From: a virus
Reading direction: 5' to 3' (one strand)
IMG/VR virus record: IMGVR_UViG_3300014501_000023
Span: 1 to 54,378 of that record
DNA: 54,378 nucleotides
How positions within the stretch are numbered: position 1 is the first letter of the stretch; every line of letters starts with the position of its first letter. The notes under the pieces were generated by a model. The model made no database searches. It worked only from the letters and a program-made list of their open reading frames with translations, and was not told the origin of the DNA. Shown here one piece after another: positions 1-54,378 of the stretch. The position numbers and the translations under genes are program-made.

Positions 1-38
1 GCCGCCGCGACCGCGCGCGGGTTGTCGGAGGCGCTCAC
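1..38 (-). CDS. Possible 5' fragment of a gene cut by the window edge
   Basis: A GTG codon at 38-36 overlaps the thyX stop codon in a GTGA arrangement, the same stop-start coupling used by most genes of this arm, and stays open to the window edge (12 codons, starting Met-Ser-Ala-Ser-Asp). The call rests on this coupling alone; no product can be named. Confidence 0.3.
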   Translation of the reverse strand, partial: MSASDNPRAVAA

Positions 39-766
39 AGGTGCCCCTCGCGCTCCGCGAACAACTCCCACGTCCGCGGGAACTGCTCCTTGACGCAAGC
101 GCCGACGGCCTTGGCGTACTGGCGGATCTCCCACTGGGCGTTCGGATCCATGCGCAGCGTGAGGAACGCGAGCCAGTTGCGCAGGTTCGCCGAGGCTCGC
201 ATGCGCGAGTAGTGTCCGACCGGCATCACGGCGCGCGCCAGCTCCTTCGGGATCCCGCTGGCTAACGCTGCCTGGTATATCTCCTCGCACAGTTCGTACG
301 CCTGCTTCAAGTGGCGCGATACGAAGAATCCCGCGGTGTCGTGCGTCAGCGGCGCGACGCCCTGCGCTTGTTTGTTCTTTCCGGTGTCCATCATCACGCG
401 CTCGACCGTGGGCGTGTAGTACAAATCCGGAAGCGGCGCGTACCTGGCGCTCATCTCGTTGTAACTCTGCGTGCGGTGCCGGTGCCACTCGCGGAAGACG
501 AAGATCGGCGCCTGGACCTCGAGCACCATGCCGGCGAACTCGAACGGCGTGGCGTGCCTGTGGTCGTGCAGGTATTTGAGCAGCCTGGCATCGTAGTCCC
601 AACCGCGGAACCCGCCCTGCGTGGACTGTCGCGCGGCTTCGACGATGCCGACCTCGTTGTCCTGCTCCTGGAATCCGGTCGATGGGTTAGGGGCACCGGC
701 ACGCCCGGTTCCCCAGGTCTCGATCAACTCCACGTACCCATGATCCAGTACGTTAAGTTTTTGCAT
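35..766 (-). CDS. thyX: Flavin-dependent thymidylate synthase ThyX
   Basis: Makes dTMP from dUMP using methylenetetrahydrofolate and FAD/NADPH, supplying thymidylate for phage DNA synthesis in the cytoplasm. The family signature RHR-x7-S is intact at residues 96-106 (RHRTQSYNEMS), and the conserved C-terminal stretch with NLRNWLAFLTLR (about residues 195-207) is present. At 243 residues it has full family length. It is the last complete gene of the left-arm operon in this window and overlaps the upstream DUF3310 gene by 14 bases, so the two are probably co-translated. ThyX is common in phages and differs in fold from ThyA. No key residue appears to be missing. Confidence 0.96.
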   Translation of the reverse strand: MQKLNVLDHGYVELIETWGTGRAGAPNPSTGFQEQDNEVGIVEAARQSTQGGFRGWDYDARLLKYLHDHRHATPFEFAGMVLEVQAPIFVFREWHRHRTQSYNEMSARYAPLPDLYYTPTVERVMMDTGKNKQAQGVAPLTHDTAGFFVSRHLKQAYELCEEIYQAALASGIPKELARAVMPVGHYSRMRASANLRNWLAFLTLRMDPNAQWEIRQYAKAVGACVKEQFPRTWELFAEREGHL

Positions 767-989
767 TTATTTTCTCCCTGCGCGCGATCTCACGGTCCAA
801 ATACCAGCGCGCTTTCTTCAAGTCCTCGACCGCGTCGCCCTTCAAGCCGGCACGCCAAATGTATTTGATGGCGTTGCCGATGCTGAAGCCATAGTGCTCC
901 GCAATGTCAATACACTCCACACCGGAGGGGTGCGCGGTGTAGTGCGGCGGGCGGTTCACGGCGTCGATCTTCTGCTGTTCCTTCTTCAT
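753..989 (-). CDS. DUF3310 family protein
   Basis: Seventy-eight residues carrying the DUF3310 core: NRPPHYTAHPSGVECIDIAEHY at the N-terminal side is followed by GNAIKYIWRAGLK and DLKKARWYLDRE. Members are small phage proteins often annotated as nucleotide-kinase-like (SaV0881-type); their biochemical role is not settled. It lies directly before thyX and overlaps it, which suggests a shared role in nucleotide or replication metabolism, though that is inference. It overlaps the DUF2130 gene by 4 bases (ATGA). Confidence 0.85.
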   Translation of the reverse strand: MKKEQQKIDAVNRPPHYTAHPSGVECIDIAEHYGFSIGNAIKYIWRAGLKGDAVEDLKKARWYLDREIARREKINAKT

Positions 990-2134
990 GGTCCCTCCAG
1001 CGCCGGCAGCGACAAACCCTCGAGCTCCCCGGCGTCAGCACCGGCGATGCCCTGCAGGTCGCCGTACATGCCGGCCGTCGCATCGACCGCCCGCCCGAGC
1101 TGAGCCTCGCGCTTGGCCCATATCCGGGTCATAGCCGTGCGTTCGGCGTCGAGGTCACGGCGCATGGTCGCGAACGCCTCGACGATCGCCTCCACGCGCG
1201 CCCGGAACCGCGGACCGGTCAGATTACCGTAGACTGCAACGGCTTTAGTTTCAGCGCCGTCGGCCGCCCGTCTGGCAGCGCGCACCCGCAGCAAACCTTC
1301 GCGCAGTGCCGAGGCCACCGGCATGGCCACAGTGGGGTGGCAGACCCACACGCCGTCCACGCAATCGAACCCCGTACCGGCCCATCCGGGCGGCAGCACC
1401 TGGGTGACCAGCACCAGGACGTCGGCCTTCGCCGCCCGGCCGTCCGCGCGCAGCTTCGGCAGCCAGCCGTCCGACCAGTTCTTCGTGCGCTTGAACTCGT
1501 ACAGGATCGCGCCCGCTCCTCCGGTCACGTGGTGCACGACGTCGCCGCCGGACTGCCCCTTGGCCACCGGCTCGATCGCGTCCAGCGGGAAGCGGTGGCG
1601 CAGCGCGGCCTCGAGCTGCAGCTCCTGGGCCTCCCCCTGCATCTGCTGCGAACCCTGTTCGGCCTTGCGCTTCAGCTCCTCGATCACGCGGCCCATCGAC
1701 GCGATCTGCTCGTCCCGTTCCGCCACGCGCAGCCCTACGGACGCCTCGGCCTCCTGGCGCGCCGTCGCGCGCGCTTCTGCCACGCCGGTCGCTACCTGTC
1801 GTTCCACATTCAGCGCCAGTTCGCGGCGCTCCTCGTCCAGCAGCCGCTGCGTGCGCAGCGCTTCGGCCTGCGCGGCTTGGGCTTCGGCGAGCTTGGCCTC
1901 GTTCTTCTGCAGTGCCCGCTCGGCCGCTGCCGCTGCCGCCTGCGCTCGCTGGATAGCTGCGTTGGCCTCAGTCGCCACTGCCTGGGTCTCCTCGGCGCGT
2001 ATGCGCGTGCGCTCGGTGCCGAGCTGCCGCTCGAACTCCGCGCGCGCGTTGGCCACCAGCGGCCCGGCCATGGCCTCGGTGAGCTTGATTTCGGCCCGGC
2101 ACTTCGGGCAGACGACGGTGGGCTCAGCGGCCAT
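986..2134 (-). CDS. DUF2130 family protein, PD-(D/E)xK nuclease-like
   Basis: 382 residues. The N-terminus carries a CPKC zinc-type knuckle (residues 9-12), followed by about 150 residues of Ala/Glu/Arg-rich coiled coil. The C-terminal half has a restriction-endonuclease-like core with DVVHHV, then YEFKRTKNWSDGW: the acidic residue plus E-x-K arrangement of a PD-(D/E)xK active site. This layout (zinc knuckle, coiled coil, nuclease-like domain) is that of DUF2130 proteins. Substrate and role are unknown; DNA processing or degradation is an inference. The start codon lies inside the 3' end of the upstream gene (11-base overlap). Confidence 0.78.
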   Translation of the reverse strand: MAAEPTVVCPKCRAEIKLTEAMAGPLVANARAEFERQLGTERTRIRAEETQAVATEANAAIQRAQAAAAAAERALQKNEAKLAEAQAAQAEALRTQRLLDEERRELALNVERQVATGVAEARATARQEAEASVGLRVAERDEQIASMGRVIEELKRKAEQGSQQMQGEAQELQLEAALRHRFPLDAIEPVAKGQSGGDVVHHVTGGAGAILYEFKRTKNWSDGWLPKLRADGRAAKADVLVLVTQVLPPGWAGTGFDCVDGVWVCHPTVAMPVASALREGLLRVRAARRAADGAETKAVAVYGNLTGPRFRARVEAIVEAFATMRRDLDAERTAMTRIWAKREAQLGRAVDATAGMYGDLQGIAGADAGELEGLSLPALEGP

Positions 2135-2585
2135 GCGCGCCGCCCGCGGATACCGACCGCTCCCTGAGTTTGATTATAACCGCCCTGGACACGTCGCGCG
2201 CGGCCGCCGTCACCGCGGCGGCGAACGCCGCGCTGCCGAACTCCCTGCCGTTCATCGCCTCGCAGCAAGCGAGCATCGTCACCCAGTCCCCGGCGTGCGC
2301 GAAGTACTCGTGCAGCACCGCGATCGCGACCTCCTGGGCGCCGGTGAAGTCCTCGCGGCTGCTGGCCGCCTCCTCCGCCTTGAGCCACATACCGCGCAGG
2401 CCGCGCTGCGCGAGCGGCGGGTTCGTGGCCGTGAGTTCCTGCAGCGTGAGCACGTGCATGACTACGCGCAGCGCTAGCAGGACGGTCTGCAGCGAAGCCT
2501 CGGTCCTGGTCTCGCCGCGCGCGTTGAACAGCCGGTCCGCGGCCGCCGTGAGGAGCGCGTCCTCGGTCTCGGTCGCCGCGCTCAC
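2124..2585 (-). CDS. Hypothetical protein, Ala-rich, helical
   Basis: I set the start at the GTG at 2585-2583, which overlaps the stop of the zinc-ribbon gene (GTGA). An in-frame ATG at 2660 would add 25 Arg-rich residues that merely read the neighbour out of frame. The 153-residue product begins Met-Ser-Ala-Ala-Thr-Glu-Thr-Glu and looks mostly helical, with no transmembrane segment or metal site. I do not recognise a family. Confidence 0.72.
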   Translation of the reverse strand: MSAATETEDALLTAAADRLFNARGETRTEASLQTVLLALRVVMHVLTLQELTATNPPLAQRGLRGMWLKAEEAASSREDFTGAQEVAIAVLHEYFAHAGDWVTMLACCEAMNGREFGSAAFAAAVTAAARDVSRAVIIKLRERSVSAGGAHGR

Positions 2586-3016
2586 GTCTGCTCCTCGAAC
2601 GCGCTCGCCTGCTCCTCGCCCATGACGGCGACGTCGAACGTCTCGTCGCAGGCGAGGCACTTGATGGTAGGCGACAGTTCGAAACCGTAGTACCGCTTCA
2701 TGTACCTGGCGTTCGTGATGGTCCTGCCCTTCGCGTCCTTGGTCTCCGTGCGGTCGGTGCCGGTGGCGTCGCCGTCGGACTCGATCTCGTACCGCTCATC
2801 GCCCTCGGCTATCTCGTTCTTCACGCCTTCGCCGCACGCGTGCTCGATCGTCGCCTCGGCGTTGATCGACGCCTGCTTGAGGAGCGCGCCGCACTCGCCG
2901 CAGTTGAGACTCACGGTGGCGTCGACCGTCACCGCGTCGCCGCTCACCGACACCTCGCCGACCTCGACCTCGGGCTCGTCGTACGCGACGAACTTGCTGC
3001 AGTCCGGGCACCTCAT
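2582..3016 (-). CDS. Zinc-ribbon protein, unknown function
   Basis: 144 residues with three Cys pairs: CPDC (residues 3-6), CGEC near residue 39 and CLAC near residue 120. The middle is acidic (IAEGDERYEIESDGD). A start at ATG 3016 gives the CPDC knuckle right at the N-terminus, as in many phage zinc-ribbon proteins. Metal binding is inferred from the Cys spacing; the target (DNA, RNA or protein) is unknown. It lies in the small-gene run between the DUF2130 and DUF1643 genes. Confidence 0.75.
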   Translation of the reverse strand: MRCPDCSKFVAYDEPEVEVGEVSVSGDAVTVDATVSLNCGECGALLKQASINAEATIEHACGEGVKNEIAEGDERYEIESDGDATGTDRTETKDAKGRTITNARYMKRYYGFELSPTIKCLACDETFDVAVMGEEQASAFEEQT

Positions 3017-3032
3017 GTCGAATCCTCCTTTG

Positions 3033-3527
3033 TTAAACTCTGTACGCCCTCAATTCGGAATCCTTCGGCATCATCAGCGGGTGGCGCGGTTCGCCATCCT
3101 TCGTCAACCCCAGCACCCGCACGCGTTCGTCCCAGTGGTACCTGAATTCGTCCAGGCCGCAGACCGCGTCAGCGCGACCGCGCACCGGACCGTTGCGGCC
3201 CCACGCCAGTACGATGACCTGGGCCGCCGCCGCCATCTCGTTGAGGTGCATGTTGTTCCGCGGCCCCACCGGATCGCGCACCGATTTCAGTTCGCGCGGG
3301 TCGGTCGCGCGCCACGCGTACAAGTTACCGACGCAGAACGCGCCGCCGTAGCCCCACGCCTCGCTGAACCCACGGCAGCGCCTGATCGTCGCGTCGTCCT
3401 CGGTCGCGTCGGCCGTGGACGGGTTGAGCATGACCCACATCAACCGGCAGGTCACGAACTTCAGCGCCCCGACCGGCCGGCGCAGTTCGTAACGATAACG
3501 ACCGCAGCGACTGATCACGGCGCTCAC
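3033..3527 (-). CDS. DUF1643 family protein
   Basis: 164 residues matching the DUF1643 pattern: RCGRYRYELRRP near the N-terminus, then LMWVMLNPSTADATEDDATIRRC, GGAFCVGNLYAWRATDP, and a later VIVLAWGRNG. The MLNPSTAD block and the NLYAWRATDP block are the family's most conserved parts. The family is widespread in phages and bacteria but its function is not established. It overlaps the next gene upstream by 4 bases. Confidence 0.88.
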   Translation of the reverse strand: MSAVISRCGRYRYELRRPVGALKFVTCRLMWVMLNPSTADATEDDATIRRCRGFSEAWGYGGAFCVGNLYAWRATDPRELKSVRDPVGPRNNMHLNEMAAAAQVIVLAWGRNGPVRGRADAVCGLDEFRYHWDERVRVLGLTKDGEPRHPLMMPKDSELRAYRV

Positions 3528-3844
3528 TCGAGCGCCCTCTGCAGCAGCGTCGCGCTCGACTTGATGACACCGCCCGCACGGTTGGCCATGACCTCCTCGA
3601 GCGCGACCGTGCGCTCGCGCCCGTCCGCGCGGTTGAGCGCGCGCCGCAGCCGCACCAGCACGTCGCGGCGCGGCTCGGGACGGCCAAAGTACTCCAGCCT
3701 GAGCAGCCTCCTGATCCCGGTCGCCGACGGCCTGGTCATCAGCACATCGTTTAGTTTGGCCAAGTTTCCTAAAATCAACGCTCGCACCTGGTCGTCGTCG
3801 AGCGCGTCGATCTCGGTGAGTCCCTTCGGCTGCGCGCGGGCCAT
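3524..3844 (-). CDS. Hypothetical protein
   Basis: 106 residues from the ATG at 3844-3842, which shares its first base with the stop of the upstream gene (TGATG). Longer in-frame starts would only read through the Lys/Ala tail of that gene in the wrong frame. The product is basic and helical, with an Arg-rich centre (RRLLRLEYFGRPEPRRDVLVRLRRALNR region). No family is recognised; the charge suggests nucleic-acid contact, which is inference. Confidence 0.65.
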   Translation of the reverse strand: MARAQPKGLTEIDALDDDQVRALILGNLAKLNDVLMTRPSATGIRRLLRLEYFGRPEPRRDVLVRLRRALNRADGRERTVALEEVMANRAGGVIKSSATLLQRALE

Positions 3845-4737
3845 CAGAACTTCGCCCTCGTCGCTCCGCCCTTCGCCGCCGGCGCGCCGCCCTTCTTCGC
3901 CGCCTTCGCCGGCGTCTTGCCGTTGCCCCTGGCAGGCTTGGCCTTCTTCGCCGGAGTCTCCTGCACGGTGACCGGCATCGGCCGCTGCAGGACCTTCGAT
4001 GACAGGATCTCCTCGCGCAGCGCGAGCACCTTCCGCGCCATGCCCACGTCGCTGATCGCCAGGTAACTGATCGGCACCACGGCCTTGCGCTTCTGCTCGA
4101 CGCGGTCGTTCTTGTTGAACGAGAAGCTGGTGATCACGCCCTCCGGGGGCCGGTGGACGATCTTGTTCAGGTTCGCGATGTACTTCCCCCACAGCGTGAG
4201 CGCGGTGGGCGGGAGCGCGAGTATGGCCCAGCGCAGGTCCTGCCCGTCATTGAAGGCGGGATCGTCGGCCATGACGACCGCCAGCACCCGGCGGTTCGCG
4301 CACGCCTTGCCCCGCCCGACCTCGGCCGAGCCGAACGCGTTCATCTCGCACGTCCTGCAGTCGTGGTTGTCCGTGCCGCCCTGGATGTCCGGGCTCGTCG
4401 GGTGGGCGTGCATCGCATCCTCGCCCGTGTCTGGCAGGATCTTGCCGTCCTCGCCGAACTCGGCGATGGGCCCGACGGCGAAGCACGCCGGCGGGGAGGA
4501 CGAGTGCGGGTCGTAGCCTTCCGTGTAGTACACGTTGAGCAGGGCCTCGGCCACCACGATCACGTTGAGCGGATCGGGCAGCACCTGGTCCCCGATCCTG
4601 AAGACCTGATCGTTCGCGGAAATCCTCGGCGCGCCCTCCGGAGCCGGTGCCGCCCTGGCCGCGATCGCGCCGCGCGCCGCGTACAGGTTCTCGAGGTCCT
4701 TCATAGTGGAAAGTGCCTTTCCGGGTTTCTTAGCCAT
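3844..4737 (-). CDS. Conserved phage protein with Cys motif and basic Lys/Ala/Pro tail; possible ssDNA-binding protein
   Basis: 297 residues. The centre carries a Cys cluster, with PPACFAVGP near residue 85, then HDCRTCEMNAFGSAEVGRGKAC around 125-147, followed by NRRVLAVVM, a layout I associate with a widespread but uncharacterised phage family encoded near replication genes. The last about 45 residues are Lys, Ala, Pro and Gly (histone H1-like tail), consistent with binding DNA. Its place in the left arm and the basic tail make a single-strand or recombination-associated DNA-binding role plausible, but this is not shown. It overlaps the next upstream gene by 8 bases. Confidence 0.7.
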   Translation of the reverse strand: MAKKPGKALSTMKDLENLYAARGAIAARAAPAPEGAPRISANDQVFRIGDQVLPDPLNVIVVAEALLNVYYTEGYDPHSSSPPACFAVGPIAEFGEDGKILPDTGEDAMHAHPTSPDIQGGTDNHDCRTCEMNAFGSAEVGRGKACANRRVLAVVMADDPAFNDGQDLRWAILALPPTALTLWGKYIANLNKIVHRPPEGVITSFSFNKNDRVEQKRKAVVPISYLAISDVGMARKVLALREEILSSKVLQRPMPVTVQETPAKKAKPARGNGKTPAKAAKKGGAPAAKGGATRAKF

Positions 4738-4993
4738 GTGCCTTCGTCTCCTTGGTTGGTGTCGTCGCTCTGCGTGCGATCTCGGCGAACGTTTCGCCGG
4801 TATACTGGTCGGTCGTGTGGAATCCCGGGCAGCGTGCCATCGCGGACAGCGCCGTCGTCAGCGGCTCGATCGCTTCGGCGATCGCCTGCAGGAAATTATC
4901 CTCCGCCATCCAGTCCTTGTAACCGTGCTTGTCCGCGTGGGCGTGCTTGTCCCACAGCCGGTCGGCGAGCTTCCTGATCTGCAGCGGCGTCAT
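4730..4993 (-). CDS. Hypothetical protein
   Basis: 87 residues from ATG 4993-4991, which overlaps the upstream stop (TGATG). The longer in-frame start at 5104 would add an Arg/Gly-rich extension that is the neighbour read out of frame. The product contains DKHGYKDWMAEDNFLQAIAEAI, a helical acidic/aromatic segment. No family recognised. Confidence 0.65.
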   Translation of the reverse strand: MTPLQIRKLADRLWDKHAHADKHGYKDWMAEDNFLQAIAEAIEPLTTALSAMARCPGFHTTDQYTGETFAEIARRATTPTKETKAHG

Positions 4994-5229
4994 CACGTTA
5001 ATTCTCGCTGCATACGCTCTATGTGCGCATTGAGTTTCGCCAGCGCCAGCGCGAGGTTCGCCTCGACCACCGGCGCGTCCGCCGGGTCGCCGCCGCCCTT
5101 CCACGAATCGGCCACCTCGGCTTCGACGTACTCATTGATGAGTGCGCGCAGCGCGTTCCAGTCGGTCTCGGCGCGGCGCTGGGCTAACGATTTGCCGCGA
5201 GGCGCCGCGATCTTCGCACGAGCGTTCAT
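4993..5229 (-). CDS. Hypothetical protein, helical
   Basis: 78 residues with a basic N-terminus (MNARAKIAAPRGKS) and two predicted helices ending in ALAKLNAHIERMQRELT, a heptad-like stretch that could form a coiled coil. Overlaps its upstream neighbour by 4 bases (ATGA). No function is evident. Confidence 0.65.
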   Translation of the reverse strand: MNARAKIAAPRGKSLAQRRAETDWNALRALINEYVEAEVADSWKGGGDPADAPVVEANLALALAKLNAHIERMQRELT

Positions 5230-5672
5230 CGGCGCGACGCCTTCGCCAGCTCGCCGAGCAGCCTGCGCGAGCTCTTCTGCACGCTCAGCGACACGCGCTG
5301 GAACGGCTCGACCCCGGGAACTGCGCGCTTCTTATCGTTGCGCTCGCGCCACGCCGCCGTGTTGACCTGGCGCATGAGCAAGTCGTCATTACCCTTGAGC
5401 GAGGCGAACTTGAAGAACCGCTTCCAGTCCTTGAGCGACGGCACGGTCGACTTCTTGATCGCGAGCGTGAGACCCGAGCCTTTCGCGCCGTCGAGCTTTG
5501 ACTTCGCCACGGTGCGCAGCAGGTGCTCGCGCAGCGCGTCCCACTCGTCCTCGGCCGGCCTGCCCTTCGCCGCGGCCGCCTCGATCGCGGCCTTGAGCTC
5601 CGCGAGTCGCGCGATGCAATGCCCCAAGTCCGCGGGGAACCGGTACTTCTTGCCTTTGATCTTATCGACCAC
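5226..5672 (-). CDS. Conserved phage protein of unknown function
   Basis: 148 residues. The second half contains the sequence types KDWKRFFKFA, DLLMRQVNTAAWRER and AVPGVEPFQRVSLSV, which I recognise as a conserved block of an uncharacterised phage family (variants of ERxxxGxxVPGVEPF). It is the first gene after the AT-rich promoter-like gap at 5673-5764, so it probably opens a transcription unit running down to thyX. The start (GTG or ATG region at 5672) is preceded by AGGAGAG on the minus strand, an acceptable ribosome-binding site. Confidence 0.78.
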   Translation of the reverse strand: MVDKIKGKKYRFPADLGHCIARLAELKAAIEAAAAKGRPAEDEWDALREHLLRTVAKSKLDGAKGSGLTLAIKKSTVPSLKDWKRFFKFASLKGNDDLLMRQVNTAAWRERNDKKRAVPGVEPFQRVSLSVQKSSRRLLGELAKASRR

Positions 5673-5724
5673 GGTACTCTCCTGTCTTCGTTCGGCCCCG
5701 CCGCCCGGCGAGGCACAGATCGTT

Positions 5725-5758
5725 AATATAAACTAAAGTTGTATAGAAAGGAATTTGG
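5725..5758 (-). promoter_or_regulatory. Minus-strand promoter candidate with shared upstream box
   Basis: Reading the minus strand, the 12-mer CAAATTCCTTTC (5758-5747) contains TTCCTT (5753-5748) followed after exactly 17 bases by TATATT (5730-5725). The same 12-mer and spacing occur before TATTAT at 13739-13707. It lies in an AT-rich gap and would drive the genes from 5672 down to thyX. Confidence 0.5.
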
Positions 5759-5764
5759 TTCAGC

Positions 5765-5962
5765 CTAATCGCCCGTATGCCAGCTCCGCGTCCGCCGCGA
5801 GCCGTCCGGCGCGAACGCCTGCCACGACTGCGAGCGCACGAGTGCCTCGCGCGCCTCGAGCGCTCGCAGGTGGGCCTCCGAGTCGCGCGGGTCCTCGCCG
5901 CGGTGCGTCCGCAGATGGTACGGCGCGCGACCCGGCGCGAGCGCCTCGTCGATCGCGCTCAC
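5765..5962 (-). CDS. Hypothetical protein
   Basis: 65 residues from GTG 5962-5960, coupled to the upstream stop (GTGA). Hydrophilic; contains YHLRTHRGEDPRDSEAHLRALEAREALVRSQS-type charged helices. It ends just before the AT-rich gap at 5673-5764. No family recognised. Confidence 0.55.
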   Translation of the reverse strand: MSAIDEALAPGRAPYHLRTHRGEDPRDSEAHLRALEAREALVRSQSWQAFAPDGSRRTRSWHTGD

Positions 5963-6111
5963 TTCCGATTCCTCTTCCTCGCCGCTTTCGCCGCATCCCG
6001 CGCCCGCCGCCGCTTGTCGCGGCGCTTAGCGAATGCGACGTCCTCAAACTCCCCGCCGCTCATAGCCACCACCCGCTCGCTCTCCCGCGACGGCCGTTGC
6101 TTGCCTTTCAT
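5959..6111 (-). CDS. Small highly basic protein
   Basis: 50 residues from ATG 6111-6109, preceded by a strong minus-strand ribosome-binding site (AGGAGGGAGGG). The C-terminal half is almost entirely Lys/Arg/Ala/Asp (KRRDKRRRARDAAKAARKRN). Such a tail could bind nucleic acid. The longer in-frame start at 6186 lacks a ribosome-binding site and lies within the neighbour. Confidence 0.6.
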   Translation of the reverse strand: MKGKQRPSRESERVVAMSGGEFEDVAFAKRRDKRRRARDAAKAARKRNRK

Positions 6112-6113
6112 AT

Positions 6114-6530
6114 TTAACCCTCCCTCCTCGTGCGCCTGTGCTCCGCCACCATCTCCTGCAGCCCGCGCAGCAGGTCGTTGTCCCACGCCGGCTGGTTTGC
6201 GACGAACGTCGCGATGGCGTCGTCGAGTGCCGACTGGCCGAGGCGCACGGACTCGAGCGCCTTGAAGACCGTGCCGCTGTCCACGCGCGCGGCCTCCAGC
6301 GCGGTGCGCACCGCGTCGAGCCGGTCGCCCAGGATCTTCTGCCCGACGTAAACCATATCGATATCCGTGCGCTGCCGAACGAGCGAGTCGTTCATATTAT
6401 TGACGGCCGCCAGCACGTTGGACAGGACGGCCTTGAGCGAGGCCAGCTCGTGCACCACTCCGTACAGCGCCGTGGCCTTGGGCTTCGGCGCCGCCGTTGC
6501 GCGCTTCGCCTTCTTCGCTTTCTTACTCAT
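6114..6530 (-). CDS. Hypothetical coiled-coil protein with basic N-terminus
   Basis: 138 residues from ATG 6530-6528, which has a good GGAGG site 7-8 bases upstream; the in-frame ATG at 6584 has none. The N-terminus is Lys/Ala-rich (MSKKAKKAKRATAAPKPKA). The rest is a long predicted helix with regularly spaced hydrophobics (LASLKAVLSNVLAAVNNMND, then LGDRLDAVRTALEAA), suggesting a coiled coil. No enzymatic motif. Role unknown. Confidence 0.7.
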   Translation of the reverse strand: MSKKAKKAKRATAAPKPKATALYGVVHELASLKAVLSNVLAAVNNMNDSLVRQRTDIDMVYVGQKILGDRLDAVRTALEAARVDSGTVFKALESVRLGQSALDDAIATFVANQPAWDNDLLRGLQEMVAEHRRTRREG

Positions 6531-6541
6531 CGCCGCCCCTC

Positions 6542-6637
6542 CTACTGGTTCCTGTAACTGATGACCAACAACAGGCCGACGCACACGATCAGGCCCCCGA
6601 CGAGGAACAGCAGCGCGCCCACATCGCCCCTGTTCAT
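6542..6637 (-). CDS. 31-residue single-pass membrane protein
   Basis: ATG at 6637-6635 to TAG at 6544-6542. After MNRGD comes one hydrophobic segment of about 20 residues (VGALLFLVGGLIVCVGLLLV), then ISYRNQ. A GGGGGAAG stretch lies about 9 bases upstream on the minus strand. It is one of a chain of tiny membrane proteins here. Function unknown; holin-like accessory roles are possible but unproven. Confidence 0.5.
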   Translation of the reverse strand: MNRGDVGALLFLVGGLIVCVGLLLVISYRNQ

Positions 6638-6718
6638 TCAGCTACTTCCCCCGTATAACAAGAACGCGAGGAACCGAGCCGTGGCGATGGCGGACATCAA
6701 TAGCACCAGGCGCAGCAT
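6638..6718 (-). CDS. 26-residue hydrophobic peptide
   Basis: ATG 6718-6716 to TGA 6640-6638, ending directly against the start of the next small membrane gene. Contains one hydrophobic stretch (LRLVLLMSAIATARFLAFLL). The ribosome-binding site is weak. Kept because it exactly fills the space between two genes in the same orientation; could still be chance. Confidence 0.35.
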   Translation of the reverse strand: MLRLVLLMSAIATARFLAFLLYGGSS

Positions 6719-6725
6719 GAAGCGG

Positions 6726-7007
6726 TCACCGCTGTCCATCGTCGCGCCCACAGTCGCAGCCCATCGGCACCGGCTCGTGCCCGAAGTCCCACGCCGAATG
6801 CGTGATGCTGTCGCCGCAGCCGCAGACGTCGGGGTCTATCTCGTTGCCGCAACCGGCGCAGCGCGGTCGCCTCAGCTCGACCCTCACGCCGACCGCGAAA
6901 CCAAACCAGTAGACCAAATACACCTTCCCGCCGTACAGCGGGCCGGCGTAGGTGCCGAAGTTAGGCGGCCAAGGACTTAAGGCGGTTCGGTATGCGAGGA
7001 GCTTCAT
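6726..7007 (-). CDS. Cys-rich, putative zinc-binding phage protein
   Basis: 93 residues from ATG 7007-7005, coupled to the upstream lipoprotein gene by ATGA. The C-terminal part has CAGC, then CGCGDSITH and HEPVPMGCDCGRD: a Cys/His set typical of small phage zinc-binding proteins in which the PVPMGC block is conserved. The N-terminal half is aromatic and hydrophobic (GKVYLVYWFGFAVGV). The longer in-frame start at 7313 reads the lipoprotein gene out of frame. Function unknown. Confidence 0.65.
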   Translation of the reverse strand: MKLLAYRTALSPWPPNFGTYAGPLYGGKVYLVYWFGFAVGVRVELRRPRCAGCGNEIDPDVCGCGDSITHSAWDFGHEPVPMGCDCGRDDGQR

Positions 7008-7297
7008 GGCCCGGCGCCCACCACGAAGCACCCGCCCCCGTCGGCCTCGGCCCTGCAGACGATGTCGTCGCGTCGCTTGCTCGGTCGCGGCGGCTGGGGC
7101 GGAGGCGGTGTTGGTACCGCCTGCTCCTGCAGCTCGCTGATCAGCTCGGCGCGCTGCTGCGTGAGGTCTGCGATCTGCGCCCTGAGCCCGGCCTCGTTTT
7201 CCACGCACGGCGCGACCGCGGCGAGCTTCGGGTCTGCGGGCTGCGGCCCACAGCCGGCGAGGAGCGCAGCGAGGACGAACAGCTTGTGACGATTCAC
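7004..7297 (-). CDS. Putative lipoprotein with coiled coil and Pro-rich segment (possible outer spanin)
   Basis: 97 residues starting MNRHKLFVLAALLAGC: a short basic n-region, hydrophobic core and a lipobox LAGC (Cys at residue 16), so lipidation and outer-membrane anchoring are likely. Next comes a short predicted coiled coil (LRAQIADLTQQRAELISEL) and a Pro-rich stretch (VPTPPPPQPPRP). Small lipoproteins of this build next to tiny membrane proteins are often outer spanins of Gram-negative phages; no matching inner spanin is clear, so this is tentative. Confidence 0.68.
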   Translation of the reverse strand: MNRHKLFVLAALLAGCGPQPADPKLAAVAPCVENEAGLRAQIADLTQQRAELISELQEQAVPTPPPPQPPRPSKRRDDIVCRAEADGGGCFVVGAGP

Positions 7298-7319
7298 GGC
7301 GTGTCCAACTCATTCAGTT

Positions 7320-7694
7320 TCATCGCGCTTCGACTCCTGGTTTTTTCTCCACGTCGCACCACAGGCCGAGCAGCTCGTGCGAGTCGCTCGCGACTGTGTA
7401 CTTGTAGTCGCAGATTCGGCCGTCGCGCAGCCGCAGCGAGTCGACGTCAGTGATCTTCGGCCCGCAGCCGCTCCCGGCCGGTATCCACTCGCGCACCCAG
7501 CCGCGACCGTTCACGTCTTTGATCACCTTGCCGCACTCGGTCGCCACGGCCGGTGCGACCCATTTGCTCGTGTCCGGTGGTGCCGGATCTCTGACCGCCG
7601 CTATCCACGCAACCACCGCCACGCCTGCGACGGCGAGCGCGCACGCAGCGAGCAGCATCCCGCGCGGTATCCCTTCGTCGTCCTGCGCCCTCAT
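7320..7694 (-). CDS. Exported or single-pass membrane protein with Cys residues
   Basis: 124 residues from ATG 7694-7692, chosen because AAGGAG lies 8 bases upstream; the in-frame ATG at 7730 is inside the neighbour. Residues about 13-33 (MLLAACALAVAGVAVVAWIAAV) form one transmembrane segment or uncleaved signal. The remaining about 90 residues contain four Cys (ATECGK, GSGCGP, RICDYK, LWCDVE), suggesting a disulfide-bonded periplasmic domain. No family recognised. Confidence 0.65.
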   Translation of the reverse strand: MRAQDDEGIPRGMLLAACALAVAGVAVVAWIAAVRDPAPPDTSKWVAPAVATECGKVIKDVNGRGWVREWIPAGSGCGPKITDVDSLRLRDGRICDYKYTVASDSHELLGLWCDVEKKPGVEAR

Positions 7695-7699
7695 CCCCC

Positions 7700-7945
7700 T
7701 CACTCCTTGTAGACCAGGCCGCGCCGCCACTCGAGCGCGTACATGTAGGGCTCGCCCGCCGTGTTCACCTTCACCACGAGCCGCATGCCGTAGAGGTACG
7801 GCGCGGCGCGGCGGAGCAGGTTCGGTTCAAGCGGCGCTGGCCTCCAGTCGTGGCCGCGCGAGAACAGCGGCTCTGGCCCGCTGACCATATTGTTGCGCCA
7901 GGAGAGCCACGCGTCCCTGAACGCCCGGGTGTGGGTGACGCTCAC
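7700..7945 (-). CDS. Hypothetical protein
   Basis: 81 residues from GTG 7945-7943 (GTGA coupling to the upstream membrane gene). The in-frame start at 8140 would read that gene and the tRNA-like element out of frame. Contains AWLSWRNNM and PYLYGMRLVVKVN; hydrophilic with aromatic patches. No family recognised. Confidence 0.6.
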   Translation of the reverse strand: MSVTHTRAFRDAWLSWRNNMVSGPEPLFSRGHDWRPAPLEPNLLRRAAPYLYGMRLVVKVNTAGEPYMYALEWRRGLVYKE

Positions 7946-8109
7946 AGCCGCGCCTCCAACGCGCGCAGCCGGTCGATGACCCAGAGGAACCAGCGCATCG
8001 AAGTGTCGCCGAACGGGAGCAGCAGGCCGATCAGCACGATGACGAACAGCACGATGACCGTGGCGATCCCGGCGAGCGTCGCGGCGACGGGGTTGAGCGG
8101 GCGGTTCAT
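7942..8109 (-). CDS. 55-residue membrane protein
   Basis: ATG 8109-8107 to TGA 7944-7942. MNRPLNPVAATLAG is followed by a hydrophobic span of about 20 residues (IATVIVLFVIVLIGLLLPF) and an amphipathic basic tail (RWFLWVIDRLRALEARL). It overlaps the downstream gene by GTGA and starts 8 bases below the tRNA-like element, so translation may depend on processing of that RNA. No clear Shine-Dalgarno. Function unknown. Confidence 0.55.
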   Translation of the reverse strand: MNRPLNPVAATLAGIATVIVLFVIVLIGLLLPFGDTSMRWFLWVIDRLRALEARL

Positions 8110-8116
8110 TTGGAAA

Positions 8117-8205
8117 TGGTGGAGAGTCTACGAATTGCACGTAGGCATCCTGTTAGGGAACCGGGCCTACAACCCGGTGCGGCGTCTATAACCACTTACC
8201 TCTCC
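8117..8205 (-). tRNA. tRNA-like element, candidate tRNA-Tyr(GTA), divergent
   Basis: Read on the minus strand from 8205 to 8117 (89 nt). Acceptor GGAGAGG pairs with ACTCTCC at six of seven positions (7-66 is G-A), followed by a discriminator A and an encoded CCA. The anticodon arm is a perfect 5-bp stem CCGGG/CCCGG with a 7-nt loop TTGTAGG, giving U33 and anticodon GTA. The 16-nt variable region can form a short arm, as expected for class II tRNA-Tyr. The T stem CTACG/CGTAG is perfect, but the loop is TGCAATT rather than TTCRANY, and the D arm is irregular. It fills the gap between two genes. It could be a functional divergent tRNA or a decayed one. Confidence 0.45.
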
Positions 8206-8207
8206 AG

Positions 8208-8438
8208 CTAATGCCCATAATTACAACCAACTTTCGCCCGTCGTCCGGCGATAATTACATGCGCGTCAAAAAATCCGCAACACCCGTGCCGCTTTGCGCG
8301 TCGATACCGCTTCAGTGAAGCTCGGTCACTCTTATAAGCCAGCCGTTCATTGTCGGTGCAGTGATCATTTACCTGTTTGTACATCCAACATAGAGCTTGC
8401 GCTTCTGTCAGAAACACGGGAAACCCGAGCACGTTCAC
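8208..8438 (-). CDS. Hypothetical basic Cys-containing protein
   Basis: 76 residues, basic in the centre (SDRASLKRYRRAKRHGCCGFF), with Cys at several positions. Lower G+C than neighbouring genes, which may point to separate acquisition. Overlaps the upstream gene by 4 bases. No family recognised. Confidence 0.55.
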   Translation of the reverse strand: MNVLGFPVFLTEAQALCWMYKQVNDHCTDNERLAYKSDRASLKRYRRAKRHGCCGFFDAHVIIAGRRAKVGCNYGH

Positions 8439-8782
8439 GGCTTCTGCTCCTTGTCGCTTTGTTTCTCGACGTAACCACGTCGTTCCATTTCTTTTATCTC
8501 TTCATCAGTGAAAAGCGAACGCGGAACGCTCATCGTCCCACGAATTATCCTTGAGCGACGGTCCTCTTCGGTAACAGGTAGCGGCACGAAATTCGCTCCG
8601 GGCAAGTCCCGCTCCAAATACACCCAGCCCATGCGCGTGTTCGTGTCCTCCTCCGGCGCGATGCGCCAGCCGGCCTGCATCAACAGCATCAGGTTGGCGT
8701 CGCGCCGGTTGACCAGCATCAGCTCGCGCGGCCGCGACGGCGGAGCGGCGCGGAACAGCAGGCGACGCAGCCAGGCGATCAT
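8435..8782 (-). CDS. Hypothetical protein sharing a C-terminal motif with the gene at 18386
   Basis: 115 residues. The N-terminus is amphipathic and basic (MIAWLRRLLFRAAPPSRPRE). Near the C-terminus is TMSVPRSLFTDEEIKEM followed by ERRGY; the plus-strand protein at 18386-18679 has TMSVPRSCFTEDEITEM followed by KRRGY at its C-terminus. Both also carry a short preceding strand-rich region with an acidic/aromatic character. The shared block suggests a common small domain or duplicated gene with a shared partner. Function unknown. Confidence 0.65.
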   Translation of the reverse strand: MIAWLRRLLFRAAPPSRPRELMLVNRRDANLMLLMQAGWRIAPEEDTNTRMGWVYLERDLPGANFVPLPVTEEDRRSRIIRGTMSVPRSLFTDEEIKEMERRGYVEKQSDKEQKP

Positions 8783-9042
8783 TCGATGAGCCTAACGTAC
8801 TCACCCATCCGATGCCGCAGCGAAGCGTCCGATTCGCCGAGCGCGCGGACGAGACGCGGTACGCCGAAGAACGCCACGGCAGCGTCCAGCGAGTTGATCT
8901 CGAACAACACCTCCGACTTGTAATCCCACCCCAGCCACCCACCGGCCGGCGGCAGGAACACCGTGCGCCGGCCCGGCACCCACAGCTCGCCCGGCGCGAG
9001 CGCGGCGGCCGCGAGTATCGAGAACAGTTCGCGGCGGTTCAT
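8779..9042 (-). CDS. Hypothetical protein with twin-Arg-like hydrophobic N-terminus
   Basis: 87 residues from ATG 9042-9040. MNRRELFSILAAAALAPGEL resembles a signal peptide, with an RR pair followed by a short hydrophobic stretch; it is weak as a Tat signal because the hydrophobic core is short. The mature part has GGWLGWDYKSEVLFEINSLD. Start choice is supported by the tight junction with the upstream gene. Unknown function. Confidence 0.58.
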   Translation of the reverse strand: MNRRELFSILAAAALAPGELWVPGRRTVFLPPAGGWLGWDYKSEVLFEINSLDAAVAFFGVPRLVRALGESDASLRHRMGEYVRLIE

Positions 9043-9239
9043 TAGTCCTCTGTCGGTTTCCAAGGTGCCATCGCGGCAAACCGCTCTTGTAATTCTCGGC
9101 GAAGTTGCGCAGCGACTTCCGTTTGACCAATTGGCCACACCCCACCATAAGCGTGACGGACTACGGCGTCGATGTAATCGAGCAGGGCGCTGTTGACCGG
9201 GTGCGCAGATTGCGTCCACTCGATAAGAGGCTTATTCAC
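9042..9239 (-). CDS. Hypothetical protein
   Basis: 65 residues from GTG 9239-9237, coupled by GTGA to the upstream membrane gene; the in-frame start at 9323 gives a 28-residue Arg/Gly extension that is the neighbour read out of frame. Contains WTQSAHPVNSALLDYIDAVV and a basic helix (AAQLRRELQERFA). No family recognised. Confidence 0.58.
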   Translation of the reverse strand: MNKPLIEWTQSAHPVNSALLDYIDAVVRHAYGGVWPIGQTEVAAQLRRELQERFAAMAPWKPTED

Positions 9240-9370
9240 AGGAACACCGCCCAGACCAGCGCCGCCACCGCGCCGACCAGCAGCACCGCGCGCAGCGTCG
9301 CCCCGGCGGCGAACACGAGCCACAGGAAGATGCCGAGGCAGGCGAGGTCGATCTCGTGGGCGTGCGTCAC
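9236..9370 (-). CDS. 44-residue membrane protein, two hydrophobic segments
   Basis: GTG 9370-9368 to TGA 9238-9236, overlapping both neighbours by 4 bases. After MTHAHEID the chain is hydrophobic almost to the end: LACLGIFLWLVFAAGATL, an Arg, then AVLLVGAVAALVWAVFL. This would give one long or two short membrane spans in a hairpin. Size and build fit a small holin or other membrane peptide, but nothing else supports that. Confidence 0.55.
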   Translation of the reverse strand: MTHAHEIDLACLGIFLWLVFAAGATLRAVLLVGAVAALVWAVFL

Positions 9371-9525
9371 GGCCCGCACCCGCTCGCCTTCGCGCCGCCG
9401 TCCTGCGGAGCGCAGGCGCTGGGGATCGTCAGGCTCAGCGTGCCGCCGCGGTGCAGGTAGACGGCGACGGCGGCGAGCAGCAGCACGAACAGCGTCGTGA
9501 TGACGATGGCGGTGCGCTCGCTCAC
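9367..9525 (-). CDS. 52-residue single-pass membrane protein
   Basis: GTG 9525-9523 to stop at 9367, overlapping both neighbours by 4 bases. MSERTAIVITT is followed by a span LFVLLLAAVAVYLH, then a short external tail with two Cys (SACAPQDG and SGCGP), which suggests a periplasmic disulfide. The longer in-frame start at 9645 reads neighbours out of frame. Confidence 0.55.
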   Translation of the reverse strand: MSERTAIVITTLFVLLLAAVAVYLHRGGTLSLTIPSACAPQDGGAKASGCGP

Positions 9526-9632
9526 GTCGGCCCCCAGCCGCAGCAGGCGAACAGCGCGAGATAAGCGCTGTAGAGGACGCCGAGGGTCAACAACGCTGCG
9601 CCAGCGAGCAGCAGGGCAGTTCGTTTTTTCAT
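9522..9632 (-). CDS. 36-residue hydrophobic protein
   Basis: ATG 9632-9630 (TGATG-type junction with the upstream lipoprotein gene) to a stop at 9522. MKKRTALLLAGAALLTLGVL is a basic start plus a hydrophobic core, followed by YSAYLALFACCGWGPT. It may be a signal anchor or a very small membrane protein. Confidence 0.5.
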   Translation of the reverse strand: MKKRTALLLAGAALLTLGVLYSAYLALFACCGWGPT

Positions 9633-10141
9633 TTCGTTTTCCCATTCGTCGTGAACACGGGGCCGATGATCATTGGGGCGCCAGTTTTGAACGTCAGCGG
9701 CTCGCTCTGCACGCACGGCCCGGTGTCGGGCGGCTGCGGCAGCGACGCCGCGATCTCGCGCCCGAGCGCCAAGTTGCGGTCGATGCTGTCGGCCTCCGGC
9801 GGCACGATCCTCGAGCGACTCTCACGGACGTCGTCGGCGGACAGGCTGAGGAACTGGAGGTACTTGCCGCGCACCCGCGCATCATCTATGCGCAGCGCCC
9901 ACGCCTGCAGCGCCTTGATCTTCGCGTCCGCGCAATCCAGCAGCGCGGCGGAGGCGTGGATGTCCACCTCCATCATCACGCCCGCATCGCGCAAGTTGTC
10001 GCTCACGGCGAAGTTGAGCGCCTGGTCGGGCACGCCGCCAGAGGCCGTGGTGGCGGTCACGTTCGACGGCGGCATCGGGGTCGGGGCTTCGCTGCAGGCG
10101 GCGAGCGCGAGGGCGGCGAGCAACAGCGGTAGGGTCTTCAT
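9629..10141 (-). CDS. Putative lipoprotein
   Basis: 170 residues from ATG 10141-10139. MKTLPLLLAALALAAC is a typical lipoprotein signal with lipobox LAAC (Cys 16), followed by a Pro/Ser linker (SEAPTPMPPSN). The mature domain is hydrophilic with paired helices (IKALQAWALRIDDARV; KYLQFLSLSADDVRESR) and a Cys pair. The in-frame start at 10246 is in the neighbour. Probably anchored to the outer or inner membrane facing the periplasm. Function unknown; an outer spanin is less likely at this length. Confidence 0.68.
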   Translation of the reverse strand: MKTLPLLLAALALAACSEAPTPMPPSNVTATTASGGVPDQALNFAVSDNLRDAGVMMEVDIHASAALLDCADAKIKALQAWALRIDDARVRGKYLQFLSLSADDVRESRSRIVPPEADSIDRNLALGREIAASLPQPPDTGPCVQSEPLTFKTGAPMIIGPVFTTNGKTK

Positions 10142-10563
10142 TGCTTGATGCACCTGTAGTTGCCGGTACGGTCGTATTCGGCGGCCAGCCCCCTGGCAAT
10201 CTCGCACGCCTTCTCTGATACCGACGCTACCGATGAATCCTTGCATTGTTCACCCGCGACGCAGTGCCTCAGCACGTAAGGCACGCGCTCGAAAGGGGCG
10301 ACGGAAGTGGACGGCTCGGGCTCCACCGACTGCCACTGCGATGTGGGTCGCTGGTCACACTCGTACCATACATTAGAGCCACCGCTGGACCCTGTCCTGT
10401 GGAATCGACCGCCGATGAGGCGGCCGGGGCCGAGCCGCGTGGCCAGGACCTGGGCGCACTGCGCCGCTGATTGGAACAGCCAGGGCGCGCCTACCAGACT
10501 GCAATAGGCGCGTCCGTCTGCCATGCCGACGCACATCATGATCGCGTAGATCATGGCGTTCAC
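10138..10563 (-). CDS. Cys-rich, possibly exported protein
   Basis: 141 residues from GTG 10563-10561 (GTGA coupling); an internal ATG lies 3 codons later. The start is hydrophobic (MNAMIYAIMMCVGMADG) and resembles a short signal. The rest contains about eight Cys (AYCSL, QCAQV, YECDQ, RHCVAGEQC, KACEI, YRCIKQ), which suggests a disulfide-stabilised extracytoplasmic protein. No family recognised. Confidence 0.6.
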   Translation of the reverse strand: MNAMIYAIMMCVGMADGRAYCSLVGAPWLFQSAAQCAQVLATRLGPGRLIGGRFHRTGSSGGSNVWYECDQRPTSQWQSVEPEPSTSVAPFERVPYVLRHCVAGEQCKDSSVASVSEKACEIARGLAAEYDRTGNYRCIKQ

Positions 10564-10730
10564 TTGCGCCGCTCCGGCGACGACTCGCCCAGCCACTTCC
10601 TGAGCCGCGCCTTCAGCGGCGCACCCCGCTTGTGCCCGGGGCGGCGCCTCACCTCGAACCGCCTGTGCAGCGGCGGCAGCACGAGCGCGGCGGCAAGCGC
10701 CAGGATCACGTACCAGTACCAGTTCTTCAT
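10560..10730 (-). CDS. 56-residue membrane protein with basic tail
   Basis: ATG 10730-10728 to TGA 10562-10560, preceded by a clear AAAGGAG site. MKNWYWYVILALAAALVLPPL is one membrane span; the remaining about 33 residues are Arg/Lys-rich (HRRFEVRRRPGHKRGAPLK and so on), so the C-terminus is expected in the cytoplasm. Coupled by GTGA to the next gene. Unknown function. Confidence 0.6.
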   Translation of the reverse strand: MKNWYWYVILALAAALVLPPLHRRFEVRRRPGHKRGAPLKARLRKWLGESSPERRK

Positions 10731-10731
10731 C

Positions 10732-11157
10732 TCACACACTCCTTTCTGTAACAGCCGCCATCCGTTCCCAATCTGGCGTCTGCGCCGGCCACTTGCGCGC
10801 GACGAACGCCTCGATGTACAGCGCCGCCGCCTCCGGCGTCTTCGCGTACCCGCAACCCACGCCGGAAAACAGCTCTACGGCCTCAGCCTCGCTGATGCCG
10901 AAGTGCCGCTGTACCAGGCCTTCGCTGAAAGAGACCAGGCTGTTGTCCGCGACCGAGCGAAGGAAGAGCCTTGTGCCATCCTCCGGGAGCTTACCAAGGT
11001 AGAACACGCGTTGCAGGTCGCGCCGCACGGCGTAGTTGCCGAGCGCGCAGGCTGGGGAGCCGCAGTCGCCGAAGTACCGCATCGTGAAGTCGCCGGGCGC
11101 TGCGGTCTCGCGCGTGGCGCGGGCCACGTTTAACAATCGCTGTGCGTGTATGTTCAC
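10732..11157 (-). CDS. Conserved small phage protein (CGSxACALG motif)
   Basis: 141 residues. Contains FTMRYFGDCGSPACALGNYAVR (residues about 24-45), close to a motif (aromatic-G-x-CG-xx-ACA-x-G) seen in an uncharacterised family common in phages and bacteria, plus a later YAKTPEAAALYIEAFV. Starts at ATG 11157, overlapping the next upstream gene by 4 bases. Cytoplasmic by composition. Function unknown. Confidence 0.65.
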   Translation of the reverse strand: MNIHAQRLLNVARATRETAAPGDFTMRYFGDCGSPACALGNYAVRRDLQRVFYLGKLPEDGTRLFLRSVADNSLVSFSEGLVQRHFGISEAEAVELFSGVGCGYAKTPEAAALYIEAFVARKWPAQTPDWERMAAVTERSV

Positions 11158-11330
11158 GACTGCTCCTGCGACTCGCCGTACGGCGGGTCACGCGGTTGGC
11201 CGCGCCAGGCCGCCAGGCTCGCCGAGTCCGCCCAGGCCTCGCCGTCGTCGTAGATCTCACCCTCGATTTCTTCGGCGTGCACCGCCGCGATCTCGTGCTC
11301 GTCCGTGACGAGCACCCTCTCATTTTCCAT
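11154..11330 (-). CDS. Small acidic protein
   Basis: 58 residues from ATG 11330-11328, with a strong AGGAGG site 7 bases upstream; the in-frame ATG at 11366 lacks one. The N-terminal two thirds are very acidic (DEHEIAAVHAEEIEGEIYDD). It is the first gene after the operator-like palindrome at 11400-11414, so it probably opens a transcription unit. Small acidic early phage proteins often act as DNA mimics or inhibitors, but nothing specific supports this here. Confidence 0.65.
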   Translation of the reverse strand: MENERVLVTDEHEIAAVHAEEIEGEIYDDGEAWADSASLAAWRGQPRDPPYGESQEQS

Positions 11331-11390
11331 GTGTGGTCCTCCTTCGGTTGTTCGATGAAGATGCACCGGAGCCGCCCGGCGCCGATCGGT

Positions 11391-11414
11391 CCTATAATAT
11401 AGAAGAAACTTCTA
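11391..11414 (-). promoter_or_regulatory. Promoter candidate with operator-like perfect palindrome
   Basis: The 15-bp perfect palindrome TAGAAGAAACTTCTA (11400-11414) abuts an AT-rich hexamer pair that reads TATTAT or TATATT on the minus strand (11392-11401). A dimeric repressor here would cover the -10 region of transcription toward 11330. No -35 hexamer close to consensus is visible, so activator dependence is possible. Confidence 0.45.
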
Positions 11415-11437
11415 AAGGTACATTTGACGCGCCTCCC

Positions 11438-13495
11438 TCAGAACTTCTCCTTCTTCTTCGCGTCCGCGCCCATGTAGTGCGCCGCCCTCGCCGAGTGGTC
11501 CGCCGCCTCCCACCTCGCGCGGTTCCGTACCGGCCACAGATGCGTGCGCCCGCGCGCCGTGCGCGTCATGGACGGGGCGGCGAGTCCCGCGCGGCGCAAG
11601 GCCATCGCGACCGACCGCTCGGTGAGCCGCGCGCGCTTGTCGGGGTCGAGCATCGCCACGAGCTCCGCGGACGTGAAGAGATCGCGCGCGACCTCGGAAT
11701 CGCCCACGCGCAGGTACGCCTCTGGCCCCTCGAGGAGGGCGCGTACCAGGTGGTCGGACTCGGTGCCGCTCGCCGCTGCCATCTGATCGCGCGCCTCCGT
11801 GACCGGCGACCGCCCGCGCGGGTCGAAGCCGACTGTGTCCACGTCGAGCAGGTACCGCATCAGCGCCCCGGGCGCCTCAGGTCCCTTGTACCACGTATCG
11901 TACTCGCGGTTGAACCAGTCGTCCGGGGGCTTCACCTCGAGCTGGCGCGGGCCTACCTCGTGGACGAAGAACCTCCGGTCCTGGTCCTCTATCACGAGCG
12001 CGTCGTGCTGGTTGGACGTGAAGACGAAGTTGACGCAGTTGCGCACGGCGTACGGGGCCTGGTACTTCTCGTTGACCGTCGCGGTCTCGCCCGATATGAT
12101 GTGCTTGAGCCTGTTAGCCTCGACCCGCCTGTCCGAGCCGGTGATCTCCTCGCCCAGCACGAGCTGGCGGTTCGCCTGCCAGGAGTTGAAGGAGTTGTGG
12201 AGCTCCGCCTCGGTGATGACCGCGAAGGCCTCGCCGTACACGCGACCTACGGTATAAGGCACCAGGCTCTTGCCCGTGCCGGTGTCCCGGCCCCAGATGA
12301 GGCACGCCGTATAGAGTTTGGCGCCCGGGTTCTGCACCGGGTAGGCGAGCCACTGCAGGAACCAGCGCCGGTGTTCGCGCGGGCAGTCGTAAAAGAGATA
12401 ATCCAGCAGCGTGGTGAACATCGACACGTCGCCGCGCTTAGGCTGCGCCGGCCAACCGCGCCACAGGTTCACGCAGCCGTCGGGCAGGGCGAGCGGCTCG
12501 CCGGGCTCGTACGCCACGCCGGCCGCGACGCGGTGGTGGGGCCAGCGCAGCCACTCGGACACGGCGTTGAGCTCCGTCATGCGCCCGGCCGCGTCGAGCC
12601 CGGACACCCGGCGGTGCGCGTAGTGCAGGTCTATCAGCGGCCGCGAGGCCTTGAACATCGTGCGCGTGCGGAGGTGGAGCAGCGCCGAGGGGTGTTCTAT
12701 CACCACCAGCTCGTCGTTGAGCCTGATGAGCTCGGCGCCCGAGGCCAGCGTATTGACCTCGAGCTTTCTGAGCGCCGCGATCCCGCGCGCGACCAGGAAG
12801 TCGTCAAGTCCGGTCTTATCCGCCTCGTCGAGCAGCGGCATGGCGAGTGCACCCACGCTGGCGCCGCGCTGCTCGAGCGCGTGGCCCAATGCCTCGAGCG
12901 CGCCCAACACCATGGGGTTGGCGTCGGCCTCGGCGTCGAACGCGAGCACGACGCGCCGCGCGCGCCACTGGACGATGACGAGGTCCGGGATGAGCGGCTG
13001 TCTGGCTTTCGTGCTCCGCCAGCTCCACACCCCACCCAGTCCGATCGTCGGGACGCCGGCCGCGCAGGCGGCGGCCGCCTTCTTCTCGCCCTCGGTGATC
13101 CAGAGCTCGCACGACGCGTCGCCGAGCACGCGCGCCCAGTCGACGCCGGGCGCGAGGTACGCGCGCACGTCCGTGTCTGGCGGCTGCCAGTAGCGCGGCG
13201 TCTTCTTCTGCACGCCGAAGGCGCGCGGCGCGTCGAGGAATTTCAATCTGTAGAAGCCGGTGTCGCGACCGCGCGCATCGAGGTACGGAATGCGGGCTGA
13301 TCGCACGCGGTACTTGCCTCCAGTGAGGACCTCGGTCTCGTCCGAGGTCAGCGCCTCGAGCTTCATTTTTCTGTAGTCGGCTTCGGTGAGTCCGCTACGC
13401 CTGAGGTCCGCGAGCGCCATGGCCCGCGGCAATTGCACTATCTTATTGTCGCTGGACACGGTGCGCGTCCGCACGAGCCTGAGACGAGCTCCCAT
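11438..13495 (-). CDS. DNA primase/helicase: DUF3854 TOPRIM-like domain plus DUF5906/D5-type SF3-like helicase
   Basis: 685 residues. The N-terminal half (about 115-240) has TOPRIM-like elements: LWITEGEKKA at 131-140 (catalytic Glu), LAFDAEAD at 184-191 and DKTGLDDF at 226-233, as in DUF3854 domains. The C-terminal half holds a P-loop GRDTGTGKS at 402-410, an acidic Walker-B-like VLGEEI near 447, and VNFVFTSN near 500, which fits DUF5906/D5-type replication helicases. It should unwind and prime at the origin; no phage DNA polymerase is seen, so host polymerase is presumably used. ATG 13495 has GGAG 9 bases upstream. It is the first gene left of the control region. Confidence 0.9.
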   Translation of the reverse strand: MGARLRLVRTRTVSSDNKIVQLPRAMALADLRRSGLTEADYRKMKLEALTSDETEVLTGGKYRVRSARIPYLDARGRDTGFYRLKFLDAPRAFGVQKKTPRYWQPPDTDVRAYLAPGVDWARVLGDASCELWITEGEKKAAAACAAGVPTIGLGGVWSWRSTKARQPLIPDLVIVQWRARRVVLAFDAEADANPMVLGALEALGHALEQRGASVGALAMPLLDEADKTGLDDFLVARGIAALRKLEVNTLASGAELIRLNDELVVIEHPSALLHLRTRTMFKASRPLIDLHYAHRRVSGLDAAGRMTELNAVSEWLRWPHHRVAAGVAYEPGEPLALPDGCVNLWRGWPAQPKRGDVSMFTTLLDYLFYDCPREHRRWFLQWLAYPVQNPGAKLYTACLIWGRDTGTGKSLVPYTVGRVYGEAFAVITEAELHNSFNSWQANRQLVLGEEITGSDRRVEANRLKHIISGETATVNEKYQAPYAVRNCVNFVFTSNQHDALVIEDQDRRFFVHEVGPRQLEVKPPDDWFNREYDTWYKGPEAPGALMRYLLDVDTVGFDPRGRSPVTEARDQMAAASGTESDHLVRALLEGPEAYLRVGDSEVARDLFTSAELVAMLDPDKRARLTERSVAMALRRAGLAAPSMTRTARGRTHLWPVRNRARWEAADHSARAAHYMGADAKKKEKF

Positions 13496-13560
13496 TCATC
13501 CGCACTCCTTTTAAGTCGACCGTTCGCGCGTACGCCCAGCGCGTAAATTCAAAGGCCCGT

Positions 13561-13695
13561 CCCCGAACCGGCCAGGCGCGGCGGGCGGCGACGCCGGCCG
13601 TGCGAAGCGGCAGGAGGTGCCGCGGATCGCTCAGGCCGACGTCGTCCCGTTCTGCTCCGAAGAGGGTCGCGGAACCGCGCCGAGCCGGTTCGGGG
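13561..13695 (-). promoter_or_regulatory. Structured 5' leader of the primase transcript
   Basis: Arms CCCCGAACCGGC (13561-13572) and GCCGGTTCGGGG (13684-13695) are a perfect 12-bp inverted repeat. Inside lies a 6-bp hairpin GCGGCA/TGCCGC (13607-13623) whose minus-strand loop is CCTCC, an anti-Shine-Dalgarno-like pentamer. A transcript starting near 13700 would carry the first arm near its 5' end. Confidence 0.4.
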
Positions 13696-13706
13696 GGAGC
13701 GAGGCG

Positions 13707-13739
13707 ATAATACGACGCGTGACTGCCGAAAGGAATTTG
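13707..13739 (-). promoter_or_regulatory. Leftward promoter candidate upstream of the primase
   Basis: On the minus strand CAAATTCCTTTC (13739-13728) contains TTCCTT (13735-13730), then 17 bases, then TATTAT (13712-13707). Same 12-mer and spacing as the candidate at 5758-5725. The 11 bases CGTATTATCGC around its -10 are repeated, outward-facing, at 13996-14006. Confidence 0.55.
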
Positions 13740-13857
13740 TACAGCTAACTGCCTGTTCTAAAAAGGATTTCTTCGATTAGTCACGCGAGACGGGGGGGTC
13801 CGACCGCGCGAAAGCTATAGTAGGACGTCTATGCCATTGTAATGCGATGACGTCTCC

Positions 13858-13982
13858 CTAGTTTATATTTATATATATATCTGTGACATCTGTGACTAAT
13901 TACCTAACTCACTGATAATTTTAGTAAAATTTAGTCACACGACGTGTCACAGATCGCCAATCTATACGTGTGACTCTGTGAC
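13858..13982. repeat. AT-rich tract with six TGTGAC repeats; candidate replication origin/iterons
   Basis: TGTGAC lies at 13882-13887, 13891-13896, 13969-13974 and 13977-13982 on the plus strand and at 13934-13939 and 13946-13951 inverted (GTCACA), six copies in 101 bases. A tract of alternating A and T (13861-13880) adjoins the first copy, and AATTTTAGTAAAATT (13917-13931) is palindromic around its central base. AT-rich DNA plus iterons beside a helicase gene is the usual build of an origin; a cluster of regulator binding sites is the alternative. Confidence 0.55.
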
Positions 13983-14006
13983 AGGTGTAAGTTGGCGTAT
14001 TATCGC
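13975..14006 (+). promoter_or_regulatory. Rightward promoter candidate
   Basis: TATTAT at 13998-14003 sits inside CGTATTATCGC (13996-14006), an outward-facing copy of the leftward promoter's -10 region, and both copies are followed by TCCCC. The -35 region (TCTGTG at 13975-13980) is poor and overlaps a TGTGAC iteron, so activation or repression through the iterons is plausible. Confidence 0.45.
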
Positions 14007-14038
14007 TCCCCATCGCAGGTGAGCGGAGACGCTTGACG

Positions 14039-14674
14039 ATGCACGCCCAGGTCAGAGTCGAAGACGACCCGCCGTTCCATACCACGCGTCACGCCGTGAC
14101 GTTCGCAGTCACCCGGGCCGGCGCCCCGCTCCGCCCGCTCATGAACAGGATGGCCGACGGCGCGCCAGGCGGATCTGGATTATCAAGACTTGATGCGGCC
14201 GCCCAGGCCGGGATGATACTCGGCGCGATCGGCGGCCTCGGCGATTTGGCCCGGTCGCTCCTCATCGCGGGCGCAGCGCCGAAGACCTTGCCGTGCGACT
14301 GCAGGCGGTGGTGCTGCTCGGGTCGCGGGATCAACGAGGATTGGCGCGACGCCATCGAGTCCATCACCAGCGCGGCGGAGCGGCTCGGCGTGTTCAGCCT
14401 CGCCAACTCGGGCGGCGGCGCGGTGCGGATCGGGCGGGCCGCGCGCAGCGCGATCGTCATAAAGATATACAGCCGCTCGCCCATCACGTTTACCGACATA
14501 TCGCGTAAGACGGATGTAAGCGCGGACGCGCTCGCGCGCCATCACCGCGTCGTGCTAGGCTGGCTTATGGGGAGACCTGGCTGGCGCGTAGGTGAGACAC
14601 GCGACGAGGGCGCGGACCCGCTTGCGTGGCGCGCAGCTGATGAATTGTTACGTGATCGCGGAATTGTCGGATGA
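14039..14674 (+). CDS. Putative late-gene regulator (Cys-rich plus helix-turn-helix)
   Basis: 211 residues from ATG 14039 (an in-frame TTG at 14033 is possible; GGAG lies about 10 bases upstream of the ATG). The middle has a Cys cluster (LPCDCRRWCCSGRGINEDWRDAI), a putative metal site. The C-terminal part looks like a helix-turn-helix: PITFTDISRKTDVSADALARH followed by a helix with HRVVLGWLMG. Proteins with this order directly before the terminase genes often control late transcription as activators or Q-like antiterminators. The intrinsic terminator at 14843-14876, just downstream, fits an antitermination role. Inference from layout, not from a confident family match. Confidence 0.55.
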   Translation: MHAQVRVEDDPPFHTTRHAVTFAVTRAGAPLRPLMNRMADGAPGGSGLSRLDAAAQAGMILGAIGGLGDLARSLLIAGAAPKTLPCDCRRWCCSGRGINEDWRDAIESITSAAERLGVFSLANSGGGAVRIGRAARSAIVIKIYSRSPITFTDISRKTDVSADALARHHRVVLGWLMGRPGWRVGETRDEGADPLAWRAADELLRDRGIVG

Positions 14675-14842
14675 ATGCGGCAAGTGTACATCTGATCGGA
14701 CTCGGCATAGGATCGCGTTCCTATTACGGTGCCTTTCCCGTCTTCGGTTTGAACATGACGTCGGTACCGTGAACGAATCTGCGTTCGATCTCTCATCTCC
14801 CTGTCAGACGACGCGGACGCGTCCGTCAAGGACGCGCGCCTC

Positions 14843-14876
14843 GACCCATTGCTTCACCGCGTGGGTCTTTTATTTT
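14843..14876 (+). terminator. Intrinsic terminator before the late operon
   Basis: GACCCA (14843-14848) pairs with TGGGTC (14862-14867) around a 13-base loop, followed directly by TTTTATTTT (14868-14876). It lies in the 234-base gap between the regulator and terminase genes; that gap also has a 12-bp palindrome CGGACGCGTCCG (14814-14825) and no convincing gene. Confidence 0.65.
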
Positions 14877-14908
14877 GCGCGATAAACTAACATAGTTATC
14901 AAGTAGCG

Positions 14909-15373
14909 ATGAAACCGCCACCGACTAACGGGTTCAAGCGCGGCGATCCCAATCATCCGTCTAAAACGGGACGCGCCGGGCGTCGCGCCGGATACGGTCG
15001 CAAGAAAGGCACGCCAAACAAGATAACGGTGGAGCAGCGCGAGTTCTTCGCCATACTCGCGGCGGAGAACCAAGGCGCCGCAGCCGACGCGCTCAAGCGA
15101 CTGCTCAAGGGCGGCAAGTACAGCGCCGGACGCAACATCGCCGGCCTCGGGCTGTACGCCACGTTCAACGAGTTCGTGATCCCCAAACTGCAGCGCACCG
15201 AGCACACCGGCGCCGACGGCAAATACCTCCCGCCGCCCGTGTTCGCCGTGTCGTTCGCCGCCGGGGCGCCAGGGCTCGTCGCGCCTGGCAGGGACCCCAT
15301 CGAAGCATCGGCCGAGCCGGAACCGGAACCGGCGCTGCTCGAGGCGCCGAAAAGTAAGAAGGCCGTCGCCTGA
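14909..15373 (+). CDS. Terminase small subunit (putative)
   Basis: 154 residues. The N-terminal part is basic with the RAGRRAGYGRKKGTPNK type motif (residues about 22-38), common in phage small terminases and DUF5681-like proteins, then a helical segment (ITVEQREFFAILAAENQGAA). The C-terminal tail is Ala/Glu/Pro-rich. It should recognise packaging DNA and load the large subunit. The main support is its place, directly before and overlapping the large subunit. It ends with AAGAAGG, which also serves as ribosome-binding site for that gene. Confidence 0.72.
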   Translation: MKPPPTNGFKRGDPNHPSKTGRAGRRAGYGRKKGTPNKITVEQREFFAILAAENQGAAADALKRLLKGGKYSAGRNIAGLGLYATFNEFVIPKLQRTEHTGADGKYLPPPVFAVSFAAGAPGLVAPGRDPIEASAEPEPEPALLEAPKSKKAVA

Positions 15374-16722
15374 ACGCGTCGCTGAGGCCGCAGGCGCAAG
15401 GGTTCGAGGGCGAGTTCCTGGCGCCCAAGCTCCAGGCGCTGTTCTTCCGCCCCGACCCCGCGGGCGGGCCGCCGCTGTACGTGCCCTCCCGCGACAAGGA
15501 CGCGCACGGCGGCCGTGGATCGGCGAAGTCCTGGGGCATCGCCGGCATGTCGGTGGTGTTCGGCGCGATGACGCCGACGCGGTTCCTGTGCGTGCGCGAG
15601 GTGCAGACTTCGATGCGCCAGTCGATCCACAAGCTGCTGGCCAACCGTATCGAGGAACTCGGGCTGTCGCGCTACTACGACGTGCAGATCGAGCGCATCG
15701 TGGGCAAGTACAAGACGCGGGTGCACGCCAAGTACAAGAGCACCGAGTTCGATTTCACCGGCGTCAGGACCGACCCCGCTAAGATCAAGGGCGCCGAGGA
15801 GATCGACGTCTGCGTCGTCGAGGAGGCGGAGGCTATCACGCACGCGTCGTGGAGGTTCCTGCGCAACACCGTGCGCAACGCCTCGCACACTTCGGAGATC
15901 TGGTCGTCGTTCAACCCCAGGCACGCGGACGACGCCACCTCGCAGATGTTCATCGAGCGCCCGGAACCCGGCATGCGGGTGGTCGAGCTGAACTGGCCTG
16001 ACAACCCGTGGTTCGGCGTGGACTTGCGTTACGAGCTGGAGATCTACCAGCGCGCTATCACCAATGCGCGTGACGTCTCCGAGCGTCTACAAGCGCAGGC
16101 CGACTACGACCACGTGTGGATGGGCGCGTACCAGCGGCTCACGAACGCCAACGTGGTCCGGCACTGGGTGGATAACGAGGTGTTCGACGACCCGCCCGAG
16201 AAGACGCACCTGCGCTTCGGCCTGGACTGGGGCTACGCGGACGACCCGCTGGCGGGCGTGCGCTTCTGGATCACCGACCATAAGGACCCGGTGAGCGGGC
16301 AGAAGTACCGTGAGATGTGGATCTCGCACGAGGCCTTCGGCACGCACATTGAATTAGATGTGGTGAGGCGCTTCCTCGAGGAGCGTCTGCCTGGCGTCGC
16401 GCGCTGGCCGGTCAAAGCGGACTGCGCGCAGCCCGCCATGATCTCGCACGTCAAGAGCGCTGGGCTCAATATCACGGGCGCCGCGAAGTGGTCGGGGTCG
16501 GTCGAGGACGGGCTCGCCGTGGTGAACGAGTTTCGCACGATCCACATCCACGCCCGCTGCCCGAACGTCGCGCGCGAAGCGCGCATGTACTCCTACAAGG
16601 TGGACCCGATGAACCCAAAGAACGTGCTGCCCATCATCATCGACAAGCACAACCACGGTTGGGACGCTGTTAGATACGGGCTCGACGGCGAGATCAAGCG
16701 CGTGCGCAGTTCGTTCGGTTGA
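15370..16722 (+). CDS. Terminase large subunit, probable CTG start
   Basis: Packaging ATPase-nuclease. From CTG 15370 the product has 450 residues: Walker A GGRGSAKS at 47-54, Walker B IDVCVVEE at 145-152, and a nuclease-side LRFGLDWGYADDP (about 280-292) with a later VKADCAQPA. This fits Terminase_3/PBSX XtmB-type proteins. The reading frame has a stop at 15355-15357, and no ATG, GTG or TTG occurs until GTG 15481, which would leave only 10 residues before the P-loop and lacks a ribosome-binding site. CTG 15370 overlaps the small-subunit stop as CTGA and has AAGAAGG 6-7 bases upstream. Confidence 0.92.
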   Translation: MNASLRPQAQGFEGEFLAPKLQALFFRPDPAGGPPLYVPSRDKDAHGGRGSAKSWGIAGMSVVFGAMTPTRFLCVREVQTSMRQSIHKLLANRIEELGLSRYYDVQIERIVGKYKTRVHAKYKSTEFDFTGVRTDPAKIKGAEEIDVCVVEEAEAITHASWRFLRNTVRNASHTSEIWSSFNPRHADDATSQMFIERPEPGMRVVELNWPDNPWFGVDLRYELEIYQRAITNARDVSERLQAQADYDHVWMGAYQRLTNANVVRHWVDNEVFDDPPEKTHLRFGLDWGYADDPLAGVRFWITDHKDPVSGQKYREMWISHEAFGTHIELDVVRRFLEERLPGVARWPVKADCAQPAMISHVKSAGLNITGAAKWSGSVEDGLAVVNEFRTIHIHARCPNVAREARMYSYKVDPMNPKNVLPIIIDKHNHGWDAVRYGLDGEIKRVRSSFG

Positions 16723-18389
16723 CCGTGCTGCGCCGCTTGCTCTCCTGGTTGCGTCCCAAGGTCGCCACTGGCGCCGGGCTCGACGCGGTCGTCAGTAGCC
16801 GTGCCGATAAGTACGCGTCGCCGGCGGACGGACTGATGCGGGCGCAGCAGGAGGCGGAGCGGGCGCAGGTGGAGGCGTTCACGCAGTCGGTGAAGGCGGC
16901 GTGTGACAGGATCCAGGTGTGGCAGCCGCCGGCGCCGGGCGCTGCGATGGACGCGAAGGACTCGCTGGTCTCGCTGTCGTCGGCGATGGATTCGTCGGAG
17001 AACGGGCTGCCGATGTTCAAGCAGGTGATGCTTGAGTTCGGCACGCAGATGCAGCTGCTGCCGTGGTACATGCGGCAGGGCTTCATCGGTTACCAGAACG
17101 CGGGCTTCATCGCGCAGAACTGGCTTGTGTACAAGGCGTGCGCGGTGCCGGTGGACGACGCGGTGCGCAATGGGTACGAGATAACCACCGCCACGGGCGA
17201 AGACCTGGACGAAGACGCGCTGAAGATCATCAAGGCGGCGGATCGCCGCATGGGCATCAAGGGCCAGTTGCGCCAGTTCGGCATCAAGGGTCGCATCTTC
17301 GGCATCCGCATCGCGATGTTTGAAGTGACGAGCGATGATCCGGATTACTACCAGAAGCCGTTCAACCCGGACGGCGTCAAGGCCGGCACGTACAAGGGCA
17401 TCTCGCAGGTGGACCCGTACTGGTGCGCGCCGATCCTGGACAGCACCTCCGCGGCCACGCCCTCGTCGCGGCATTTCTACGAGCCCACGTGGTGGCTGAT
17501 CGGGTCGCGCCGCGTGCACCGCACGCACCTCGTGATCTTCCGCTACGCCGAGCCGGCCGACGTGATCAAGCCCCTGTACCTGTTCGGCGGCATCCCGCTG
17601 CCGCAGATGATCATGGAGCGCGTGTATTGCGCCGAGCGCACGGCGAACGAAGCCCCGGCGCTGGCGCTGTCGAAGCGCAGCACGGTGTGGATGACGGACA
17701 TGGACAGGGTGATGGCCGACTCCGCGAAGGCGGACCAGGTGATGCGGGAATGGATCTGGCGGCGCGACAACTTCGGCGTCAAGCTCGGCGACAAGGCCTC
17801 GGAGGAGTTCCAGCAGTTCGACACGCCGCTCGCCGACTTCGACTCGCTGGTATGGACGCAGTACGGGCTGGTGGCTTCCACCGCCGGCTGCCCCATAACG
17901 AAGCTCCTGGGTACCACGCCCGGCGGGTTCGCGGCGACGGGCGAGTACGACGAGTCCTCGTACCACGAGGCGGAGGAGTCGCTGCAGGAGCGCGACCTTA
18001 CGCCGTTCCTCGAGCGCCACCACCAGCTGGTGATGCGTTCGGAGGTGGTGCCGAAGTTCCCCGATCTGGCCGACGTCGAGCTGGTGGCCAAGTGGAACGA
18101 GCTGGATGCGCTGACGCATGTGGAGCAGTCGGTGGTGAATTTGAACAAGGCGCAGACGGCCGCCGCGCTGATCGCCACGGGTGCGTTGTCGCCGCAGGAT
18201 GAACGGGCGCGCATTGCGGCGGACAAGGAGAGCGGGTATCACGGTATTGGCGTGGACCTGGTCGTCGAGGATCTGCCCGAGACCGACGACCCGGAAGCCG
18301 CTGGCGAAGCGGCGGGGCCGGCGAGGCGCTCGGCGAAGGCGGCGGAGATGGAAGAGGGCAAGGTTAAGTCGAATGGGGCCGGTGCATGA
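16719..18389 (+). CDS. Portal protein, DUF1073 family
   Basis: 556 residues; forms the dodecameric DNA channel at one head vertex. The DUF1073 signature region is clear: QNWLVYKACAVPVDDAVRNGYEI (about 133-155), GIRIAMFEV, VDPYWCAPI, HRTHLVIFRYAEPADVIKP, and the late LLGTTPGGFAATGEYD (about 402-417). The C-terminal tail is low-complexity (Glu/Ala/Lys), as usual for portals. The start is TTG 16719, overlapping the terminase stop (TTGA); GTG 16725 is possible. DUF1073 portals are sometimes labelled Acb1-like in databases; here position and length argue for portal. Confidence 0.93.
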   Translation: MTVLRRLLSWLRPKVATGAGLDAVVSSRADKYASPADGLMRAQQEAERAQVEAFTQSVKAACDRIQVWQPPAPGAAMDAKDSLVSLSSAMDSSENGLPMFKQVMLEFGTQMQLLPWYMRQGFIGYQNAGFIAQNWLVYKACAVPVDDAVRNGYEITTATGEDLDEDALKIIKAADRRMGIKGQLRQFGIKGRIFGIRIAMFEVTSDDPDYYQKPFNPDGVKAGTYKGISQVDPYWCAPILDSTSAATPSSRHFYEPTWWLIGSRRVHRTHLVIFRYAEPADVIKPLYLFGGIPLPQMIMERVYCAERTANEAPALALSKRSTVWMTDMDRVMADSAKADQVMREWIWRRDNFGVKLGDKASEEFQQFDTPLADFDSLVWTQYGLVASTAGCPITKLLGTTPGGFAATGEYDESSYHEAEESLQERDLTPFLERHHQLVMRSEVVPKFPDLADVELVAKWNELDALTHVEQSVVNLNKAQTAAALIATGALSPQDERARIAADKESGYHGIGVDLVVEDLPETDDPEAAGEAAGPARRSAKAAEMEEGKVKSNGAGA

Positions 18390-18679
18390 CGCGTTTTACA
18401 TTGAGGATGGGCAGTGCGCCGTTGCGCGCAGAAGATGTGGACGCTGTAGTCAGCGTTCTTTTGCCACTACTCGATGAAGGCAACCAGAGCGTGCTGCAGG
18501 ACTGGGCGTATCTCTGCAGCCATGATTTTGAACGATTGTGCAAAGACGGCTACCTCGTGGAGGTTTGCCCCGCAGCGTCCGACGCCGAGCGATGGGCGCC
18601 GGAGGTCACGATGAGTGTCCCGCGCTCTTGTTTCACTGAGGACGAAATCACGGAAATGAAACGTCGTGGTTATGCGTGA
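18386..18679 (+). CDS. Hypothetical protein sharing a C-terminal motif with the gene at 8435
   Basis: 97 residues, overlapping the portal stop by 4 bases (ATGA). The C-terminus reads TMSVPRSCFTEDEITEM then KRRGYA, nearly the same as the minus-strand protein at 8435-8782. The body contains a helical acidic part (EDVDAVVSVLLPLLDEGNQS) and a Cys-containing strand (DGYLVEVCPAASD). Role unknown; its place after the portal does not by itself make it structural. Confidence 0.65.
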   Translation: MTRFTLRMGSAPLRAEDVDAVVSVLLPLLDEGNQSVLQDWAYLCSHDFERLCKDGYLVEVCPAASDAERWAPEVTMSVPRSCFTEDEITEMKRRGYA

Positions 18680-19046
18680 CGTGAGGTACGCACTGCTCCT
18701 GCTGCTGCTGCTGCTCGCGCCGTTTGCCGCGCGCGCCGACTGCCTGCACAACTGGATGCAGTGCCCCATTGACTCATCGCTCCAAGTCAACAGTTTTACG
18801 ATACAGGCGGCTGCGACCATCGAGGCGATCACCACGGCGCGCACCGCGGCCACCAGGCGGCTGCAGCGCCACGCCATCACGGTTACGCAGGCGAAGGTCG
18901 TGCTGGCCGAGACCGATCTGGGACGCGGCCTGTGGGACGCGGCCCGCGTTGCATGCCACGCGGACGTGCACGGCAACTGCGACACTGCGGCGGACTCCCG
19001 CAAGGCGTTTGCGTTACTTGATCAAGCGCGAGGGACACTCCAATGA
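18672..19046 (+). CDS. Exported protein, unknown function
   Basis: 124 residues from ATG 18672 (GTG 18666 and GTG 18681 are in-frame alternatives). MRDVRYALLLLLLLLAPFAARA is a Sec signal with a leucine-only core and an ARA|D cleavage site. The mature part starts with a Cys pair (CLHNWMQC), continues with helical Ala/Thr-rich sequence, and has a second pair (ACHADVHGNC), suggesting disulfides in the periplasm. An exported protein between portal and head genes is unusual. Confidence 0.68.
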   Translation: MRDVRYALLLLLLLLAPFAARADCLHNWMQCPIDSSLQVNSFTIQAAATIEAITTARTAATRRLQRHAITVTQAKVVLAETDLGRGLWDAARVACHADVHGNCDTAADSRKAFALLDQARGTLQ

Positions 19047-19213
19047 GGATCACTGTAGCTAATGCTCGGGCGCTGGCGGCCTCGTTGACCAACGCGGCGG
19101 CGCACGCGCAAGCGGCGAGCCAACCGGACTTCGACCTGCTCGACGCGCTGGGCGCCATGGATGACGATGCCCGCGAGCAGCTCGCCGCAGCCATTGCGAA
19201 CGCGGAGGATTGA
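19043..19213 (+). CDS. Small hypothetical protein
   Basis: 56 residues, starting at ATG 19043, which overlaps the preceding stop (ATGA). Begins MRITVANARALAASLTNAAAHA and ends DDDAREQLAAAIANAED; helical, Ala-rich, acidic at the C-terminus. Supported by the coupling and by codon use like its neighbours. Confidence 0.58.
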   Translation: MRITVANARALAASLTNAAAHAQAASQPDFDLLDALGAMDDDAREQLAAAIANAED

Positions 19214-19216
19214 CTC

Positions 19217-19369
19217 GTGACCAAGCCAAAGCCAAAGCCAAAGCCAAAGCGTCGCAAGGCCAAAGCCGCCCTGCCGCCCGTCGTACTACCGCGCACCGCG
19301 CTAGAGCAACTCGCGGACGCCGCGCGCACGTTTTTGAAGCACGCATCGGATTACCTCAAGGGGCCGTAA
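19217..19369 (+). CDS. Small basic protein with Lys-Pro repeats
   Basis: 50 residues from GTG 19217. The start is a Lys-Pro ladder (MTKPKPKPKPKRRKAKAAL) encoded by tandem AAGCCA hexamers, followed by a helix (LEQLADAARTFLKHASDYL). The hexamer run is prone to replication slippage, so length may vary between relatives. Function unknown. Confidence 0.55.
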   Translation: MTKPKPKPKPKRRKAKAALPPVVLPRTALEQLADAARTFLKHASDYLKGP

Positions 19370-19381
19370 GGAGCAGCGCAC

Positions 19382-19717
19382 ATGGGCCTGGTTCTTCTGA
19401 TCATCGTCATCCTGCTGCTCACCTGGGGAAGTTGGCCGGCGCGCGGGCCGATCCGCTACAGCTACGGGGCGCCGTGGCTCGCGGTTATCCTCGTGTTCGG
19501 CCTCATCCTGTGGCTCGTCGTGGGCATCGCGCTCAACATGGTGTGCCTGTACATCGCGCTGCTCTTCGCGATCATGGCGATGCTGCAGGTGCCGGCCTCC
19601 ATCGGACTCATCGGCGCGACGCTGACGTTCCTGATCCTCTCGCAACTGGTCGGGAGCGGCGGTGCCGATCTGAACCTTGGAGCGTTGCACATGTTCCACC
19701 GCGGGCCGCTGCGCTGA
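19382..19717 (+). CDS. Membrane protein with DUF3309-like N-terminus
   Basis: 111 residues from ATG 19382, preceded by AAGGAG. Residues 1-47 resemble DUF3309 proteins (MGLVLLIIVILLLTWGSW ... GAPWLAVILVFGLILWLVVG), normally about 50-residue two-span membrane proteins of proteobacteria. Here they run on into two further hydrophobic segments (MVCLYIALLFAIMAML and IGLIGATLTFLILSQLVG), for about four spans in total. A holin role is conceivable but not supported by neighbours, which are head genes. Confidence 0.65.
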   Translation: MGLVLLIIVILLLTWGSWPARGPIRYSYGAPWLAVILVFGLILWLVVGIALNMVCLYIALLFAIMAMLQVPASIGLIGATLTFLILSQLVGSGGADLNLGALHMFHRGPLR

Positions 19718-19725
19718 ATAGGAGA

Positions 19726-19902
19726 ATGACCGTGCCCAAGAAACCGAAACCTGCCCCATCGAAAGTTCAACCGCCTGCACCGGCACCTCCGCCACCGGAG
19801 CCGGATGACGACGAGGATGACGACGAGGCGGATGACAAGCCGCGTGATAAGCCGAGCGACAGCGACGAGGGCGACGAGTCGGATGGCGGTAACAACTACT
19901 AG
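19726..19902 (+). CDS. Small disordered protein, Pro/Lys start and acidic tail
   Basis: 58 residues from ATG 19726; GTG 19732 is better spaced (7 bases) from AGGAG at 19720. The N-terminal half is Lys/Pro/Ala (KKPKPAPSKVQPPAPAPPPP), the C-terminal half Asp/Glu (PDDDEDDDEADD and on). The whole chain should be disordered. Its last 20 bases overlap the minor head gene in another frame. Confidence 0.55.
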   Translation: MTVPKKPKPAPSKVQPPAPAPPPPEPDDDEDDDEADDKPRDKPSDSDEGDESDGGNNY

Positions 19903-20917
19903 TCCGAAGCGCGACCCCGCGGCCGATGCCGAGCGCCGCCGCGCGCAGGAGCTCTCGCGCCTGCGGGTGCAGAACGCGCAGCTGAAGGTCGACTCGCGCC
20001 GCTACGAGCTGCTGCGCCGTCGGATGCAGCGCGATGTGCAGGCGGGCAAGACGGTCGTCCCGCCTTCGTTCGTGCCCGTTCAGCCGGTCGACCCGCGCCG
20101 CGTGCCGACGCCTGGCAGCAAGGTGCTGCCTCCGCTGTCACCGCCGCTTTCGCTCGGTGTCCGGATGGGTGCCGTCATAGGCGCCGAGCTGCGGGCGATG
20201 GCAGTGGAGGCGCGCACGCTGATACGTGCGCTGCAGGCGCAACCGGATGTTCAGTCTGCGATGGACGCCCCGTCGGCCGACGCCTCGCACGGGTTCGAGA
20301 TGCTGAAGATCAAGTGGGCCAAGCGCTTCGACGCGCTGGCGCGAACGTGGGCGCGCCGCATGGTGACCGACGTCACTCAACAGAGCACGGCGCAGATGGC
20401 GCACGGGCTCAAGGACGTGGCCACGCTGTACCAGATCCAGTCCACGCTGCAGACGCCGCGGATGCGGGCGCTGGTCGAGGCGGCGACCGAGGCCAGTGTC
20501 GGACTTATTACCCGCATCCCGCAGCGGTTCCTCGGCGACGTGCAGACGCAGGTGATGAACGCGGTGACCACGGGCTCGGGCCTGGACAAGCTCGTGCCGT
20601 ACCTCACCAAACGCTACAAGGGCGACGCGCGGCACGCGCACCTCGTGGCGCTCGATCAGATCCGCAAGGTGAGCGAGTCGGTGAACGCGACGCGGCTGCA
20701 GTCGCTCGGCGTGGAGGAGTTTGTTTGGATCGCGACTAGCGGTGAAAGGTATCCGCGCAAGCTGCACCACGAGCACTTGAACGGCAGGACGTTCCGCTAC
20801 GACGATCCGCCGGTGATCCAGGTTAAACCGGAAGTTCGTGGTAAACCCGGAGATCTTCCATTTTGCAGGTGCCGTGCGCGGCCGGTGCTTAATTTCACGA
20901 GGATGGTGGCGGCATGA
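19883..20917 (+). CDS. Minor head protein, SPP1 gp7/Mu F-like
   Basis: Head-morphogenesis protein usually bound to the portal. From ATG 19883 the product is 344 residues starting MAVTTTSPKRDP; the frame opens earlier (19805), but that extension is a Thr/Arg-rich reading of the acidic gene in the wrong frame. The C-terminal part (about 220-340) has the gp7-like features: RITRIPQRFL-type helix, LVALDQIRKVSESVNATRL, then SGERYPRKLHHEHLNGRTF and FCRCRARPVL. The DQIR...N..R...G and H..LNG...PFCRC pattern is conserved in this family. Position after the portal agrees. Confidence 0.88.
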   Translation: MAVTTTSPKRDPAADAERRRAQELSRLRVQNAQLKVDSRRYELLRRRMQRDVQAGKTVVPPSFVPVQPVDPRRVPTPGSKVLPPLSPPLSLGVRMGAVIGAELRAMAVEARTLIRALQAQPDVQSAMDAPSADASHGFEMLKIKWAKRFDALARTWARRMVTDVTQQSTAQMAHGLKDVATLYQIQSTLQTPRMRALVEAATEASVGLITRIPQRFLGDVQTQVMNAVTTGSGLDKLVPYLTKRYKGDARHAHLVALDQIRKVSESVNATRLQSLGVEEFVWIATSGERYPRKLHHEHLNGRTFRYDDPPVIQVKPEVRGKPGDLPFCRCRARPVLNFTRMVAA

Positions 20918-21231
20918 TCGAAGATCAGAAATTCAACTGCCCGGCCTGCGGCGCGCCGGGCGAGACGATCAACGGGCAGGCGCTGTACAGCTGCATGTGC
21001 CGGCATGCCTGGGTGTTCAAGGCAGCCGCGTTTCCGTTGCACGCGCAGCCGCTGTGCAGCTGCCCGCCTGGCACGGTCTGCCTCAACGTCGCCTGTCCCC
21101 ACCGAGCGCAGGTGACGTGCGAGGCTGGCGTTGCACCGGTTGGTTTCGACACGATTATTGACAGCGATGGTGGCATTCACGGCGCTGTGCCGCTGACATT
21201 CCGCAGAGACTTGGGTGGGCACTACGAATGA
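20914..21231 (+). CDS. Zinc-ribbon-like protein
   Basis: 105 residues, ATGA-coupled to the head gene. Cys pairs CPAC (9-12), CMC near 28, CSCPP near 48 and CLNVACPH near 56-63 suggest one or two metal sites. The C-terminal 40 residues look strand-rich. No family recognised. Confidence 0.62.
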   Translation: MIEDQKFNCPACGAPGETINGQALYSCMCRHAWVFKAAAFPLHAQPLCSCPPGTVCLNVACPHRAQVTCEAGVAPVGFDTIIDSDGGIHGAVPLTFRRDLGGHYE

Positions 21232-21479
21232 CGATCAAAGATGAACACGCGAGTGGCAACGCCAAGCCGGCGGCTGCGCCCAAGCCTGCGACGCCCGCGA
21301 TGAATGCGCCGCTCAGCGTGCAGTGCTTCACGCACAGGGGCGAGCTCGTGGTCGTGTTCAGCGCACCCGTCAAGCAGTGGTTCCTCACCCCCGACGCCGC
21401 GCGCCAGACGGCCAAGGCGTTCAGCGAGATGGCCGCGGCGCTGGACGCGCAGGAGTCGGCGCAGGCCACGAAGCAATGA
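21228..21479 (+). CDS. Hypothetical protein
   Basis: 83 residues, ATGA-coupled on both sides. N-terminal Ala/Pro/Lys-rich linker (GNAKPAAAPKPATPAMNAP), then a compact segment (LSVQCFTHRGELVVVFSAPVKQWFLTPDAARQTAKAFSEM) that looks like two strands and a helix. No family recognised. Confidence 0.6.
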   Translation: MTIKDEHASGNAKPAAAPKPATPAMNAPLSVQCFTHRGELVVVFSAPVKQWFLTPDAARQTAKAFSEMAAALDAQESAQATKQ

Positions 21480-21667
21480 TCGGGCCGAAGGCCGTGCGCT
21501 ACATGGAAGCGGCGGACATATTCGAACAGTCCGCGCGCCACCACAGGGTCATGGACCGCGACCCGGCGCAGGTACTCAAGCTGCGCGCCGGTATCCAGGA
21601 GTTCAAGCGCATGCTCGAGACCCGCAACACGTTACTGGCCCGCCAGCGCCCCCTGCGCGTCGCATGA
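21476..21667 (+). CDS. Small helical protein
   Basis: 63 residues from ATG 21476 (ATGA junction). Basic, predicted mostly helical: AADIFEQSARHHRVMDRDP and LKLRAGIQEFKRMLETRNT. The longer in-frame reading from 21323 is the upstream gene in the wrong frame. Confidence 0.58.
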   Translation: MIGPKAVRYMEAADIFEQSARHHRVMDRDPAQVLKLRAGIQEFKRMLETRNTLLARQRPLRVA

Positions 21668-21795
21668 TGCGCCATCACAAAAAGCACGCCTCGATCGCCG
21701 CGCCCACGCGCGTGGCTGTGCGCGTGCAACGCACCGTCCCTCAATGGCGCCGTCATCAGCGGCGCCGCCATCACCATCATCACAGGAGACATTCC

Positions 21796-22179
21796 ATGCA
21801 AGCAGTCATCACTTGGGTCGACCCGACCACTCTGTCCGACGGCACCACGGCGATCCCCGCCGGCGACTTCGCCTTTGTGCAGGTCTCACGGTCGATCGAC
21901 AACGGGCAGACGTACGAGGCTGCGGGGCACGCGGCGCCGGGCCAGCAGACGTTCACCGACGACCTGGATGGGTTCGCCCCGGGCGCCGTGCTGTACAAGC
22001 TGGAGTCGGTCGACACGCAGACCCCGGCCCTCGTGGGCCCCGACAGCTCGGTCGTATCGGTCACGATCCCCGTGCCCGCGCTCGCTGCCATTGGCGCCCC
22101 CTCGGGCGTAGCGGCGGTGCTGCAGGCGGACCCGACGCCGGCACCCGCTCCCGCACCGGCTGCTTCAAGGCGGCTATAA
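21796..22179 (+). CDS. Putative Ig/FnIII-like structural protein
   Basis: 127 residues from ATG 21796, chosen because AGGAG lies 7 bases upstream. The fold-like pattern is a single beta-sandwich: AVITWVDPTTL, FAFVQVSRSIDNG, YEAAG, QQTFTDDL, AVLYKLESVDT, SVVSVTIPVPAL, typical of fibronectin type III or Ig-like modules on phage capsids; the C-terminus is an Ala/Pro tail. The frame is open back to ATG 21664/21667, which would add 43 very basic His/Arg-rich residues and is itself ATGA-coupled, so a longer form is possible. Confidence 0.62.
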   Translation: MQAVITWVDPTTLSDGTTAIPAGDFAFVQVSRSIDNGQTYEAAGHAAPGQQTFTDDLDGFAPGAVLYKLESVDTQTPALVGPDSSVVSVTIPVPALAAIGAPSGVAAVLQADPTPAPAPAPAASRRL

Positions 22180-22191
22180 GCCACCAGCGCG

Positions 22192-24453
22192 ATGCCGCTC
22201 CTGGCAGGCAAGGGCAAGGTCGGCCACAACATCCGCGAGATGCAGCGGGCCGGGCACCCACATGAGCAAGCGGTCGCGGCCGCTTTGCACAAGGCGAACG
22301 ACGCCGGCGCGGGCGTGCTCCTCACCCACGACGACCGCGCGCTGTTCCTCAAGCGCAGCGACGACGGCGCGCACGATCATCCGGGGGAGTGGTGCTGCCC
22401 GGGCGGCTCTGTAGAGGCGGGCGAGACGCCGGAGCAGGCAGCGCGGCGCGAGTTCACGGAGGAGACGGGCTTAACGGGGCTGCTCACCGGCGACTTCACG
22501 CGCGTGGACGAGGGCGACGGGTTCGTGACTTTCAGGCAGAACATCGGGGATGAGCCGACGCCGACGTTGAACAGCGAGCACATCGAAGCGCGCTGGGCGC
22601 CGCTCGCCGACCCGCCGCAGCCGCTGCACCCGGGCGTGACGGCGACGCTGAAGAAGCTGCTGGGCGGGGAAGTGATGGACGCGGAGTGGAACGAATCCGA
22701 TCACCCTCGCAGTGAGGAAGGTGAATTTGCGTCCACCCCAGGCGGGAAAACTGAGTACGTATCTTCCCCGACCAACAACCCCACGAACATGAAGCCTCAT
22801 CGTGAGGCCAGGGCGAAGGCGTGGGAGCATGCTAACTTTCTCAAAGGGAAAGGGCACGAGGACGTAAGGGTAACGAAGCGCGACTCGTTGTTCACTGTGC
22901 CTGTGTCGGGGCGTGGGCAAAGCTTCAGTACGACATTCACTGTGCATCACGGGCAGCCGAAGTCCGGCGCGCAGGACCGTCGCGAGTATGACGACAACGG
23001 GTGGTTCGAGGTCTTTGACAACCCGATCTCCTCCGTCGGCGTTTACGAGTACTCCGAGGCCAGCGTGGTCGAGGGCGGCGACCCTCGCAAGATGGTCGGC
23101 GTGTTCCGGCCGCCAGAGGAGCTGGACAACCCGGAGACCATCAACAGCTTCCGGCTGATGCCTTGGACCGACGATCACCCGTCGGCGCTGCTCGGCAGCG
23201 AGTCCAAGGGGCTGGTGCCAGCCGAGAAGAAGGGCGTGCACGGGGTCATCGGCGAGAAGGTCTACTTCAAGCACCCGACGCTGTACGGCAACCTGAAGGT
23301 GTTCTCCGAGTCGCTTAAGGGCAAGATCCCGAGCAAGCGCGAATTGTCGTGCGGCTACCACTGCACGTTCGTTCCGCAGGACGGCGTGTACGAGGGCAAG
23401 CCCTACCAGTACGTGCAGAAGAACATCCGCGGCAACCACGTATCATCCGTGGACGCTGGGCGCATGGGCGCGGGCGTGCGCGTCATGGACGCGGCCGAGT
23501 ATTTCACTTTCGCGTTAGATATGCGGGTGCGCGTTGATCCAAATTGGAAGGAAACAATGCGCGACGACGAGCAGAGGGACTGCCTCGACGCCGATACACT
23601 CAAGTTCATCGAGGACTCGTTCGGCTCGCTCGTTGGCGAGCTGGAGCGCAAGGGTTACAGCAAGGCTTACGCCACTAAGGTGGCCGGAAAAGTTGCCGCC
23701 GAAAAGGGTGACGCTGGCCATCATCAATCAACCGATGGAGACACTACCGTGGCTGAGAAAACCGAAGCTGAGTTGAAGAGAGAGTCCGAGGATCGAAAGG
23801 CGGCGCGCGACTCCAAGCGCAGCGGCCTGGACGCGGCGCGCGCAAAGGACGGCATGACCTCCGAGGAAGAAGAGGCTTGCGATACGGCCGAAGCGGCGTG
23901 CGACGCGGAGGAGGACGAGGACGACAAGAAGGACGAGAGCAAGGACGCGCGCGATCGCAAGAGCGCCCGCGACCGGCGCGCCGGGGCGCGCGACGCGCGC
24001 AAGGGGACGCGCGACAAGAAGGCGGCGAAGGATACCAAAGACGTTAAGGACGCCGCGGACAAAGCGGCGCGCGATGCTGCCGCGAAGGGCAAGGGCATGG
24101 ACGCCGCGGAGGTCGAGACGCTGGTCGAGCGCAAGGTCAACGAGCGCGTCGAGGCGCGCGTGGCCGCGATCGGCCCGACGCTGCGCAAGGAGGAGGCGGC
24201 GAAGAACGGGCTCTACGCCCGCTTGTCGCCGATCATCGGCGCGTTCGACGCCGCGGAGATGACCCTCCCGGCGATGGCCACGTACGGGCTCAAGAAGCTC
24301 GGCGTCACCGCCGAGGCCTCCGATCCGGTGACCGCGTTGGACTTCCTGCTGGTCGGTCGCGCACAGGCGGCGCCAGCGCCCGGTGTCCGGGCCTTCGCGC
24401 AGGACGCCGCAGCGGGGACCACGTCCGTGGACGGCTTCTTCGCCTCGCTGTAA
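22192..24453 (+). CDS. Nudix hydrolase-DUF2213 (prohead protease-like)-scaffold fusion
   Basis: 753 residues in one frame. Residues 1-35 are a short KGKVGHNIREMQRAGHPHEQAVAAAL motif common on phage head proteins. Residues about 38-160 are a Nudix domain with an intact box at 72-94 (G-x5-E-x7-REF-T-EE-T-GL). Residues about 270-440 match DUF2213: FRPPEELDNPETINSFRLMPWTDDHPSALL, GVIGEKVYF, ELSCGYHC, NHVSSVDAGRMG. Residues about 490-640 are charged low-complexity helix (Asp/Arg/Lys/Ala), scaffold-like. It precedes the decoration and capsid genes, as protease-scaffold genes do. A Nudix domain here is unusual. Confidence 0.88.
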   Translation: MPLLAGKGKVGHNIREMQRAGHPHEQAVAAALHKANDAGAGVLLTHDDRALFLKRSDDGAHDHPGEWCCPGGSVEAGETPEQAARREFTEETGLTGLLTGDFTRVDEGDGFVTFRQNIGDEPTPTLNSEHIEARWAPLADPPQPLHPGVTATLKKLLGGEVMDAEWNESDHPRSEEGEFASTPGGKTEYVSSPTNNPTNMKPHREARAKAWEHANFLKGKGHEDVRVTKRDSLFTVPVSGRGQSFSTTFTVHHGQPKSGAQDRREYDDNGWFEVFDNPISSVGVYEYSEASVVEGGDPRKMVGVFRPPEELDNPETINSFRLMPWTDDHPSALLGSESKGLVPAEKKGVHGVIGEKVYFKHPTLYGNLKVFSESLKGKIPSKRELSCGYHCTFVPQDGVYEGKPYQYVQKNIRGNHVSSVDAGRMGAGVRVMDAAEYFTFALDMRVRVDPNWKETMRDDEQRDCLDADTLKFIEDSFGSLVGELERKGYSKAYATKVAGKVAAEKGDAGHHQSTDGDTTVAEKTEAELKRESEDRKAARDSKRSGLDAARAKDGMTSEEEEACDTAEAACDAEEDEDDKKDESKDARDRKSARDRRAGARDARKGTRDKKAAKDTKDVKDAADKAARDAAAKGKGMDAAEVETLVERKVNERVEARVAAIGPTLRKEEAAKNGLYARLSPIIGAFDAAEMTLPAMATYGLKKLGVTAEASDPVTALDFLLVGRAQAAPAPGVRAFAQDAAAGTTSVDGFFASL

Positions 24454-24514
24454 TAAACCCGCACGCACCGCGCCTTAAACATCCCAAGCCGCTTCATCGC
24501 GGAGGAACCCTCTC

Positions 24515-25024
24515 ATGACCACTTTCCAACAGACCGTCAACGTTGACCTGAACCTCGGTGTTCCGGGCGACATCATCCTGGACGAGCCCATGCGCGTCAC
24601 GCCGGTGACGCTGGCCGCTGCGGGCACGCTCGGCTACTTCTTCACCATCGCCAACAACACCGGCCTCGCATCGCCCGGCGTCGCGCTCGCCGCGGGCTCC
24701 ATCATCTTCGGCGGCATCGGCGTGTTGCCGAAGGACGAGCCGCTGTTCGGATCCACGGCAGCCACCCCGCTGACCCCGAACCTGATCGTGAACGCAAACT
24801 CGCAGATCGCGCTCATGAGCCTGGGCTCGTGCGTGGTCGAAATCCCGAACGCGTGGGAGATCGGGGACTACGTGCAGTACAACACCACGACCGGCGCGCT
24901 CGCCACCTACTCCCCGAGCGGTTCGCCCACCGGCGGCTTCGCGCAGGTACCGAACGCGGTCATGGTGCGCTTCGGCAACGCCGCGTCCGGCGGCGGCGTG
25001 GGCATCGCCCGCCTCACGAACTAA
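24515..25024 (+). CDS. Capsid decoration/structural cement-like protein
   Basis: 169 residues with a good GGAGG site. Beta-rich, Gly/Ala/Thr-rich sequence with no export signal: VNVDLNLGVPGDIILDEPMR, then LGYFFTIANNTG and IIFGGIGVLPKDE. Its place between the DUF2213 gene and the major capsid gene matches the usual site of capsid cement proteins. Family assignment is by build and position. Confidence 0.7.
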   Translation: MTTFQQTVNVDLNLGVPGDIILDEPMRVTPVTLAAAGTLGYFFTIANNTGLASPGVALAAGSIIFGGIGVLPKDEPLFGSTAATPLTPNLIVNANSQIALMSLGSCVVEIPNAWEIGDYVQYNTTTGALATYSPSGSPTGGFAQVPNAVMVRFGNAASGGGVGIARLTN

Positions 25025-25053
25025 TCGCACCCACTTTTTAGGAGCAAACGTAA

Positions 25054-26226
25054 ATGCGAATGGAACAATCCGTCAGCCACTCACGGTTGACCCCCGCTCA
25101 GCTGATGGCGCTCGACGGCAAGGCGCCGCAGTTGCTGGCCTCGATCAAGGACGAGCGCGACTTCGCGGCCCTCGAGCGCCGCCTCGGCGTCGCCGCCGCG
25201 CCGAAGTACCTGCGCGCCACCGCCGACCGCCTCGCCTCGGCGATGGACGCCTGGTCGGGCGGACCGTTCGGCACGAGCGTCGCGGCCCCCGCGGGCATCA
25301 CCACGGCCTCGATCGTGACGCCGATCCAGTTCCTGCAGAACTGGCTCCCCGGCTTCATCCACGTGCTCACCGCGGCGCGTAAGATCGACGAGTTCATCGG
25401 CATGGAGACGATCGGAAACTGGTACGACGAGTGGGTCGTGCAGGGGATCGTGGAGCCGATGGGCGCGATCGACGTCTACAAGGACTCGACCAACGTGCCG
25501 CTCTCCGACTGGAACCCGAACTGGGAGCAGCGCACGATCGTGCGCCTCGAGTCCGGCATCCAGGTCGGCCGCCTCGAGCAGGCCCGGGCCTCGGCCGCGA
25601 TGCTGAACTCGGACGCCGAGAAGCGCGCGGCGAGCATCCTGCGGCTGGAGATCTGGCGCAACCTGATCGGCTTCTACGGCTTCAACGCCGGCAACAACAA
25701 CACGTACGGGTTCCTGAATGACCCGGGCCTGCTGGCGTACACCACCGTGGCCGCGGGCGCTGCGGGCTACACCTGGGTCGTGAAGACGTACCTGGAGATC
25801 ATCCAGGACCTGATCACCGCGTTCAACGAGCTGCGCACGCAGAGCCAGGACACCATCGACCCGTTCAAGGACCCGACCACGCTCGGCATCCCGATGGCGG
25901 TCGCGGAGCAGCTGTCCAAGCTCAACGAGCTGGGCTCGCAGTCGGTCAAGGAGTGGTTGGAGAAGACCTATCCGCGCTGCCGCCTCGTCACCGCCCCGCA
26001 GCTCGGGGCCGCGAACGGCGGGGCCAATGTGTTCTACCTCTGGGCCGATGCGGTGAACGACGGCGGCACGGACGACAAGCGCACATGGGCGCACATCGTG
26101 CCGGTGAAGTTCATGGCGCTCGGCGTCGAGCAGCGCGTCAAGAGCTACGTCGAGGACTTCACCAACGCCACGGCCGGCGCGTTCCTGAAGCGGCCGTACG
26201 CCGTCTGCAGATACACCGGCATCTGA
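25054..26226 (+). CDS. Major capsid protein, DUF2184 family
   Basis: 390 residues; the main shell subunit. Recognisable DUF2184 features: PIQFLQNWLPGFIHVLTAARKIDEFIG (about 92-118), WYDEWVVQGIVEPMG, AASILRLEIWRNLIGFYGF and a C-terminal VKFMALGVEQRVKSYVEDFTNATAGAFLKRPYAVCRYTGI ending typical of HK97-fold capsid proteins of this family. AGGAGCA precedes the ATG. A strong codon bias toward G/C-ending codons fits high expression. Confidence 0.92.
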   Translation: MRMEQSVSHSRLTPAQLMALDGKAPQLLASIKDERDFAALERRLGVAAAPKYLRATADRLASAMDAWSGGPFGTSVAAPAGITTASIVTPIQFLQNWLPGFIHVLTAARKIDEFIGMETIGNWYDEWVVQGIVEPMGAIDVYKDSTNVPLSDWNPNWEQRTIVRLESGIQVGRLEQARASAAMLNSDAEKRAASILRLEIWRNLIGFYGFNAGNNNTYGFLNDPGLLAYTTVAAGAAGYTWVVKTYLEIIQDLITAFNELRTQSQDTIDPFKDPTTLGIPMAVAEQLSKLNELGSQSVKEWLEKTYPRCRLVTAPQLGAANGGANVFYLWADAVNDGGTDDKRTWAHIVPVKFMALGVEQRVKSYVEDFTNATAGAFLKRPYAVCRYTGI

Positions 26227-26264
26227 GGCACCTACTCAACCACTCCACACAGAGTACACCCAAC

Positions 26265-26687
26265 ATGGCGAAGCAAATTTACTCGACCCTCTCATCCGAC
26301 ACCCGCTACACCGACACCGAGAAGCTGCCCGGAGGCCTGAACCGCGTGCGGCGCTCGGTGCTGGTGCGCGGGGGCGCCGGGATCGCGCTGCGCGGCGCGG
26401 GCCAGCAAGTCGCGACGCCCTCGGGCGTCCGCACCGAGGTCACGGACGAGGACGCCGCGTTCCTGGCCAACCACGGTATCTTCAAAGAGCAGATGGAGCG
26501 CGGCTTCCTGCGCATCGAGAACTCGGCGCGCGACCCCGAGAAAGTGTCGGAGGGGATGGAGGGCGAGGACCCGTCCAGGCCCAAGACGCAGGCGGACGTG
26601 CAGCGGGACGCGGCCGCAGCGGCCGCCAGGACCGGGCTCCAGCCAGACGAGACCCTGCAGGCCGTCACCGGCAAGCCGAAGAAATAA
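26265..26687 (+). CDS. Hypothetical head-associated protein
   Basis: 140 residues from ATG 26265 (the in-frame reading from 25953 is the capsid gene out of frame). First half: YSTLSSDTRYTDTEKLPGGL and RRSVLVRGGAGIAL; second half acidic and helical, ending in QPDETLQAVTGKPKK. No family recognised; right after the capsid gene, so perhaps a head or neck accessory. Confidence 0.65.
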   Translation: MAKQIYSTLSSDTRYTDTEKLPGGLNRVRRSVLVRGGAGIALRGAGQQVATPSGVRTEVTDEDAAFLANHGIFKEQMERGFLRIENSARDPEKVSEGMEGEDPSRPKTQADVQRDAAAAAARTGLQPDETLQAVTGKPKK

Positions 26688-26696
26688 GCGGCTGAG

Positions 26697-26984
26697 ATGC
26701 CGACCTTCCGCGTCACGCTGATCCGCCAGCGTAACAAACTGCACGCTGGCGGCCGCACCGCGACCGTGCCCACCCGCACCTGGACCTTCGACGCGCGCGA
26801 CGAGGACGAGGTGCGCCGGCTGCTGGCCGAGGCGCGTGAGCTGGCGCTGCCGTACGTGCAGGGCTATGTGCTCGGCGGCATCGAGCAGCTCGTCAACTGC
26901 GCGCGCTGCAACGCGGGCGAGATGTGCGTGGAGCACGGGCGGGCCGCGAAGCGGGTCGGTGAATTCAACCAAACTCTGAGTTGA
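26697..26984 (+). CDS. Hypothetical protein with Cys cluster
   Basis: 95 residues. Strand-rich start (MPTFRVTLIRQRNKLH, ATVPTRTWTFDARDEDEV), a helix (RRLLAEARELAL), then NCARCNAGEMCVEHGR: a Cys3-His group that may bind zinc. No family recognised. Confidence 0.62.
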   Translation: MPTFRVTLIRQRNKLHAGGRTATVPTRTWTFDARDEDEVRRLLAEARELALPYVQGYVLGGIEQLVNCARCNAGEMCVEHGRAAKRVGEFNQTLS

Positions 26985-26995
26985 GGTATCCATTT

Positions 26996-27259
26996 ATGTT
27001 GCATCGACCTATCAAACTCCTTCGCTCGCTCACGCCCGCGGAGGAGGAGTTCTTCAGGGAAGCCGAGGCCAAGAAGGTGCTGTTCAGCTTCGACGACACC
27101 GGTGCGCCTTTTGTCGAGATGCCCGCGCACACCAACGGCTGGTTCTCGCAGCCGTTGGTAGAGACTGAGATGCCGCACCTGGAGTCTGCCAAGTGGGCGC
27201 GCTACCAGCTCAAGGATCCGAAGGCCCCGGTGGCTGAGACTGAGGAGCAAGCGGCGTAG
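26996..27259 (+). CDS. Hypothetical protein
   Basis: 87 residues from ATG 26996, with GAGG 10 bases upstream; a TTG at 26981 overlapping the preceding stop (TTGA) is an alternative. Contains SLTPAEEEFFREAEAKKVLF and HTNGWFSQPLVETEMPHL; acidic C-terminus. Its stop overlaps the GTG of the homing endonuclease gene (TAGTG). Confidence 0.62.
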   Translation: MLHRPIKLLRSLTPAEEEFFREAEAKKVLFSFDDTGAPFVEMPAHTNGWFSQPLVETEMPHLESAKWARYQLKDPKAPVAETEEQAA

Positions 27260-27972
27260 TGTTCTTCGTCTACGTGCACCGACGGCCCAACGGCTCGCCG
27301 TTCTACGTTGGGAAGGCGACGTACCAGTCTCGCGCTTTCTTGTTTAAGCACAGGAGCCTTTTCCATAAGCGGATAGTGGCGAAGTACGGCGTTGAGAACA
27401 TCACTGTATCTGTGCTCGAATTTGCGACCGAGAAAGAAGCGTTCGCAGCGGAGATTGAGTACATCGCTAGGTTCCGAGCGGAAGGTCATCGCTTGGCAAA
27501 TCTGACTGACGGCGGCGATGGTGCGGTCGGTTTTGTGCATAGCGAGGAAGAGCGCAAGAGAAGAGCTGCCTTCATGACCGGAAGGAAACCCTTGGAAGCC
27601 ACACGCAAATTGTGGTCTGAGCAGCGTAAGGGTAGAAGGCCGACGGAAGAGACGCGGCGCAAATTATCGTTGATACGCACCGGCAAATCTATTAACCAAC
27701 CGCTGCGTCCGTGGCAGGCGCCGATTATCTCTGCGCGTTTCAAAGGCGTACCGAAGTCCGAGGCGCACAAGGCGAAGATCGCCGCCGCTCACTTGGGCAA
27801 GATTCAAGGGCCGGCGAGCGAAGAAACGAAGGCCAAGATGAGCGTGGCACAAAGCGCCAGATATGCTGATCCAGCGAATCGCGCGGAACAAAGTCGGATT
27901 ATGAGACAAGCGTGGAAGAAGAGGCGGTTCATCAAATGGATGAAGGCCGCGTTGTCCGTACATTTGATGTGA
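27259..27972 (+). CDS. GIY-YIG homing endonuclease with NUMOD3-type repeats
   Basis: 237 residues from GTG 27259. Residues 4-20 carry the GIY-YIG core (VYVHRRPNGSPFYVGKA) and residues about 25-60 the conserved Arg and Glu region (AFAAEIEYIARF). The C-terminal half has repeated NUMOD3-like DNA-binding elements (EEERKRRAAFMTGRKP; EETRRKLSLIRTGKS; EAHKAKIAAAHLGK; EETKAKMSVAQSARY). This is a free-standing selfish element. Base composition is less G+C-rich than its neighbours, as expected for recent insertion. It sits between two small head genes, one of which now lacks a canonical start. The gene ends in a palindrome (27964-27978). Confidence 0.92.
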   Translation: MFFVYVHRRPNGSPFYVGKATYQSRAFLFKHRSLFHKRIVAKYGVENITVSVLEFATEKEAFAAEIEYIARFRAEGHRLANLTDGGDGAVGFVHSEEERKRRAAFMTGRKPLEATRKLWSEQRKGRRPTEETRRKLSLIRTGKSINQPLRPWQAPIISARFKGVPKSEAHKAKIAAAHLGKIQGPASEETKAKMSVAQSARYADPANRAEQSRIMRQAWKKRRFIKWMKAALSVHLM

Positions 27973-28001
27973 CATCAATCTAACACGAGGTATTTGCAGC
28001 C

Positions 28002-28406
28002 ATTGCGATCCAATATTCCACGACGCATCGCTCGAATAACGTTGCCGATATTACAACGCAACTGAGCACAACTGCGTACTTGCTCATCTACTCCGGCTCG
28101 GCGCCCGCGAATTGCGGCACGGCGGCCTCCGGCACGCTGCTCGCATCGCTCCCCTGTTCCAACCCGTTCGGCGCAGCGCCTTCCGCTGGCGTGCTCACCG
28201 CCAGCGCGATCACCTCGGAGGCCACCGGCAACGCTGGCACGGCCGGCTACTGGCGCCTTTGCATCAGCTCGGCCGGTACCACGGTGGTGGCGCAGGGCAC
28301 CGTCGCGGTCTCGGGCGGCGACCTGAACTTCGCGGGCGGCGTCGCCTGGACCTCGGGCGAGACCATCAGCATCACAAGCTTCACGATCACGGCGAACGGG
28401 GCGTAA
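28002..28406 (+). CDS. Hypothetical structural protein, probable ATT start
   Basis: 134 residues if translation starts at ATT 28002 (giving M-A-I-Q-Y-S), 11 bases after GAGG. The frame has a stop at 27981-27983 and no ATG, GTG or TTG before TTG 28080, which would delete the first 26 residues. The chain is beta-rich: LLIYSGSAPANCGTAASGTLL, GYWRLCISSAGTTVVAQGTV, GGDLNFAGGVAW, ETISITSFTITANGA. Proteins of this kind occur near capsid and fibre genes of many phages, role unknown. It lies directly downstream of the homing endonuclease gene. Confidence 0.66.
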   Translation: MAIQYSTTHRSNNVADITTQLSTTAYLLIYSGSAPANCGTAASGTLLASLPCSNPFGAAPSAGVLTASAITSEATGNAGTAGYWRLCISSAGTTVVAQGTVAVSGGDLNFAGGVAWTSGETISITSFTITANGA

Positions 28407-30695
28407 ATGAGGAGGCTGCTCCTCCCGCTTCTACTCTCAGCGTGCGCCGTTTTTTCGCCGCTGAGGGCGGCCGAGGTTGGCGGCTACAATAACGCCGGGC
28501 CGGCCACTCCCACAGACCGGATACTAGAGGACCAGGCCGGCGTCACGGTAAATGCCACGCCGCTGCAGCTGGCCACCTACACTTTCGGTTACGAAGCTAC
28601 GCGCGTCGTGACGGCCTCGGGCGCCGTGACCATGGCCGTGGCCGACTACAACGTCTGCGTCAACAAGGGCACGCCGGCTGCGACCACGGTCAACCTGCCG
28701 GCGAGCCCGACGACCGGGCAGGCGTACACCATAGGCGACTGCGCGGGCAATGCCGCGACCTATAACATCACGGTCACGCCAGCGGCCGGGAACATCGACG
28801 GCTCCTCGACCTTCCCGATTTCCAGCAACTGGGGCGTCTGGGACGGCTACTACGACGGCACACAGTGGAAGACCACCGCCTCGTACCCATCGAGCGGCAG
28901 CGGTCTCACCGCGCTGACCGGGGTGGTGAGCGCGAGCGGCACCGGAAGCGTCGCGACGACTCTCAACTGGACGCCGGGCTCTTATTACGACGTCGCGAAC
29001 CCGTCATACGCCGGGGGCGTGTACTGCGACGACTCGCACAACGATGCCCCAGCCGTCCAGGCAGCGTACGCCGCCGCTAGTGACGCCTCCATCGGCGGCG
29101 GCTATGCCTCGCTGATCTTTCCAGCCGGGAAAGAGTGCAAATTCTCGTGGGGAGTGGTCGAGACCAATATCGGCGTGCACTCGCTCGGCGGCGGCAACTA
29201 CTCGACGGTGATTGATCTTGAGCCGAGCATCAGCGTCTCCGGCGTGGCTATCGCCAGTACGGCCGGGGCGTTCACCACCAGCAGTTGCTCAGGCCTGACC
29301 GTCGGCAATCGGCTTAAGATTTCCGGCACGCTTGGTGGTTCTGGCTCAATCACTGGATACACGAATCCGAGCTATTACTATGTTTCTGCCGTGACCGGCA
29401 CGGCCTCTGCCTGCACCGGCTTCACGCTAAAGACGAACGCATCGCCCACGCCTGCCGCAATCGTCACGACTACCGGCACGCCAACCGGTCTGACTTACAC
29501 GGTCGTCGGCGTAGCGGCTTTCACGTTCGGCACGCTCGGCGCGGAGACCATCAACGATACCCTCGAGGGTATCGGGTTCATCAGCTTTGACAGCACCTAC
29601 ACCAAGATCGCGGTTGAAGCGTTGGACGTGGGTGGATTCCAACTGAAGGACATCTGCGTCGGCGTGGGCGGCGTGGCGTGGAGCGGCGGCCCAGCCATAC
29701 CGCCTGATACGCAGGCGGGCTCGATAGGCATACGAGCCTACGGGCGCGAGAATACGGACGTGGGCCCGGTAATCTGCAACCTCGCTGATAATCCCGAGGT
29801 CTGGTCGCCGAACCCGAACGATCCGAACGAAAACGAGGATCAGGACCACTGGCACTGGCACGACCAGCTCTTGACGCAATCCGGTACCAACGCCACCGGC
29901 TCCTGCCTAATTCGGATCGATCCCGGCGTCGGCTTAAGCAACACGACCGTCGACGGCCAGGAGGCGTGGGTCGCTGGTGATAATGGCGTCTGTAACAACG
30001 ATACGACGTCGACCGTTTCATCTTTTACGAGCACGTGGGGGCACGCGCGCTGGGAACAGGCGCCGGTGAGCACCGGGTACATGTTCTATTTCTCGTCTAA
30101 CAGCGAGTTCCAGGGCGCCCATATTTACGATGCCTACAACGGCTCGACGGCGAATGGCATTTACTGCCGCAAGTGCTACAGCTTGCAAGTGGACGGCTTC
30201 ACTGGTTCCGCAATGGGAGTCGCGTTTAATCTCGATAGCTCTGATTACGACGTTAATGCGCGCGGGATATGGCCGAACAGTGGCGCGACGAACACGGTCT
30301 CCGGTCAGACGCTGATAGAGGCCGACTACCTGTACGGGAATTCCAGCGTCCCGTATAACGCGACCTGGAGCAACAGCGCCCAGACGTACAACCGCACGGT
30401 CGGCGCCCAGTACTCCTTCTCCGGCAGCGCGCCCGCGGTCAGTGCTTGCGGGACGAGTCCTTCGATAGACTCCAACGCGACTAATGCGTCAGGCACCGTG
30501 ACGGTCGGCAGCGGCACCGACACGTCGTGCACGGTCACGTTCGCCGGCGGCGGCTACGCGACGTGGAACCACTGCCAGGTGAGCCCTGAGGCCGTTGACG
30601 CCGGTTTCGCCTACAGCTACACGAAGACGGTATTGACAGTCACTGCGACATCATTGACTTCTGAGAAGTTCGACTACAGCTGCAACGGTTTTTGA
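28407..30695 (+). CDS. Large exported beta-helix-like protein (tailspike/adhesin type)
   Basis: 762 residues. MRRLLLPLLLSACAVFSPLRA is a Sec signal, with a possible lipobox (LSAC, Cys 13) or an LRA|A cleavage site. After two beta-rich regions comes a block typical of pectate-lyase-like beta-helices: YDGTQWKT, then SYAGGVYCDDSHNDAPAVQAAYAAASD (about 195-220, the usual capping motif 'D..NDAPA.Q.A'), followed by irregular strands with Asn and Gly turns. Such folds carry glycan-binding or lyase sites in tailspikes. Adjacent to head genes rather than the baseplate. An export signal on a spike-like protein is unexpected. Confidence 0.7.
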   Translation: MRRLLLPLLLSACAVFSPLRAAEVGGYNNAGPATPTDRILEDQAGVTVNATPLQLATYTFGYEATRVVTASGAVTMAVADYNVCVNKGTPAATTVNLPASPTTGQAYTIGDCAGNAATYNITVTPAAGNIDGSSTFPISSNWGVWDGYYDGTQWKTTASYPSSGSGLTALTGVVSASGTGSVATTLNWTPGSYYDVANPSYAGGVYCDDSHNDAPAVQAAYAAASDASIGGGYASLIFPAGKECKFSWGVVETNIGVHSLGGGNYSTVIDLEPSISVSGVAIASTAGAFTTSSCSGLTVGNRLKISGTLGGSGSITGYTNPSYYYVSAVTGTASACTGFTLKTNASPTPAAIVTTTGTPTGLTYTVVGVAAFTFGTLGAETINDTLEGIGFISFDSTYTKIAVEALDVGGFQLKDICVGVGGVAWSGGPAIPPDTQAGSIGIRAYGRENTDVGPVICNLADNPEVWSPNPNDPNENEDQDHWHWHDQLLTQSGTNATGSCLIRIDPGVGLSNTTVDGQEAWVAGDNGVCNNDTTSTVSSFTSTWGHARWEQAPVSTGYMFYFSSNSEFQGAHIYDAYNGSTANGIYCRKCYSLQVDGFTGSAMGVAFNLDSSDYDVNARGIWPNSGATNTVSGQTLIEADYLYGNSSVPYNATWSNSAQTYNRTVGAQYSFSGSAPAVSACGTSPSIDSNATNASGTVTVGSGTDTSCTVTFAGGGYATWNHCQVSPEAVDAGFAYSYTKTVLTVTATSLTSEKFDYSCNGF

Positions 30696-30739
30696 TCCGA
30701 TGAAATCCGCGACAAGCGGCGCAGGTTTGAGGCAGTAAA

Positions 30740-33307
30740 ATGGCGCTTCGCGGTACAGCAGCTTATCCGACGACGCCTTTCACTGAATCGCAGGCCTCTA
30801 GCGGAACGATAACTGTCAGCGGCATTGGCATCGCAGCCGGCGACATCATTTTGCTGTTCGCTCTCTTGGAGCTTGGCTCGTCGACTGTTACCGGGTGGCC
30901 GAGCGGATTTGCCGCAGTCACTGGGACATCGCAGATCGCGAACAGCACGGTCTTCGGCAATCACACGGTCCAGGTCGCTTGGAAACTCGCGACCGGAAGC
31001 GAGCCGAGCACCTACACGGTCACTTTCAACCAAGCCTGCTTTTACGTTCTTCAGTGCCGCGCTTATTCGGGGCGCAATCAGACATCGCCATTCACGGCGG
31101 TGGCTGACACAGGGCCGAGCGGTACCGGCACCGGTTCGGTCACTCTTGCGGCCACCGGGGTGACGGCCGCTGCTGGGGATGATGTCGTCTTTTTTGGTGG
31201 CAACTGCTGGTGGAATACAGCCGACACCTACACCTACACGCCGCCCACTGGGTTCACCACTAATCCGCTCTTGAGCCCGGCGTACAACGGCTTCAGCTCT
31301 TTCGCGATGCCAGCCTTCAGCTCTGATAAAACCAACGTCAGCGCTGGGGCGACTGGGACCATAGCCGGCACCCTTGCAGATACCGCCGGCTCGAACATGC
31401 GCTATGGCGCGTATGTGCTCTCGCTCGCGCAGGCGGCCGCGGCAGCCTCCGGCTCCGCGGCAATCACGGAAGGCGCGGATACTGTTTCGGCGAGTGGCGC
31501 GGTGAAAGTCGCGGCCACGGCGGCGATCACTGAGGGTTCCGATACCGTCGCAGGCGTAGGCACGGTTAAGGTCTCTGGTGCGTCCGCGATCACCGAAGGC
31601 GCGGACACGGTCGCGGCATCTGGCGCCGTAAAAGTCTCTGGTGTATCTGTGATCACGGAAAGCGCGGACACGGTAGCCGCCTCTGGCGCAGTCGCTGTGA
31701 GCGGTTCGACCGCGATAACCGAGGGTGCAGACACCGTATCGGCGGCCGGCGCAGCTGCGTACGTAGGCTCGGCCGCGATCACCGAAGCCGCCGACCTGTT
31801 GGGCTCGTTGTTGCTCGACAGCTCTGGAAATCCGGTAACGGACAGCTTCGGCAACAACATAAACGATGTCGACGGCGCGACCGGAACAGCCATACTCGCC
31901 GGTTCTGCTGCGATCTCCGAAAGTAATGACGCTGTGAGCGCCGTCGGGACCGTGTCGGTCTCTGGTTCCGCGACAATTGCCGAAGGCGCGGATGCAGCGA
32001 GCGCAGCTGGCGCGGTACTGGTCGCCGGCCTCGCCGGGATCACGGAAGGTGCCGACGCAGTTGCCGCGAGCGGTACGCTCCTGGTGGCCGGCCTCGCGGG
32101 GATCTCTGAAGGTCACGATACTGTTTCAGCCTCTGGCGCCGAGTCAGTTGCTGGTGCTGCCGCGATTGCGGAGACTGCTGATACTGCGGGCGCGGTCGGG
32201 TCAGTCGCTGTCAGCGGTGCCTCGAGCATCGCCGAAGGCGCCGATACCGTTGCCGCATCGGGCACGACTGTCAACGGCGGCACGGCTTCGATCACGGAGG
32301 GGGCCGATACCGTAAGCGCATCCGGCGCGGTGAGCGTCAGCGGCGTCAGCGCAATTACGGAGGGCCTTGATGCCGTAGCAGGCGCCGGGTCCGTGTCAGT
32401 AGCGGGCGCGGCTAGTATCGCCGAGGCCACCGATGTCGTGAGTGCGACCGGCGCTGTGTCTGTGTCCGGCGTGGCTGCAATCGCTGAGACTTCGGACTCG
32501 GTTGCGGCATCTGGCGCTGTTGGCGTCCCAGGTGGAACCGCTTCTATAGTTGAAGGGGCCGACACCGCGGTTGGCGTCGGCACTGTCCATGTGAGTGGCT
32601 CGGCTTCGATTGTCGAAGGTCCGGACACCAGCACTTCTAGCGGTAGCGTTGCGGTCAGCGCAAGCGCCGTCATCACCGAGGGCGTCGATGCGGTCAGCGC
32701 CGCGGGCACCGTGTCTACTGCGGGGGCTGCGGCGATTGTTGAGGGTACGGACGTTGCCGCGGGCGCCGGTACAACTGTCGCGTCGGGTGTCGGGGCGGTC
32801 GCGGAAGGTCCGGACGTCGCCAATGCTGCCGGCGCCGTCAGTGTTACCGGCGCCGCCTCGATCACCGAGAACCACGATACCGGCTCGAGCGCTGGCACCG
32901 TTACGGTTGTCGGTGCTGCGGCGATTGTAGAAAGCGTTGACTCAGCCTCCGCTCACGGTGGCGTCAGCGTCAGCGGTCTGGCCGCGATCACCGAGTCCCA
33001 GGACTTCGCTAGCGGCGCGGGGGTCATCAGAGTCAGCGGCGTCGCGTCGCTAGCCGAATCGGATGACGCAGTCGCGGCTGTCGGCATGGCAGGCGGCTAC
33101 GGCTCGGCTGAGATTTCTGAAGCCGTCGACACGGTGGCGGCGAGTGGCCTTGTAGTCGATATTGGGACAGCCGCAATTGTCGAGGCCGATGACTTTGCCG
33201 CTGGTATTGGAACTGTTGTTAATCCACCTCTCGGCCCGGTGCAGCTGTGCGTCTCAGGCGCGGTCGAGGTCTGTGGGTCGATCTTTGCCCCGATCGAGGT
33301 ACAGTAA
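30740..33307 (+). CDS. Giant repeat protein with about 27 copies of a 21-residue unit
   Basis: 855 residues. Residues 1-236 form a beta-rich domain (SSGTITVSGIGIAAGDIILL; NHTVQVAWKLATGSEPSTYTV; GDDVVFFGGNCWW). Residues 237-827 are about 27 degenerate repeats of about 21 residues with pattern A-I-(T/A)-E-G-x-D-T-V-x-A-x-G-x-V-x-V-(S/A)-G. The sixth unit has an insertion (LLLDSSGNPVTDSFGNNIND). The last 28 residues contain two Cys (LCVSGAVEVCGS). Regular alternation of hydrophobic residues suggests a beta-solenoid or strings of short strands: a long fibre or surface stalk. No signal peptide. Confidence 0.75.
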   Translation: MALRGTAAYPTTPFTESQASSGTITVSGIGIAAGDIILLFALLELGSSTVTGWPSGFAAVTGTSQIANSTVFGNHTVQVAWKLATGSEPSTYTVTFNQACFYVLQCRAYSGRNQTSPFTAVADTGPSGTGTGSVTLAATGVTAAAGDDVVFFGGNCWWNTADTYTYTPPTGFTTNPLLSPAYNGFSSFAMPAFSSDKTNVSAGATGTIAGTLADTAGSNMRYGAYVLSLAQAAAAASGSAAITEGADTVSASGAVKVAATAAITEGSDTVAGVGTVKVSGASAITEGADTVAASGAVKVSGVSVITESADTVAASGAVAVSGSTAITEGADTVSAAGAAAYVGSAAITEAADLLGSLLLDSSGNPVTDSFGNNINDVDGATGTAILAGSAAISESNDAVSAVGTVSVSGSATIAEGADAASAAGAVLVAGLAGITEGADAVAASGTLLVAGLAGISEGHDTVSASGAESVAGAAAIAETADTAGAVGSVAVSGASSIAEGADTVAASGTTVNGGTASITEGADTVSASGAVSVSGVSAITEGLDAVAGAGSVSVAGAASIAEATDVVSATGAVSVSGVAAIAETSDSVAASGAVGVPGGTASIVEGADTAVGVGTVHVSGSASIVEGPDTSTSSGSVAVSASAVITEGVDAVSAAGTVSTAGAAAIVEGTDVAAGAGTTVASGVGAVAEGPDVANAAGAVSVTGAASITENHDTGSSAGTVTVVGAAAIVESVDSASAHGGVSVSGLAAITESQDFASGAGVIRVSGVASLAESDDAVAAVGMAGGYGSAEISEAVDTVAASGLVVDIGTAAIVEADDFAAGIGTVVNPPLGPVQLCVSGAVEVCGSIFAPIEVQ
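31448..33220 (+). repeat. 63-bp tandem coding repeat array
   Basis: About 27 units of roughly 63 bp encoding the repeats of the 30740-33307 protein. Units keep the protein pattern but differ widely at synonymous sites, so the array is old or strongly diversified rather than freshly expanded. One unit is lengthened near 31790-31890. Confidence 0.8.
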
Positions 33308-33309
33308 AA

Positions 33310-33678
33310 GTGCAAGCCGACTGCCCCTTCAACGTATCGCTCGGGCTCAACAGCGCCGACCCGGTGTTTAATGAGGGTTCGACCTGCGTCGTGGCCGCGA
33401 GCTTCTTCGCCGCGTCGACCGGCGCCCCTTTCACGCCGACCTCGATCTTGTACCGGGTCGACGACATCAACTCCGGCGCCCCCATCGTGGCGTCCACGAG
33501 CGTGACGCCGGCCCCGAGCGTGAGCATCACGGTGACCGGGGCGCAGAACGCGCTGCTGTCCGCGCTGCGCTGCGTCGAGGAGCACCAGCTGACGGTCACA
33601 GTCGAGGACTCCTACGGCAACGTCGCAAACGTGCCGATCCGCTGGCTGGTCAAGCGCGTCTTCACATCAATCACATGA
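33310..33678 (+). CDS. Hypothetical beta-rich structural protein
   Basis: 122 residues from GTG 33310, with GAGG 9 bases upstream. Ig-like strand pattern: FNEGSTCVVAASFF, TSILYRVDDINSGAPI, PSVSITVTGAQNALL, HQLTVTVEDSYGNVANVPIRWLVKRV. Probably a bacterial Ig-like or tail/neck decoration protein. The reading from 33247 is out of frame in the repeat gene. Confidence 0.62.
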   Translation: MQADCPFNVSLGLNSADPVFNEGSTCVVAASFFAASTGAPFTPTSILYRVDDINSGAPIVASTSVTPAPSVSITVTGAQNALLSALRCVEEHQLTVTVEDSYGNVANVPIRWLVKRVFTSIT

Positions 33679-33688
33679 GCAGGCAAAA

Positions 33689-33934
33689 ATGGCTGAGCCC
33701 AGGAGAGTCAACGTCCGCGTCCACGAGGTCGCCGACGGCAGCAAGCACCTGGTGTTCGAGATCGCGGGCACCGGGGAGTGCGTCGGCGAGGTGCGGGTCG
33801 TGGCCTCCGACCCGGGCTACCTGCCGGTGATGGCGGCGCTGTTCACGCGGTGGGCGGGCGGTTCGCGCGCGCCCGGACCGCCTGAGCTGAGCATCGTCGC
33901 ATCAGTCAGGCAAGCCATCAACGGCAGTCACTGA
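33689..33934 (+). CDS. Hypothetical protein
   Basis: 81 residues. Strand-rich: RRVNVRVHEVADGSKHLVFEIAGTGECVGEVRVVASD, then a helix (LPVMAALFTRWAGG). No family recognised; lies in the neck gene run. Confidence 0.6.
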   Translation: MAEPRRVNVRVHEVADGSKHLVFEIAGTGECVGEVRVVASDPGYLPVMAALFTRWAGGSRAPGPPELSIVASVRQAINGSH

Positions 33935-33963
33935 AAGTCTTTTTTGAAGGAGCGGACAGAAAC

Positions 33964-34215
33964 ATGGCAAGCAAACGCACGGGGCGCAAATTCCTGAGCG
34001 ACAACGTGGTGAACGCGCGGCGCAACGCGACGCCCAGGCCGCAGCGCGTCACGATCATCACCGGCGGCATGAAGTACCGGCCCGGACAGCCGCCCGTGCC
34101 CGTGTACCCGGCGGGGGCTGCGCGCGTGCTGGGGCGCGGCGTGGTCGCCAGGTCGTCCCCGCTGCCGCCCGTGGTCAGCAGCCCGCCGGCAGACGCCCCG
34201 CTGCAGGCGGAGTGA
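33964..34215 (+). CDS. Hypothetical basic protein
   Basis: 83 residues, preceded by AAGGAG. Basic N-terminus (MASKRTGRKFLSDNVVNARRNATPRPQRV) and a Pro/Val-rich disordered remainder. No family recognised; lies just before the DUF4054 connector gene. Confidence 0.6.
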   Translation: MASKRTGRKFLSDNVVNARRNATPRPQRVTIITGGMKYRPGQPPVPVYPAGAARVLGRGVVARSSPLPPVVSSPPADAPLQAE

Positions 34216-34234
34216 AGGCTCACGGCCTCAAGCC

Positions 34235-34681
34235 ATGAGCATCGATTCGCCGGTCTACAACGACGCGAACTTCCGCAAGCAGTTCCCGGCGTTCGCCGAC
34301 GCGGTGCGGTTCCCGGAGGCGGCGCTGGAGTTCGCCTGGGACATGGGCGCCAACTGGATCTCGCAGTACGCGTCCGCCTGGTGGGGCTTGGGGTCGAGCA
34401 CGAAGCGCTGGCAGCAGGCTGCTGACCTCATGGGTGCGGTGGTTGCCAAGCAGCTGTCGCCCGAGGGCGGCGAGGGGAACGATGCCGTTGGGCCGGTATC
34501 GCAGGCCGCTGAGGGCAGCGTTAGCGTGTCGTTCCAGATACCCGCGTTCGGCTCCTCGGCCTTCAGCGCGCTGCTGCTGACCAACCCGCCGTACGGTCCG
34601 CTGCTGCTGTCGCTGCTGCAGATCGCTGCCAGCGTCGGCCCCTATATTCCGAGCGGCCGGTTCTCGTACGTGCCGCCGTGA
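34235..34681 (+). CDS. DUF4054 family head-tail connector protein
   Basis: 148 residues. DUF4054 pattern: YNDANFRKQFPAFAD near residue 8, then AALEFAWDMGANWIS, a helix with KRWQQAADLMGAVVAKQL, and SVSVSFQIPAFGSSAFSALLLTNPPYGPLLLSLL with the conserved aromatic/Thr-x-x-Gly region near the C-terminus. Members sit at the portal-tail joint. Context (followed by gp10-like tail completion protein) agrees. Confidence 0.85.
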   Translation: MSIDSPVYNDANFRKQFPAFADAVRFPEAALEFAWDMGANWISQYASAWWGLGSSTKRWQQAADLMGAVVAKQLSPEGGEGNDAVGPVSQAAEGSVSVSFQIPAFGSSAFSALLLTNPPYGPLLLSLLQIAASVGPYIPSGRFSYVPP

Positions 34682-35103
34682 AGGTGCGATCGCTCAGGGA
34701 GCTGCACGCTCGGTTCAAACTTTGCGTGGCTCTCACCAGTACCGAGCGCGACGATCGGGGCATGTACGTGTGGCGCGATGAGAACGGCGTGCCGGAGTTC
34801 TGGTCGCCGACGTCGGAGCGCTACGTCTACCAGCACACGGACGATCCAGCCAACGCGCACGGCCTGTGGTTCGACTGCCCCGCCTGTTTTGAGACCAACG
34901 GTCACGGCGTGCTGGTCGGCTTCGCCGGTCGCAACGCGCCTTCTCCGCTGAGCGTAGGCAAGGACGGCAAGCCGACGTATTGGATTGTGAGCGGCACGAG
35001 CCTTGACGACCTGGTGCTGACCCCTTCGATCCTGCTTCATGACGGATGTAACTGGCACGGGTTCGTCGGTAGTAGCGGCGTCCCGCTCGGGCACGCGGCG
35101 TGA
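34678..35103 (+). CDS. DUF6527-like protein (first of a pair)
   Basis: 141 residues, ATGA-coupled. The C-terminal half has the hallmarks of DUF6527: GLWFDCPACFETNGHGVLVGF, then LVLTPSILLHDGCNWHGFVGSSGV, where the CPxC pair, the TPSI element and the C-x-W-H element form a likely zinc site. The N-terminal part adds YVWRDENGVPEFWSP. The next gene encodes a shorter relative. Usually found in phage late regions; function unknown. Confidence 0.75.
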   Translation: MKVRSLRELHARFKLCVALTSTERDDRGMYVWRDENGVPEFWSPTSERYVYQHTDDPANAHGLWFDCPACFETNGHGVLVGFAGRNAPSPLSVGKDGKPTYWIVSGTSLDDLVLTPSILLHDGCNWHGFVGSSGVPLGHAA

Positions 35104-35414
35104 GCGATGCCAGGGTACATTTCCACCCGCACACTGAGCATATTTATGAAACGTCGCTGGCGGAGCCTGGAAAAGAGCAGGAGTTTTCGTTTCAGTGCCC
35201 TAAGCACGACCGCCGTTGCGGCAACCAAATTATCGTAGGGCGCACAGCTTTGAAGCATGACCCGCAGAATAAGAACGGTGGTGTAGCGCAATGGGCGTGG
35301 AATGGTAATCGCGAGGCACCAACCTTTACGCCGTCAATTAATTGTGCGGGCTGCTGGCACGGATACATACGCGCCGGTCGTTGCGTCAATACAGCGGGCG
35401 TGGACGAACCGTAA
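35100..35414 (+). CDS. DUF6527-like protein (second of a pair)
   Basis: 104 residues, ATGA-coupled to its relative. FSFQCPKHDRRCGNQIIVG, WAWNGNREAPTFTPSINCAGCWHGYIRAGRCV reproduce the order of the preceding protein: Cys pair, Trp, TPSI, C-x-W-H, then a short tail. Lower G+C content than the preceding gene, which argues for independent acquisition rather than fresh tandem duplication. Probably zinc-binding. Confidence 0.72.
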   Translation: MSDARVHFHPHTEHIYETSLAEPGKEQEFSFQCPKHDRRCGNQIIVGRTALKHDPQNKNGGVAQWAWNGNREAPTFTPSINCAGCWHGYIRAGRCVNTAGVDEP

Positions 35415-35960
35415 ATGGCCAAGAACAAGCTCGATTTCGCCAAGATCGCCAAGGCGCTCAACGACCGCGCGCAGATGTTCAAGGGCGCGGTGGCCAAGGT
35501 CGGTATCCCGGCCGGTAAGAAGTACCCCGACGGCACCTCCATCGCCTACGTCGGCACCGTCCACGAGTTCGGCGCGCCGGAGGTCGGCATCCCGCAACGC
35601 TCCTGGCTGCGCTCGACTCGCAACGCCAAGCGCGCCGCGTGGGCGCGTGACCTGGCCGATGGAGCGCAGGCGGTGGTGCGTCGGGCTATCTCGCTCGACG
35701 GCATGCTGGACGCGGTGGGCGCGGCTGCGGCGGGCGACGTGGTGCAGACGATTGCGGCGCGCATCCCCCCACCCCTCAAGCCCGCGACCATCGCCGCGCG
35801 CGTGCGCCGCGCGCGCAGGACCAACCCGGGGTTCGGCGCCAAGTCCCTCCCCGTGACGATCAGCACGCCGCTCGACGACACCGGCACGCTAGTGGCGACC
35901 ATCGCTCACGGCACGGGTGCGGCGGGTGAGGAGTTCACGGGCGGAACGGCGGTGAAATAA
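35415..35960 (+). CDS. Tail completion/neck protein (HK97 gp10-like)
   Basis: 181 residues. Features of this family: KVGIPAGKKYPDGTSIAYVGTVHEFGAPEVGIPQRSWLRSTR (about 29-72), where the HEFG and P-x-RSW/R elements are conserved, then helices and C-terminal strands (LDDTGTLVATIAH), with the TG-x-L motif near the end. It joins head and tail during assembly. Begins one base after the preceding stop codon. Confidence 0.87.
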   Translation: MAKNKLDFAKIAKALNDRAQMFKGAVAKVGIPAGKKYPDGTSIAYVGTVHEFGAPEVGIPQRSWLRSTRNAKRAAWARDLADGAQAVVRRAISLDGMLDAVGAAAAGDVVQTIAARIPPPLKPATIAARVRRARRTNPGFGAKSLPVTISTPLDDTGTLVATIAHGTGAAGEEFTGGTAVK

Positions 35961-35961
35961 A

Positions 35962-36378
35962 ATGGATCTACACAGAATCGTCCGCGGCGCCATTGGAGCA
36001 GTGAACCCTGATCAGTCCATAGGGTGGCGCAAGTACCTGCTCGCCGCCGCGCCGAACAGCAGTGGGCAGTCTGCGCCCACCTACGCTCCGCTGAAGGGGC
36101 TCATGGGACAGGTGCAACCGCTGCCCACCGACCAGCTCGCGCACATGGATCAACTCAACATCCAGGGCGTGCTGCGCCAGGTGTACCTCCGGGGTGCCGC
36201 GGCCACCGCGGTGCGCGTGGATGGCACGGGCGGCGACCTGTTGCAGTTCCCGGAAGTGCGCGGTGGCCCGCTGCGAGTGTGGCTCGTGGTGCTAGTCCCT
36301 GAGCAGTGGCCCGACTGGTGCCTGGCCGTCGTAAGGCTGCAGAACGATTCGCCGGTGGTGCAGGCTTGCACGCAATGA
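35962..36378 (+). CDS. Neck/tail attachment-type protein
   Basis: 138 residues. N-terminal helix (MDLHRIVRGAIGAVNP), then strand-rich sequence with QVQPLPTDQLAHMDQLNIQGVLRQVYLRG and ending WLVVLVPEQWPDWCLAVVRLQND. Small proteins with this build lie between the gp10-like protein and the sheath in related myoviruses and are taken to be neck proteins. No confident family name. Confidence 0.65.
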   Translation: MDLHRIVRGAIGAVNPDQSIGWRKYLLAAAPNSSGQSAPTYAPLKGLMGQVQPLPTDQLAHMDQLNIQGVLRQVYLRGAAATAVRVDGTGGDLLQFPEVRGGPLRVWLVVLVPEQWPDWCLAVVRLQNDSPVVQACTQ

Positions 36379-36413
36379 GTCTAAACATTTTCACTCTTTG
36401 AGGACATACTGAC

Positions 36414-37043
36414 ATGAAGATACTTCGTTCATTGATGTTGGCCGGTGCGCTGGCGGCGCTCGCTTGTGCGGCGGGTGCGCAGGTGCCCGGTGGGCTGTGG
36501 CGTTTCGGTACCACGGGCGCGTTTGCCCCGCAGCCCGGGGACTGCGTCAGCATTCTGGCGATGAATTCGAGCGGGCAGACGGGCACGGACTCGGCAACGC
36601 CATGTTCGCCCGCATTCCTCACTACTGCCTACACCAACGCGGCGCTCACAACCTACACCGCGGTCCTCGCCCTGCCGACCACTCAGGCTTCGACCGTGGT
36701 GGCCGGGGAGTGCGACTTAATCTGGGAGGACAGCTCGACCTCCGGCACCGCGACCTTCGCCGCCGGTCTCTCTGCGACGCCGACCGATCTCTGGGTCAAT
36801 GCTTCCTCGAGCGCTGGTGCGTACACGGCCCCCGCTTACACGACGATCGCAAACACCACGATCACCGCTGTCACTACTGCGCTGGCCGCTACCGCGGCGA
36901 CCACGCCCTACAGGACGCACCTGTCGTTCGTGCTGCAGAATTCCGCCATTGCGGCCAATATCTTGACTGTTTATGCACAATCAAATTCAGCGAGCTATAC
37001 ATTGACGGTCGAGCCCGGAAGCTGGTGCGCTTGGGTGCCGTAA
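36414..37043 (+). CDS. Exported beta-rich protein next to the sheath gene
   Basis: 209 residues. MKILRSLMLAGALAALACAAGA|QVPGG is a clear Sec signal (signal peptidase I site after AGA). The mature part is a Thr/Ala-rich beta-type domain (TAVLALPTTQASTVVAGECDLIWEDSSTSGTATF ... LSFVLQNSAIAANILTVYAQ) with Cys residues that could pair. AGGACAT lies upstream. An exported protein directly before the tail sheath gene is out of place for an ordinary myovirus. Function unknown. Confidence 0.7.
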   Translation: MKILRSLMLAGALAALACAAGAQVPGGLWRFGTTGAFAPQPGDCVSILAMNSSGQTGTDSATPCSPAFLTTAYTNAALTTYTAVLALPTTQASTVVAGECDLIWEDSSTSGTATFAAGLSATPTDLWVNASSSAGAYTAPAYTTIANTTITAVTTALAATAATTPYRTHLSFVLQNSAIAANILTVYAQSNSASYTLTVEPGSWCAWVP

Positions 37044-37097
37044 GGCACGGGCGGCTCAAGGTCCTGGCTGCACTAACCATATAAGCGGAGCAATTCA

Positions 37098-38594
37098 ATG
37101 CCTACGATCCCGTTTTCTACCGTCGCTGACATCATCCCCGGCGTGATCTCAGCCGGCGGGGCCGCGGTGGACCTGAGCGCCGTGGTGCTGTCGGAAAGTA
37201 TTTATGCGCCGCAGAACGAGGTGCTGGGGTTCCCGAACTACGTTGACGTGGCCGCTTACTTCGGCTCCGCGAGCCCAGAGGCGGCGATCGCGAGCATTTA
37301 TTTCCAGGGGCCTGAGAACGCGCTGGCCTCCCCTGGCATGCTCTACTTCCTGGGGTACGCGGAGGCGGCGGTCCCTGGGTGGCTACTCGGCGCCGCCAGC
37401 ACCCCCGCGACGCTGACCGCGCTGCAGGCGCTGGCCTCCGGCACGCTCATCATCACGGTGGCCGGTACGGTGTTCACCTCGTCCTCGATCAACCTGTCCG
37501 CCGCCAGCAGCTTCAGCGCCGCCGCAGCCGACATGCTGGCCGCCTTCACCGCGCCCACCTTCACCATCACCTACGACGCGCTGCACCAGGCGTTCCTCAT
37601 CACCTCCACCGCCACCGGCGTCCTCGAGACCATCACCTACTGCACCGGCACACTGGCCGCGGGCGTTGGCTTGGCGGCGGCCAGCGGCGGTACGCTGAGC
37701 CAGGGCGCGGCGGCCGCGGTACCCGCGACGCAGATGAATTGGCTAGTTGCGAACTTCCAGAATTTTGCCTCGTTTTTCACCACTTGGATGAGCTCACTGA
37801 ACGAGCAGGAGGCATTCGCCAATTGGTCTAACTCACTCTCCCCGCGCTATGGCTATATATCGTGGGATACGGGGGCGGCGGCCGACGTGCTCAACAACCC
37901 CAGTTCGTTCGGCGGTTGGCTCAAGGCCAATTCCATCATCGGTACGTTGCCGGTGTACGGCGCTGCTGTGCACGCGGCCGCCGCCGCCAGCTGGGCCGCC
38001 TCGTGGAACATGAACCAGCGCAACGGGCGCTCGACGCTGTGCTTCAGGGAGTTCGCGGGACTGGCGCCGAGCGTGACGGACTCGCTGACCTACAGCAACG
38101 TCACTTCCAACGGTTACAACGTCTACGGCGCCTTCGGCAGCAATAACCCCGCGAACAACGCGGACTGGATGACGCCGGGGTCAATCTCGGGCGAGTGGCT
38201 GTGGGCCGACACGTACTACGGGCAGATCGTGCTCAACTCGAACCTTCAGGTCGGGATCGTCGACGGCCTGAGGTCAGTGGGGCAGGTGCCGTACAACAGT
38301 GACGGTGACGCGCAGCTGGCCAGCTTCTGCGCACCGGCGATAAAGGCGGCGCTGAACTTCGGCACCATCCGCAAGGGCGTAAACCTCTCGGCCTCGCAGA
38401 TCGCGCAGGTCATCGACCTCGTCGGCTCTGACGTCTCACCTACCATCACGGCGCAGGGCTACTACCTGTATACCGACGCCGCTGGCACGGCGGCCAATGT
38501 GCGCGCGGCGCGGCAATCGCCCCCAGCGATCCTGCTCTATCAGGATGGCGAGTCGATTCAGTCGATCACTATGCCATCTTTGGTCATTCAGTAA
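37098..38594 (+). CDS. Tail sheath protein, DUF3383 family
   Basis: 498 residues; the contractile sheath. DUF3383 features: N-terminal VADIIPGVISAGGAAVDLSAVVLSE, a middle with NWLVANFQNFASFFTTWMSSLNEQEAFANWSN, and a C-terminal QIVLNSNLQVGIVDGLRSVGQVPYNSDGDAQLASFCAPAIKAALNFGTIRKGVNLS with the conserved YxxDAAGTAANVRAARQSPP end. This protein defines the morphology as myovirus. It is followed by the tube gene, the usual order. Confidence 0.92.
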   Translation: MPTIPFSTVADIIPGVISAGGAAVDLSAVVLSESIYAPQNEVLGFPNYVDVAAYFGSASPEAAIASIYFQGPENALASPGMLYFLGYAEAAVPGWLLGAASTPATLTALQALASGTLIITVAGTVFTSSSINLSAASSFSAAAADMLAAFTAPTFTITYDALHQAFLITSTATGVLETITYCTGTLAAGVGLAAASGGTLSQGAAAAVPATQMNWLVANFQNFASFFTTWMSSLNEQEAFANWSNSLSPRYGYISWDTGAAADVLNNPSSFGGWLKANSIIGTLPVYGAAVHAAAAASWAASWNMNQRNGRSTLCFREFAGLAPSVTDSLTYSNVTSNGYNVYGAFGSNNPANNADWMTPGSISGEWLWADTYYGQIVLNSNLQVGIVDGLRSVGQVPYNSDGDAQLASFCAPAIKAALNFGTIRKGVNLSASQIAQVIDLVGSDVSPTITAQGYYLYTDAAGTAANVRAARQSPPAILLYQDGESIQSITMPSLVIQ

Positions 38595-38606
38595 GGAGGC
38601 CAAGCA

Positions 38607-39044
38607 ATGGCCGGTTCAATCACTAGCGCAAATACGTCCATCACGCTCACCATCCCCGGGGTCTTTAGCTCCGGTGTGCTGCTGCAGAACTTCGCGGTCA
38701 ATGACATCTTGGAACCCGACCCGCAGACCCTCACCGAGTCGCGCGTGGGGGCGGACGGGGAAGTGGTCGGCGGGTACGTGTTCAACCTCGCCAAGTTCCG
38801 CATAATGTTTCAGGCGAACTCGGACTCAATAGCGGCGTTCTACGCCTGGAAGGCAGCACAGGATGCGGAGACTGACGTCATTGCGGCAAGCATGAAAATT
38901 ATTTCCCCGAATCTAGGTCTCGACGTCAACCTCGAGGACGTGTACTGCGAGACGCTGCCGTTCATGCCGCCGCTCAAGAAGGTGGCCGAGGAGCTGACGG
39001 TCACGATGACCGCCAACCCCGGATGGCAGACCACGAGCACCTGA
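38607..39044 (+). CDS. Tail tube protein
   Basis: 145 residues with a good GGAGG site. Beta-rich: SITSANTSITLTIPGVFSSGVLLQNFAVNDILEPDPQTLTESRVGADG, then VVGGYVFNLAKFRIMFQANSDSIAAFYAW, LGLDVNLEDVYCE. Length and place after the DUF3383 sheath match the small tube proteins of this phage type (DUF3277-like). Confidence 0.82.
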   Translation: MAGSITSANTSITLTIPGVFSSGVLLQNFAVNDILEPDPQTLTESRVGADGEVVGGYVFNLAKFRIMFQANSDSIAAFYAWKAAQDAETDVIAASMKIISPNLGLDVNLEDVYCETLPFMPPLKKVAEELTVTMTANPGWQTTST

Positions 39045-39048
39045 GGGC

Positions 39049-39477
39049 GTGGCGCTCAAGGAGCTAGACGTCACGATCAATGAGGGGCGGGACGCTGGCA
39101 AGACCTATCACCTCAAAGAGTGGCCCGCGATGCGCACCGAGCACTGGGTCATGCGAGCGGTATTCGGGCTGGGGCGCGCGGGGGTAGAGATCCCGCCCGA
39201 GATCCTTTCGCTCGGCGCCGGTCCCACAGCGTACGCGATCGCGAGCCAGGCGATCAAGATGCCTTCGCGCTTGGGGATAAGGCTGGCCGATGAGCTGATG
39301 GAGTGCGTGACGATCGCCGAGCCCAAGGTGACGCGCGGGCTGGTCGAGAATGACATCGAGGACTTCAGCACGCGACTGTTTCTGAAGGGGCAGGTGCTCA
39401 AGTTGATGTTCGGTTTTTTTCTGCCCGCCGCTTCCCCGAGCTCGACACCGGTGGCGAGCGGCGCCCCAAACAAGTAA
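39049..39477 (+). CDS. Tail assembly chaperone (G-type), zero-frame product
   Basis: 142 residues from GTG 39049. Lies between tube and tape-measure genes, where phages encode two chaperones joined by a frameshift. Contains YHLKEWPAMRTEHWVMRAVFGL and a conserved helical centre ending FLKGQVLKLMFGFFLPAA. The codons GGT TTT TTT CTG at 39412-39423 include the slippery heptamer T-TTT-TTT (39414-39420); see the extended product. Confidence 0.85.
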   Translation: MALKELDVTINEGRDAGKTYHLKEWPAMRTEHWVMRAVFGLGRAGVEIPPEILSLGAGPTAYAIASQAIKMPSRLGIRLADELMECVTIAEPKVTRGLVENDIEDFSTRLFLKGQVLKLMFGFFLPAASPSSTPVASGAPNK

Positions 39478-39650
39478 GGACCGCGAGCGTCAACGCGGTG
39501 GTCGCCGCGGTGGTCGCCGCGAATGACGCCACGCTATATGAGCTGCAGACCATCTACGGGCTCGAGGACCTGTGGACGATGTTCGAGATCCGTGCGGTCG
39601 CGAATCACAACGAGTACCTGGCGGCGAAGAGCGCCAACAAAGGGCGGTGA
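39049..39650 (+). CDS. Tail assembly chaperone extended product (GT-type) by -1 ribosomal frameshift
   Basis: Slipping back one base on the seven-T run (39414-39420) moves translation into a frame open to TGA 39648-39650, giving a 200-residue protein. After GFF it continues S-A-R-R-F-P-E-L-D-T-G, then AVVAAVVAANDATLYELQTIYGLEDLWTMFEI and YLAAKSANKGR. The extension has no start codon of its own with a ribosome-binding site and fills the gap to the tape-measure ATG at 39654. This is the lambda G/GT layout: the long form binds the tape measure through its T part. Confidence 0.85.
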
Positions 39651-39653
39651 GCC

Positions 39654-41372
39654 ATGCCGACTATAATTGATTCGCTGTTCTTAGAACTGGGCATCGACAC
39701 CAGCAGGTTCAGCGCTGACCAGGTCAAGGCGCTTGGTAAGATGCAGGAGTTCGAGACGCGCGCGAAGCGCGCGGGCAAGGGCGGCGGGGACGCCGTCAAG
39801 AGCGTGGGGGACGCGTTCCGCGACCTTGCCAAGAGCACGAGCATAGGCTCGGGTGTATCGCGAATCGAGGACTTGTCGAAGAAGGTCACTGGCCTGGGCA
39901 AAAGTCTGGGCGTCGCGGGCGGCGTCGGTGGGCCGCTCGGCGCCGTGACGCGGGGCATCGGCGCGTTGCTGTCGCCGACCGCAATACTCGGTGCGGCCGT
40001 CGGCGTGGTCGGCTATGAGATGTGGGACCTCAATAAGGTCATGACGGCAAACAACGCTGCCATAGACCGCCAGGCGCAGCTCACCGGCACCAGCGCTGCA
40101 AACATGTGGGCCTGGGCCGAAGCGGCGAAGACCGTGGGCGCCAACCCGATGGAGATTTCTGGCGGCATTGCGAGCCTGCAGACCGCGATCATGGGCATGG
40201 GCATCGGCGTCGGCAACGCCACCCCGCAGCTGGCTGCGCTGACGCGTTTGCGCGTGCCGTGGAGCTTGCAGAAGGGCGCTGATATCGAGGCGTTTTTCAC
40301 GCGGGTGAACAAGCTGGCGGCGGAGAGTAAGTTTGGTATCGGCCCCGGTTCCAAGCCGCTGGGGGCGTTGGTGGCGCTTGCGCAGCAGGCGGGGATGAAC
40401 GATGCTATGGTCGCTCTGGCCACCAACCCGACCACGACGCCTGCCGAAATTAAGAAGTGGATTGATAGCAAGAAGGGCGTGGAGCTCGGTACTACGCTGC
40501 AGGAGTCTCTGAAGAGCCAGACGATCCTGGGCAAGCTCGGGATCGAGAAAGACATCCTCTCCGAGACCGCCTATGGCGGCGAGCAGGGGTTGATGCAGGC
40601 GGTGGTCGAGTTGCTGACCAAGTTGCTCGACCTCACCAACACCCTGGTCATCTACGTAGGCTCGATTGTGCACGCGATTCCGGGGGCCATGGATTGGCTC
40701 GGTCACAAGGTGGTCGAAGGTATGGACGCGATCACTGGTGTGCAGCCCATCAAGCCGCTACCAGCCGACGCGGTCGCGCGCCAAGCGGCTGCACTGAAGT
40801 ATCTCGTGGGCCAAGGGGTCCCAGCCATGGAGGCGGCGGCCATGGTCGGTAACTGGTCGCAAGAATCGAGCATGGATCCATTGGTGACCAATCCTAGCGG
40901 TCACAAGGGCCTCGGGCAATGGGACGCCTCGCGACAGAAAAACTTTGAACAGTTTGCCGGCTACCGTATGGGGCCGCAGAGCGGTGTGTCAAACGACAAG
41001 CAATTCTGGGATCAGATTAAGTTCTCGTTGACGGAGCCTCAGTATAAGAAGGCGCGAGAGATGATGGCTAAGGCACATAGCCTGGCGGAAGCAACGGCCA
41101 TATTCCAGCGGCTCGACGAAATAGTCTACGATGCGTCCGGCCCTCGGCGACTCGCCTTTGCACAAGCCGCACTCGCCGCCGCTAGCAATGGGTCCACGCA
41201 GAGCACCAGCACCTCGACGCACGAAATCAACATTGGCGACATCCACGTCGCGAGCAACGCAACTAACGGCGTTGACATGGCGCGCGATATGCGCCGCTCG
41301 CTAGCAAGACAGCCACTGCTGGGGCCGTTGGCGACGCAGACGATGACCCTGGCCACGCGCGGTTCGCAATAA
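39654..41372 (+). CDS. Tape measure protein with C-terminal tail lysozyme domain
   Basis: 572 residues. N-terminus DSLFLELGIDTSRFSADQVKAL and a coiled/hydrophobic middle (PLGAVTRGIGALLSPTAILGAAVGVVGYEM) fit a tape measure. Residues about 380-510 form a phage tail lysozyme-type domain: AALKYLVGQGVPAMEAAAMVGNWSQESSMDPLV (catalytic-type Glu near 402), then GHKGLGQWDASRQKNFEQF. It would cut peptidoglycan during DNA entry. At this length the tail is short (order of 80 nm by the usual rule). No separate endolysin gene was found in this window. Confidence 0.85.
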   Translation: MPTIIDSLFLELGIDTSRFSADQVKALGKMQEFETRAKRAGKGGGDAVKSVGDAFRDLAKSTSIGSGVSRIEDLSKKVTGLGKSLGVAGGVGGPLGAVTRGIGALLSPTAILGAAVGVVGYEMWDLNKVMTANNAAIDRQAQLTGTSAANMWAWAEAAKTVGANPMEISGGIASLQTAIMGMGIGVGNATPQLAALTRLRVPWSLQKGADIEAFFTRVNKLAAESKFGIGPGSKPLGALVALAQQAGMNDAMVALATNPTTTPAEIKKWIDSKKGVELGTTLQESLKSQTILGKLGIEKDILSETAYGGEQGLMQAVVELLTKLLDLTNTLVIYVGSIVHAIPGAMDWLGHKVVEGMDAITGVQPIKPLPADAVARQAAALKYLVGQGVPAMEAAAMVGNWSQESSMDPLVTNPSGHKGLGQWDASRQKNFEQFAGYRMGPQSGVSNDKQFWDQIKFSLTEPQYKKAREMMAKAHSLAEATAIFQRLDEIVYDASGPRRLAFAQAALAAASNGSTQSTSTSTHEINIGDIHVASNATNGVDMARDMRRSLARQPLLGPLATQTMTLATRGSQ

Positions 41373-42244
41373 TGTCCGTACCCTTCACCGCCGATAGCGA
41401 CGTCACTGCTGACAGCAGCATCACTGTCGATAACCCGCCGGGCTTCAGCGCGCAATACCCGAATGTGCCGGCGATGGCAGGGGTGCCGTTGCTTGCGCGG
41501 CAGCAGACCGCGGCCGTGGTCAGCGCCGCCGCAAGCGGTCCAGGGCTGAATGCGGCGCTCGCCGCGCAGCTCGGGCTCCCGCCGGGAACCGTGTTCGGCA
41601 GTAGCTCACTGTACACGGGGCTGAACTTAGAGCCCCTAGACCCGAACTATGGTTTTTTGAATGCGAGCAACGACACCGGTGAGTTAAACTATTTTCTGAT
41701 TCCAGACTCCGTAGTTGAACTCGAGGTCAGCGCTGACTCTACCATTAACTCACATCCGATCGAGCGGGGGCAGTTCGAGGCTTACAACCGCGTGCAGAAC
41801 CCGGCGCGCGTGCGGCTGCTGCTGGCGTGCCAGGGCAAGAAGATGGCATACACTGACTTCCTCTCGACGCTGAAAAGTTTGCGCGAGGGGACAGAGACCA
41901 TAACGCTCGCGCTTCCTAACGACTCCTATGATAACATGGCGCTGAAGGGTTATGGCTACGCCCGTAAGGCTGAGCGCGGCGCCATGACGATCTGGGCCGA
42001 TACGCAGTGGGAGGAGGAGCGGTCGACCAACGTCATGGTGAGTGCCCCGCCGACCACAGAGCCGCAAGGCGAGGCTCCGGTTGATCTTGGCTCGTTATCG
42101 CCCGCATTTCCGTCTTTAGCGCAGCAAGCGGCGATTTCTAATCCGCCATTTGTACCAGCGCAGTATACCAACCCGCAACAGGTTGCCGCTGGTATCACCG
42201 CTATGGGCAACGGTGGGTCGCCGCCGTCGGGGGCAGCGCAGTGA
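41372..42244 (+). CDS. Baseplate/distal tail protein (Dit-like)
   Basis: 290 residues; start ATG shares a base with the tape-measure stop (TAATG). The N-terminus is disordered; the centre LNYFLIPDSVVELEVSADSTINSHPIERGQFEAYNRVQNPARVRLLLACQGKKMAYTDFLSTLKSLREG resembles the N-terminal domain of Dit-like proteins, in which the strand 'SHPVE.G....D.....P..I.L...' is followed by helices. The C-terminal 60 residues are Pro/Ala/Gln-rich. It connects tube and hub in comparable baseplates. Confidence 0.72.
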   Translation: MSVPFTADSDVTADSSITVDNPPGFSAQYPNVPAMAGVPLLARQQTAAVVSAAASGPGLNAALAAQLGLPPGTVFGSSSLYTGLNLEPLDPNYGFLNASNDTGELNYFLIPDSVVELEVSADSTINSHPIERGQFEAYNRVQNPARVRLLLACQGKKMAYTDFLSTLKSLREGTETITLALPNDSYDNMALKGYGYARKAERGAMTIWADTQWEEERSTNVMVSAPPTTEPQGEAPVDLGSLSPAFPSLAQQAAISNPPFVPAQYTNPQQVAAGITAMGNGGSPPSGAAQ

Positions 42245-42537
42245 CGCAGCAAGTCATCCCTCTTCAGGCGCTGCCGGCGCAGACGTTTGAGGCGACGCTC
42301 GGTACCCAGGACTGTGAGATCTCGCTGCAACAGATGGCCACGGGGCTGTTTGCGAGCCTCAGCGTTAGTGGTGCGCCAGTTATCTCCGGCCGCTACTGCA
42401 ACGACCGCGTCGGGCTCGTGCGGCAGGCGTATCTCGGGTTCGCTGGCTGGCTGTACTTCGTCGACACGCAGGGTGACTGTGACCCGTACTACGAGGGTCT
42501 TGGTACGCGCTACATCCTGGTCTACGAGTCCGCTTGA
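42241..42537 (+). CDS. DUF6983 family baseplate protein
   Basis: 98 residues, overlapping its neighbour by 4 bases. IPLQALPAQTFEATLGTQDCEISLQQMATGLFASLSVSGAPVISGRYCNDR, then YLGFAGWLYFVDTQGDCDPYYEGLGTRYILVYE: the order of DUF6983 proteins, including the near-terminal FVDTQG..DP.Y.GLG.R block. Such proteins sit between Dit and hub genes. Confidence 0.85.
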   Translation: MTQQVIPLQALPAQTFEATLGTQDCEISLQQMATGLFASLSVSGAPVISGRYCNDRVGLVRQAYLGFAGWLYFVDTQGDCDPYYEGLGTRYILVYESA

Positions 42538-43446
42538 ATGGCGTTCACGGAAAAGGTCCTGGCCTTTACCTTCAGCGGTGCGGCCCCGTTTCCAGGATCA
42601 CCATCCGGTAGTTTCACCGTGCAGGGACTGCGGGCCATTGCGAGCATCCAGGCTTTTGACGGTCCGCTAGGTGTACACGCGCAGGTCAAAATCTGGGGCC
42701 TGTCGATGGGGCAGATGGATGCGTACTCCACCAAGATTCCGGGTGCGATAGGCGGCGCCGGGGCCGTGGGTGTTACTCCGGATACTCTTACGATTGAGGC
42801 TGGTGATCTCGGCAGCTCGCTGGTAAAGGTCATCGACGGCGCGCCGATCTTGGCATCGTTCATTGATCTAAGCGACTCGCCCGAGTCATCGTTCAATGTC
42901 ACGGTCGCCGCGGTGTACTTAGCAGCCGCGCCAATTGCGGCGCAGTCGCAGCCGGGCGAGCAGGATGCCGCGCAGCGGATCGCTTCGCTGTGTGCCGCTG
43001 CGCCGCCACCCGGGTTGACCCTGAATAATCCCAGCGGCGCGACCGGCACACTGCGTAATCCTTCAACCTACGGCTCAGTGGTCGATCAGATCAGAAAGAT
43101 TGCGGACGCGGCCGGTTTGCGTTGGAAGATCGAGGGCTCGAATGTTTGGCTGTGGCCGCCCAACGGGACGCCGGATGACGTGACATTAAACGTTGGCCCC
43201 GGTACTACGCCACGCATGATTGGGTATCCGGAGTATTGGCCGCTCGGCATCATTGTCCGTTCCCTATTCAATCCGCAGGCAACCGTGGGGCGGTTAGTGA
43301 ACGTAGTCGGGTCGACTATCCCGAAGGCTAACGGCGTTTGGGCCAGCGTCAGCGGGCTTCAGCACGACCTGTCCACCATGCTCGATAGGGGACCGTGGTT
43401 CACGACCATGGTGCTGTCGCCGCCCGGCGTTGGAGCCGGCACGTGA
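42538..43446 (+). CDS. Baseplate hub protein
   Basis: 302 residues, starting immediately after the previous stop. Features: LRAIASIQAFDGPLGVHAQVKIWGLSMGQMDAYST, TLTIEAGDLGSSLVKVIDGAPILASFIDLSDSPESSFNVTVAAVYLAAA, then GSVVDQIRKIADAAGLRWKIEGSNVWLWPPNG, a gp27-type domain order. It should form the hub carrying the spike encoded next. Confidence 0.82.
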   Translation: MAFTEKVLAFTFSGAAPFPGSPSGSFTVQGLRAIASIQAFDGPLGVHAQVKIWGLSMGQMDAYSTKIPGAIGGAGAVGVTPDTLTIEAGDLGSSLVKVIDGAPILASFIDLSDSPESSFNVTVAAVYLAAAPIAAQSQPGEQDAAQRIASLCAAAPPPGLTLNNPSGATGTLRNPSTYGSVVDQIRKIADAAGLRWKIEGSNVWLWPPNGTPDDVTLNVGPGTTPRMIGYPEYWPLGIIVRSLFNPQATVGRLVNVVGSTIPKANGVWASVSGLQHDLSTMLDRGPWFTTMVLSPPGVGAGT

Positions 43447-44123
43447 GCGCGGTGTTTACGAACTTTGACCCCTCGAGCATCACGACCGAGGCGCGGCGCG
43501 TACATGCCCTGATCCTCTCGCTCATTAAAGACGTCCGCACCGCGATCCCGGTAAAGGTTGTGGCGGTGCACCCAGGCGCGGGCACTCCACCCGTGATCGG
43601 CACGGTAGACGTGCAGCCGCTGGTGCAGACGGTCGATGGTTCGGGCAAGCTCTGGGCGCTAGGCGTGACGTATGGGGCCACGTTCTGCCGCATCCAGGCC
43701 GGCGCCACCGCCATCGTTGTCGATCCGGCAGTGAATGACATTGGGCTGGCGATCGCGTGCGACCGCGATATTTCCTCTGTCCTCGCATTGGGAGCGGCGC
43801 TGGCTACCCCAAGCAACGACCAAATCCCGGGCCCCGGTTCGGCGCGCACGCACGACATTTCGGACCTGGTTTACCTGTACTCAGTCGTCAGCGCTGCGGC
43901 GATCACGCAGTACATTCTGGCGAACGCGGAGGGCATTACACTGTTGTCGCCCAACACGATCACTATACAAGGGGCGCAGATCAACATGACAGGTCCAATT
44001 AACGCCAACGGCGCTACGGTAAGTAACGCGGGTGAGATCACTGACGCTCTAGGCGTCGTGCTCGGTACGCATATTCATACCGGCGGGACGATCAGTGGCG
44101 ACACCGGGCCGCCGGTTCCATGA
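43443..44123 (+). CDS. Baseplate spike protein (Gp138/gpV-like) with HxH tip
   Basis: 226 residues from GTG 43443 (GTGA coupling). N-terminal OB-like part: TEARRVHALILSLIKDVRTAIPVKVVAVHPG and VQPLVQTVDGSGK; middle DRDISSVLA; then a repeated strand region (EGITLLSPNTITIQGAQINMTGPINANGATVSNAGEITD) typical of a triple-stranded beta-helix needle. The end, VLGTHIHTGGTISGDTGPPVP, has the HxH (His 210, His 212) that in P2- and phi92-type spikes coordinates iron at the tip. It pierces the outer membrane during infection. Confidence 0.9.
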   Translation: MSAVFTNFDPSSITTEARRVHALILSLIKDVRTAIPVKVVAVHPGAGTPPVIGTVDVQPLVQTVDGSGKLWALGVTYGATFCRIQAGATAIVVDPAVNDIGLAIACDRDISSVLALGAALATPSNDQIPGPGSARTHDISDLVYLYSVVSAAAITQYILANAEGITLLSPNTITIQGAQINMTGPINANGATVSNAGEITDALGVVLGTHIHTGGTISGDTGPPVP

Positions 44124-44548
44124 TCAACCATACAACCTGGCTGCTCGATTGGACGACCAGTGACAGCTGTCTCGACGCCGTCGGCAACATCGCGGTCGCG
44201 AGCGCCCCTTACGCGATCGCGCAGGACGTGGCCACCGCGATGAGCGCGTTCCTCGGCGAGTGCTGGTACGACAACAGCCTCGGCGTCCCGTACTGGCAAG
44301 GTATCCTGGGGCAGCGCCCACCGACCTCCTACGTCACCTCGCAGCTGGAGGCCGCAGCCCTCACGGTGCCCGACGTGGCCACCGCGCAGGCCTCGGTCGG
44401 CGGGACCAACGTCAAGCGCGGCCTGGTTGCGCAGATGCTGGTGACCGATACGGACGGGAACGAGATCACGCTGGCCAGCGTCGGTGCCTACTGCCCGGGG
44501 CCTGAGCTGCCGATGATCGCGCTCTACCTTCCTCCTGGCGGGGTTTAA
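44120..44548 (+). CDS. Baseplate wedge protein (gp25/GP46-like)
   Basis: 142 residues, ATGA-coupled. VASAPYAIAQDVATAMSAFLGECWYDNSLGVPYWQGILGQRPPTSYVTSQLEAAALTVPDVATAQASV follows the gp25/W-like order (hydrophobic helix, Y/W D-x-x-x-G-V-P-Y, then a helix). Present between spike and J-like proteins, the usual site. Confidence 0.82.
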   Translation: MINHTTWLLDWTTSDSCLDAVGNIAVASAPYAIAQDVATAMSAFLGECWYDNSLGVPYWQGILGQRPPTSYVTSQLEAAALTVPDVATAQASVGGTNVKRGLVAQMLVTDTDGNEITLASVGAYCPGPELPMIALYLPPGGV

Positions 44549-44550
44549 GC

Positions 44551-46041
44551 GTGGCTGCTCCCACGACCAACGTCCCGCCGATCACGTGGGTCAACGGCAT
44601 GCCGGTGGTGCCGACCGAGGCGGCGGTGCTGGCCGGGCGCGCGGCGGACTTCACCGCCGCCTACGGCAGCGCGCTCAACACCGCCCCCACCACCCCACAG
44701 GGGCAGGTGATCGCGAGCGACACGGCGATCATAGGCGACGCCAACGGGCAGATCGCCTACGCGGCCAGCATGGTGGACCCGGACCAGGCCGAAGGGGCGT
44801 GGCAGGATGCGATCGGTGCCATTTATTTCCTGACGCGCATAGCTGCCGCGGGCTCCGTGAAGACCGTGACCTGCATCGGCGGGGCCAATGTCATGATCCC
44901 GGCCGGCGCGTTGATCCAAGATCCCAGCGGCTACTCCTGGGCCGCCAACGGCCCCATTAACCTGGGTCCCACCGGGCAGACCGCTGGCACGTTCCAGTGC
45001 ACGACGCCGGGGCCGATCCCGTGGCCCGGGAACACGCCTTGCACGATCTTGACGCAGGTCAATAATTGGGACCAGGTGGTCAGCGCCAGCGCGGCCGCGC
45101 TCGGGAACCTGACCGAGGGGCGCGCGGCGTTTGAGAACCGGCGGCGCAATTCCGTAGCGATCAATTCGCAGGGTCAGACCGCGGCCATTTACGGCGCCGT
45201 GTTGGCGGTGCCCAACGTTCTGTCCGCCTACGTTGTCGACAACCCCACCAGCGCGACGGTTAACGTCGGGGCGACCGGTTACGCGGTGGTTCCGCACTCG
45301 GTGCTGGTGAGCGTTTACGGCGGGGTCGCAGCGGCCGTTGCGCAGGCGATTTGGAGCAAGAAGAGCGGGGGTTGTGGCTACAACGGCAACACGACCTACA
45401 CCGTTGCCGACACCTCCTACCCTGTCGGCTCGCAGCCTCAGTACCCGGTCACGTGGCTCACGCCGACGCCGACACCGATATACATAGCGGTCGCGCTGCA
45501 GAACAACGCGCTGCTGCCGCCCAATATAGCGGCGCTGATACAAGCGGCGGCGCTGGCGACCTTCACCGGCACCGATGCCGCGAGCTCTGTGCCGGCGGGC
45601 ATCGGGCTCACCATCTCAGGCTCGCGCTACGCGAGCCAGATGAACCTGATCAGCCCAGCGGTCAATATCGAGAGCATCATGGTGGGCCTGCAGACCGCAG
45701 TTCCCGGCGAGGTCGTGGGGACTGGCAACGGCTCGACCGTTACTTTTGCGCACACAGCCGCTCACCTGGCGGTGGTCCCGGGGGCCGTGGTTATCGCCGC
45801 CGGCGCGGTGATGGCGACCGACGATGGCAATGGCAATCTCGTGGGGACAGGCATCGCCGCGGGCTCCACTATCAACTACGCCACCGGTGCAATCAGCATC
45901 ACCTACAGCACAGCGCCCGCGAATGCCGTAGTGATAGCCATGAACTACAACTACGCCAATCCCGCCAGCGGCATCGTGACGATGGGCGTGGATCAGATGC
46001 CGACGCTGACGGCGCCGAGCGTCGTGGTGATGCTGGTGTGA
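44551..46041 (+). CDS. Baseplate J-like wedge protein
   Basis: 496 residues. N-terminal helix-rich part (AAVLAGRAADFTAAYGSALNT; TPQGQVIASDTAIIGDANGQIAYAASMVDPDQAEGAWQDAIGAIYFLTRI), a beta domain (VKTVTCIGGANVMIPAGALIQDPSG), then GRAAFENRRRNSVAINSQGQTAAIYGAVLAVPNVLSAYVVDNPT: the Baseplate_J core order. The C-terminal part adds a strand-rich insertion before VDQMPTLTAPSVVV. It joins the hub to the fibres. Confidence 0.88.
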   Translation: MAAPTTNVPPITWVNGMPVVPTEAAVLAGRAADFTAAYGSALNTAPTTPQGQVIASDTAIIGDANGQIAYAASMVDPDQAEGAWQDAIGAIYFLTRIAAAGSVKTVTCIGGANVMIPAGALIQDPSGYSWAANGPINLGPTGQTAGTFQCTTPGPIPWPGNTPCTILTQVNNWDQVVSASAAALGNLTEGRAAFENRRRNSVAINSQGQTAAIYGAVLAVPNVLSAYVVDNPTSATVNVGATGYAVVPHSVLVSVYGGVAAAVAQAIWSKKSGGCGYNGNTTYTVADTSYPVGSQPQYPVTWLTPTPTPIYIAVALQNNALLPPNIAALIQAAALATFTGTDAASSVPAGIGLTISGSRYASQMNLISPAVNIESIMVGLQTAVPGEVVGTGNGSTVTFAHTAAHLAVVPGAVVIAAGAVMATDDGNGNLVGTGIAAGSTINYATGAISITYSTAPANAVVIAMNYNYANPASGIVTMGVDQMPTLTAPSVVVMLV

Positions 46042-46592
46042 AGAACTGGAGCCAAACGCTGATCAACCGGTTCGCGGGCACTCCGATCCTCGTCGCGCTG
46101 ATCTCTTCATTCGATGCGGCGGTGGACCCGGTGCCGAACCTTCAGGCGTTCCTCAAGTACATCTGGAACGTCAGGAGCGCGGTCGGCTACGGGCTGAATG
46201 TGTGGGGCACGATCGTCGGGGTATCGCGCGTGATCTCGACCCCCAGCGGCCCCATCACGCTGGACGACGCTGACTACCAGACGCTGATCCTGGTCAAGGC
46301 GGCCGCCAACATCGGCAACGTATCAGTGCAGGCGCTGAACCAGTTGCTGACGGCGCTCTTTGCCGGCTTCGGGGTGGTGTACGTTCAGGATAATCTGAAC
46401 ATGACGCTGACCTACGTGTTCCTCTTCCAGCCGACCGCCGCGCAATTGGCGATCATCCAGTACTCCGGGGTGATGCCGCGGCCGGCCGGGGTGCTGATCA
46501 CGGGGAACATATTTGAGAACGAGCTGGGGCCGCTCAACACAGTGCCGCTTAACTCCTGGCCGCTCAACCAGTTTGTCTTGAAAGGAATTTGA
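46038..46592 (+). CDS. DUF2612 family baseplate/tail protein
   Basis: 184 residues from GTG 46038 (GTGTGA junction). DUF2612 order: LINRFAGTPILVALISSFDAAVDPVPNLQAFLKYIWNVRSAVGYGLNVWGTIVGVSR, then ADYQTLILVKAAANIGNVSVQALNQLLTALF and a final ENELGPLNTVPLNSWPLNQFV. Found last in the baseplate operon of related phages, before the fibre genes. Confidence 0.88.
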   Translation: MKNWSQTLINRFAGTPILVALISSFDAAVDPVPNLQAFLKYIWNVRSAVGYGLNVWGTIVGVSRVISTPSGPITLDDADYQTLILVKAAANIGNVSVQALNQLLTALFAGFGVVYVQDNLNMTLTYVFLFQPTAAQLAIIQYSGVMPRPAGVLITGNIFENELGPLNTVPLNSWPLNQFVLKGI

Positions 46593-46599
46593 AACCACA

Positions 46600-48063
46600 A
46601 TGCTGCGAAAACTGCTTCTAGGCTTGGCGCTGTGCCTCGGCGCGCTCAGCATTGATGGGCGCGCGAACGCTGCCACCGGCAGCGGCATTCAGCAATTCAG
46701 CAACAACGGCGTCACCACCCTCGTCGCTTCCGCGACCTCCTCCGCCACCACGATCACGGTGGCGTCGAACGCTACATTTCCGACGCTCAGCAGCGGTAAC
46801 TGGTTCATCGCGACCTTGGAGCACCTGACCGCGGGCCTCGTGACGGCGGACGAGATCATAAAGGTCACGGCCGATTCGAGCACTACGTGGACGGTGGTGC
46901 GGGCGCAGGAGGGCACGACGGGGTTGAGTTGGTCCTCGGGCGACACCGTGACGCTGCTGCCTACGGCCGGAGGACTGGCGCAGTTCGTGCAGCCAGCGCA
47001 GGCGCAGTCGCAGAGCTACAATTACGCGGCCGCGTCGGTCGGCGGTTCGAACAATTACTCGGTCACGCTGTCGCCGGCGCTCGTCACGCACGTGATCGGC
47101 ATGCCGATCACCTTCAAGGCTCCTGGCAGCGCCAACACTGGCAGCAGCACATTTAATGACGGCGCTGGGGTCGGGACCATTGTGCAGCCGTATGCCGCTG
47201 CGGCCCTTGCCGCCGGGGACATACCCGCGGGCGGCATGGTCACGGTCGTATGGGATGGGACCAACTTTCAGCTGACCAGCGTATCAGTCGCCATTGCGAA
47301 CGCTGTGCTGCTCAACCCGTATGGAGGCGCGGCGCAGACGATCACCGGCCCGATCATACTGGCCTCGACATTCCCCGAGCTTTTCTTCTCGACGACCGGA
47401 GCCCCTACCAACCAGGGCCTCTGGCTAGCGGCCACCACTAGCACCCAGTGGGCGCTGCAGGCCCTGAGCGATAACGAGAGCATTGTCAACAATGCGATCT
47501 TGGTGAACCGCGTCGGCGACGTGATCACCAGCGTCGCGCTAGCCGGCACATCGCAGACAGGGGCGACGCAGACTTCGAGCGACAACAGCGCGAATTTCGC
47601 GACCACCGCGTTCGTGAAGAACGTGCTGGCCGCTTCCCCAGCGCTCGGCGGCGTGCCGACCGCGCCCACCGCCTCACCCAGCAGCACCAGCACGACGCAG
47701 GTCGCATCGACCGCGTTTGTGCAATCCGCGATAGCCGCTGCGCTCGTGACCGGCACCGTTGGCACGAGCGGCTCGATAACCATCAACGTCGCCGGCGCCC
47801 CTCACGGGGCGGTCATCATCAAGTGGGGATTCGTGACGCCTGGGAACACGTATACGGGGAGCTCGACACAGCCGATCACTTTCCTAACTCCATTCCCGAA
47901 TGACATTTATTTTGCCGCCGCCTTCAGCAATCGCAACACCAAAAGCACATATGGATTCGGGAACATACCTTATGCGAATCTAGCGACTAATGGTTTTTTG
48001 GCTGTACTGGATGCCGATTCCAGCGGCAACATGAGCGGCGAGTGGATCGCGATAGGAGATTGA
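46600..48063 (+). CDS. Tail fibre with N-terminal Sec signal peptide
   Basis: 487 residues, preceded by AAAGGA. MLRKLLLGLALCLGALSIDGRANA|ATG is a textbook Sec signal, followed by ATTITVASNATFPT and IIKVTADSSTTWTVVRAQEGTT, the common 'tail-fibre N-domain' repeat style; then NSANFATTAFVKNVLAASPALGGVPTAPTASPSSTSTTQVASTAFVQSAIAAAL fibre shaft and a C-terminal gp53-like tip (PITFLTPFPNDIYFAAAFSN ... GNMSGEWIAIGD). Fibre body and export signal in one protein is odd: a virion fibre needs no export. Either it is secreted, or the signal acts as a hydrophobic plug. Confidence 0.8.
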   Translation: MLRKLLLGLALCLGALSIDGRANAATGSGIQQFSNNGVTTLVASATSSATTITVASNATFPTLSSGNWFIATLEHLTAGLVTADEIIKVTADSSTTWTVVRAQEGTTGLSWSSGDTVTLLPTAGGLAQFVQPAQAQSQSYNYAAASVGGSNNYSVTLSPALVTHVIGMPITFKAPGSANTGSSTFNDGAGVGTIVQPYAAAALAAGDIPAGGMVTVVWDGTNFQLTSVSVAIANAVLLNPYGGAAQTITGPIILASTFPELFFSTTGAPTNQGLWLAATTSTQWALQALSDNESIVNNAILVNRVGDVITSVALAGTSQTGATQTSSDNSANFATTAFVKNVLAASPALGGVPTAPTASPSSTSTTQVASTAFVQSAIAAALVTGTVGTSGSITINVAGAPHGAVIIKWGFVTPGNTYTGSSTQPITFLTPFPNDIYFAAAFSNRNTKSTYGFGNIPYANLATNGFLAVLDADSSGNMSGEWIAIGD

Positions 48064-48067
48064 GACA

Positions 48068-48331
48068 ATGTCCATACGTTCAACAGTCACCGCCGGTACC
48101 TGGCAGCAAGTCGGCACCGGGCCAGCGACCGTGCAGCTCATCTCCCCGGACGCCGACGAGGCCGAGGTCATGGTGGCGTGCGCCGCCTCGGCCCCCAGCA
48201 CCAACAGCGATGGCATGGTGCTGTATTCGCAGTACCCGGCGCACCTCTTCACGCTGACCGAGCCGATCTGGGCGCAGACGGTGCAAGCGGGGCTCACGGC
48301 CGAGGTGGCCGTGCAGCCGGAGGTCGCGTGA
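48068..48331 (+). CDS. Hypothetical fibre-associated protein
   Basis: 87 residues, strand-rich: IRSTVTAGTWQQVGTGPATVQLISPDADEAEVMVACAAS, then LTEPIWAQTVQAGLTAEVAVQPE. Small beta proteins of this kind often sit beside fibres. Overlaps the next GTG (GTGA). Confidence 0.62.
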   Translation: MSIRSTVTAGTWQQVGTGPATVQLISPDADEAEVMVACAASAPSTNSDGMVLYSQYPAHLFTLTEPIWAQTVQAGLTAEVAVQPEVA

Positions 48332-49695
48332 TCAGGCGACTGCTGCTAACGCTGTGCGCAGCGCTCCTTGGCGTCTACCACGTCACGGCGCGCGCGCAGG
48401 CGCCGGAGTACGTGTACTGCATCAACGCGACCAGCACCCAGTGCAATACGACCAGCAATCCAGGCAACGGCACCCAGGGGGATGATTCGTGGTTGGCCTT
48501 CGGCAAGCTCAACCTCGACCTCCTAGCGCTGCAACCGCCGACGCCGCAGTACTCGGTGGTCTATGCCAATGGTTCCAGCTATTCGGGACTTCTGCCCGGC
48601 GCGACCGGCACCTGGTGCCTGCAATGGAACAACCTCACCTCCGCCCCATCGCTGACGGCGTGCCCGGGCGCTGGGGCGTTGTCCTTCGCTTTGGTCTCCT
48701 CCGGCACCAACACCGCCACGCTGCACATCGGCACTGGCGGCTCGCTCAACGCCACCGGCAGCGGCGTGCTTGCCGCAACAACGGCCGCAGCGCTGGCCGC
48801 GACGCCGACGCAGTGCTCGGGCGGCACGCCCCTGGCGACCGGCGTCGCGGCGAACGGCAACGCTAATTGCACGGGCGCTGGCTCGAATGCTTGGAGCGCC
48901 GTCACGGCGGGCACCAATGCGCAGGCCCTTGTCATTGGCACCGGCGGCTCGCTGAGCACGTCGGGCACCGGCGCGATCGTCGCGACCTCGACCGTTGCGG
49001 GCGCGGTCACGCTGGCGATGATGGCGAACGAAACAGCCGACACGCTGCTGTGCAATAACACTGGCTCGGCTGCGGCGCCGATCGCTTGCACCGTCGCGCA
49101 AGTACTCACGCTGCTGACCTCAACATCCGGCGGCGGCACGACGAACTACCTGCGCGCCGATGGCACATGGGCCGCGCCCCCTGGCGGCGGCGGCTCGCCC
49201 GCCTTCAGCGCCGTGACCGCCGGCATCAATGCCAATGCGCTGGTCATGGGCACCGGCGGATCTCTGAGCGTCTCAGGCACCGGCTCGATCGCCGCGACCA
49301 CCGCAGCGGCGCTGGCCGCGACGCCGACGCAGTGCTCGGGCGGCACGCCCCTGGCGACCGGCGTCGCGGCGAACGGCAATGCGAACTGCACCGCTGCGGG
49401 CGCTCAGACGATTGCTGCCGGGGCCACTGCGCTGCCAACCGCTGCCGTGTCAGCGAACAGTTGCAGCGCGAGCGCCACAACGGCGACCGCGACCGGGGTG
49501 GCTACCACTGATGCAATGGAGGTAGCCTACGCTTCTGATCCCACGGGGGTTACGGGTTACGGCGGCGGGACGAACGGCGGTATAACGATCAGGCCCTGGC
49601 TCACCACAAATACTTTCAACGTCAAGCTGTGCAACGAAACCGCGAGCTCCATCACCCCAGGGGCGCTAAGCGTTAATTGGAGAGTGGCGCGGTGA
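48328..49695 (+). CDS. Exported fibre-like protein with internal repeats
   Basis: 455 residues from GTG 48328. MIRRLLLTLCAALLGVYHVTARA|QAP is a Sec signal. The mature chain is a Gly/Ser/Thr/Ala-rich beta-type fibre with repeats: AATTAAALAATPTQCSGGTP occurs twice, as does the neighbour type SAVTAGxNAxALVxGTGGSL. DNA of the first repeat is identical over 71 bp. It contains TNYLRADGTWAAPPGGGG, a phrase typical of phage fibre proteins. The C-terminal 60 residues (GGGTNGGITIRPWLTTNTFNVKLCNE) form a separate tip domain. Confidence 0.72.
   Translation: MIRRLLLTLCAALLGVYHVTARAQAPEYVYCINATSTQCNTTSNPGNGTQGDDSWLAFGKLNLDLLALQPPTPQYSVVYANGSSYSGLLPGATGTWCLQWNNLTSAPSLTACPGAGALSFALVSSGTNTATLHIGTGGSLNATGSGVLAATTAAALAATPTQCSGGTPLATGVAANGNANCTGAGSNAWSAVTAGTNAQALVIGTGGSLSTSGTGAIVATSTVAGAVTLAMMANETADTLLCNNTGSAAAPIACTVAQVLTLLTSTSGGGTTNYLRADGTWAAPPGGGGSPAFSAVTAGINANALVMGTGGSLSVSGTGSIAATTAAALAATPTQCSGGTPLATGVAANGNANCTAAGAQTIAAGATALPTAAVSANSCSASATTATATGVATTDAMEVAYASDPTGVTGYGGGTNGGITIRPWLTTNTFNVKLCNETASSITPGALSVNWRVAR
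48790..49379 (+). repeat. Identical 71-bp direct repeat inside the fibre gene
   Basis: Positions 48790-48860 and 49309-49379 are identical over 71 bases and lie 519 bases apart in the same frame, while adjacent repeat-related sequence has diverged. This argues for recent conversion between the copies. Confidence 0.85.
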
Positions 49696-51632
49696 GACGT
49701 TGGCTATCGCCGCTGCTGCTCCTCTGGTGCGGGCTCACATGCGCGCAGAGCCTGCCGATGGGCGGTATCCCAAGCGGCAGCTGCATCCCCACGGTCGTGC
49801 AGAAGGTCACCGGCGGCGGCCTAAGCGCTGGCGCCCTGTCAGTCTCAGCGACGATTACAGGTGTTGTAGCGGGCGACGCGCTCTTCGTCCCGCTGGCACA
49901 TTCGGATACCAGCGGCACTAATCCGACGATCACAGTCTCAGACGCCCAGGGCGCGTACACTGGCGACGCCGTGGTACAGCGCGGCAACCAGATCGACGTC
50001 GGCATCTACACTCTTTTCAACGCGAACGCTGGTTCGCACACGATCACGGCCACCGCGAGCAGTGGCACGGTGGGAGCCAGTTCCTACGCGATCGAGGTGC
50101 TCGAGGGTAATTGCTTAGGTAGTACCGACTCGCTCGATCAGAAGTCAACACTCAGCGCGAACACCAGCGCGACGCCCACCACCGGCACCACCGCGGCGCT
50201 GGCGCAGGGTAGCGAGTTCGTCGTGACGGCGATGTCCGGCAACATGGACAACCTGACCGGGGGCACGTTCCCGCCGACCGGCGGCAATAACTCGCCGTTC
50301 ATTTCGATCTTCTCCAACGCCGCCGGCACGCCTTACCAGGCTATCGACTCCGATTACCAGATCAATACGACCGCCACCACCGGCGTCGCGGCGGCGTATG
50401 GCACGATGAGCAACAGCCAGATCTGGGGCGCGGTGATCGCTACCTACAAGGCCTCGGCCTCTGGAGGCGGAGGCGGCGGGGGCGGCGGGGGCGGCGGCAC
50501 CGGAGTCAAGTGGCACCCCGGGCACTACTGCCTGAGCAATCAGGTCGTATCGTCCTCCAACTGGGGTACCTCCGAGGGGCTCGTCGAGGGCGAGATCAAC
50601 TCATGCCTCTCGCAGGCCAATGTGCAGGGTTACTTGATGATCCTGTACTGGAACGCGATCGAGAATGCGACGCTGGGCTCCTACAGCTGGACCTACATCG
50701 ACACGATCCGCACGTACATCCAGACCAACTACCCGGGCAAGCGCTTCGCGGTGATGATCTGGTCTGAGGCCTTCGGCGGTAGCAACCCGGCGAGCAACCT
50801 GCCGAGCTACATCACGACCGGCTCGGGGTACGGTGCCGGGAGCAATGGCACGCAGTACGGTTACTGGGCCTTCGCGGGCGCCGGCTACACGGCCGCCTGG
50901 TGGCGCTCGGTGGTGATGGCGAGGGTGGAGGCGCTGTTCGCGGCGTTCGCTGCTCATACGTCCCCTTACACCGGCGGCGTCTGCTCATCGGGGTGCACAT
51001 ACGACACGGACCCGTATTTCGAGGCGGTGACGTGGCAGGAGTCCACCATGTCGCTGGCCTCGACGCCGGGCGACTACAGCTTCAGTGCGGCACAGACGCA
51101 GTACCAGAACCTGATCGCTGACATGGTGAGCTACTTCCCGCACACCAACGTCATCGACCAGAACAACTTCCTCGGCTACACCGGCGGCAGCATCAACACG
51201 ACCGGCAACACGACCGTGACCGATGCTGGCGTGAGCGCCGCGATCGGCGGCTCCGACACCTCTTACCCGCTCAGCAACCTGAGCTGGGGCCAGCTGGCCT
51301 TCATGGGCTACGCGAACTGCGGCGGCTGCGGCCTGACCTCTGGCTTCGTGAGTCTCTACGGCACTGCGGCCTCGCTCGCGTTCGTCGAGACGCCGGACTA
51401 CACGTACACGCTCGCGCACCTCAACCAGGCTTCAATGAACACACCGACCGCCTCCCCAGGCGGCATGGGTGCCTCTGAAGTTTACTGGGGCATCGAAAGT
51501 ACTGGCAGCGGTAACGCTGGCGATTGGGCGACCGAGGTGCTGCCGAACATCAACGCCACGCCGATCCCTACGGGGAACAAGACGTGTCCGAGCAAGTACA
51601 CGAGCCTGCGCGGCGGCTGCAACACGACGTGA
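49692..51632 (+). CDS. Exported glycosidase-like protein with Ig-like N-domain and poly-Gly linker
   Basis: 646 residues from GTG 49692. MRRWLSPLLLLWCGLTCA|QSL is a Sec signal. Residues about 30-250 are an Ig-like beta domain (ALSVSATITGVVAGDALFVPLAH; GTNPTITVSDAQG; NQIDVGIYTLF). Twelve Gly in a row link it to a C-terminal domain of about 380 residues with TIM-barrel glycosidase character: GYLMILYWNAIEN, WTYIDTIRTYIQTNYPGKRFAVMIWSEAFGG, DPYFEAVTWQEST, VYWGIEST. Two Glu (WNAIEN region and VTWQEST) could be the acid/base pair; this is inferred. Probably attacks a host surface polysaccharide. Confidence 0.68.
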   Translation: MRRWLSPLLLLWCGLTCAQSLPMGGIPSGSCIPTVVQKVTGGGLSAGALSVSATITGVVAGDALFVPLAHSDTSGTNPTITVSDAQGAYTGDAVVQRGNQIDVGIYTLFNANAGSHTITATASSGTVGASSYAIEVLEGNCLGSTDSLDQKSTLSANTSATPTTGTTAALAQGSEFVVTAMSGNMDNLTGGTFPPTGGNNSPFISIFSNAAGTPYQAIDSDYQINTTATTGVAAAYGTMSNSQIWGAVIATYKASASGGGGGGGGGGGGTGVKWHPGHYCLSNQVVSSSNWGTSEGLVEGEINSCLSQANVQGYLMILYWNAIENATLGSYSWTYIDTIRTYIQTNYPGKRFAVMIWSEAFGGSNPASNLPSYITTGSGYGAGSNGTQYGYWAFAGAGYTAAWWRSVVMARVEALFAAFAAHTSPYTGGVCSSGCTYDTDPYFEAVTWQESTMSLASTPGDYSFSAAQTQYQNLIADMVSYFPHTNVIDQNNFLGYTGGSINTTGNTTVTDAGVSAAIGGSDTSYPLSNLSWGQLAFMGYANCGGCGLTSGFVSLYGTAASLAFVETPDYTYTLAHLNQASMNTPTASPGGMGASEVYWGIESTGSGNAGDWATEVLPNINATPIPTGNKTCPSKYTSLRGGCNTT

Positions 51633-51635
51633 CTT

Positions 51636-52205
51636 ATGCCTCTTGACATCACCGACGACGACGTCTACGCGGGCCTCACCGGCTTCTTGCAACTGGTCGT
51701 GCCGCAGGCCCCTTGGACTTACGCTGGCACGACGTATCCGGCCGTCCCCATTTTGCGCGGGCAGCAGAATCGGGTGCCGATGCCGTCCATCCCCTTCGTG
51801 CTGATGACCACGCTCGGTGCGCCGCGCCGTGTTGGCACCAACGCGGACAGCACCGAGGCCGTGATCGTTGACAGCGTGCTGATCGGGTTCACGGCCGCAG
51901 CCAGAGCGGACTTTGAGTACGCGGTGCAGGCCGACTTCTACTCCCCGCTGGCCGAAGCGTGGTCGATGGCGGTGGAGCTGCTGTGGCGCGACACCATAGG
52001 GATCGCAGCGATGCCGCCCGGCATGAAACCATTGTACTCGGAGGACCGGCGGCAGCTGCCGCTGATCGGCGGGGAGGATCAGTGGGTGCAGCGCTGGACG
52101 ATGACGCTGTACCTGGATTACCAGCCGACGTGGACACAGCCGACCGAGGCGGCCACGGCAATCACGGTCATACCGGAACCGATAGACGTGTTTTATCCCC
52201 CATGA
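51636..52205 (+). CDS. Tail terminator-like protein (LIC_12616/gp12-like), out of usual place
   Basis: 189 residues. YAGLTGFLQLVVPQAPWTYAGTTYPAVPILRGQQNRVPMPSIPFVLMTTL, then VLIGFTAAARADFEYAVQADFYSPLAEAWSMAVELLWRD, and a final DQWVQRWTMTLYLDYQPTWTQPTE: the order of phage neck/tail terminator proteins of the LIC_12616 family. It normally lies between connector and sheath genes; here it is 13 kb further on, among exported fibre proteins. No export signal. Confidence 0.78.
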   Translation: MPLDITDDDVYAGLTGFLQLVVPQAPWTYAGTTYPAVPILRGQQNRVPMPSIPFVLMTTLGAPRRVGTNADSTEAVIVDSVLIGFTAAARADFEYAVQADFYSPLAEAWSMAVELLWRDTIGIAAMPPGMKPLYSEDRRQLPLIGGEDQWVQRWTMTLYLDYQPTWTQPTEAATAITVIPEPIDVFYPP

Positions 52206-52216
52206 GAGGTTTTGAA

Positions 52217-52951
52217 ATGAAGAAGATAATCCCGGTACTCGCGCTCGCAAGCCTGCTGTGCGCATGCTCGGTATTAGCGCCAAAGCCAACCGCGCGTGCC
52301 AAGTTTGGCGCAGTCGCGGCTACTCCATCGCCTAACGGCGCGAAGCTCGTGGGACCCACGGCGGCCGGCTCGCTGATAGATGCAACCGGCAACACCTGGA
52401 CGCTCACGGGCGGACAGCTCTCAGAGAACGGCGGCGCACCGACCGGCCTTAACATCATCCTGACCGAATACTGCGGTGGCCTGATCTATCAGGAGAACGC
52501 GAGCACCCTGTGGTGGGATTCGGTCAGCGGCGCGTGGGTCGCGACCACAGCGCCTGCTACGTGCGGGGCGATTATCGCCGCCGGTGGCAATGCGAACCTG
52601 AGCTGGACGCCGCCGACCACTGACGTGAAGGGGGGTCTGCTTGCGAGCACTCCTGGGGACGCGCTGACCGGTTTCAACATATACCAAGGCGTCGGCGCCG
52701 GCTCACTCGTCAAAATCGCGTCGGTGGCGGCCAACGTGCTCAACTACACCGTGAGCGGCCTGACCGTCGGCTCGTACACGTTCGCGGTCACAGCCACCAA
52801 CGCGGCCGGCGAGAGCGCGGACAGCCCGAGCCAGACCGCGAGCGTCGAGCCGGTGGTGCCGGCGGCTGCGGCGCCCGGCCCCGTGCTGACTTTCACCGTA
52901 GCGTGTTCGGGGCAGAATGGCGTCACGACCTGCACGGTGACGGTCCCGTGA
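52217..52951 (+). CDS. Putative lipoprotein with fibronectin III-like domain
   Basis: 244 residues from ATG 52217, with GAGAGG just upstream; in-frame ATG 52202 overlaps the preceding stop and would add MRGFE. MKKIIPVLALASLLCAC is a lipoprotein-type signal (lipobox L-C-A-C, Cys 17). Next is a strand-rich region (GNTWTLTGGQLSENGG; LWWDSVSGAWVATT), then residues about 110-205 match an FnIII domain: ANLSWTPPTTDVKGGLLAS, LTGFNIYQGVGAGSLVKIASV, YTVSGLTVGSYTFAVTATNAAGESADS. FnIII lipoproteins anchor to membranes and bind glycans. Unusual in a phage fibre cluster. Confidence 0.7.
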   Translation: MKKIIPVLALASLLCACSVLAPKPTARAKFGAVAATPSPNGAKLVGPTAAGSLIDATGNTWTLTGGQLSENGGAPTGLNIILTEYCGGLIYQENASTLWWDSVSGAWVATTAPATCGAIIAAGGNANLSWTPPTTDVKGGLLASTPGDALTGFNIYQGVGAGSLVKIASVAANVLNYTVSGLTVGSYTFAVTATNAAGESADSPSQTASVEPVVPAAAAPGPVLTFTVACSGQNGVTTCTVTVP

Positions 52952-54378
52952 GAGCAATCAGGCTCGCGCTGCTCGCGCTTTTATTTGCCGGCGCTGCGCA
53001 GGCGCAGACCTACGTCGCTGGCGTCACGGTAGGCGCCGTGAGCGGCTCGAACGTAGTGCAAGTCACGCCCACGCCTTCGACGCTCGTGATGCAATGCCTG
53101 CCGGCGTGGCAGCGGGAGTGCTGGCCTGGTACTAGCGGCATCGGCCCCTCTGCCGCTCTCGGTTCACTGGCTGGTTCCGCTTATGTGTGGGCGCTGCTAC
53201 CGCCATCGACGAGCGCGAAGTGGGTCACGGTGGCGGCGATCACCGCGTCTGCGCCTGGTCCGACGCCAGCGCCCACCGTCGCGCTCTCGGCGCAAACCAC
53301 GTTGAATTGGTCGTCCACAGGCACTACCGGCGCGGCGCCTTGCTCGGGCGTCGGAACAGCGGCGAGCGGCTCGCTGAGCGTGTCACCTACTCTCACGACC
53401 ACGTACACGCAGACGTGCAAGGGAGCGGGCGGCACGGCGAGCGCATCGGTCACGGTGGCCGGCGTGATGCCGGTAACGCCGCCGCCTCCACCACCTCCAC
53501 CGCCTCCACCGCCGCCTCCACCGCCGCCTCCACCACCACCGATCACAAACAACTGCGGCATGCAGCTCGGCGGTCCGGCGGCTTTTTGCTTCACGTTCGA
53601 TACGCCGATGGTGGTGGCCGGCACGCGCACTGGCGCGCTCGACCCGAACGTCTGGGGCGTGTCACGCACGATTGGCGATAGTGGGCTGAACCTTGGGCAG
53701 AGCGAGTACAACCAATGGAACGCCACGACGATACAGAACTGCACCGGCACGGCAACGGTCACGCCGCCCAACGACATTGCGATCTGCAACGGCCAGCTGC
53801 GTGAAGCGGTCAACGACAATAATAATTCTGCCTTTGAGAACGGCGATGTGACCTCGCTCGCGATGTACCCCAAGCAGCCGTTCGACTTCGCTGGACGCAC
53901 TGGCACCGTGAGCTTCGACGTGTCGAACGATTCGCAGGGATCGCACTCGGTGTGGCCGGAATTCTGGATGTCTGATCAGCCCGTGCCCGATCCGTTCACC
54001 CACGAGGCGACGTGGCAGGCGATGCCGACCAATGGGTTTGGCGTGCGCATGGGCAACGCGGCGCCACCAGGGCAGCAGGGCCAATGCCAGAACGGCAACA
54101 ACCTGGCGAAGTTTCGCTGGAACGTGGACTCTGCGATAGTCGTGCGCAATCACGTTGAGGAAGACACGAACGGGTACGGCACGCCAACCGGCCTGACCGT
54201 GACGAACCTCGACTGCGTGATCTCGTCCAGCGGCCCCGGAAACATGAATCATGTGGAGCTGCGCATCTCGACCAACGAGATCGACGTGTACGCGACGGAC
54301 GCAGGCGTGGCGGCGGCGCTGAGCACGCTGCGTGAGATCACGAAGATCACAGGCGCGAATCTGCCTTTCACTCGCGGC
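52948..54378 (+). CDS. Exported lectin/glucanase-like protein with 21-Pro linker, 3' end outside window
   Basis: Open from GTG 52948 (GTGA coupling) to the window edge, 477 codons without a stop; partial. MRAIRLALLALLFAGAAQA|QTY is a Sec signal. An Ig-like part follows (PTVALSAQTTLNWSSTGTTG; SLSVSPTLTTTYTQTC), then 21 Pro in a row, then a domain starting CGMQLGGPAAFCFTFDTPMVV with YNQWNATTIQ, FDFAGRTGTVSFDVSNDSQG, WPEFWMSDQPVPDPF: the jelly-roll order of concanavalin-like lectin/glucanase (LamG or GH16-type) domains. Absence of a clear catalytic EIDxE is notable, so binding rather than hydrolysis may be its role. Confidence 0.72.
   Translation, partial: MRAIRLALLALLFAGAAQAQTYVAGVTVGAVSGSNVVQVTPTPSTLVMQCLPAWQRECWPGTSGIGPSAALGSLAGSAYVWALLPPSTSAKWVTVAAITASAPGPTPAPTVALSAQTTLNWSSTGTTGAAPCSGVGTAASGSLSVSPTLTTTYTQTCKGAGGTASASVTVAGVMPVTPPPPPPPPPPPPPPPPPPPPPITNNCGMQLGGPAAFCFTFDTPMVVAGTRTGALDPNVWGVSRTIGDSGLNLGQSEYNQWNATTIQNCTGTATVTPPNDIAICNGQLREAVNDNNNSAFENGDVTSLAMYPKQPFDFAGRTGTVSFDVSNDSQGSHSVWPEFWMSDQPVPDPFTHEATWQAMPTNGFGVRMGNAAPPGQQGQCQNGNNLAKFRWNVDSAIVVRNHVEEDTNGYGTPTGLTVTNLDCVISSSGPGNMNHVELRISTNEIDVYATDAGVAAALSTLREITKITGANLPFTRG

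Follow-up and report, generated by a model that had tools for sequence, protein, structure and literature searches.

A variable interval beside the primase of a tailed-phage contig carries an array of small, mostly orphan genes rich in predicted envelope proteins

Phage envelope exclusion proteins include Imm of T4 and the lipoprotein Llp of T5, which are small membrane or lipoproteins made by the infecting phage. Small accessory early genes are also a known kind of gene in tailed phages (reviewed in PMC11323111), where they form short, overlapping and mostly orphan arrays beside the replication genes that vary between relatives. The locus described here, an island of minus-strand open reading frames (ORFs) at positions 6542–10730 of a viral contig, resembles these arrays in each of the named respects.

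The analyzed window is the entire contig of 54,378 bases (GC 65%). It looks incomplete and probably represents a partial record, since a tail-region gene is cut by its right end; DNA polymerase and helicase genes, which lie on the minus strand in relatives, were not seen at its left. From 15.5 kb onwards, plus-strand genes encode terminase, portal, protease, major head protein, tail sheath and baseplate proteins, the portal showing 48–49% identity to that of BcepF1-like and related phages. From 13.5 kb leftwards, the minus strand carries a VapE-like primase (11438–13495), the island, early genes and, as the last gene, thymidylate synthase. At 35–37% identity, the primases of ctUtU524, Pseudoxanthomonas phage PW916 and Stenotrophomonas phage AXL3 are the closest known, and a primase search of bacterial genomes returned remote matches only. 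In all three phages, primase and terminase are divergent as in the contig, and the replication genes are located on this same strand. On the other side of the island, the genes at 5226–5672 (minus strand) and 3844–4704 align to ctUtU524 with 35% and 32% identity, respectively; the latter early gene was without close relative in the viral contigs searched. A promoter scan revealed none pointing to early transcription of the island. Terminator-like matches were more numerous than in shuffled sequences.

Genes were called based on codon usage, trained on ORFs of at least 200 aa. This approach yielded 17 minus-strand genes between 6.1 and 11.4 kb, whereas 200 dinucleotide shuffles averaged 1.1 and never exceeded 5. 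Genes of up to 60 aa with one or two spans numbered six in the island and 0.02 in the shuffles; genes of this length with a predicted span made up 6/17 of the called genes in the island and 0/68 in the rest of the window (Fisher p = 3e-5). The in-frame codon score was the best of six frames in every island ORF except tm56 (10560–10730) and g76 (8208–8438), of which g76 was accepted because PHROG homology backs it. The tightly packed chain of ORFs listed in the preliminary description was present at the given positions, with 4-nt GTGA or ATGA overlaps at 11 of the 19 junctions. According to hydropathy and motif rules, about 12 products carry a transmembrane span, a lipobox or a signal-like N-terminus, three to four of these being weak. 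Soluble exceptions with relatives elsewhere are the Cys proteins g76 and cysrich (6726–7007), the only members with homologues outside the window. These results support an island of real small envelope-directed genes, the weakest members being tm56, sol65 (9042–9239) and the starts of 8779–9042 and 10138–10563.

Read along the minus strand, on which all of the following features lie, the island begins with tm56 (56 aa, basic C-terminus, GGAG upstream; no match in the PHROG search). Its ORF exists as described before, and the proposed N-terminal span is borderline (19-residue mean hydropathy 1.49). A GTGA overlap joins it to cysexp (10138–10563), which encodes at most 141 aa (138 from a later ATG) with eight Cys residues and has its highest codon score in its own frame; no relative was found, phage-genome tblastn and PHROG included. 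This ORF had been listed as a Cys-rich exported candidate and that of sig87 (8779–9042; 87 aa, codon score 17.8, MNRRELFSILAAAALAPG) as a signal-like protein; both are present, with weak signal-like N-termini. Clear lipoboxes confirmed the two reported lipoproteins, lipo170 (9629–10141; 170 aa, LAAC, codon score 43.9) and lipo97 (7004–7297; 97 aa, LAGC, Pro-rich stretch). The only PHROG match of lipo170 was marginal, to a family of unknown function, and no relative was detected among 25 related records in a search without positive control. Neither lipo170 nor sig87 nor cysTM (7320–7694) showed a relative in viral contigs or by phage-genome tblastn. Between lipo170 and sig87 lie three small membrane proteins, namely tm36 (9522–9632; 36 aa, single span, ATGA overlap), tm52 (9367–9525; 52 aa, one span, Cys-containing tail, GTGA overlap, codon score 15.5) and tm44 (9236–9370; 44 aa, two spans, GTGA overlap, codon score 16.5). 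All three were without match in PHROG, and tm36 and tm52 also in NCBIfam. They are followed by the soluble sol65 (65 aa, GTGA overlap), with weak codon support: its score is top among the frames, yet slightly negative.

Beyond sig87, the chain continues with two soluble products. The first, g115 (8435–8782; 115 aa), shares a C-terminal motif with the ORF at 18386–18679; the second, g76, belongs to phrog_33577 (PHROG E 1e-12), with homologues in Edwardsiella phage ZHS, Otagovirus and Erythrobacter phage XM05 and no close relative in the viral contigs searched. Within the gene chain lies a tRNA-like cloverleaf identified by its fold (8117–8205), with a long variable arm and an encoded CCA; neither ARAGORN nor Rfam reported it. 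For the 55-residue product tm55 (7942–8109; codon score 17.6), previously grouped with proteins of one or two spans, one strong span was retained, together with an amphipathic helix at the C-terminus. An assignment of tm55 as TrbC/VirB2 pilin was rejected (26.7 bits vs a curated cut-off of 27.9), and its length and the absent conjugation context also argue against it. The soluble sol81 (7700–7945; 81 aa) has a GTGA overlap, an SD-like site and codon score in its favor, and cysTM (124 aa) combines an N-terminal span with a Cys-containing domain, an SD-like site and a codon score of 15.3. After lipo97 follows the soluble, Zn-ribbon-like cysrich (ATGA overlap), whose C-terminal Zn-ribbon has relatives in L076 (76% over 41 aa) and L077 (52%); phage-genome tblastn gave no match for cysrich or g141. 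The island ends with tm33 (6638–6739) and tm31 (6542–6637; 31 aa, one span). The former had been given as 26 residues, the length obtained from an internal ATG, and is better read as a single-span protein of 33 aa with a 14-nt overlap. Single-sequence structure models were too poor for a fold search (mean pLDDT 46 for cysTM and 42 for lipo170). Most island members are orphans belonging to no recognised family.

Comparison with eight relative records, representing seven distinct phages (L063 and L065 are close kin), placed the island in an interval of 1.2–7.5 kb bounded upstream by the primase and downstream by the homologue of 5226–5672. The two ctUtU524 alignments given above confirm this border. 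These flanks are conserved and the content is non-homologous: island proteins showed no convincing match to the related loci. Membrane or lipoproteins account for 9 of the 93 genes called in the relatives' interval (~10%) and for 9/19 in the window (Fisher p = 3e-4); when only products of up to 60 aa are counted, the numbers are 3/93 and 6/19 (p = 7e-4). The same borders, unrelated content and enrichment together indicate a variable accessory interval, of which the window carries an envelope-rich version. That most products are orphans is what would be expected if these are accessory genes with a fast turnover.

Taken together, we consider it somewhat better than an even guess that the island consists of lineage-specific accessory genes of the replication-side operon which act on the envelope in exclusion, counter-defence or takeover. 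Island and replication genes are probably transcribed as one tightly coupled minus-strand operon, and the small proteins of the inner membrane, the two lipoproteins and the exported Cys proteins would be produced on the replication side of infection. As regards timing, localisation and function, we infer that these products would be inserted into the host envelope and act there, probably as several independent factors, with superinfection, membrane-linked defences and host envelope physiology as likely targets. The parallel with T4 Imm and T5 Llp makes roles in exclusion, in blocking defences or in adjusting the envelope likely; it is one of analogy, not of homology. No island protein obtained a function by homology, and searches for likeness to exclusion or defence families in PADLOC, Pfam, NCBIfam and PHROG (libraries whose exclusion-protein content is unchecked) were empty or led to families of unknown function. 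The location in a variable interval beside replication genes agrees with the earlier proposal of a membrane-associated takeover or exclusion system; a single system rather than independent genes found no indication.

In such a single system, the products would work together as parts of a multi-protein envelope machine such as an exclusion complex. The contiguous genes with overlapping starts and stops and the combination of inner-membrane proteins, lipoproteins and exported products speak for it, but the set is not kept together in any relative, g76 and cysrich are found apart from the other members in unrelated phages, the relatives' interval is filled with unrelated genes, and no paralogy exists between island members; we regard this explanation as improbable. 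Little credence is likewise given to its most far-reaching form, in which a dozen new small protein families would make up a single coordinated apparatus for envelope remodelling or exclusion, encoded as one translationally coupled unit at the variable locus beside the primase. The missing paralogy also led us to reject one amplified family. It is very improbable that many of the ORFs are over-predictions, i.e. frames of high-GC DNA that are hydrophobic by chance. Codon scores are indeed weak in tm56, sol65, tm36 and tm33, as are the signals of sig87 and cysexp, but shuffles yield only about one gene, 4-nt overlaps are found at more than half of the junctions, and g76 and cysrich are conserved elsewhere.

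A further explanation, which we judge possible but unlikely, is that the island wholly or partly represents an unrecognised lysis module, in which tm55 would be the holin, cysTM the inner-membrane and lipo97 the outer-membrane spanin, and the other tiny membrane proteins holin or antiholin accessories. The order and topology of cysTM followed by lipo97 are those of a spanin pair, and the topology of tm55 and tm44 would suit a small holin (1–3 spans). In phage SPP1, the endolysin and one holin are transcribed early (PMC6316719), and a position on the replication strand therefore does not exclude lysis. When 54 related loci (958 kb) were surveyed for density, the sole cluster of like density was found in L039 (IMG/VR 3300046557_000223; positions 2689–5526 of the locus), with 9 small membrane or lipoproteins in 4.2 kb. 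It is a lysis module with an endolysin (E 2e-46), Rz-like spanins (E 9e-6 and 6e-11) and several orphan tiny membrane ORFs. Because L039 is as dense and plainly a lysis module, ORF number is not diagnostic, which refutes the argument of the preliminary description that the island has more members than a lysis cassette; a high count of tiny membrane ORFs alone does not separate lysis cassettes from accessory islands. Since its lysis genes were recognised, L039 also validates the family search as a positive control, but the same PHROG library recognised no endolysin or spanin among the island proteins. No spanin PHROG was obtained for cysTM, lipo97 (without any PHROG match, spanin families included) or lipo170, and no endolysin among the island proteins by PHROG or Pfam. 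PF01464, PF00959, PF01510 and PF13539 are absent from the contig (PF00182 and PF05838, which had no ringing control, are not counted), and the only lysozyme domain found lies in a tail-region protein. Furthermore, lysis genes are located after the tail genes in AXL3 (endolysin) and BcepF1 (endolysin and spanins), the relatives for the two genome halves, so that the island is not needed as their source. As this post-tail position falls beyond the right end of the contig, the absent lysis genes say nothing about the genome. The suggestion that the island may hold holin and spanins gained no positive support: the single family match was a chance-level one of tm55 to a PHROG holin (E 0.039), no endolysin was found in the contig, and lysis genes lie elsewhere in relatives.

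For the preferred reading as accessory envelope genes, the analysis defines a locus, from the primase to the conserved early gene, where related phages have differing sets of small genes. The window contains an envelope-packed version of it, some members of which ordinary annotation would overlook, and provides a practical source of candidate small membrane proteins for exclusion, counter-defence and lysis screens.

Compared to the known systems, the lysis module of L039 packs tiny membrane and lipoproteins to a similar density within some 4 kb and differs by its recognised endolysin and Rz-like spanins, neither of which was recognised in the island. T4 Imm and T5 Llp resemble the island products in being small membrane or lipoproteins, but the searches gave no family match. 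The phrog_33577 loci lie in comparable small-gene arrays: in Otagovirus and Edwardsiella phage ZHS, the g76 relative is followed by an adjoining gene for a tiny membrane protein, as in the window. However, the membrane proteins next to g76 and its relatives show no obvious homology, and in the window the tRNA-like element intervenes. With respect to the accessory arrays of tailed phages, the island stands out by its share of membrane and lipoprotein genes, about half of those called compared to about a tenth in the relatives' interval. Small accessory gene arrays as such are already known, and it is the composition of this one that is unusual.

The AT-richer patch between g76 (8208-8438, minus strand; a soluble Cys protein) and tm55 (7942-8109, minus strand; 55 residues with one strong span) is the site of a tRNA-like element of 89 nt at 8117-8205 on the minus strand. 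This cloverleaf has a long variable arm, GTA (Tyr) at the anticodon position and an encoded CCA, and the MFE fold of the segment is the full cloverleaf (z -2.5). The element was missed by ARAGORN and Rfam; its D-loop lacks GG and its T-loop carries U-G-C.

A C-terminal motif resembling MSVPRSxFTxxEIxEMxRRGY is common to the window ORFs 8435-8782 (minus strand) and 18386-18679 (plus strand), which are otherwise different; a third copy lies in an ORF of the relative L025 (L025:4176-4244). Within the structural-gene region on the plus strand, several genes (18672-19046, 28407-30695, 36414-37043, 48328-49695, 49677-51632, 52217-52951 and 52903-54378) have signal-peptide-like or lipobox N-termini, which is unusual in a region of virion genes. 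Two very large genes without assigned function (28407-33307, plus strand) are sited between the head and neck genes.

The homologue of window gene 5226-5672 in ctUtU524 (L062:23178-23564; UOF79435.1) is labelled D-alanyl-D-alanine carboxypeptidase; this label seems wrong, and the product looks like a conserved early protein. In IMG/VR 3300046557_000223 (L039), a lysis module with endolysin and Rz-like spanins (L039:2689-5526) lies upstream of primase and terminase, and it also holds about five more tiny membrane ORFs, all orphans.

Otagovirus phages and Edwardsiella phage ZHS (L066, L067, L068) carry, directly after their relative of g76 (phrog_33577), a gene for a tiny membrane or exported protein; the two genes form a recurring neighbour pair.

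Follow-up and report, generated by a model that had tools for sequence, protein, structure and literature searches.

Predicted Sec signal peptides on tail-fibre-module proteins of an uncultivated myovirus

In canonical tailed-phage (myovirus) assembly, tails are built wholly in the cytoplasm and no export is involved. We therefore asked what signal peptide-like leaders are doing on the proteins of a myovirus tail-fibre module, and whether proteins carrying them could leave the cytoplasm and still join the virion. The stretch of DNA analysed, hereafter the window, is virus record IMGVR_UViG_3300014501_000023 from IMG/VR (linear, 54,378 nt, GC 65%). Early genes occupy the minus strand. From ~14.9 kb a myovirus late block runs along the plus strand, its frame set by PHROG matches to portal, head protease and major head protein. 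Relatives, designated by L-numbers, are metagenomic contigs plus public phage regions, with genes from our own gene caller; a search for the host through prophage relatives in genome contigs found none. Marker genes in and around the fibre module are as follows.

35415, plus strand: neck (PHROG match)
37098, plus strand: sheath (PHROG match)
39049, plus strand: chaperone (PHROG match)
39654, plus strand: tape measure (PHROG match)
42538, plus strand: hub (PHROG match)
44120, plus strand: wedge (PHROG match)
44551, plus strand: baseplate J (PHROG match)
46041..46592, plus strand: gpI-like gene, canonical tail-fibre neighbour (phrog_587, E 2.5e-41)
48068..48331, plus strand: 87-aa leaderless protein that travels with fibre and portal genes (conserved family A3)

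Family A3 lies 3' of the fibre in some relatives and 3' of the portal in L037-L039 and L042. The neck-terminator gene (51636-52205) is located within the fibre module, and its homologues in L014, L017, L082 and L088 lie among neck genes, directly 5' of the sheath; in the window it is 36414 that stands 5' of the sheath. The head maturation protease (22192-24453) has a NUDIX-type N-terminal domain, residues 32-154 matching phrog_1198 and residues 257-740 phrog_3778, and there are long homologues in L037 and L038. An 855-aa protein (30740-33307) contains many AITEGADTVSASGAVxVSG-type repeats, and a partial similar gene occurs in L014. On the minus strand, a cluster of small membrane or lipoprotein-like genes (7004-10246; among them 7004 and 9629) gave no significant Pfam match and may be the lysis module.

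The leadered proteins of the late block are listed next.

18672..19046, plus strand: small exported protein (predicted) in the head region, 4 Cys; leader 18672-18737, cut ARA^D
28407..30695, plus strand: large exported spike-like protein (predicted), 16 Cys; leader 28407-28469; C-terminal stretch like L013
36414..37043, plus strand: 209-aa exported fibre-like protein (predicted), four conserved Cys; leader 36414-36479, cut AGA^Q
46600..48063, plus strand: main tail fibre, directly 3' of the gpI-like gene (Gp53-like_C, E 8e-7; fibre PHROGs, E 3e-18)
46600-46671, plus strand: leader of 46600, cut ANA^A (leader rule and reading)
46690..47020, plus strand: virion-docking N-terminal fibre domain, immediately 3' of the leader (AF2, Foldseek, phmmer)
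48328..49695, plus strand: exported fibre-like protein (predicted), 12 Cys; leader 48328-48396, cut ARA^Q, then C-x7-C and an NPGNGTQGD domain
49692..51632, plus strand: exported protein (predicted), 10 Cys; leader 49692-49745; poly-Gly linker
52217..52951, plus strand: probable lipoprotein, FnIII-like (L-C-A-C; sub-threshold fn3 match)
52948..54378, plus strand: exported protein (predicted), 10 Cys; leader 52948-53004, cut AQA^Q; poly-Pro linker

Leaders were called by a rule of our own, distinct from SignalP, that combines a von Heijne-type matrix with limits on charge and hydrophobicity. All eight starts named in the sequence-only reading (18672, 28407, 36414, 46600, 48328, 49692, 52217 and 52948) bore out its description (8/8): a positively charged n-region leads into a hydrophobic core free of charge, followed by an AxA-type site. 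Seven of them, 52217 excepted, are signal peptidase I-like with small residues at -3/-1. The rule was positive for 8 of the 48 late plus-strand window genes, and shuffling those 48 within each protein gave a mean of 0.78 leaders (maximum 5; 300 runs), ruling out chance or composition as their source. As background, the rule called 1.1% of internal windows and, among spurious ORF starts, 1.7%. In nine public phage regions, 4 of 205 annotated genes were called (versus 8/48, Fisher p 2.7e-4), namely a Pantoea phage lysozyme, the phiAO1 spike-like protein and two Burkholderia phage DC1 fibres, the latter two false on reading. Among the head, neck and tail-core homologues of the lineage there was a single call (1/149), a borderline tube protein in L017. 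On reading the leaders, we found the Tat motif S/T-R-R-x-F-L-K to be absent, RR being present without the remainder. Judged from sequence, all eight window leaders are real, and the low rule rates in both the controls and the virion-core genes indicate that they are restricted to fibre- or adhesin-type genes. It is extremely improbable that the leaders merely reflect the choice of starts or a genome rich in GC and in alanine and leucine: the rule does make occasional false calls (the two DC1 fibres and the L017 tube protein), but chance would supply 0.8 of 48 and the leaders are conserved across relatives.

That conservation, which the sequence-only reading had proposed looking for in related fibre modules, was found: relatives retain leaders despite sequence drift. 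Mean leader identity in three families was 0.35, 0.35 and 0.45, in a table where some cuts from our own cut-site predictor fall a few residues off; in a simple neutral simulation at the same divergence a leader survived in 24-34% of runs per pair, a figure that is indicative only, as the pairs share ancestry. Within the 36414 family, every relative whose start is clear is leadered; AQ at the cut and four Cys are invariant, and the gene varies in position within the late operon among relatives. The structure model of 36414 (pLDDT 69) had no significant fold match; the best, the chlamydial Pgp3 fold (TM ~0.37), was non-significant and was not used. The L083 homologue of 18672 (77% identical) is leadered too. 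A ninth gene, at ~27984, is leadered in relative L086 (12106), and the window copy keeps the body without a leader or clear start; an ORF that reads as a GIY-YIG-type homing endonuclease (27259-28406) ends just 5' of this body.

The 48328-type N-terminal domain is likewise leadered in all relatives found. In L005, L041 and L081 its leader is of lipoprotein type, with the mature QQVIYC start still recognisable; at L005:18059-19816 this leader is fused 5' of a domain that has signal peptidase I leaders in relatives, and its lipobox (V-S-G-C) is canonical by eye with an LPAM_1 score under the cut-off. The domain also matched phrog_677, a baseplate-wedge fibre connector, but weakly (E 0.04), and this match was not used; within 48328 a GTG at residue 29 with a weak Shine-Dalgarno site is a possible internal start. 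Fibre-diagnostic domains also occur in leadered proteins of relatives, with an S74 endosialidase-type chaperone in L072:2348 and Gp53-like_C in L004:8816; leadered L004:18900 has a chitobiase C-terminal-type domain. By eye, several leadered N-termini look like common leaderless fibre starts; a profile search gave no significant match, and no homologous N-termini were found in cultured phages for leadered N-domains other than that of 46600.

The most informative member of the set is the main tail fibre, 46600. Its docking domain (AF2 pLDDT 89, from an alignment of 19 sequences) had as its best solved match by Foldseek 8JOV chain 1 (TM 0.77, 41% identity), the tail fibre in the portal-tail complex of Ralstonia phage GP4. 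In phmmer, residues 32-142 of 46600 aligned with residues 5-112 of the GP4 fibre (E 7.9e-13), and the start of the GP4 fibre therefore corresponds to the end of the leader. A single-protein query with 46600 found no relatives; an alignment query did. Leaders precede four of 24 aligned copies of the docking domain (the window, L002, L003 and L004); each of the 20 copies in other phages lacks one and has its start at the leader end. Because these 20 begin where the leader ends, the alignment indicates that the 46600 leader is an addition to an ordinary virion-docking fibre. The sequence-only reading had held that relatives starting after the leader would tell against it; such starts exist for this domain in distant phages, where they date the leader as an addition and do not refute it, and not in the three close relatives, which are leadered. 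Identification as a tail fibre rests on the 8JOV-type N-domain, Gp53-like_C and the position after the phrog_587 gene. No second, leaderless fibre of the 46600 type was found in the window, and a dual start yielding a leaderless virion form was ruled out, there being no internal start near the leader.

We also compared cysteine content, which was 1.80 per 100 residues in mature leadered proteins versus 0.68 in leaderless late window proteins (window alone, 56/3012 versus 52/7687; p 2e-7). Even Cys counts were found in 16/20 leadered proteins versus 39/98 controls, and none of 5000 permutations had short-range Cys pairs as tight as those of the leadered proteins; these tests overstate independence, since several of the 20 are homologous, and control proteins also show some pairing (1/2000 permutations). 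The pattern is as expected of oxidative folding outside the cytoplasm. The 46600 fibre, however, contains no Cys, against three in the homologues from L003 and L004. The best chemical indication of export is thus absent where it is most needed, which counts against the export model proposed below. Leader conservation, leader swapping and Cys pairing together lend support to the earlier idea of an exported set within the tail operon.

The suggestion that several of these proteins have fibre, Ig/FnIII, lectin or glycosidase-like bodies held in part. Tail-fibre identity is genuine for 46600, and in 52217 there is an fn3 match below threshold, its L-C-A-C fitting a relaxed lipobox only. 49692 has, by eye, an Ig-like region and an enzyme-like C-terminal half, and 52948, truncated by the contig end, has a C-terminal part that by eye likewise recalls an enzyme or lectin; searches of both for glycosidase, lectin and catalytic families gave no significant family or PDB match. 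A secreted glycoside hydrolase was recognised in relative L076, where a GH26 domain is joined to the 48328-type leadered domain (E 1e-11), and a leaderless GH44 gene lies at the end of L003.

These observations suggest the following model. Late in infection, the fibre-module proteins would be synthesised as Sec preproteins, mostly of signal peptidase I type with some lipoproteins, which would cross the inner membrane and shed their leaders. They would fold and form disulfides in the periplasm as the assembly of heads and tail cores goes on in the cytoplasm. Lysis would mix the two pools, whereupon fibres with docking domains, 46600 above all, could mount on the baseplate; enzyme- or adhesin-like members would probably be active in the envelope or lysate too. 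The leadered proteins are very probably exported by Sec with cleavage of the leader, and, given export, the chance that they join virions at lysis is not far short of even. For late export followed by joining as a whole, we estimate a probability of about 0.4. In T4, fibres can attach to otherwise complete fiberless particles (PMC3004832), and late joining is therefore physically possible.

That the proteins are exported and never enter virions is possible rather than probable. They would then act in the periplasm, at the surface or in the lysate, masking receptors against superinfection, keeping progeny off debris or degrading host polysaccharide. The linkers and enzyme-like layouts of 49692 and 52948 agree with such free action, as do the GH26 and GH44 genes of L076 and L003, the lipoprotein forms in L005 and at 52217, and the precedent of exported Cor/Llp-type lipoproteins, which block the phage's own receptor and adjoin tail-fibre genes (PMC13164509). 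In L005, moreover, the canonical position after gpI is occupied by fibre-like genes that lack leaders, and the exported lipoprotein is encoded separately, an arrangement consistent with distinct roles for the two kinds of protein and one that speaks against joining. Free action sits poorly, however, with 46600, whose docking domain is intact right after the cut site in the canonical fibre position. Late joining is narrowly favoured over free action in the envelope because of this intact domain, the canonical gene position, the lack of any other such fibre in the window and the T4 precedent.

Two further explanations concern the leader itself. If uncleaved, it could be a hydrophobic anchor in the baseplate or inner membrane, and the fibre does dock by its N-terminus and the leaders are hydrophobic. 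We consider this plug, which the sequence-only reading had offered as its other option, very unlikely: AxA^Q-type cut sites are kept while the core drifts, L005 has a lipoprotein leader instead, and leaders also occur on proteins without docking domains. Leaders might alternatively have no role, having arrived through upstream fusions or along with exported genes captured from a host; the proteins would then be misrouted or overproduced. The derived nature of the 46600 leader and the one apparent loss in the window (~27984) would agree with this, but leaders persist in several families and in independent phage contigs even though their sequences have drifted strongly, and their type is swapped, not lost, making this explanation unlikely as well. 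At less than even odds, we tentatively propose a new route of tail assembly: fibres would be exported, undergo oxidative folding in the periplasm and be mounted on tails at lysis, several uncultivated lineages having added signal peptides to ordinary fibre N-termini. If so, Sec-routed fibres would uncouple receptor binding from particle assembly, disulfide-stabilised fibres would become possible, and a cell's receptors might be masked from within before it lyses. A further caution is that, in uncultivated phages, fibre genes may be misfiled as host secreted proteins.

Exported phage proteins are already known, among them lysis enzymes, Cor/Llp lipoproteins and Lom; for tail fibres, a search of the open-access literature, which misses most subscription papers, brought up no report of signal peptides. 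The signal-peptide or SAR endolysins fOg44 Lys44 and JG068 gp47 are tailed-phage proteins of the Sec route (PMC6116005; PMC3765740), but they are lysis enzymes, whereas the window proteins are of fibre or adhesin type. Cor/Llp proteins resemble the window set in being exported, with Cor-type genes adjoining tail-fibre genes (PMC13164509), and lambda Lom bears a signal peptide and is encoded between the tail-spike and tail-fibre genes (PMC12309495). Cor/Llp proteins are small outer-membrane receptor-blocking lipoproteins, whereas most window members are large and non-lipoprotein; 52217 is a possible candidate for this type. The tail region of Acetobacter phage phiAO1 encodes an 820-aa tail-spike-like protein with a leader (PhiAO1_380; L033:24345-26807; tail-spike PHROG matches), of a spike family that differs from the window fibres, and the next gene (26868) also reads as exported; its authors call phiAO1 possibly degenerate, and their text does not mention signal peptides (PMC8566455). 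Unlike the envelope proteins Cor/Llp and Lom, 46600 is a fibre with a virion-docking domain. The GP4 fibre shares that domain and the Burkholderia phage DC1 fibres align over it, yet the GP4 and DC1 proteins start at the domain, whereas the window and its three close relatives place a signal peptide before it.
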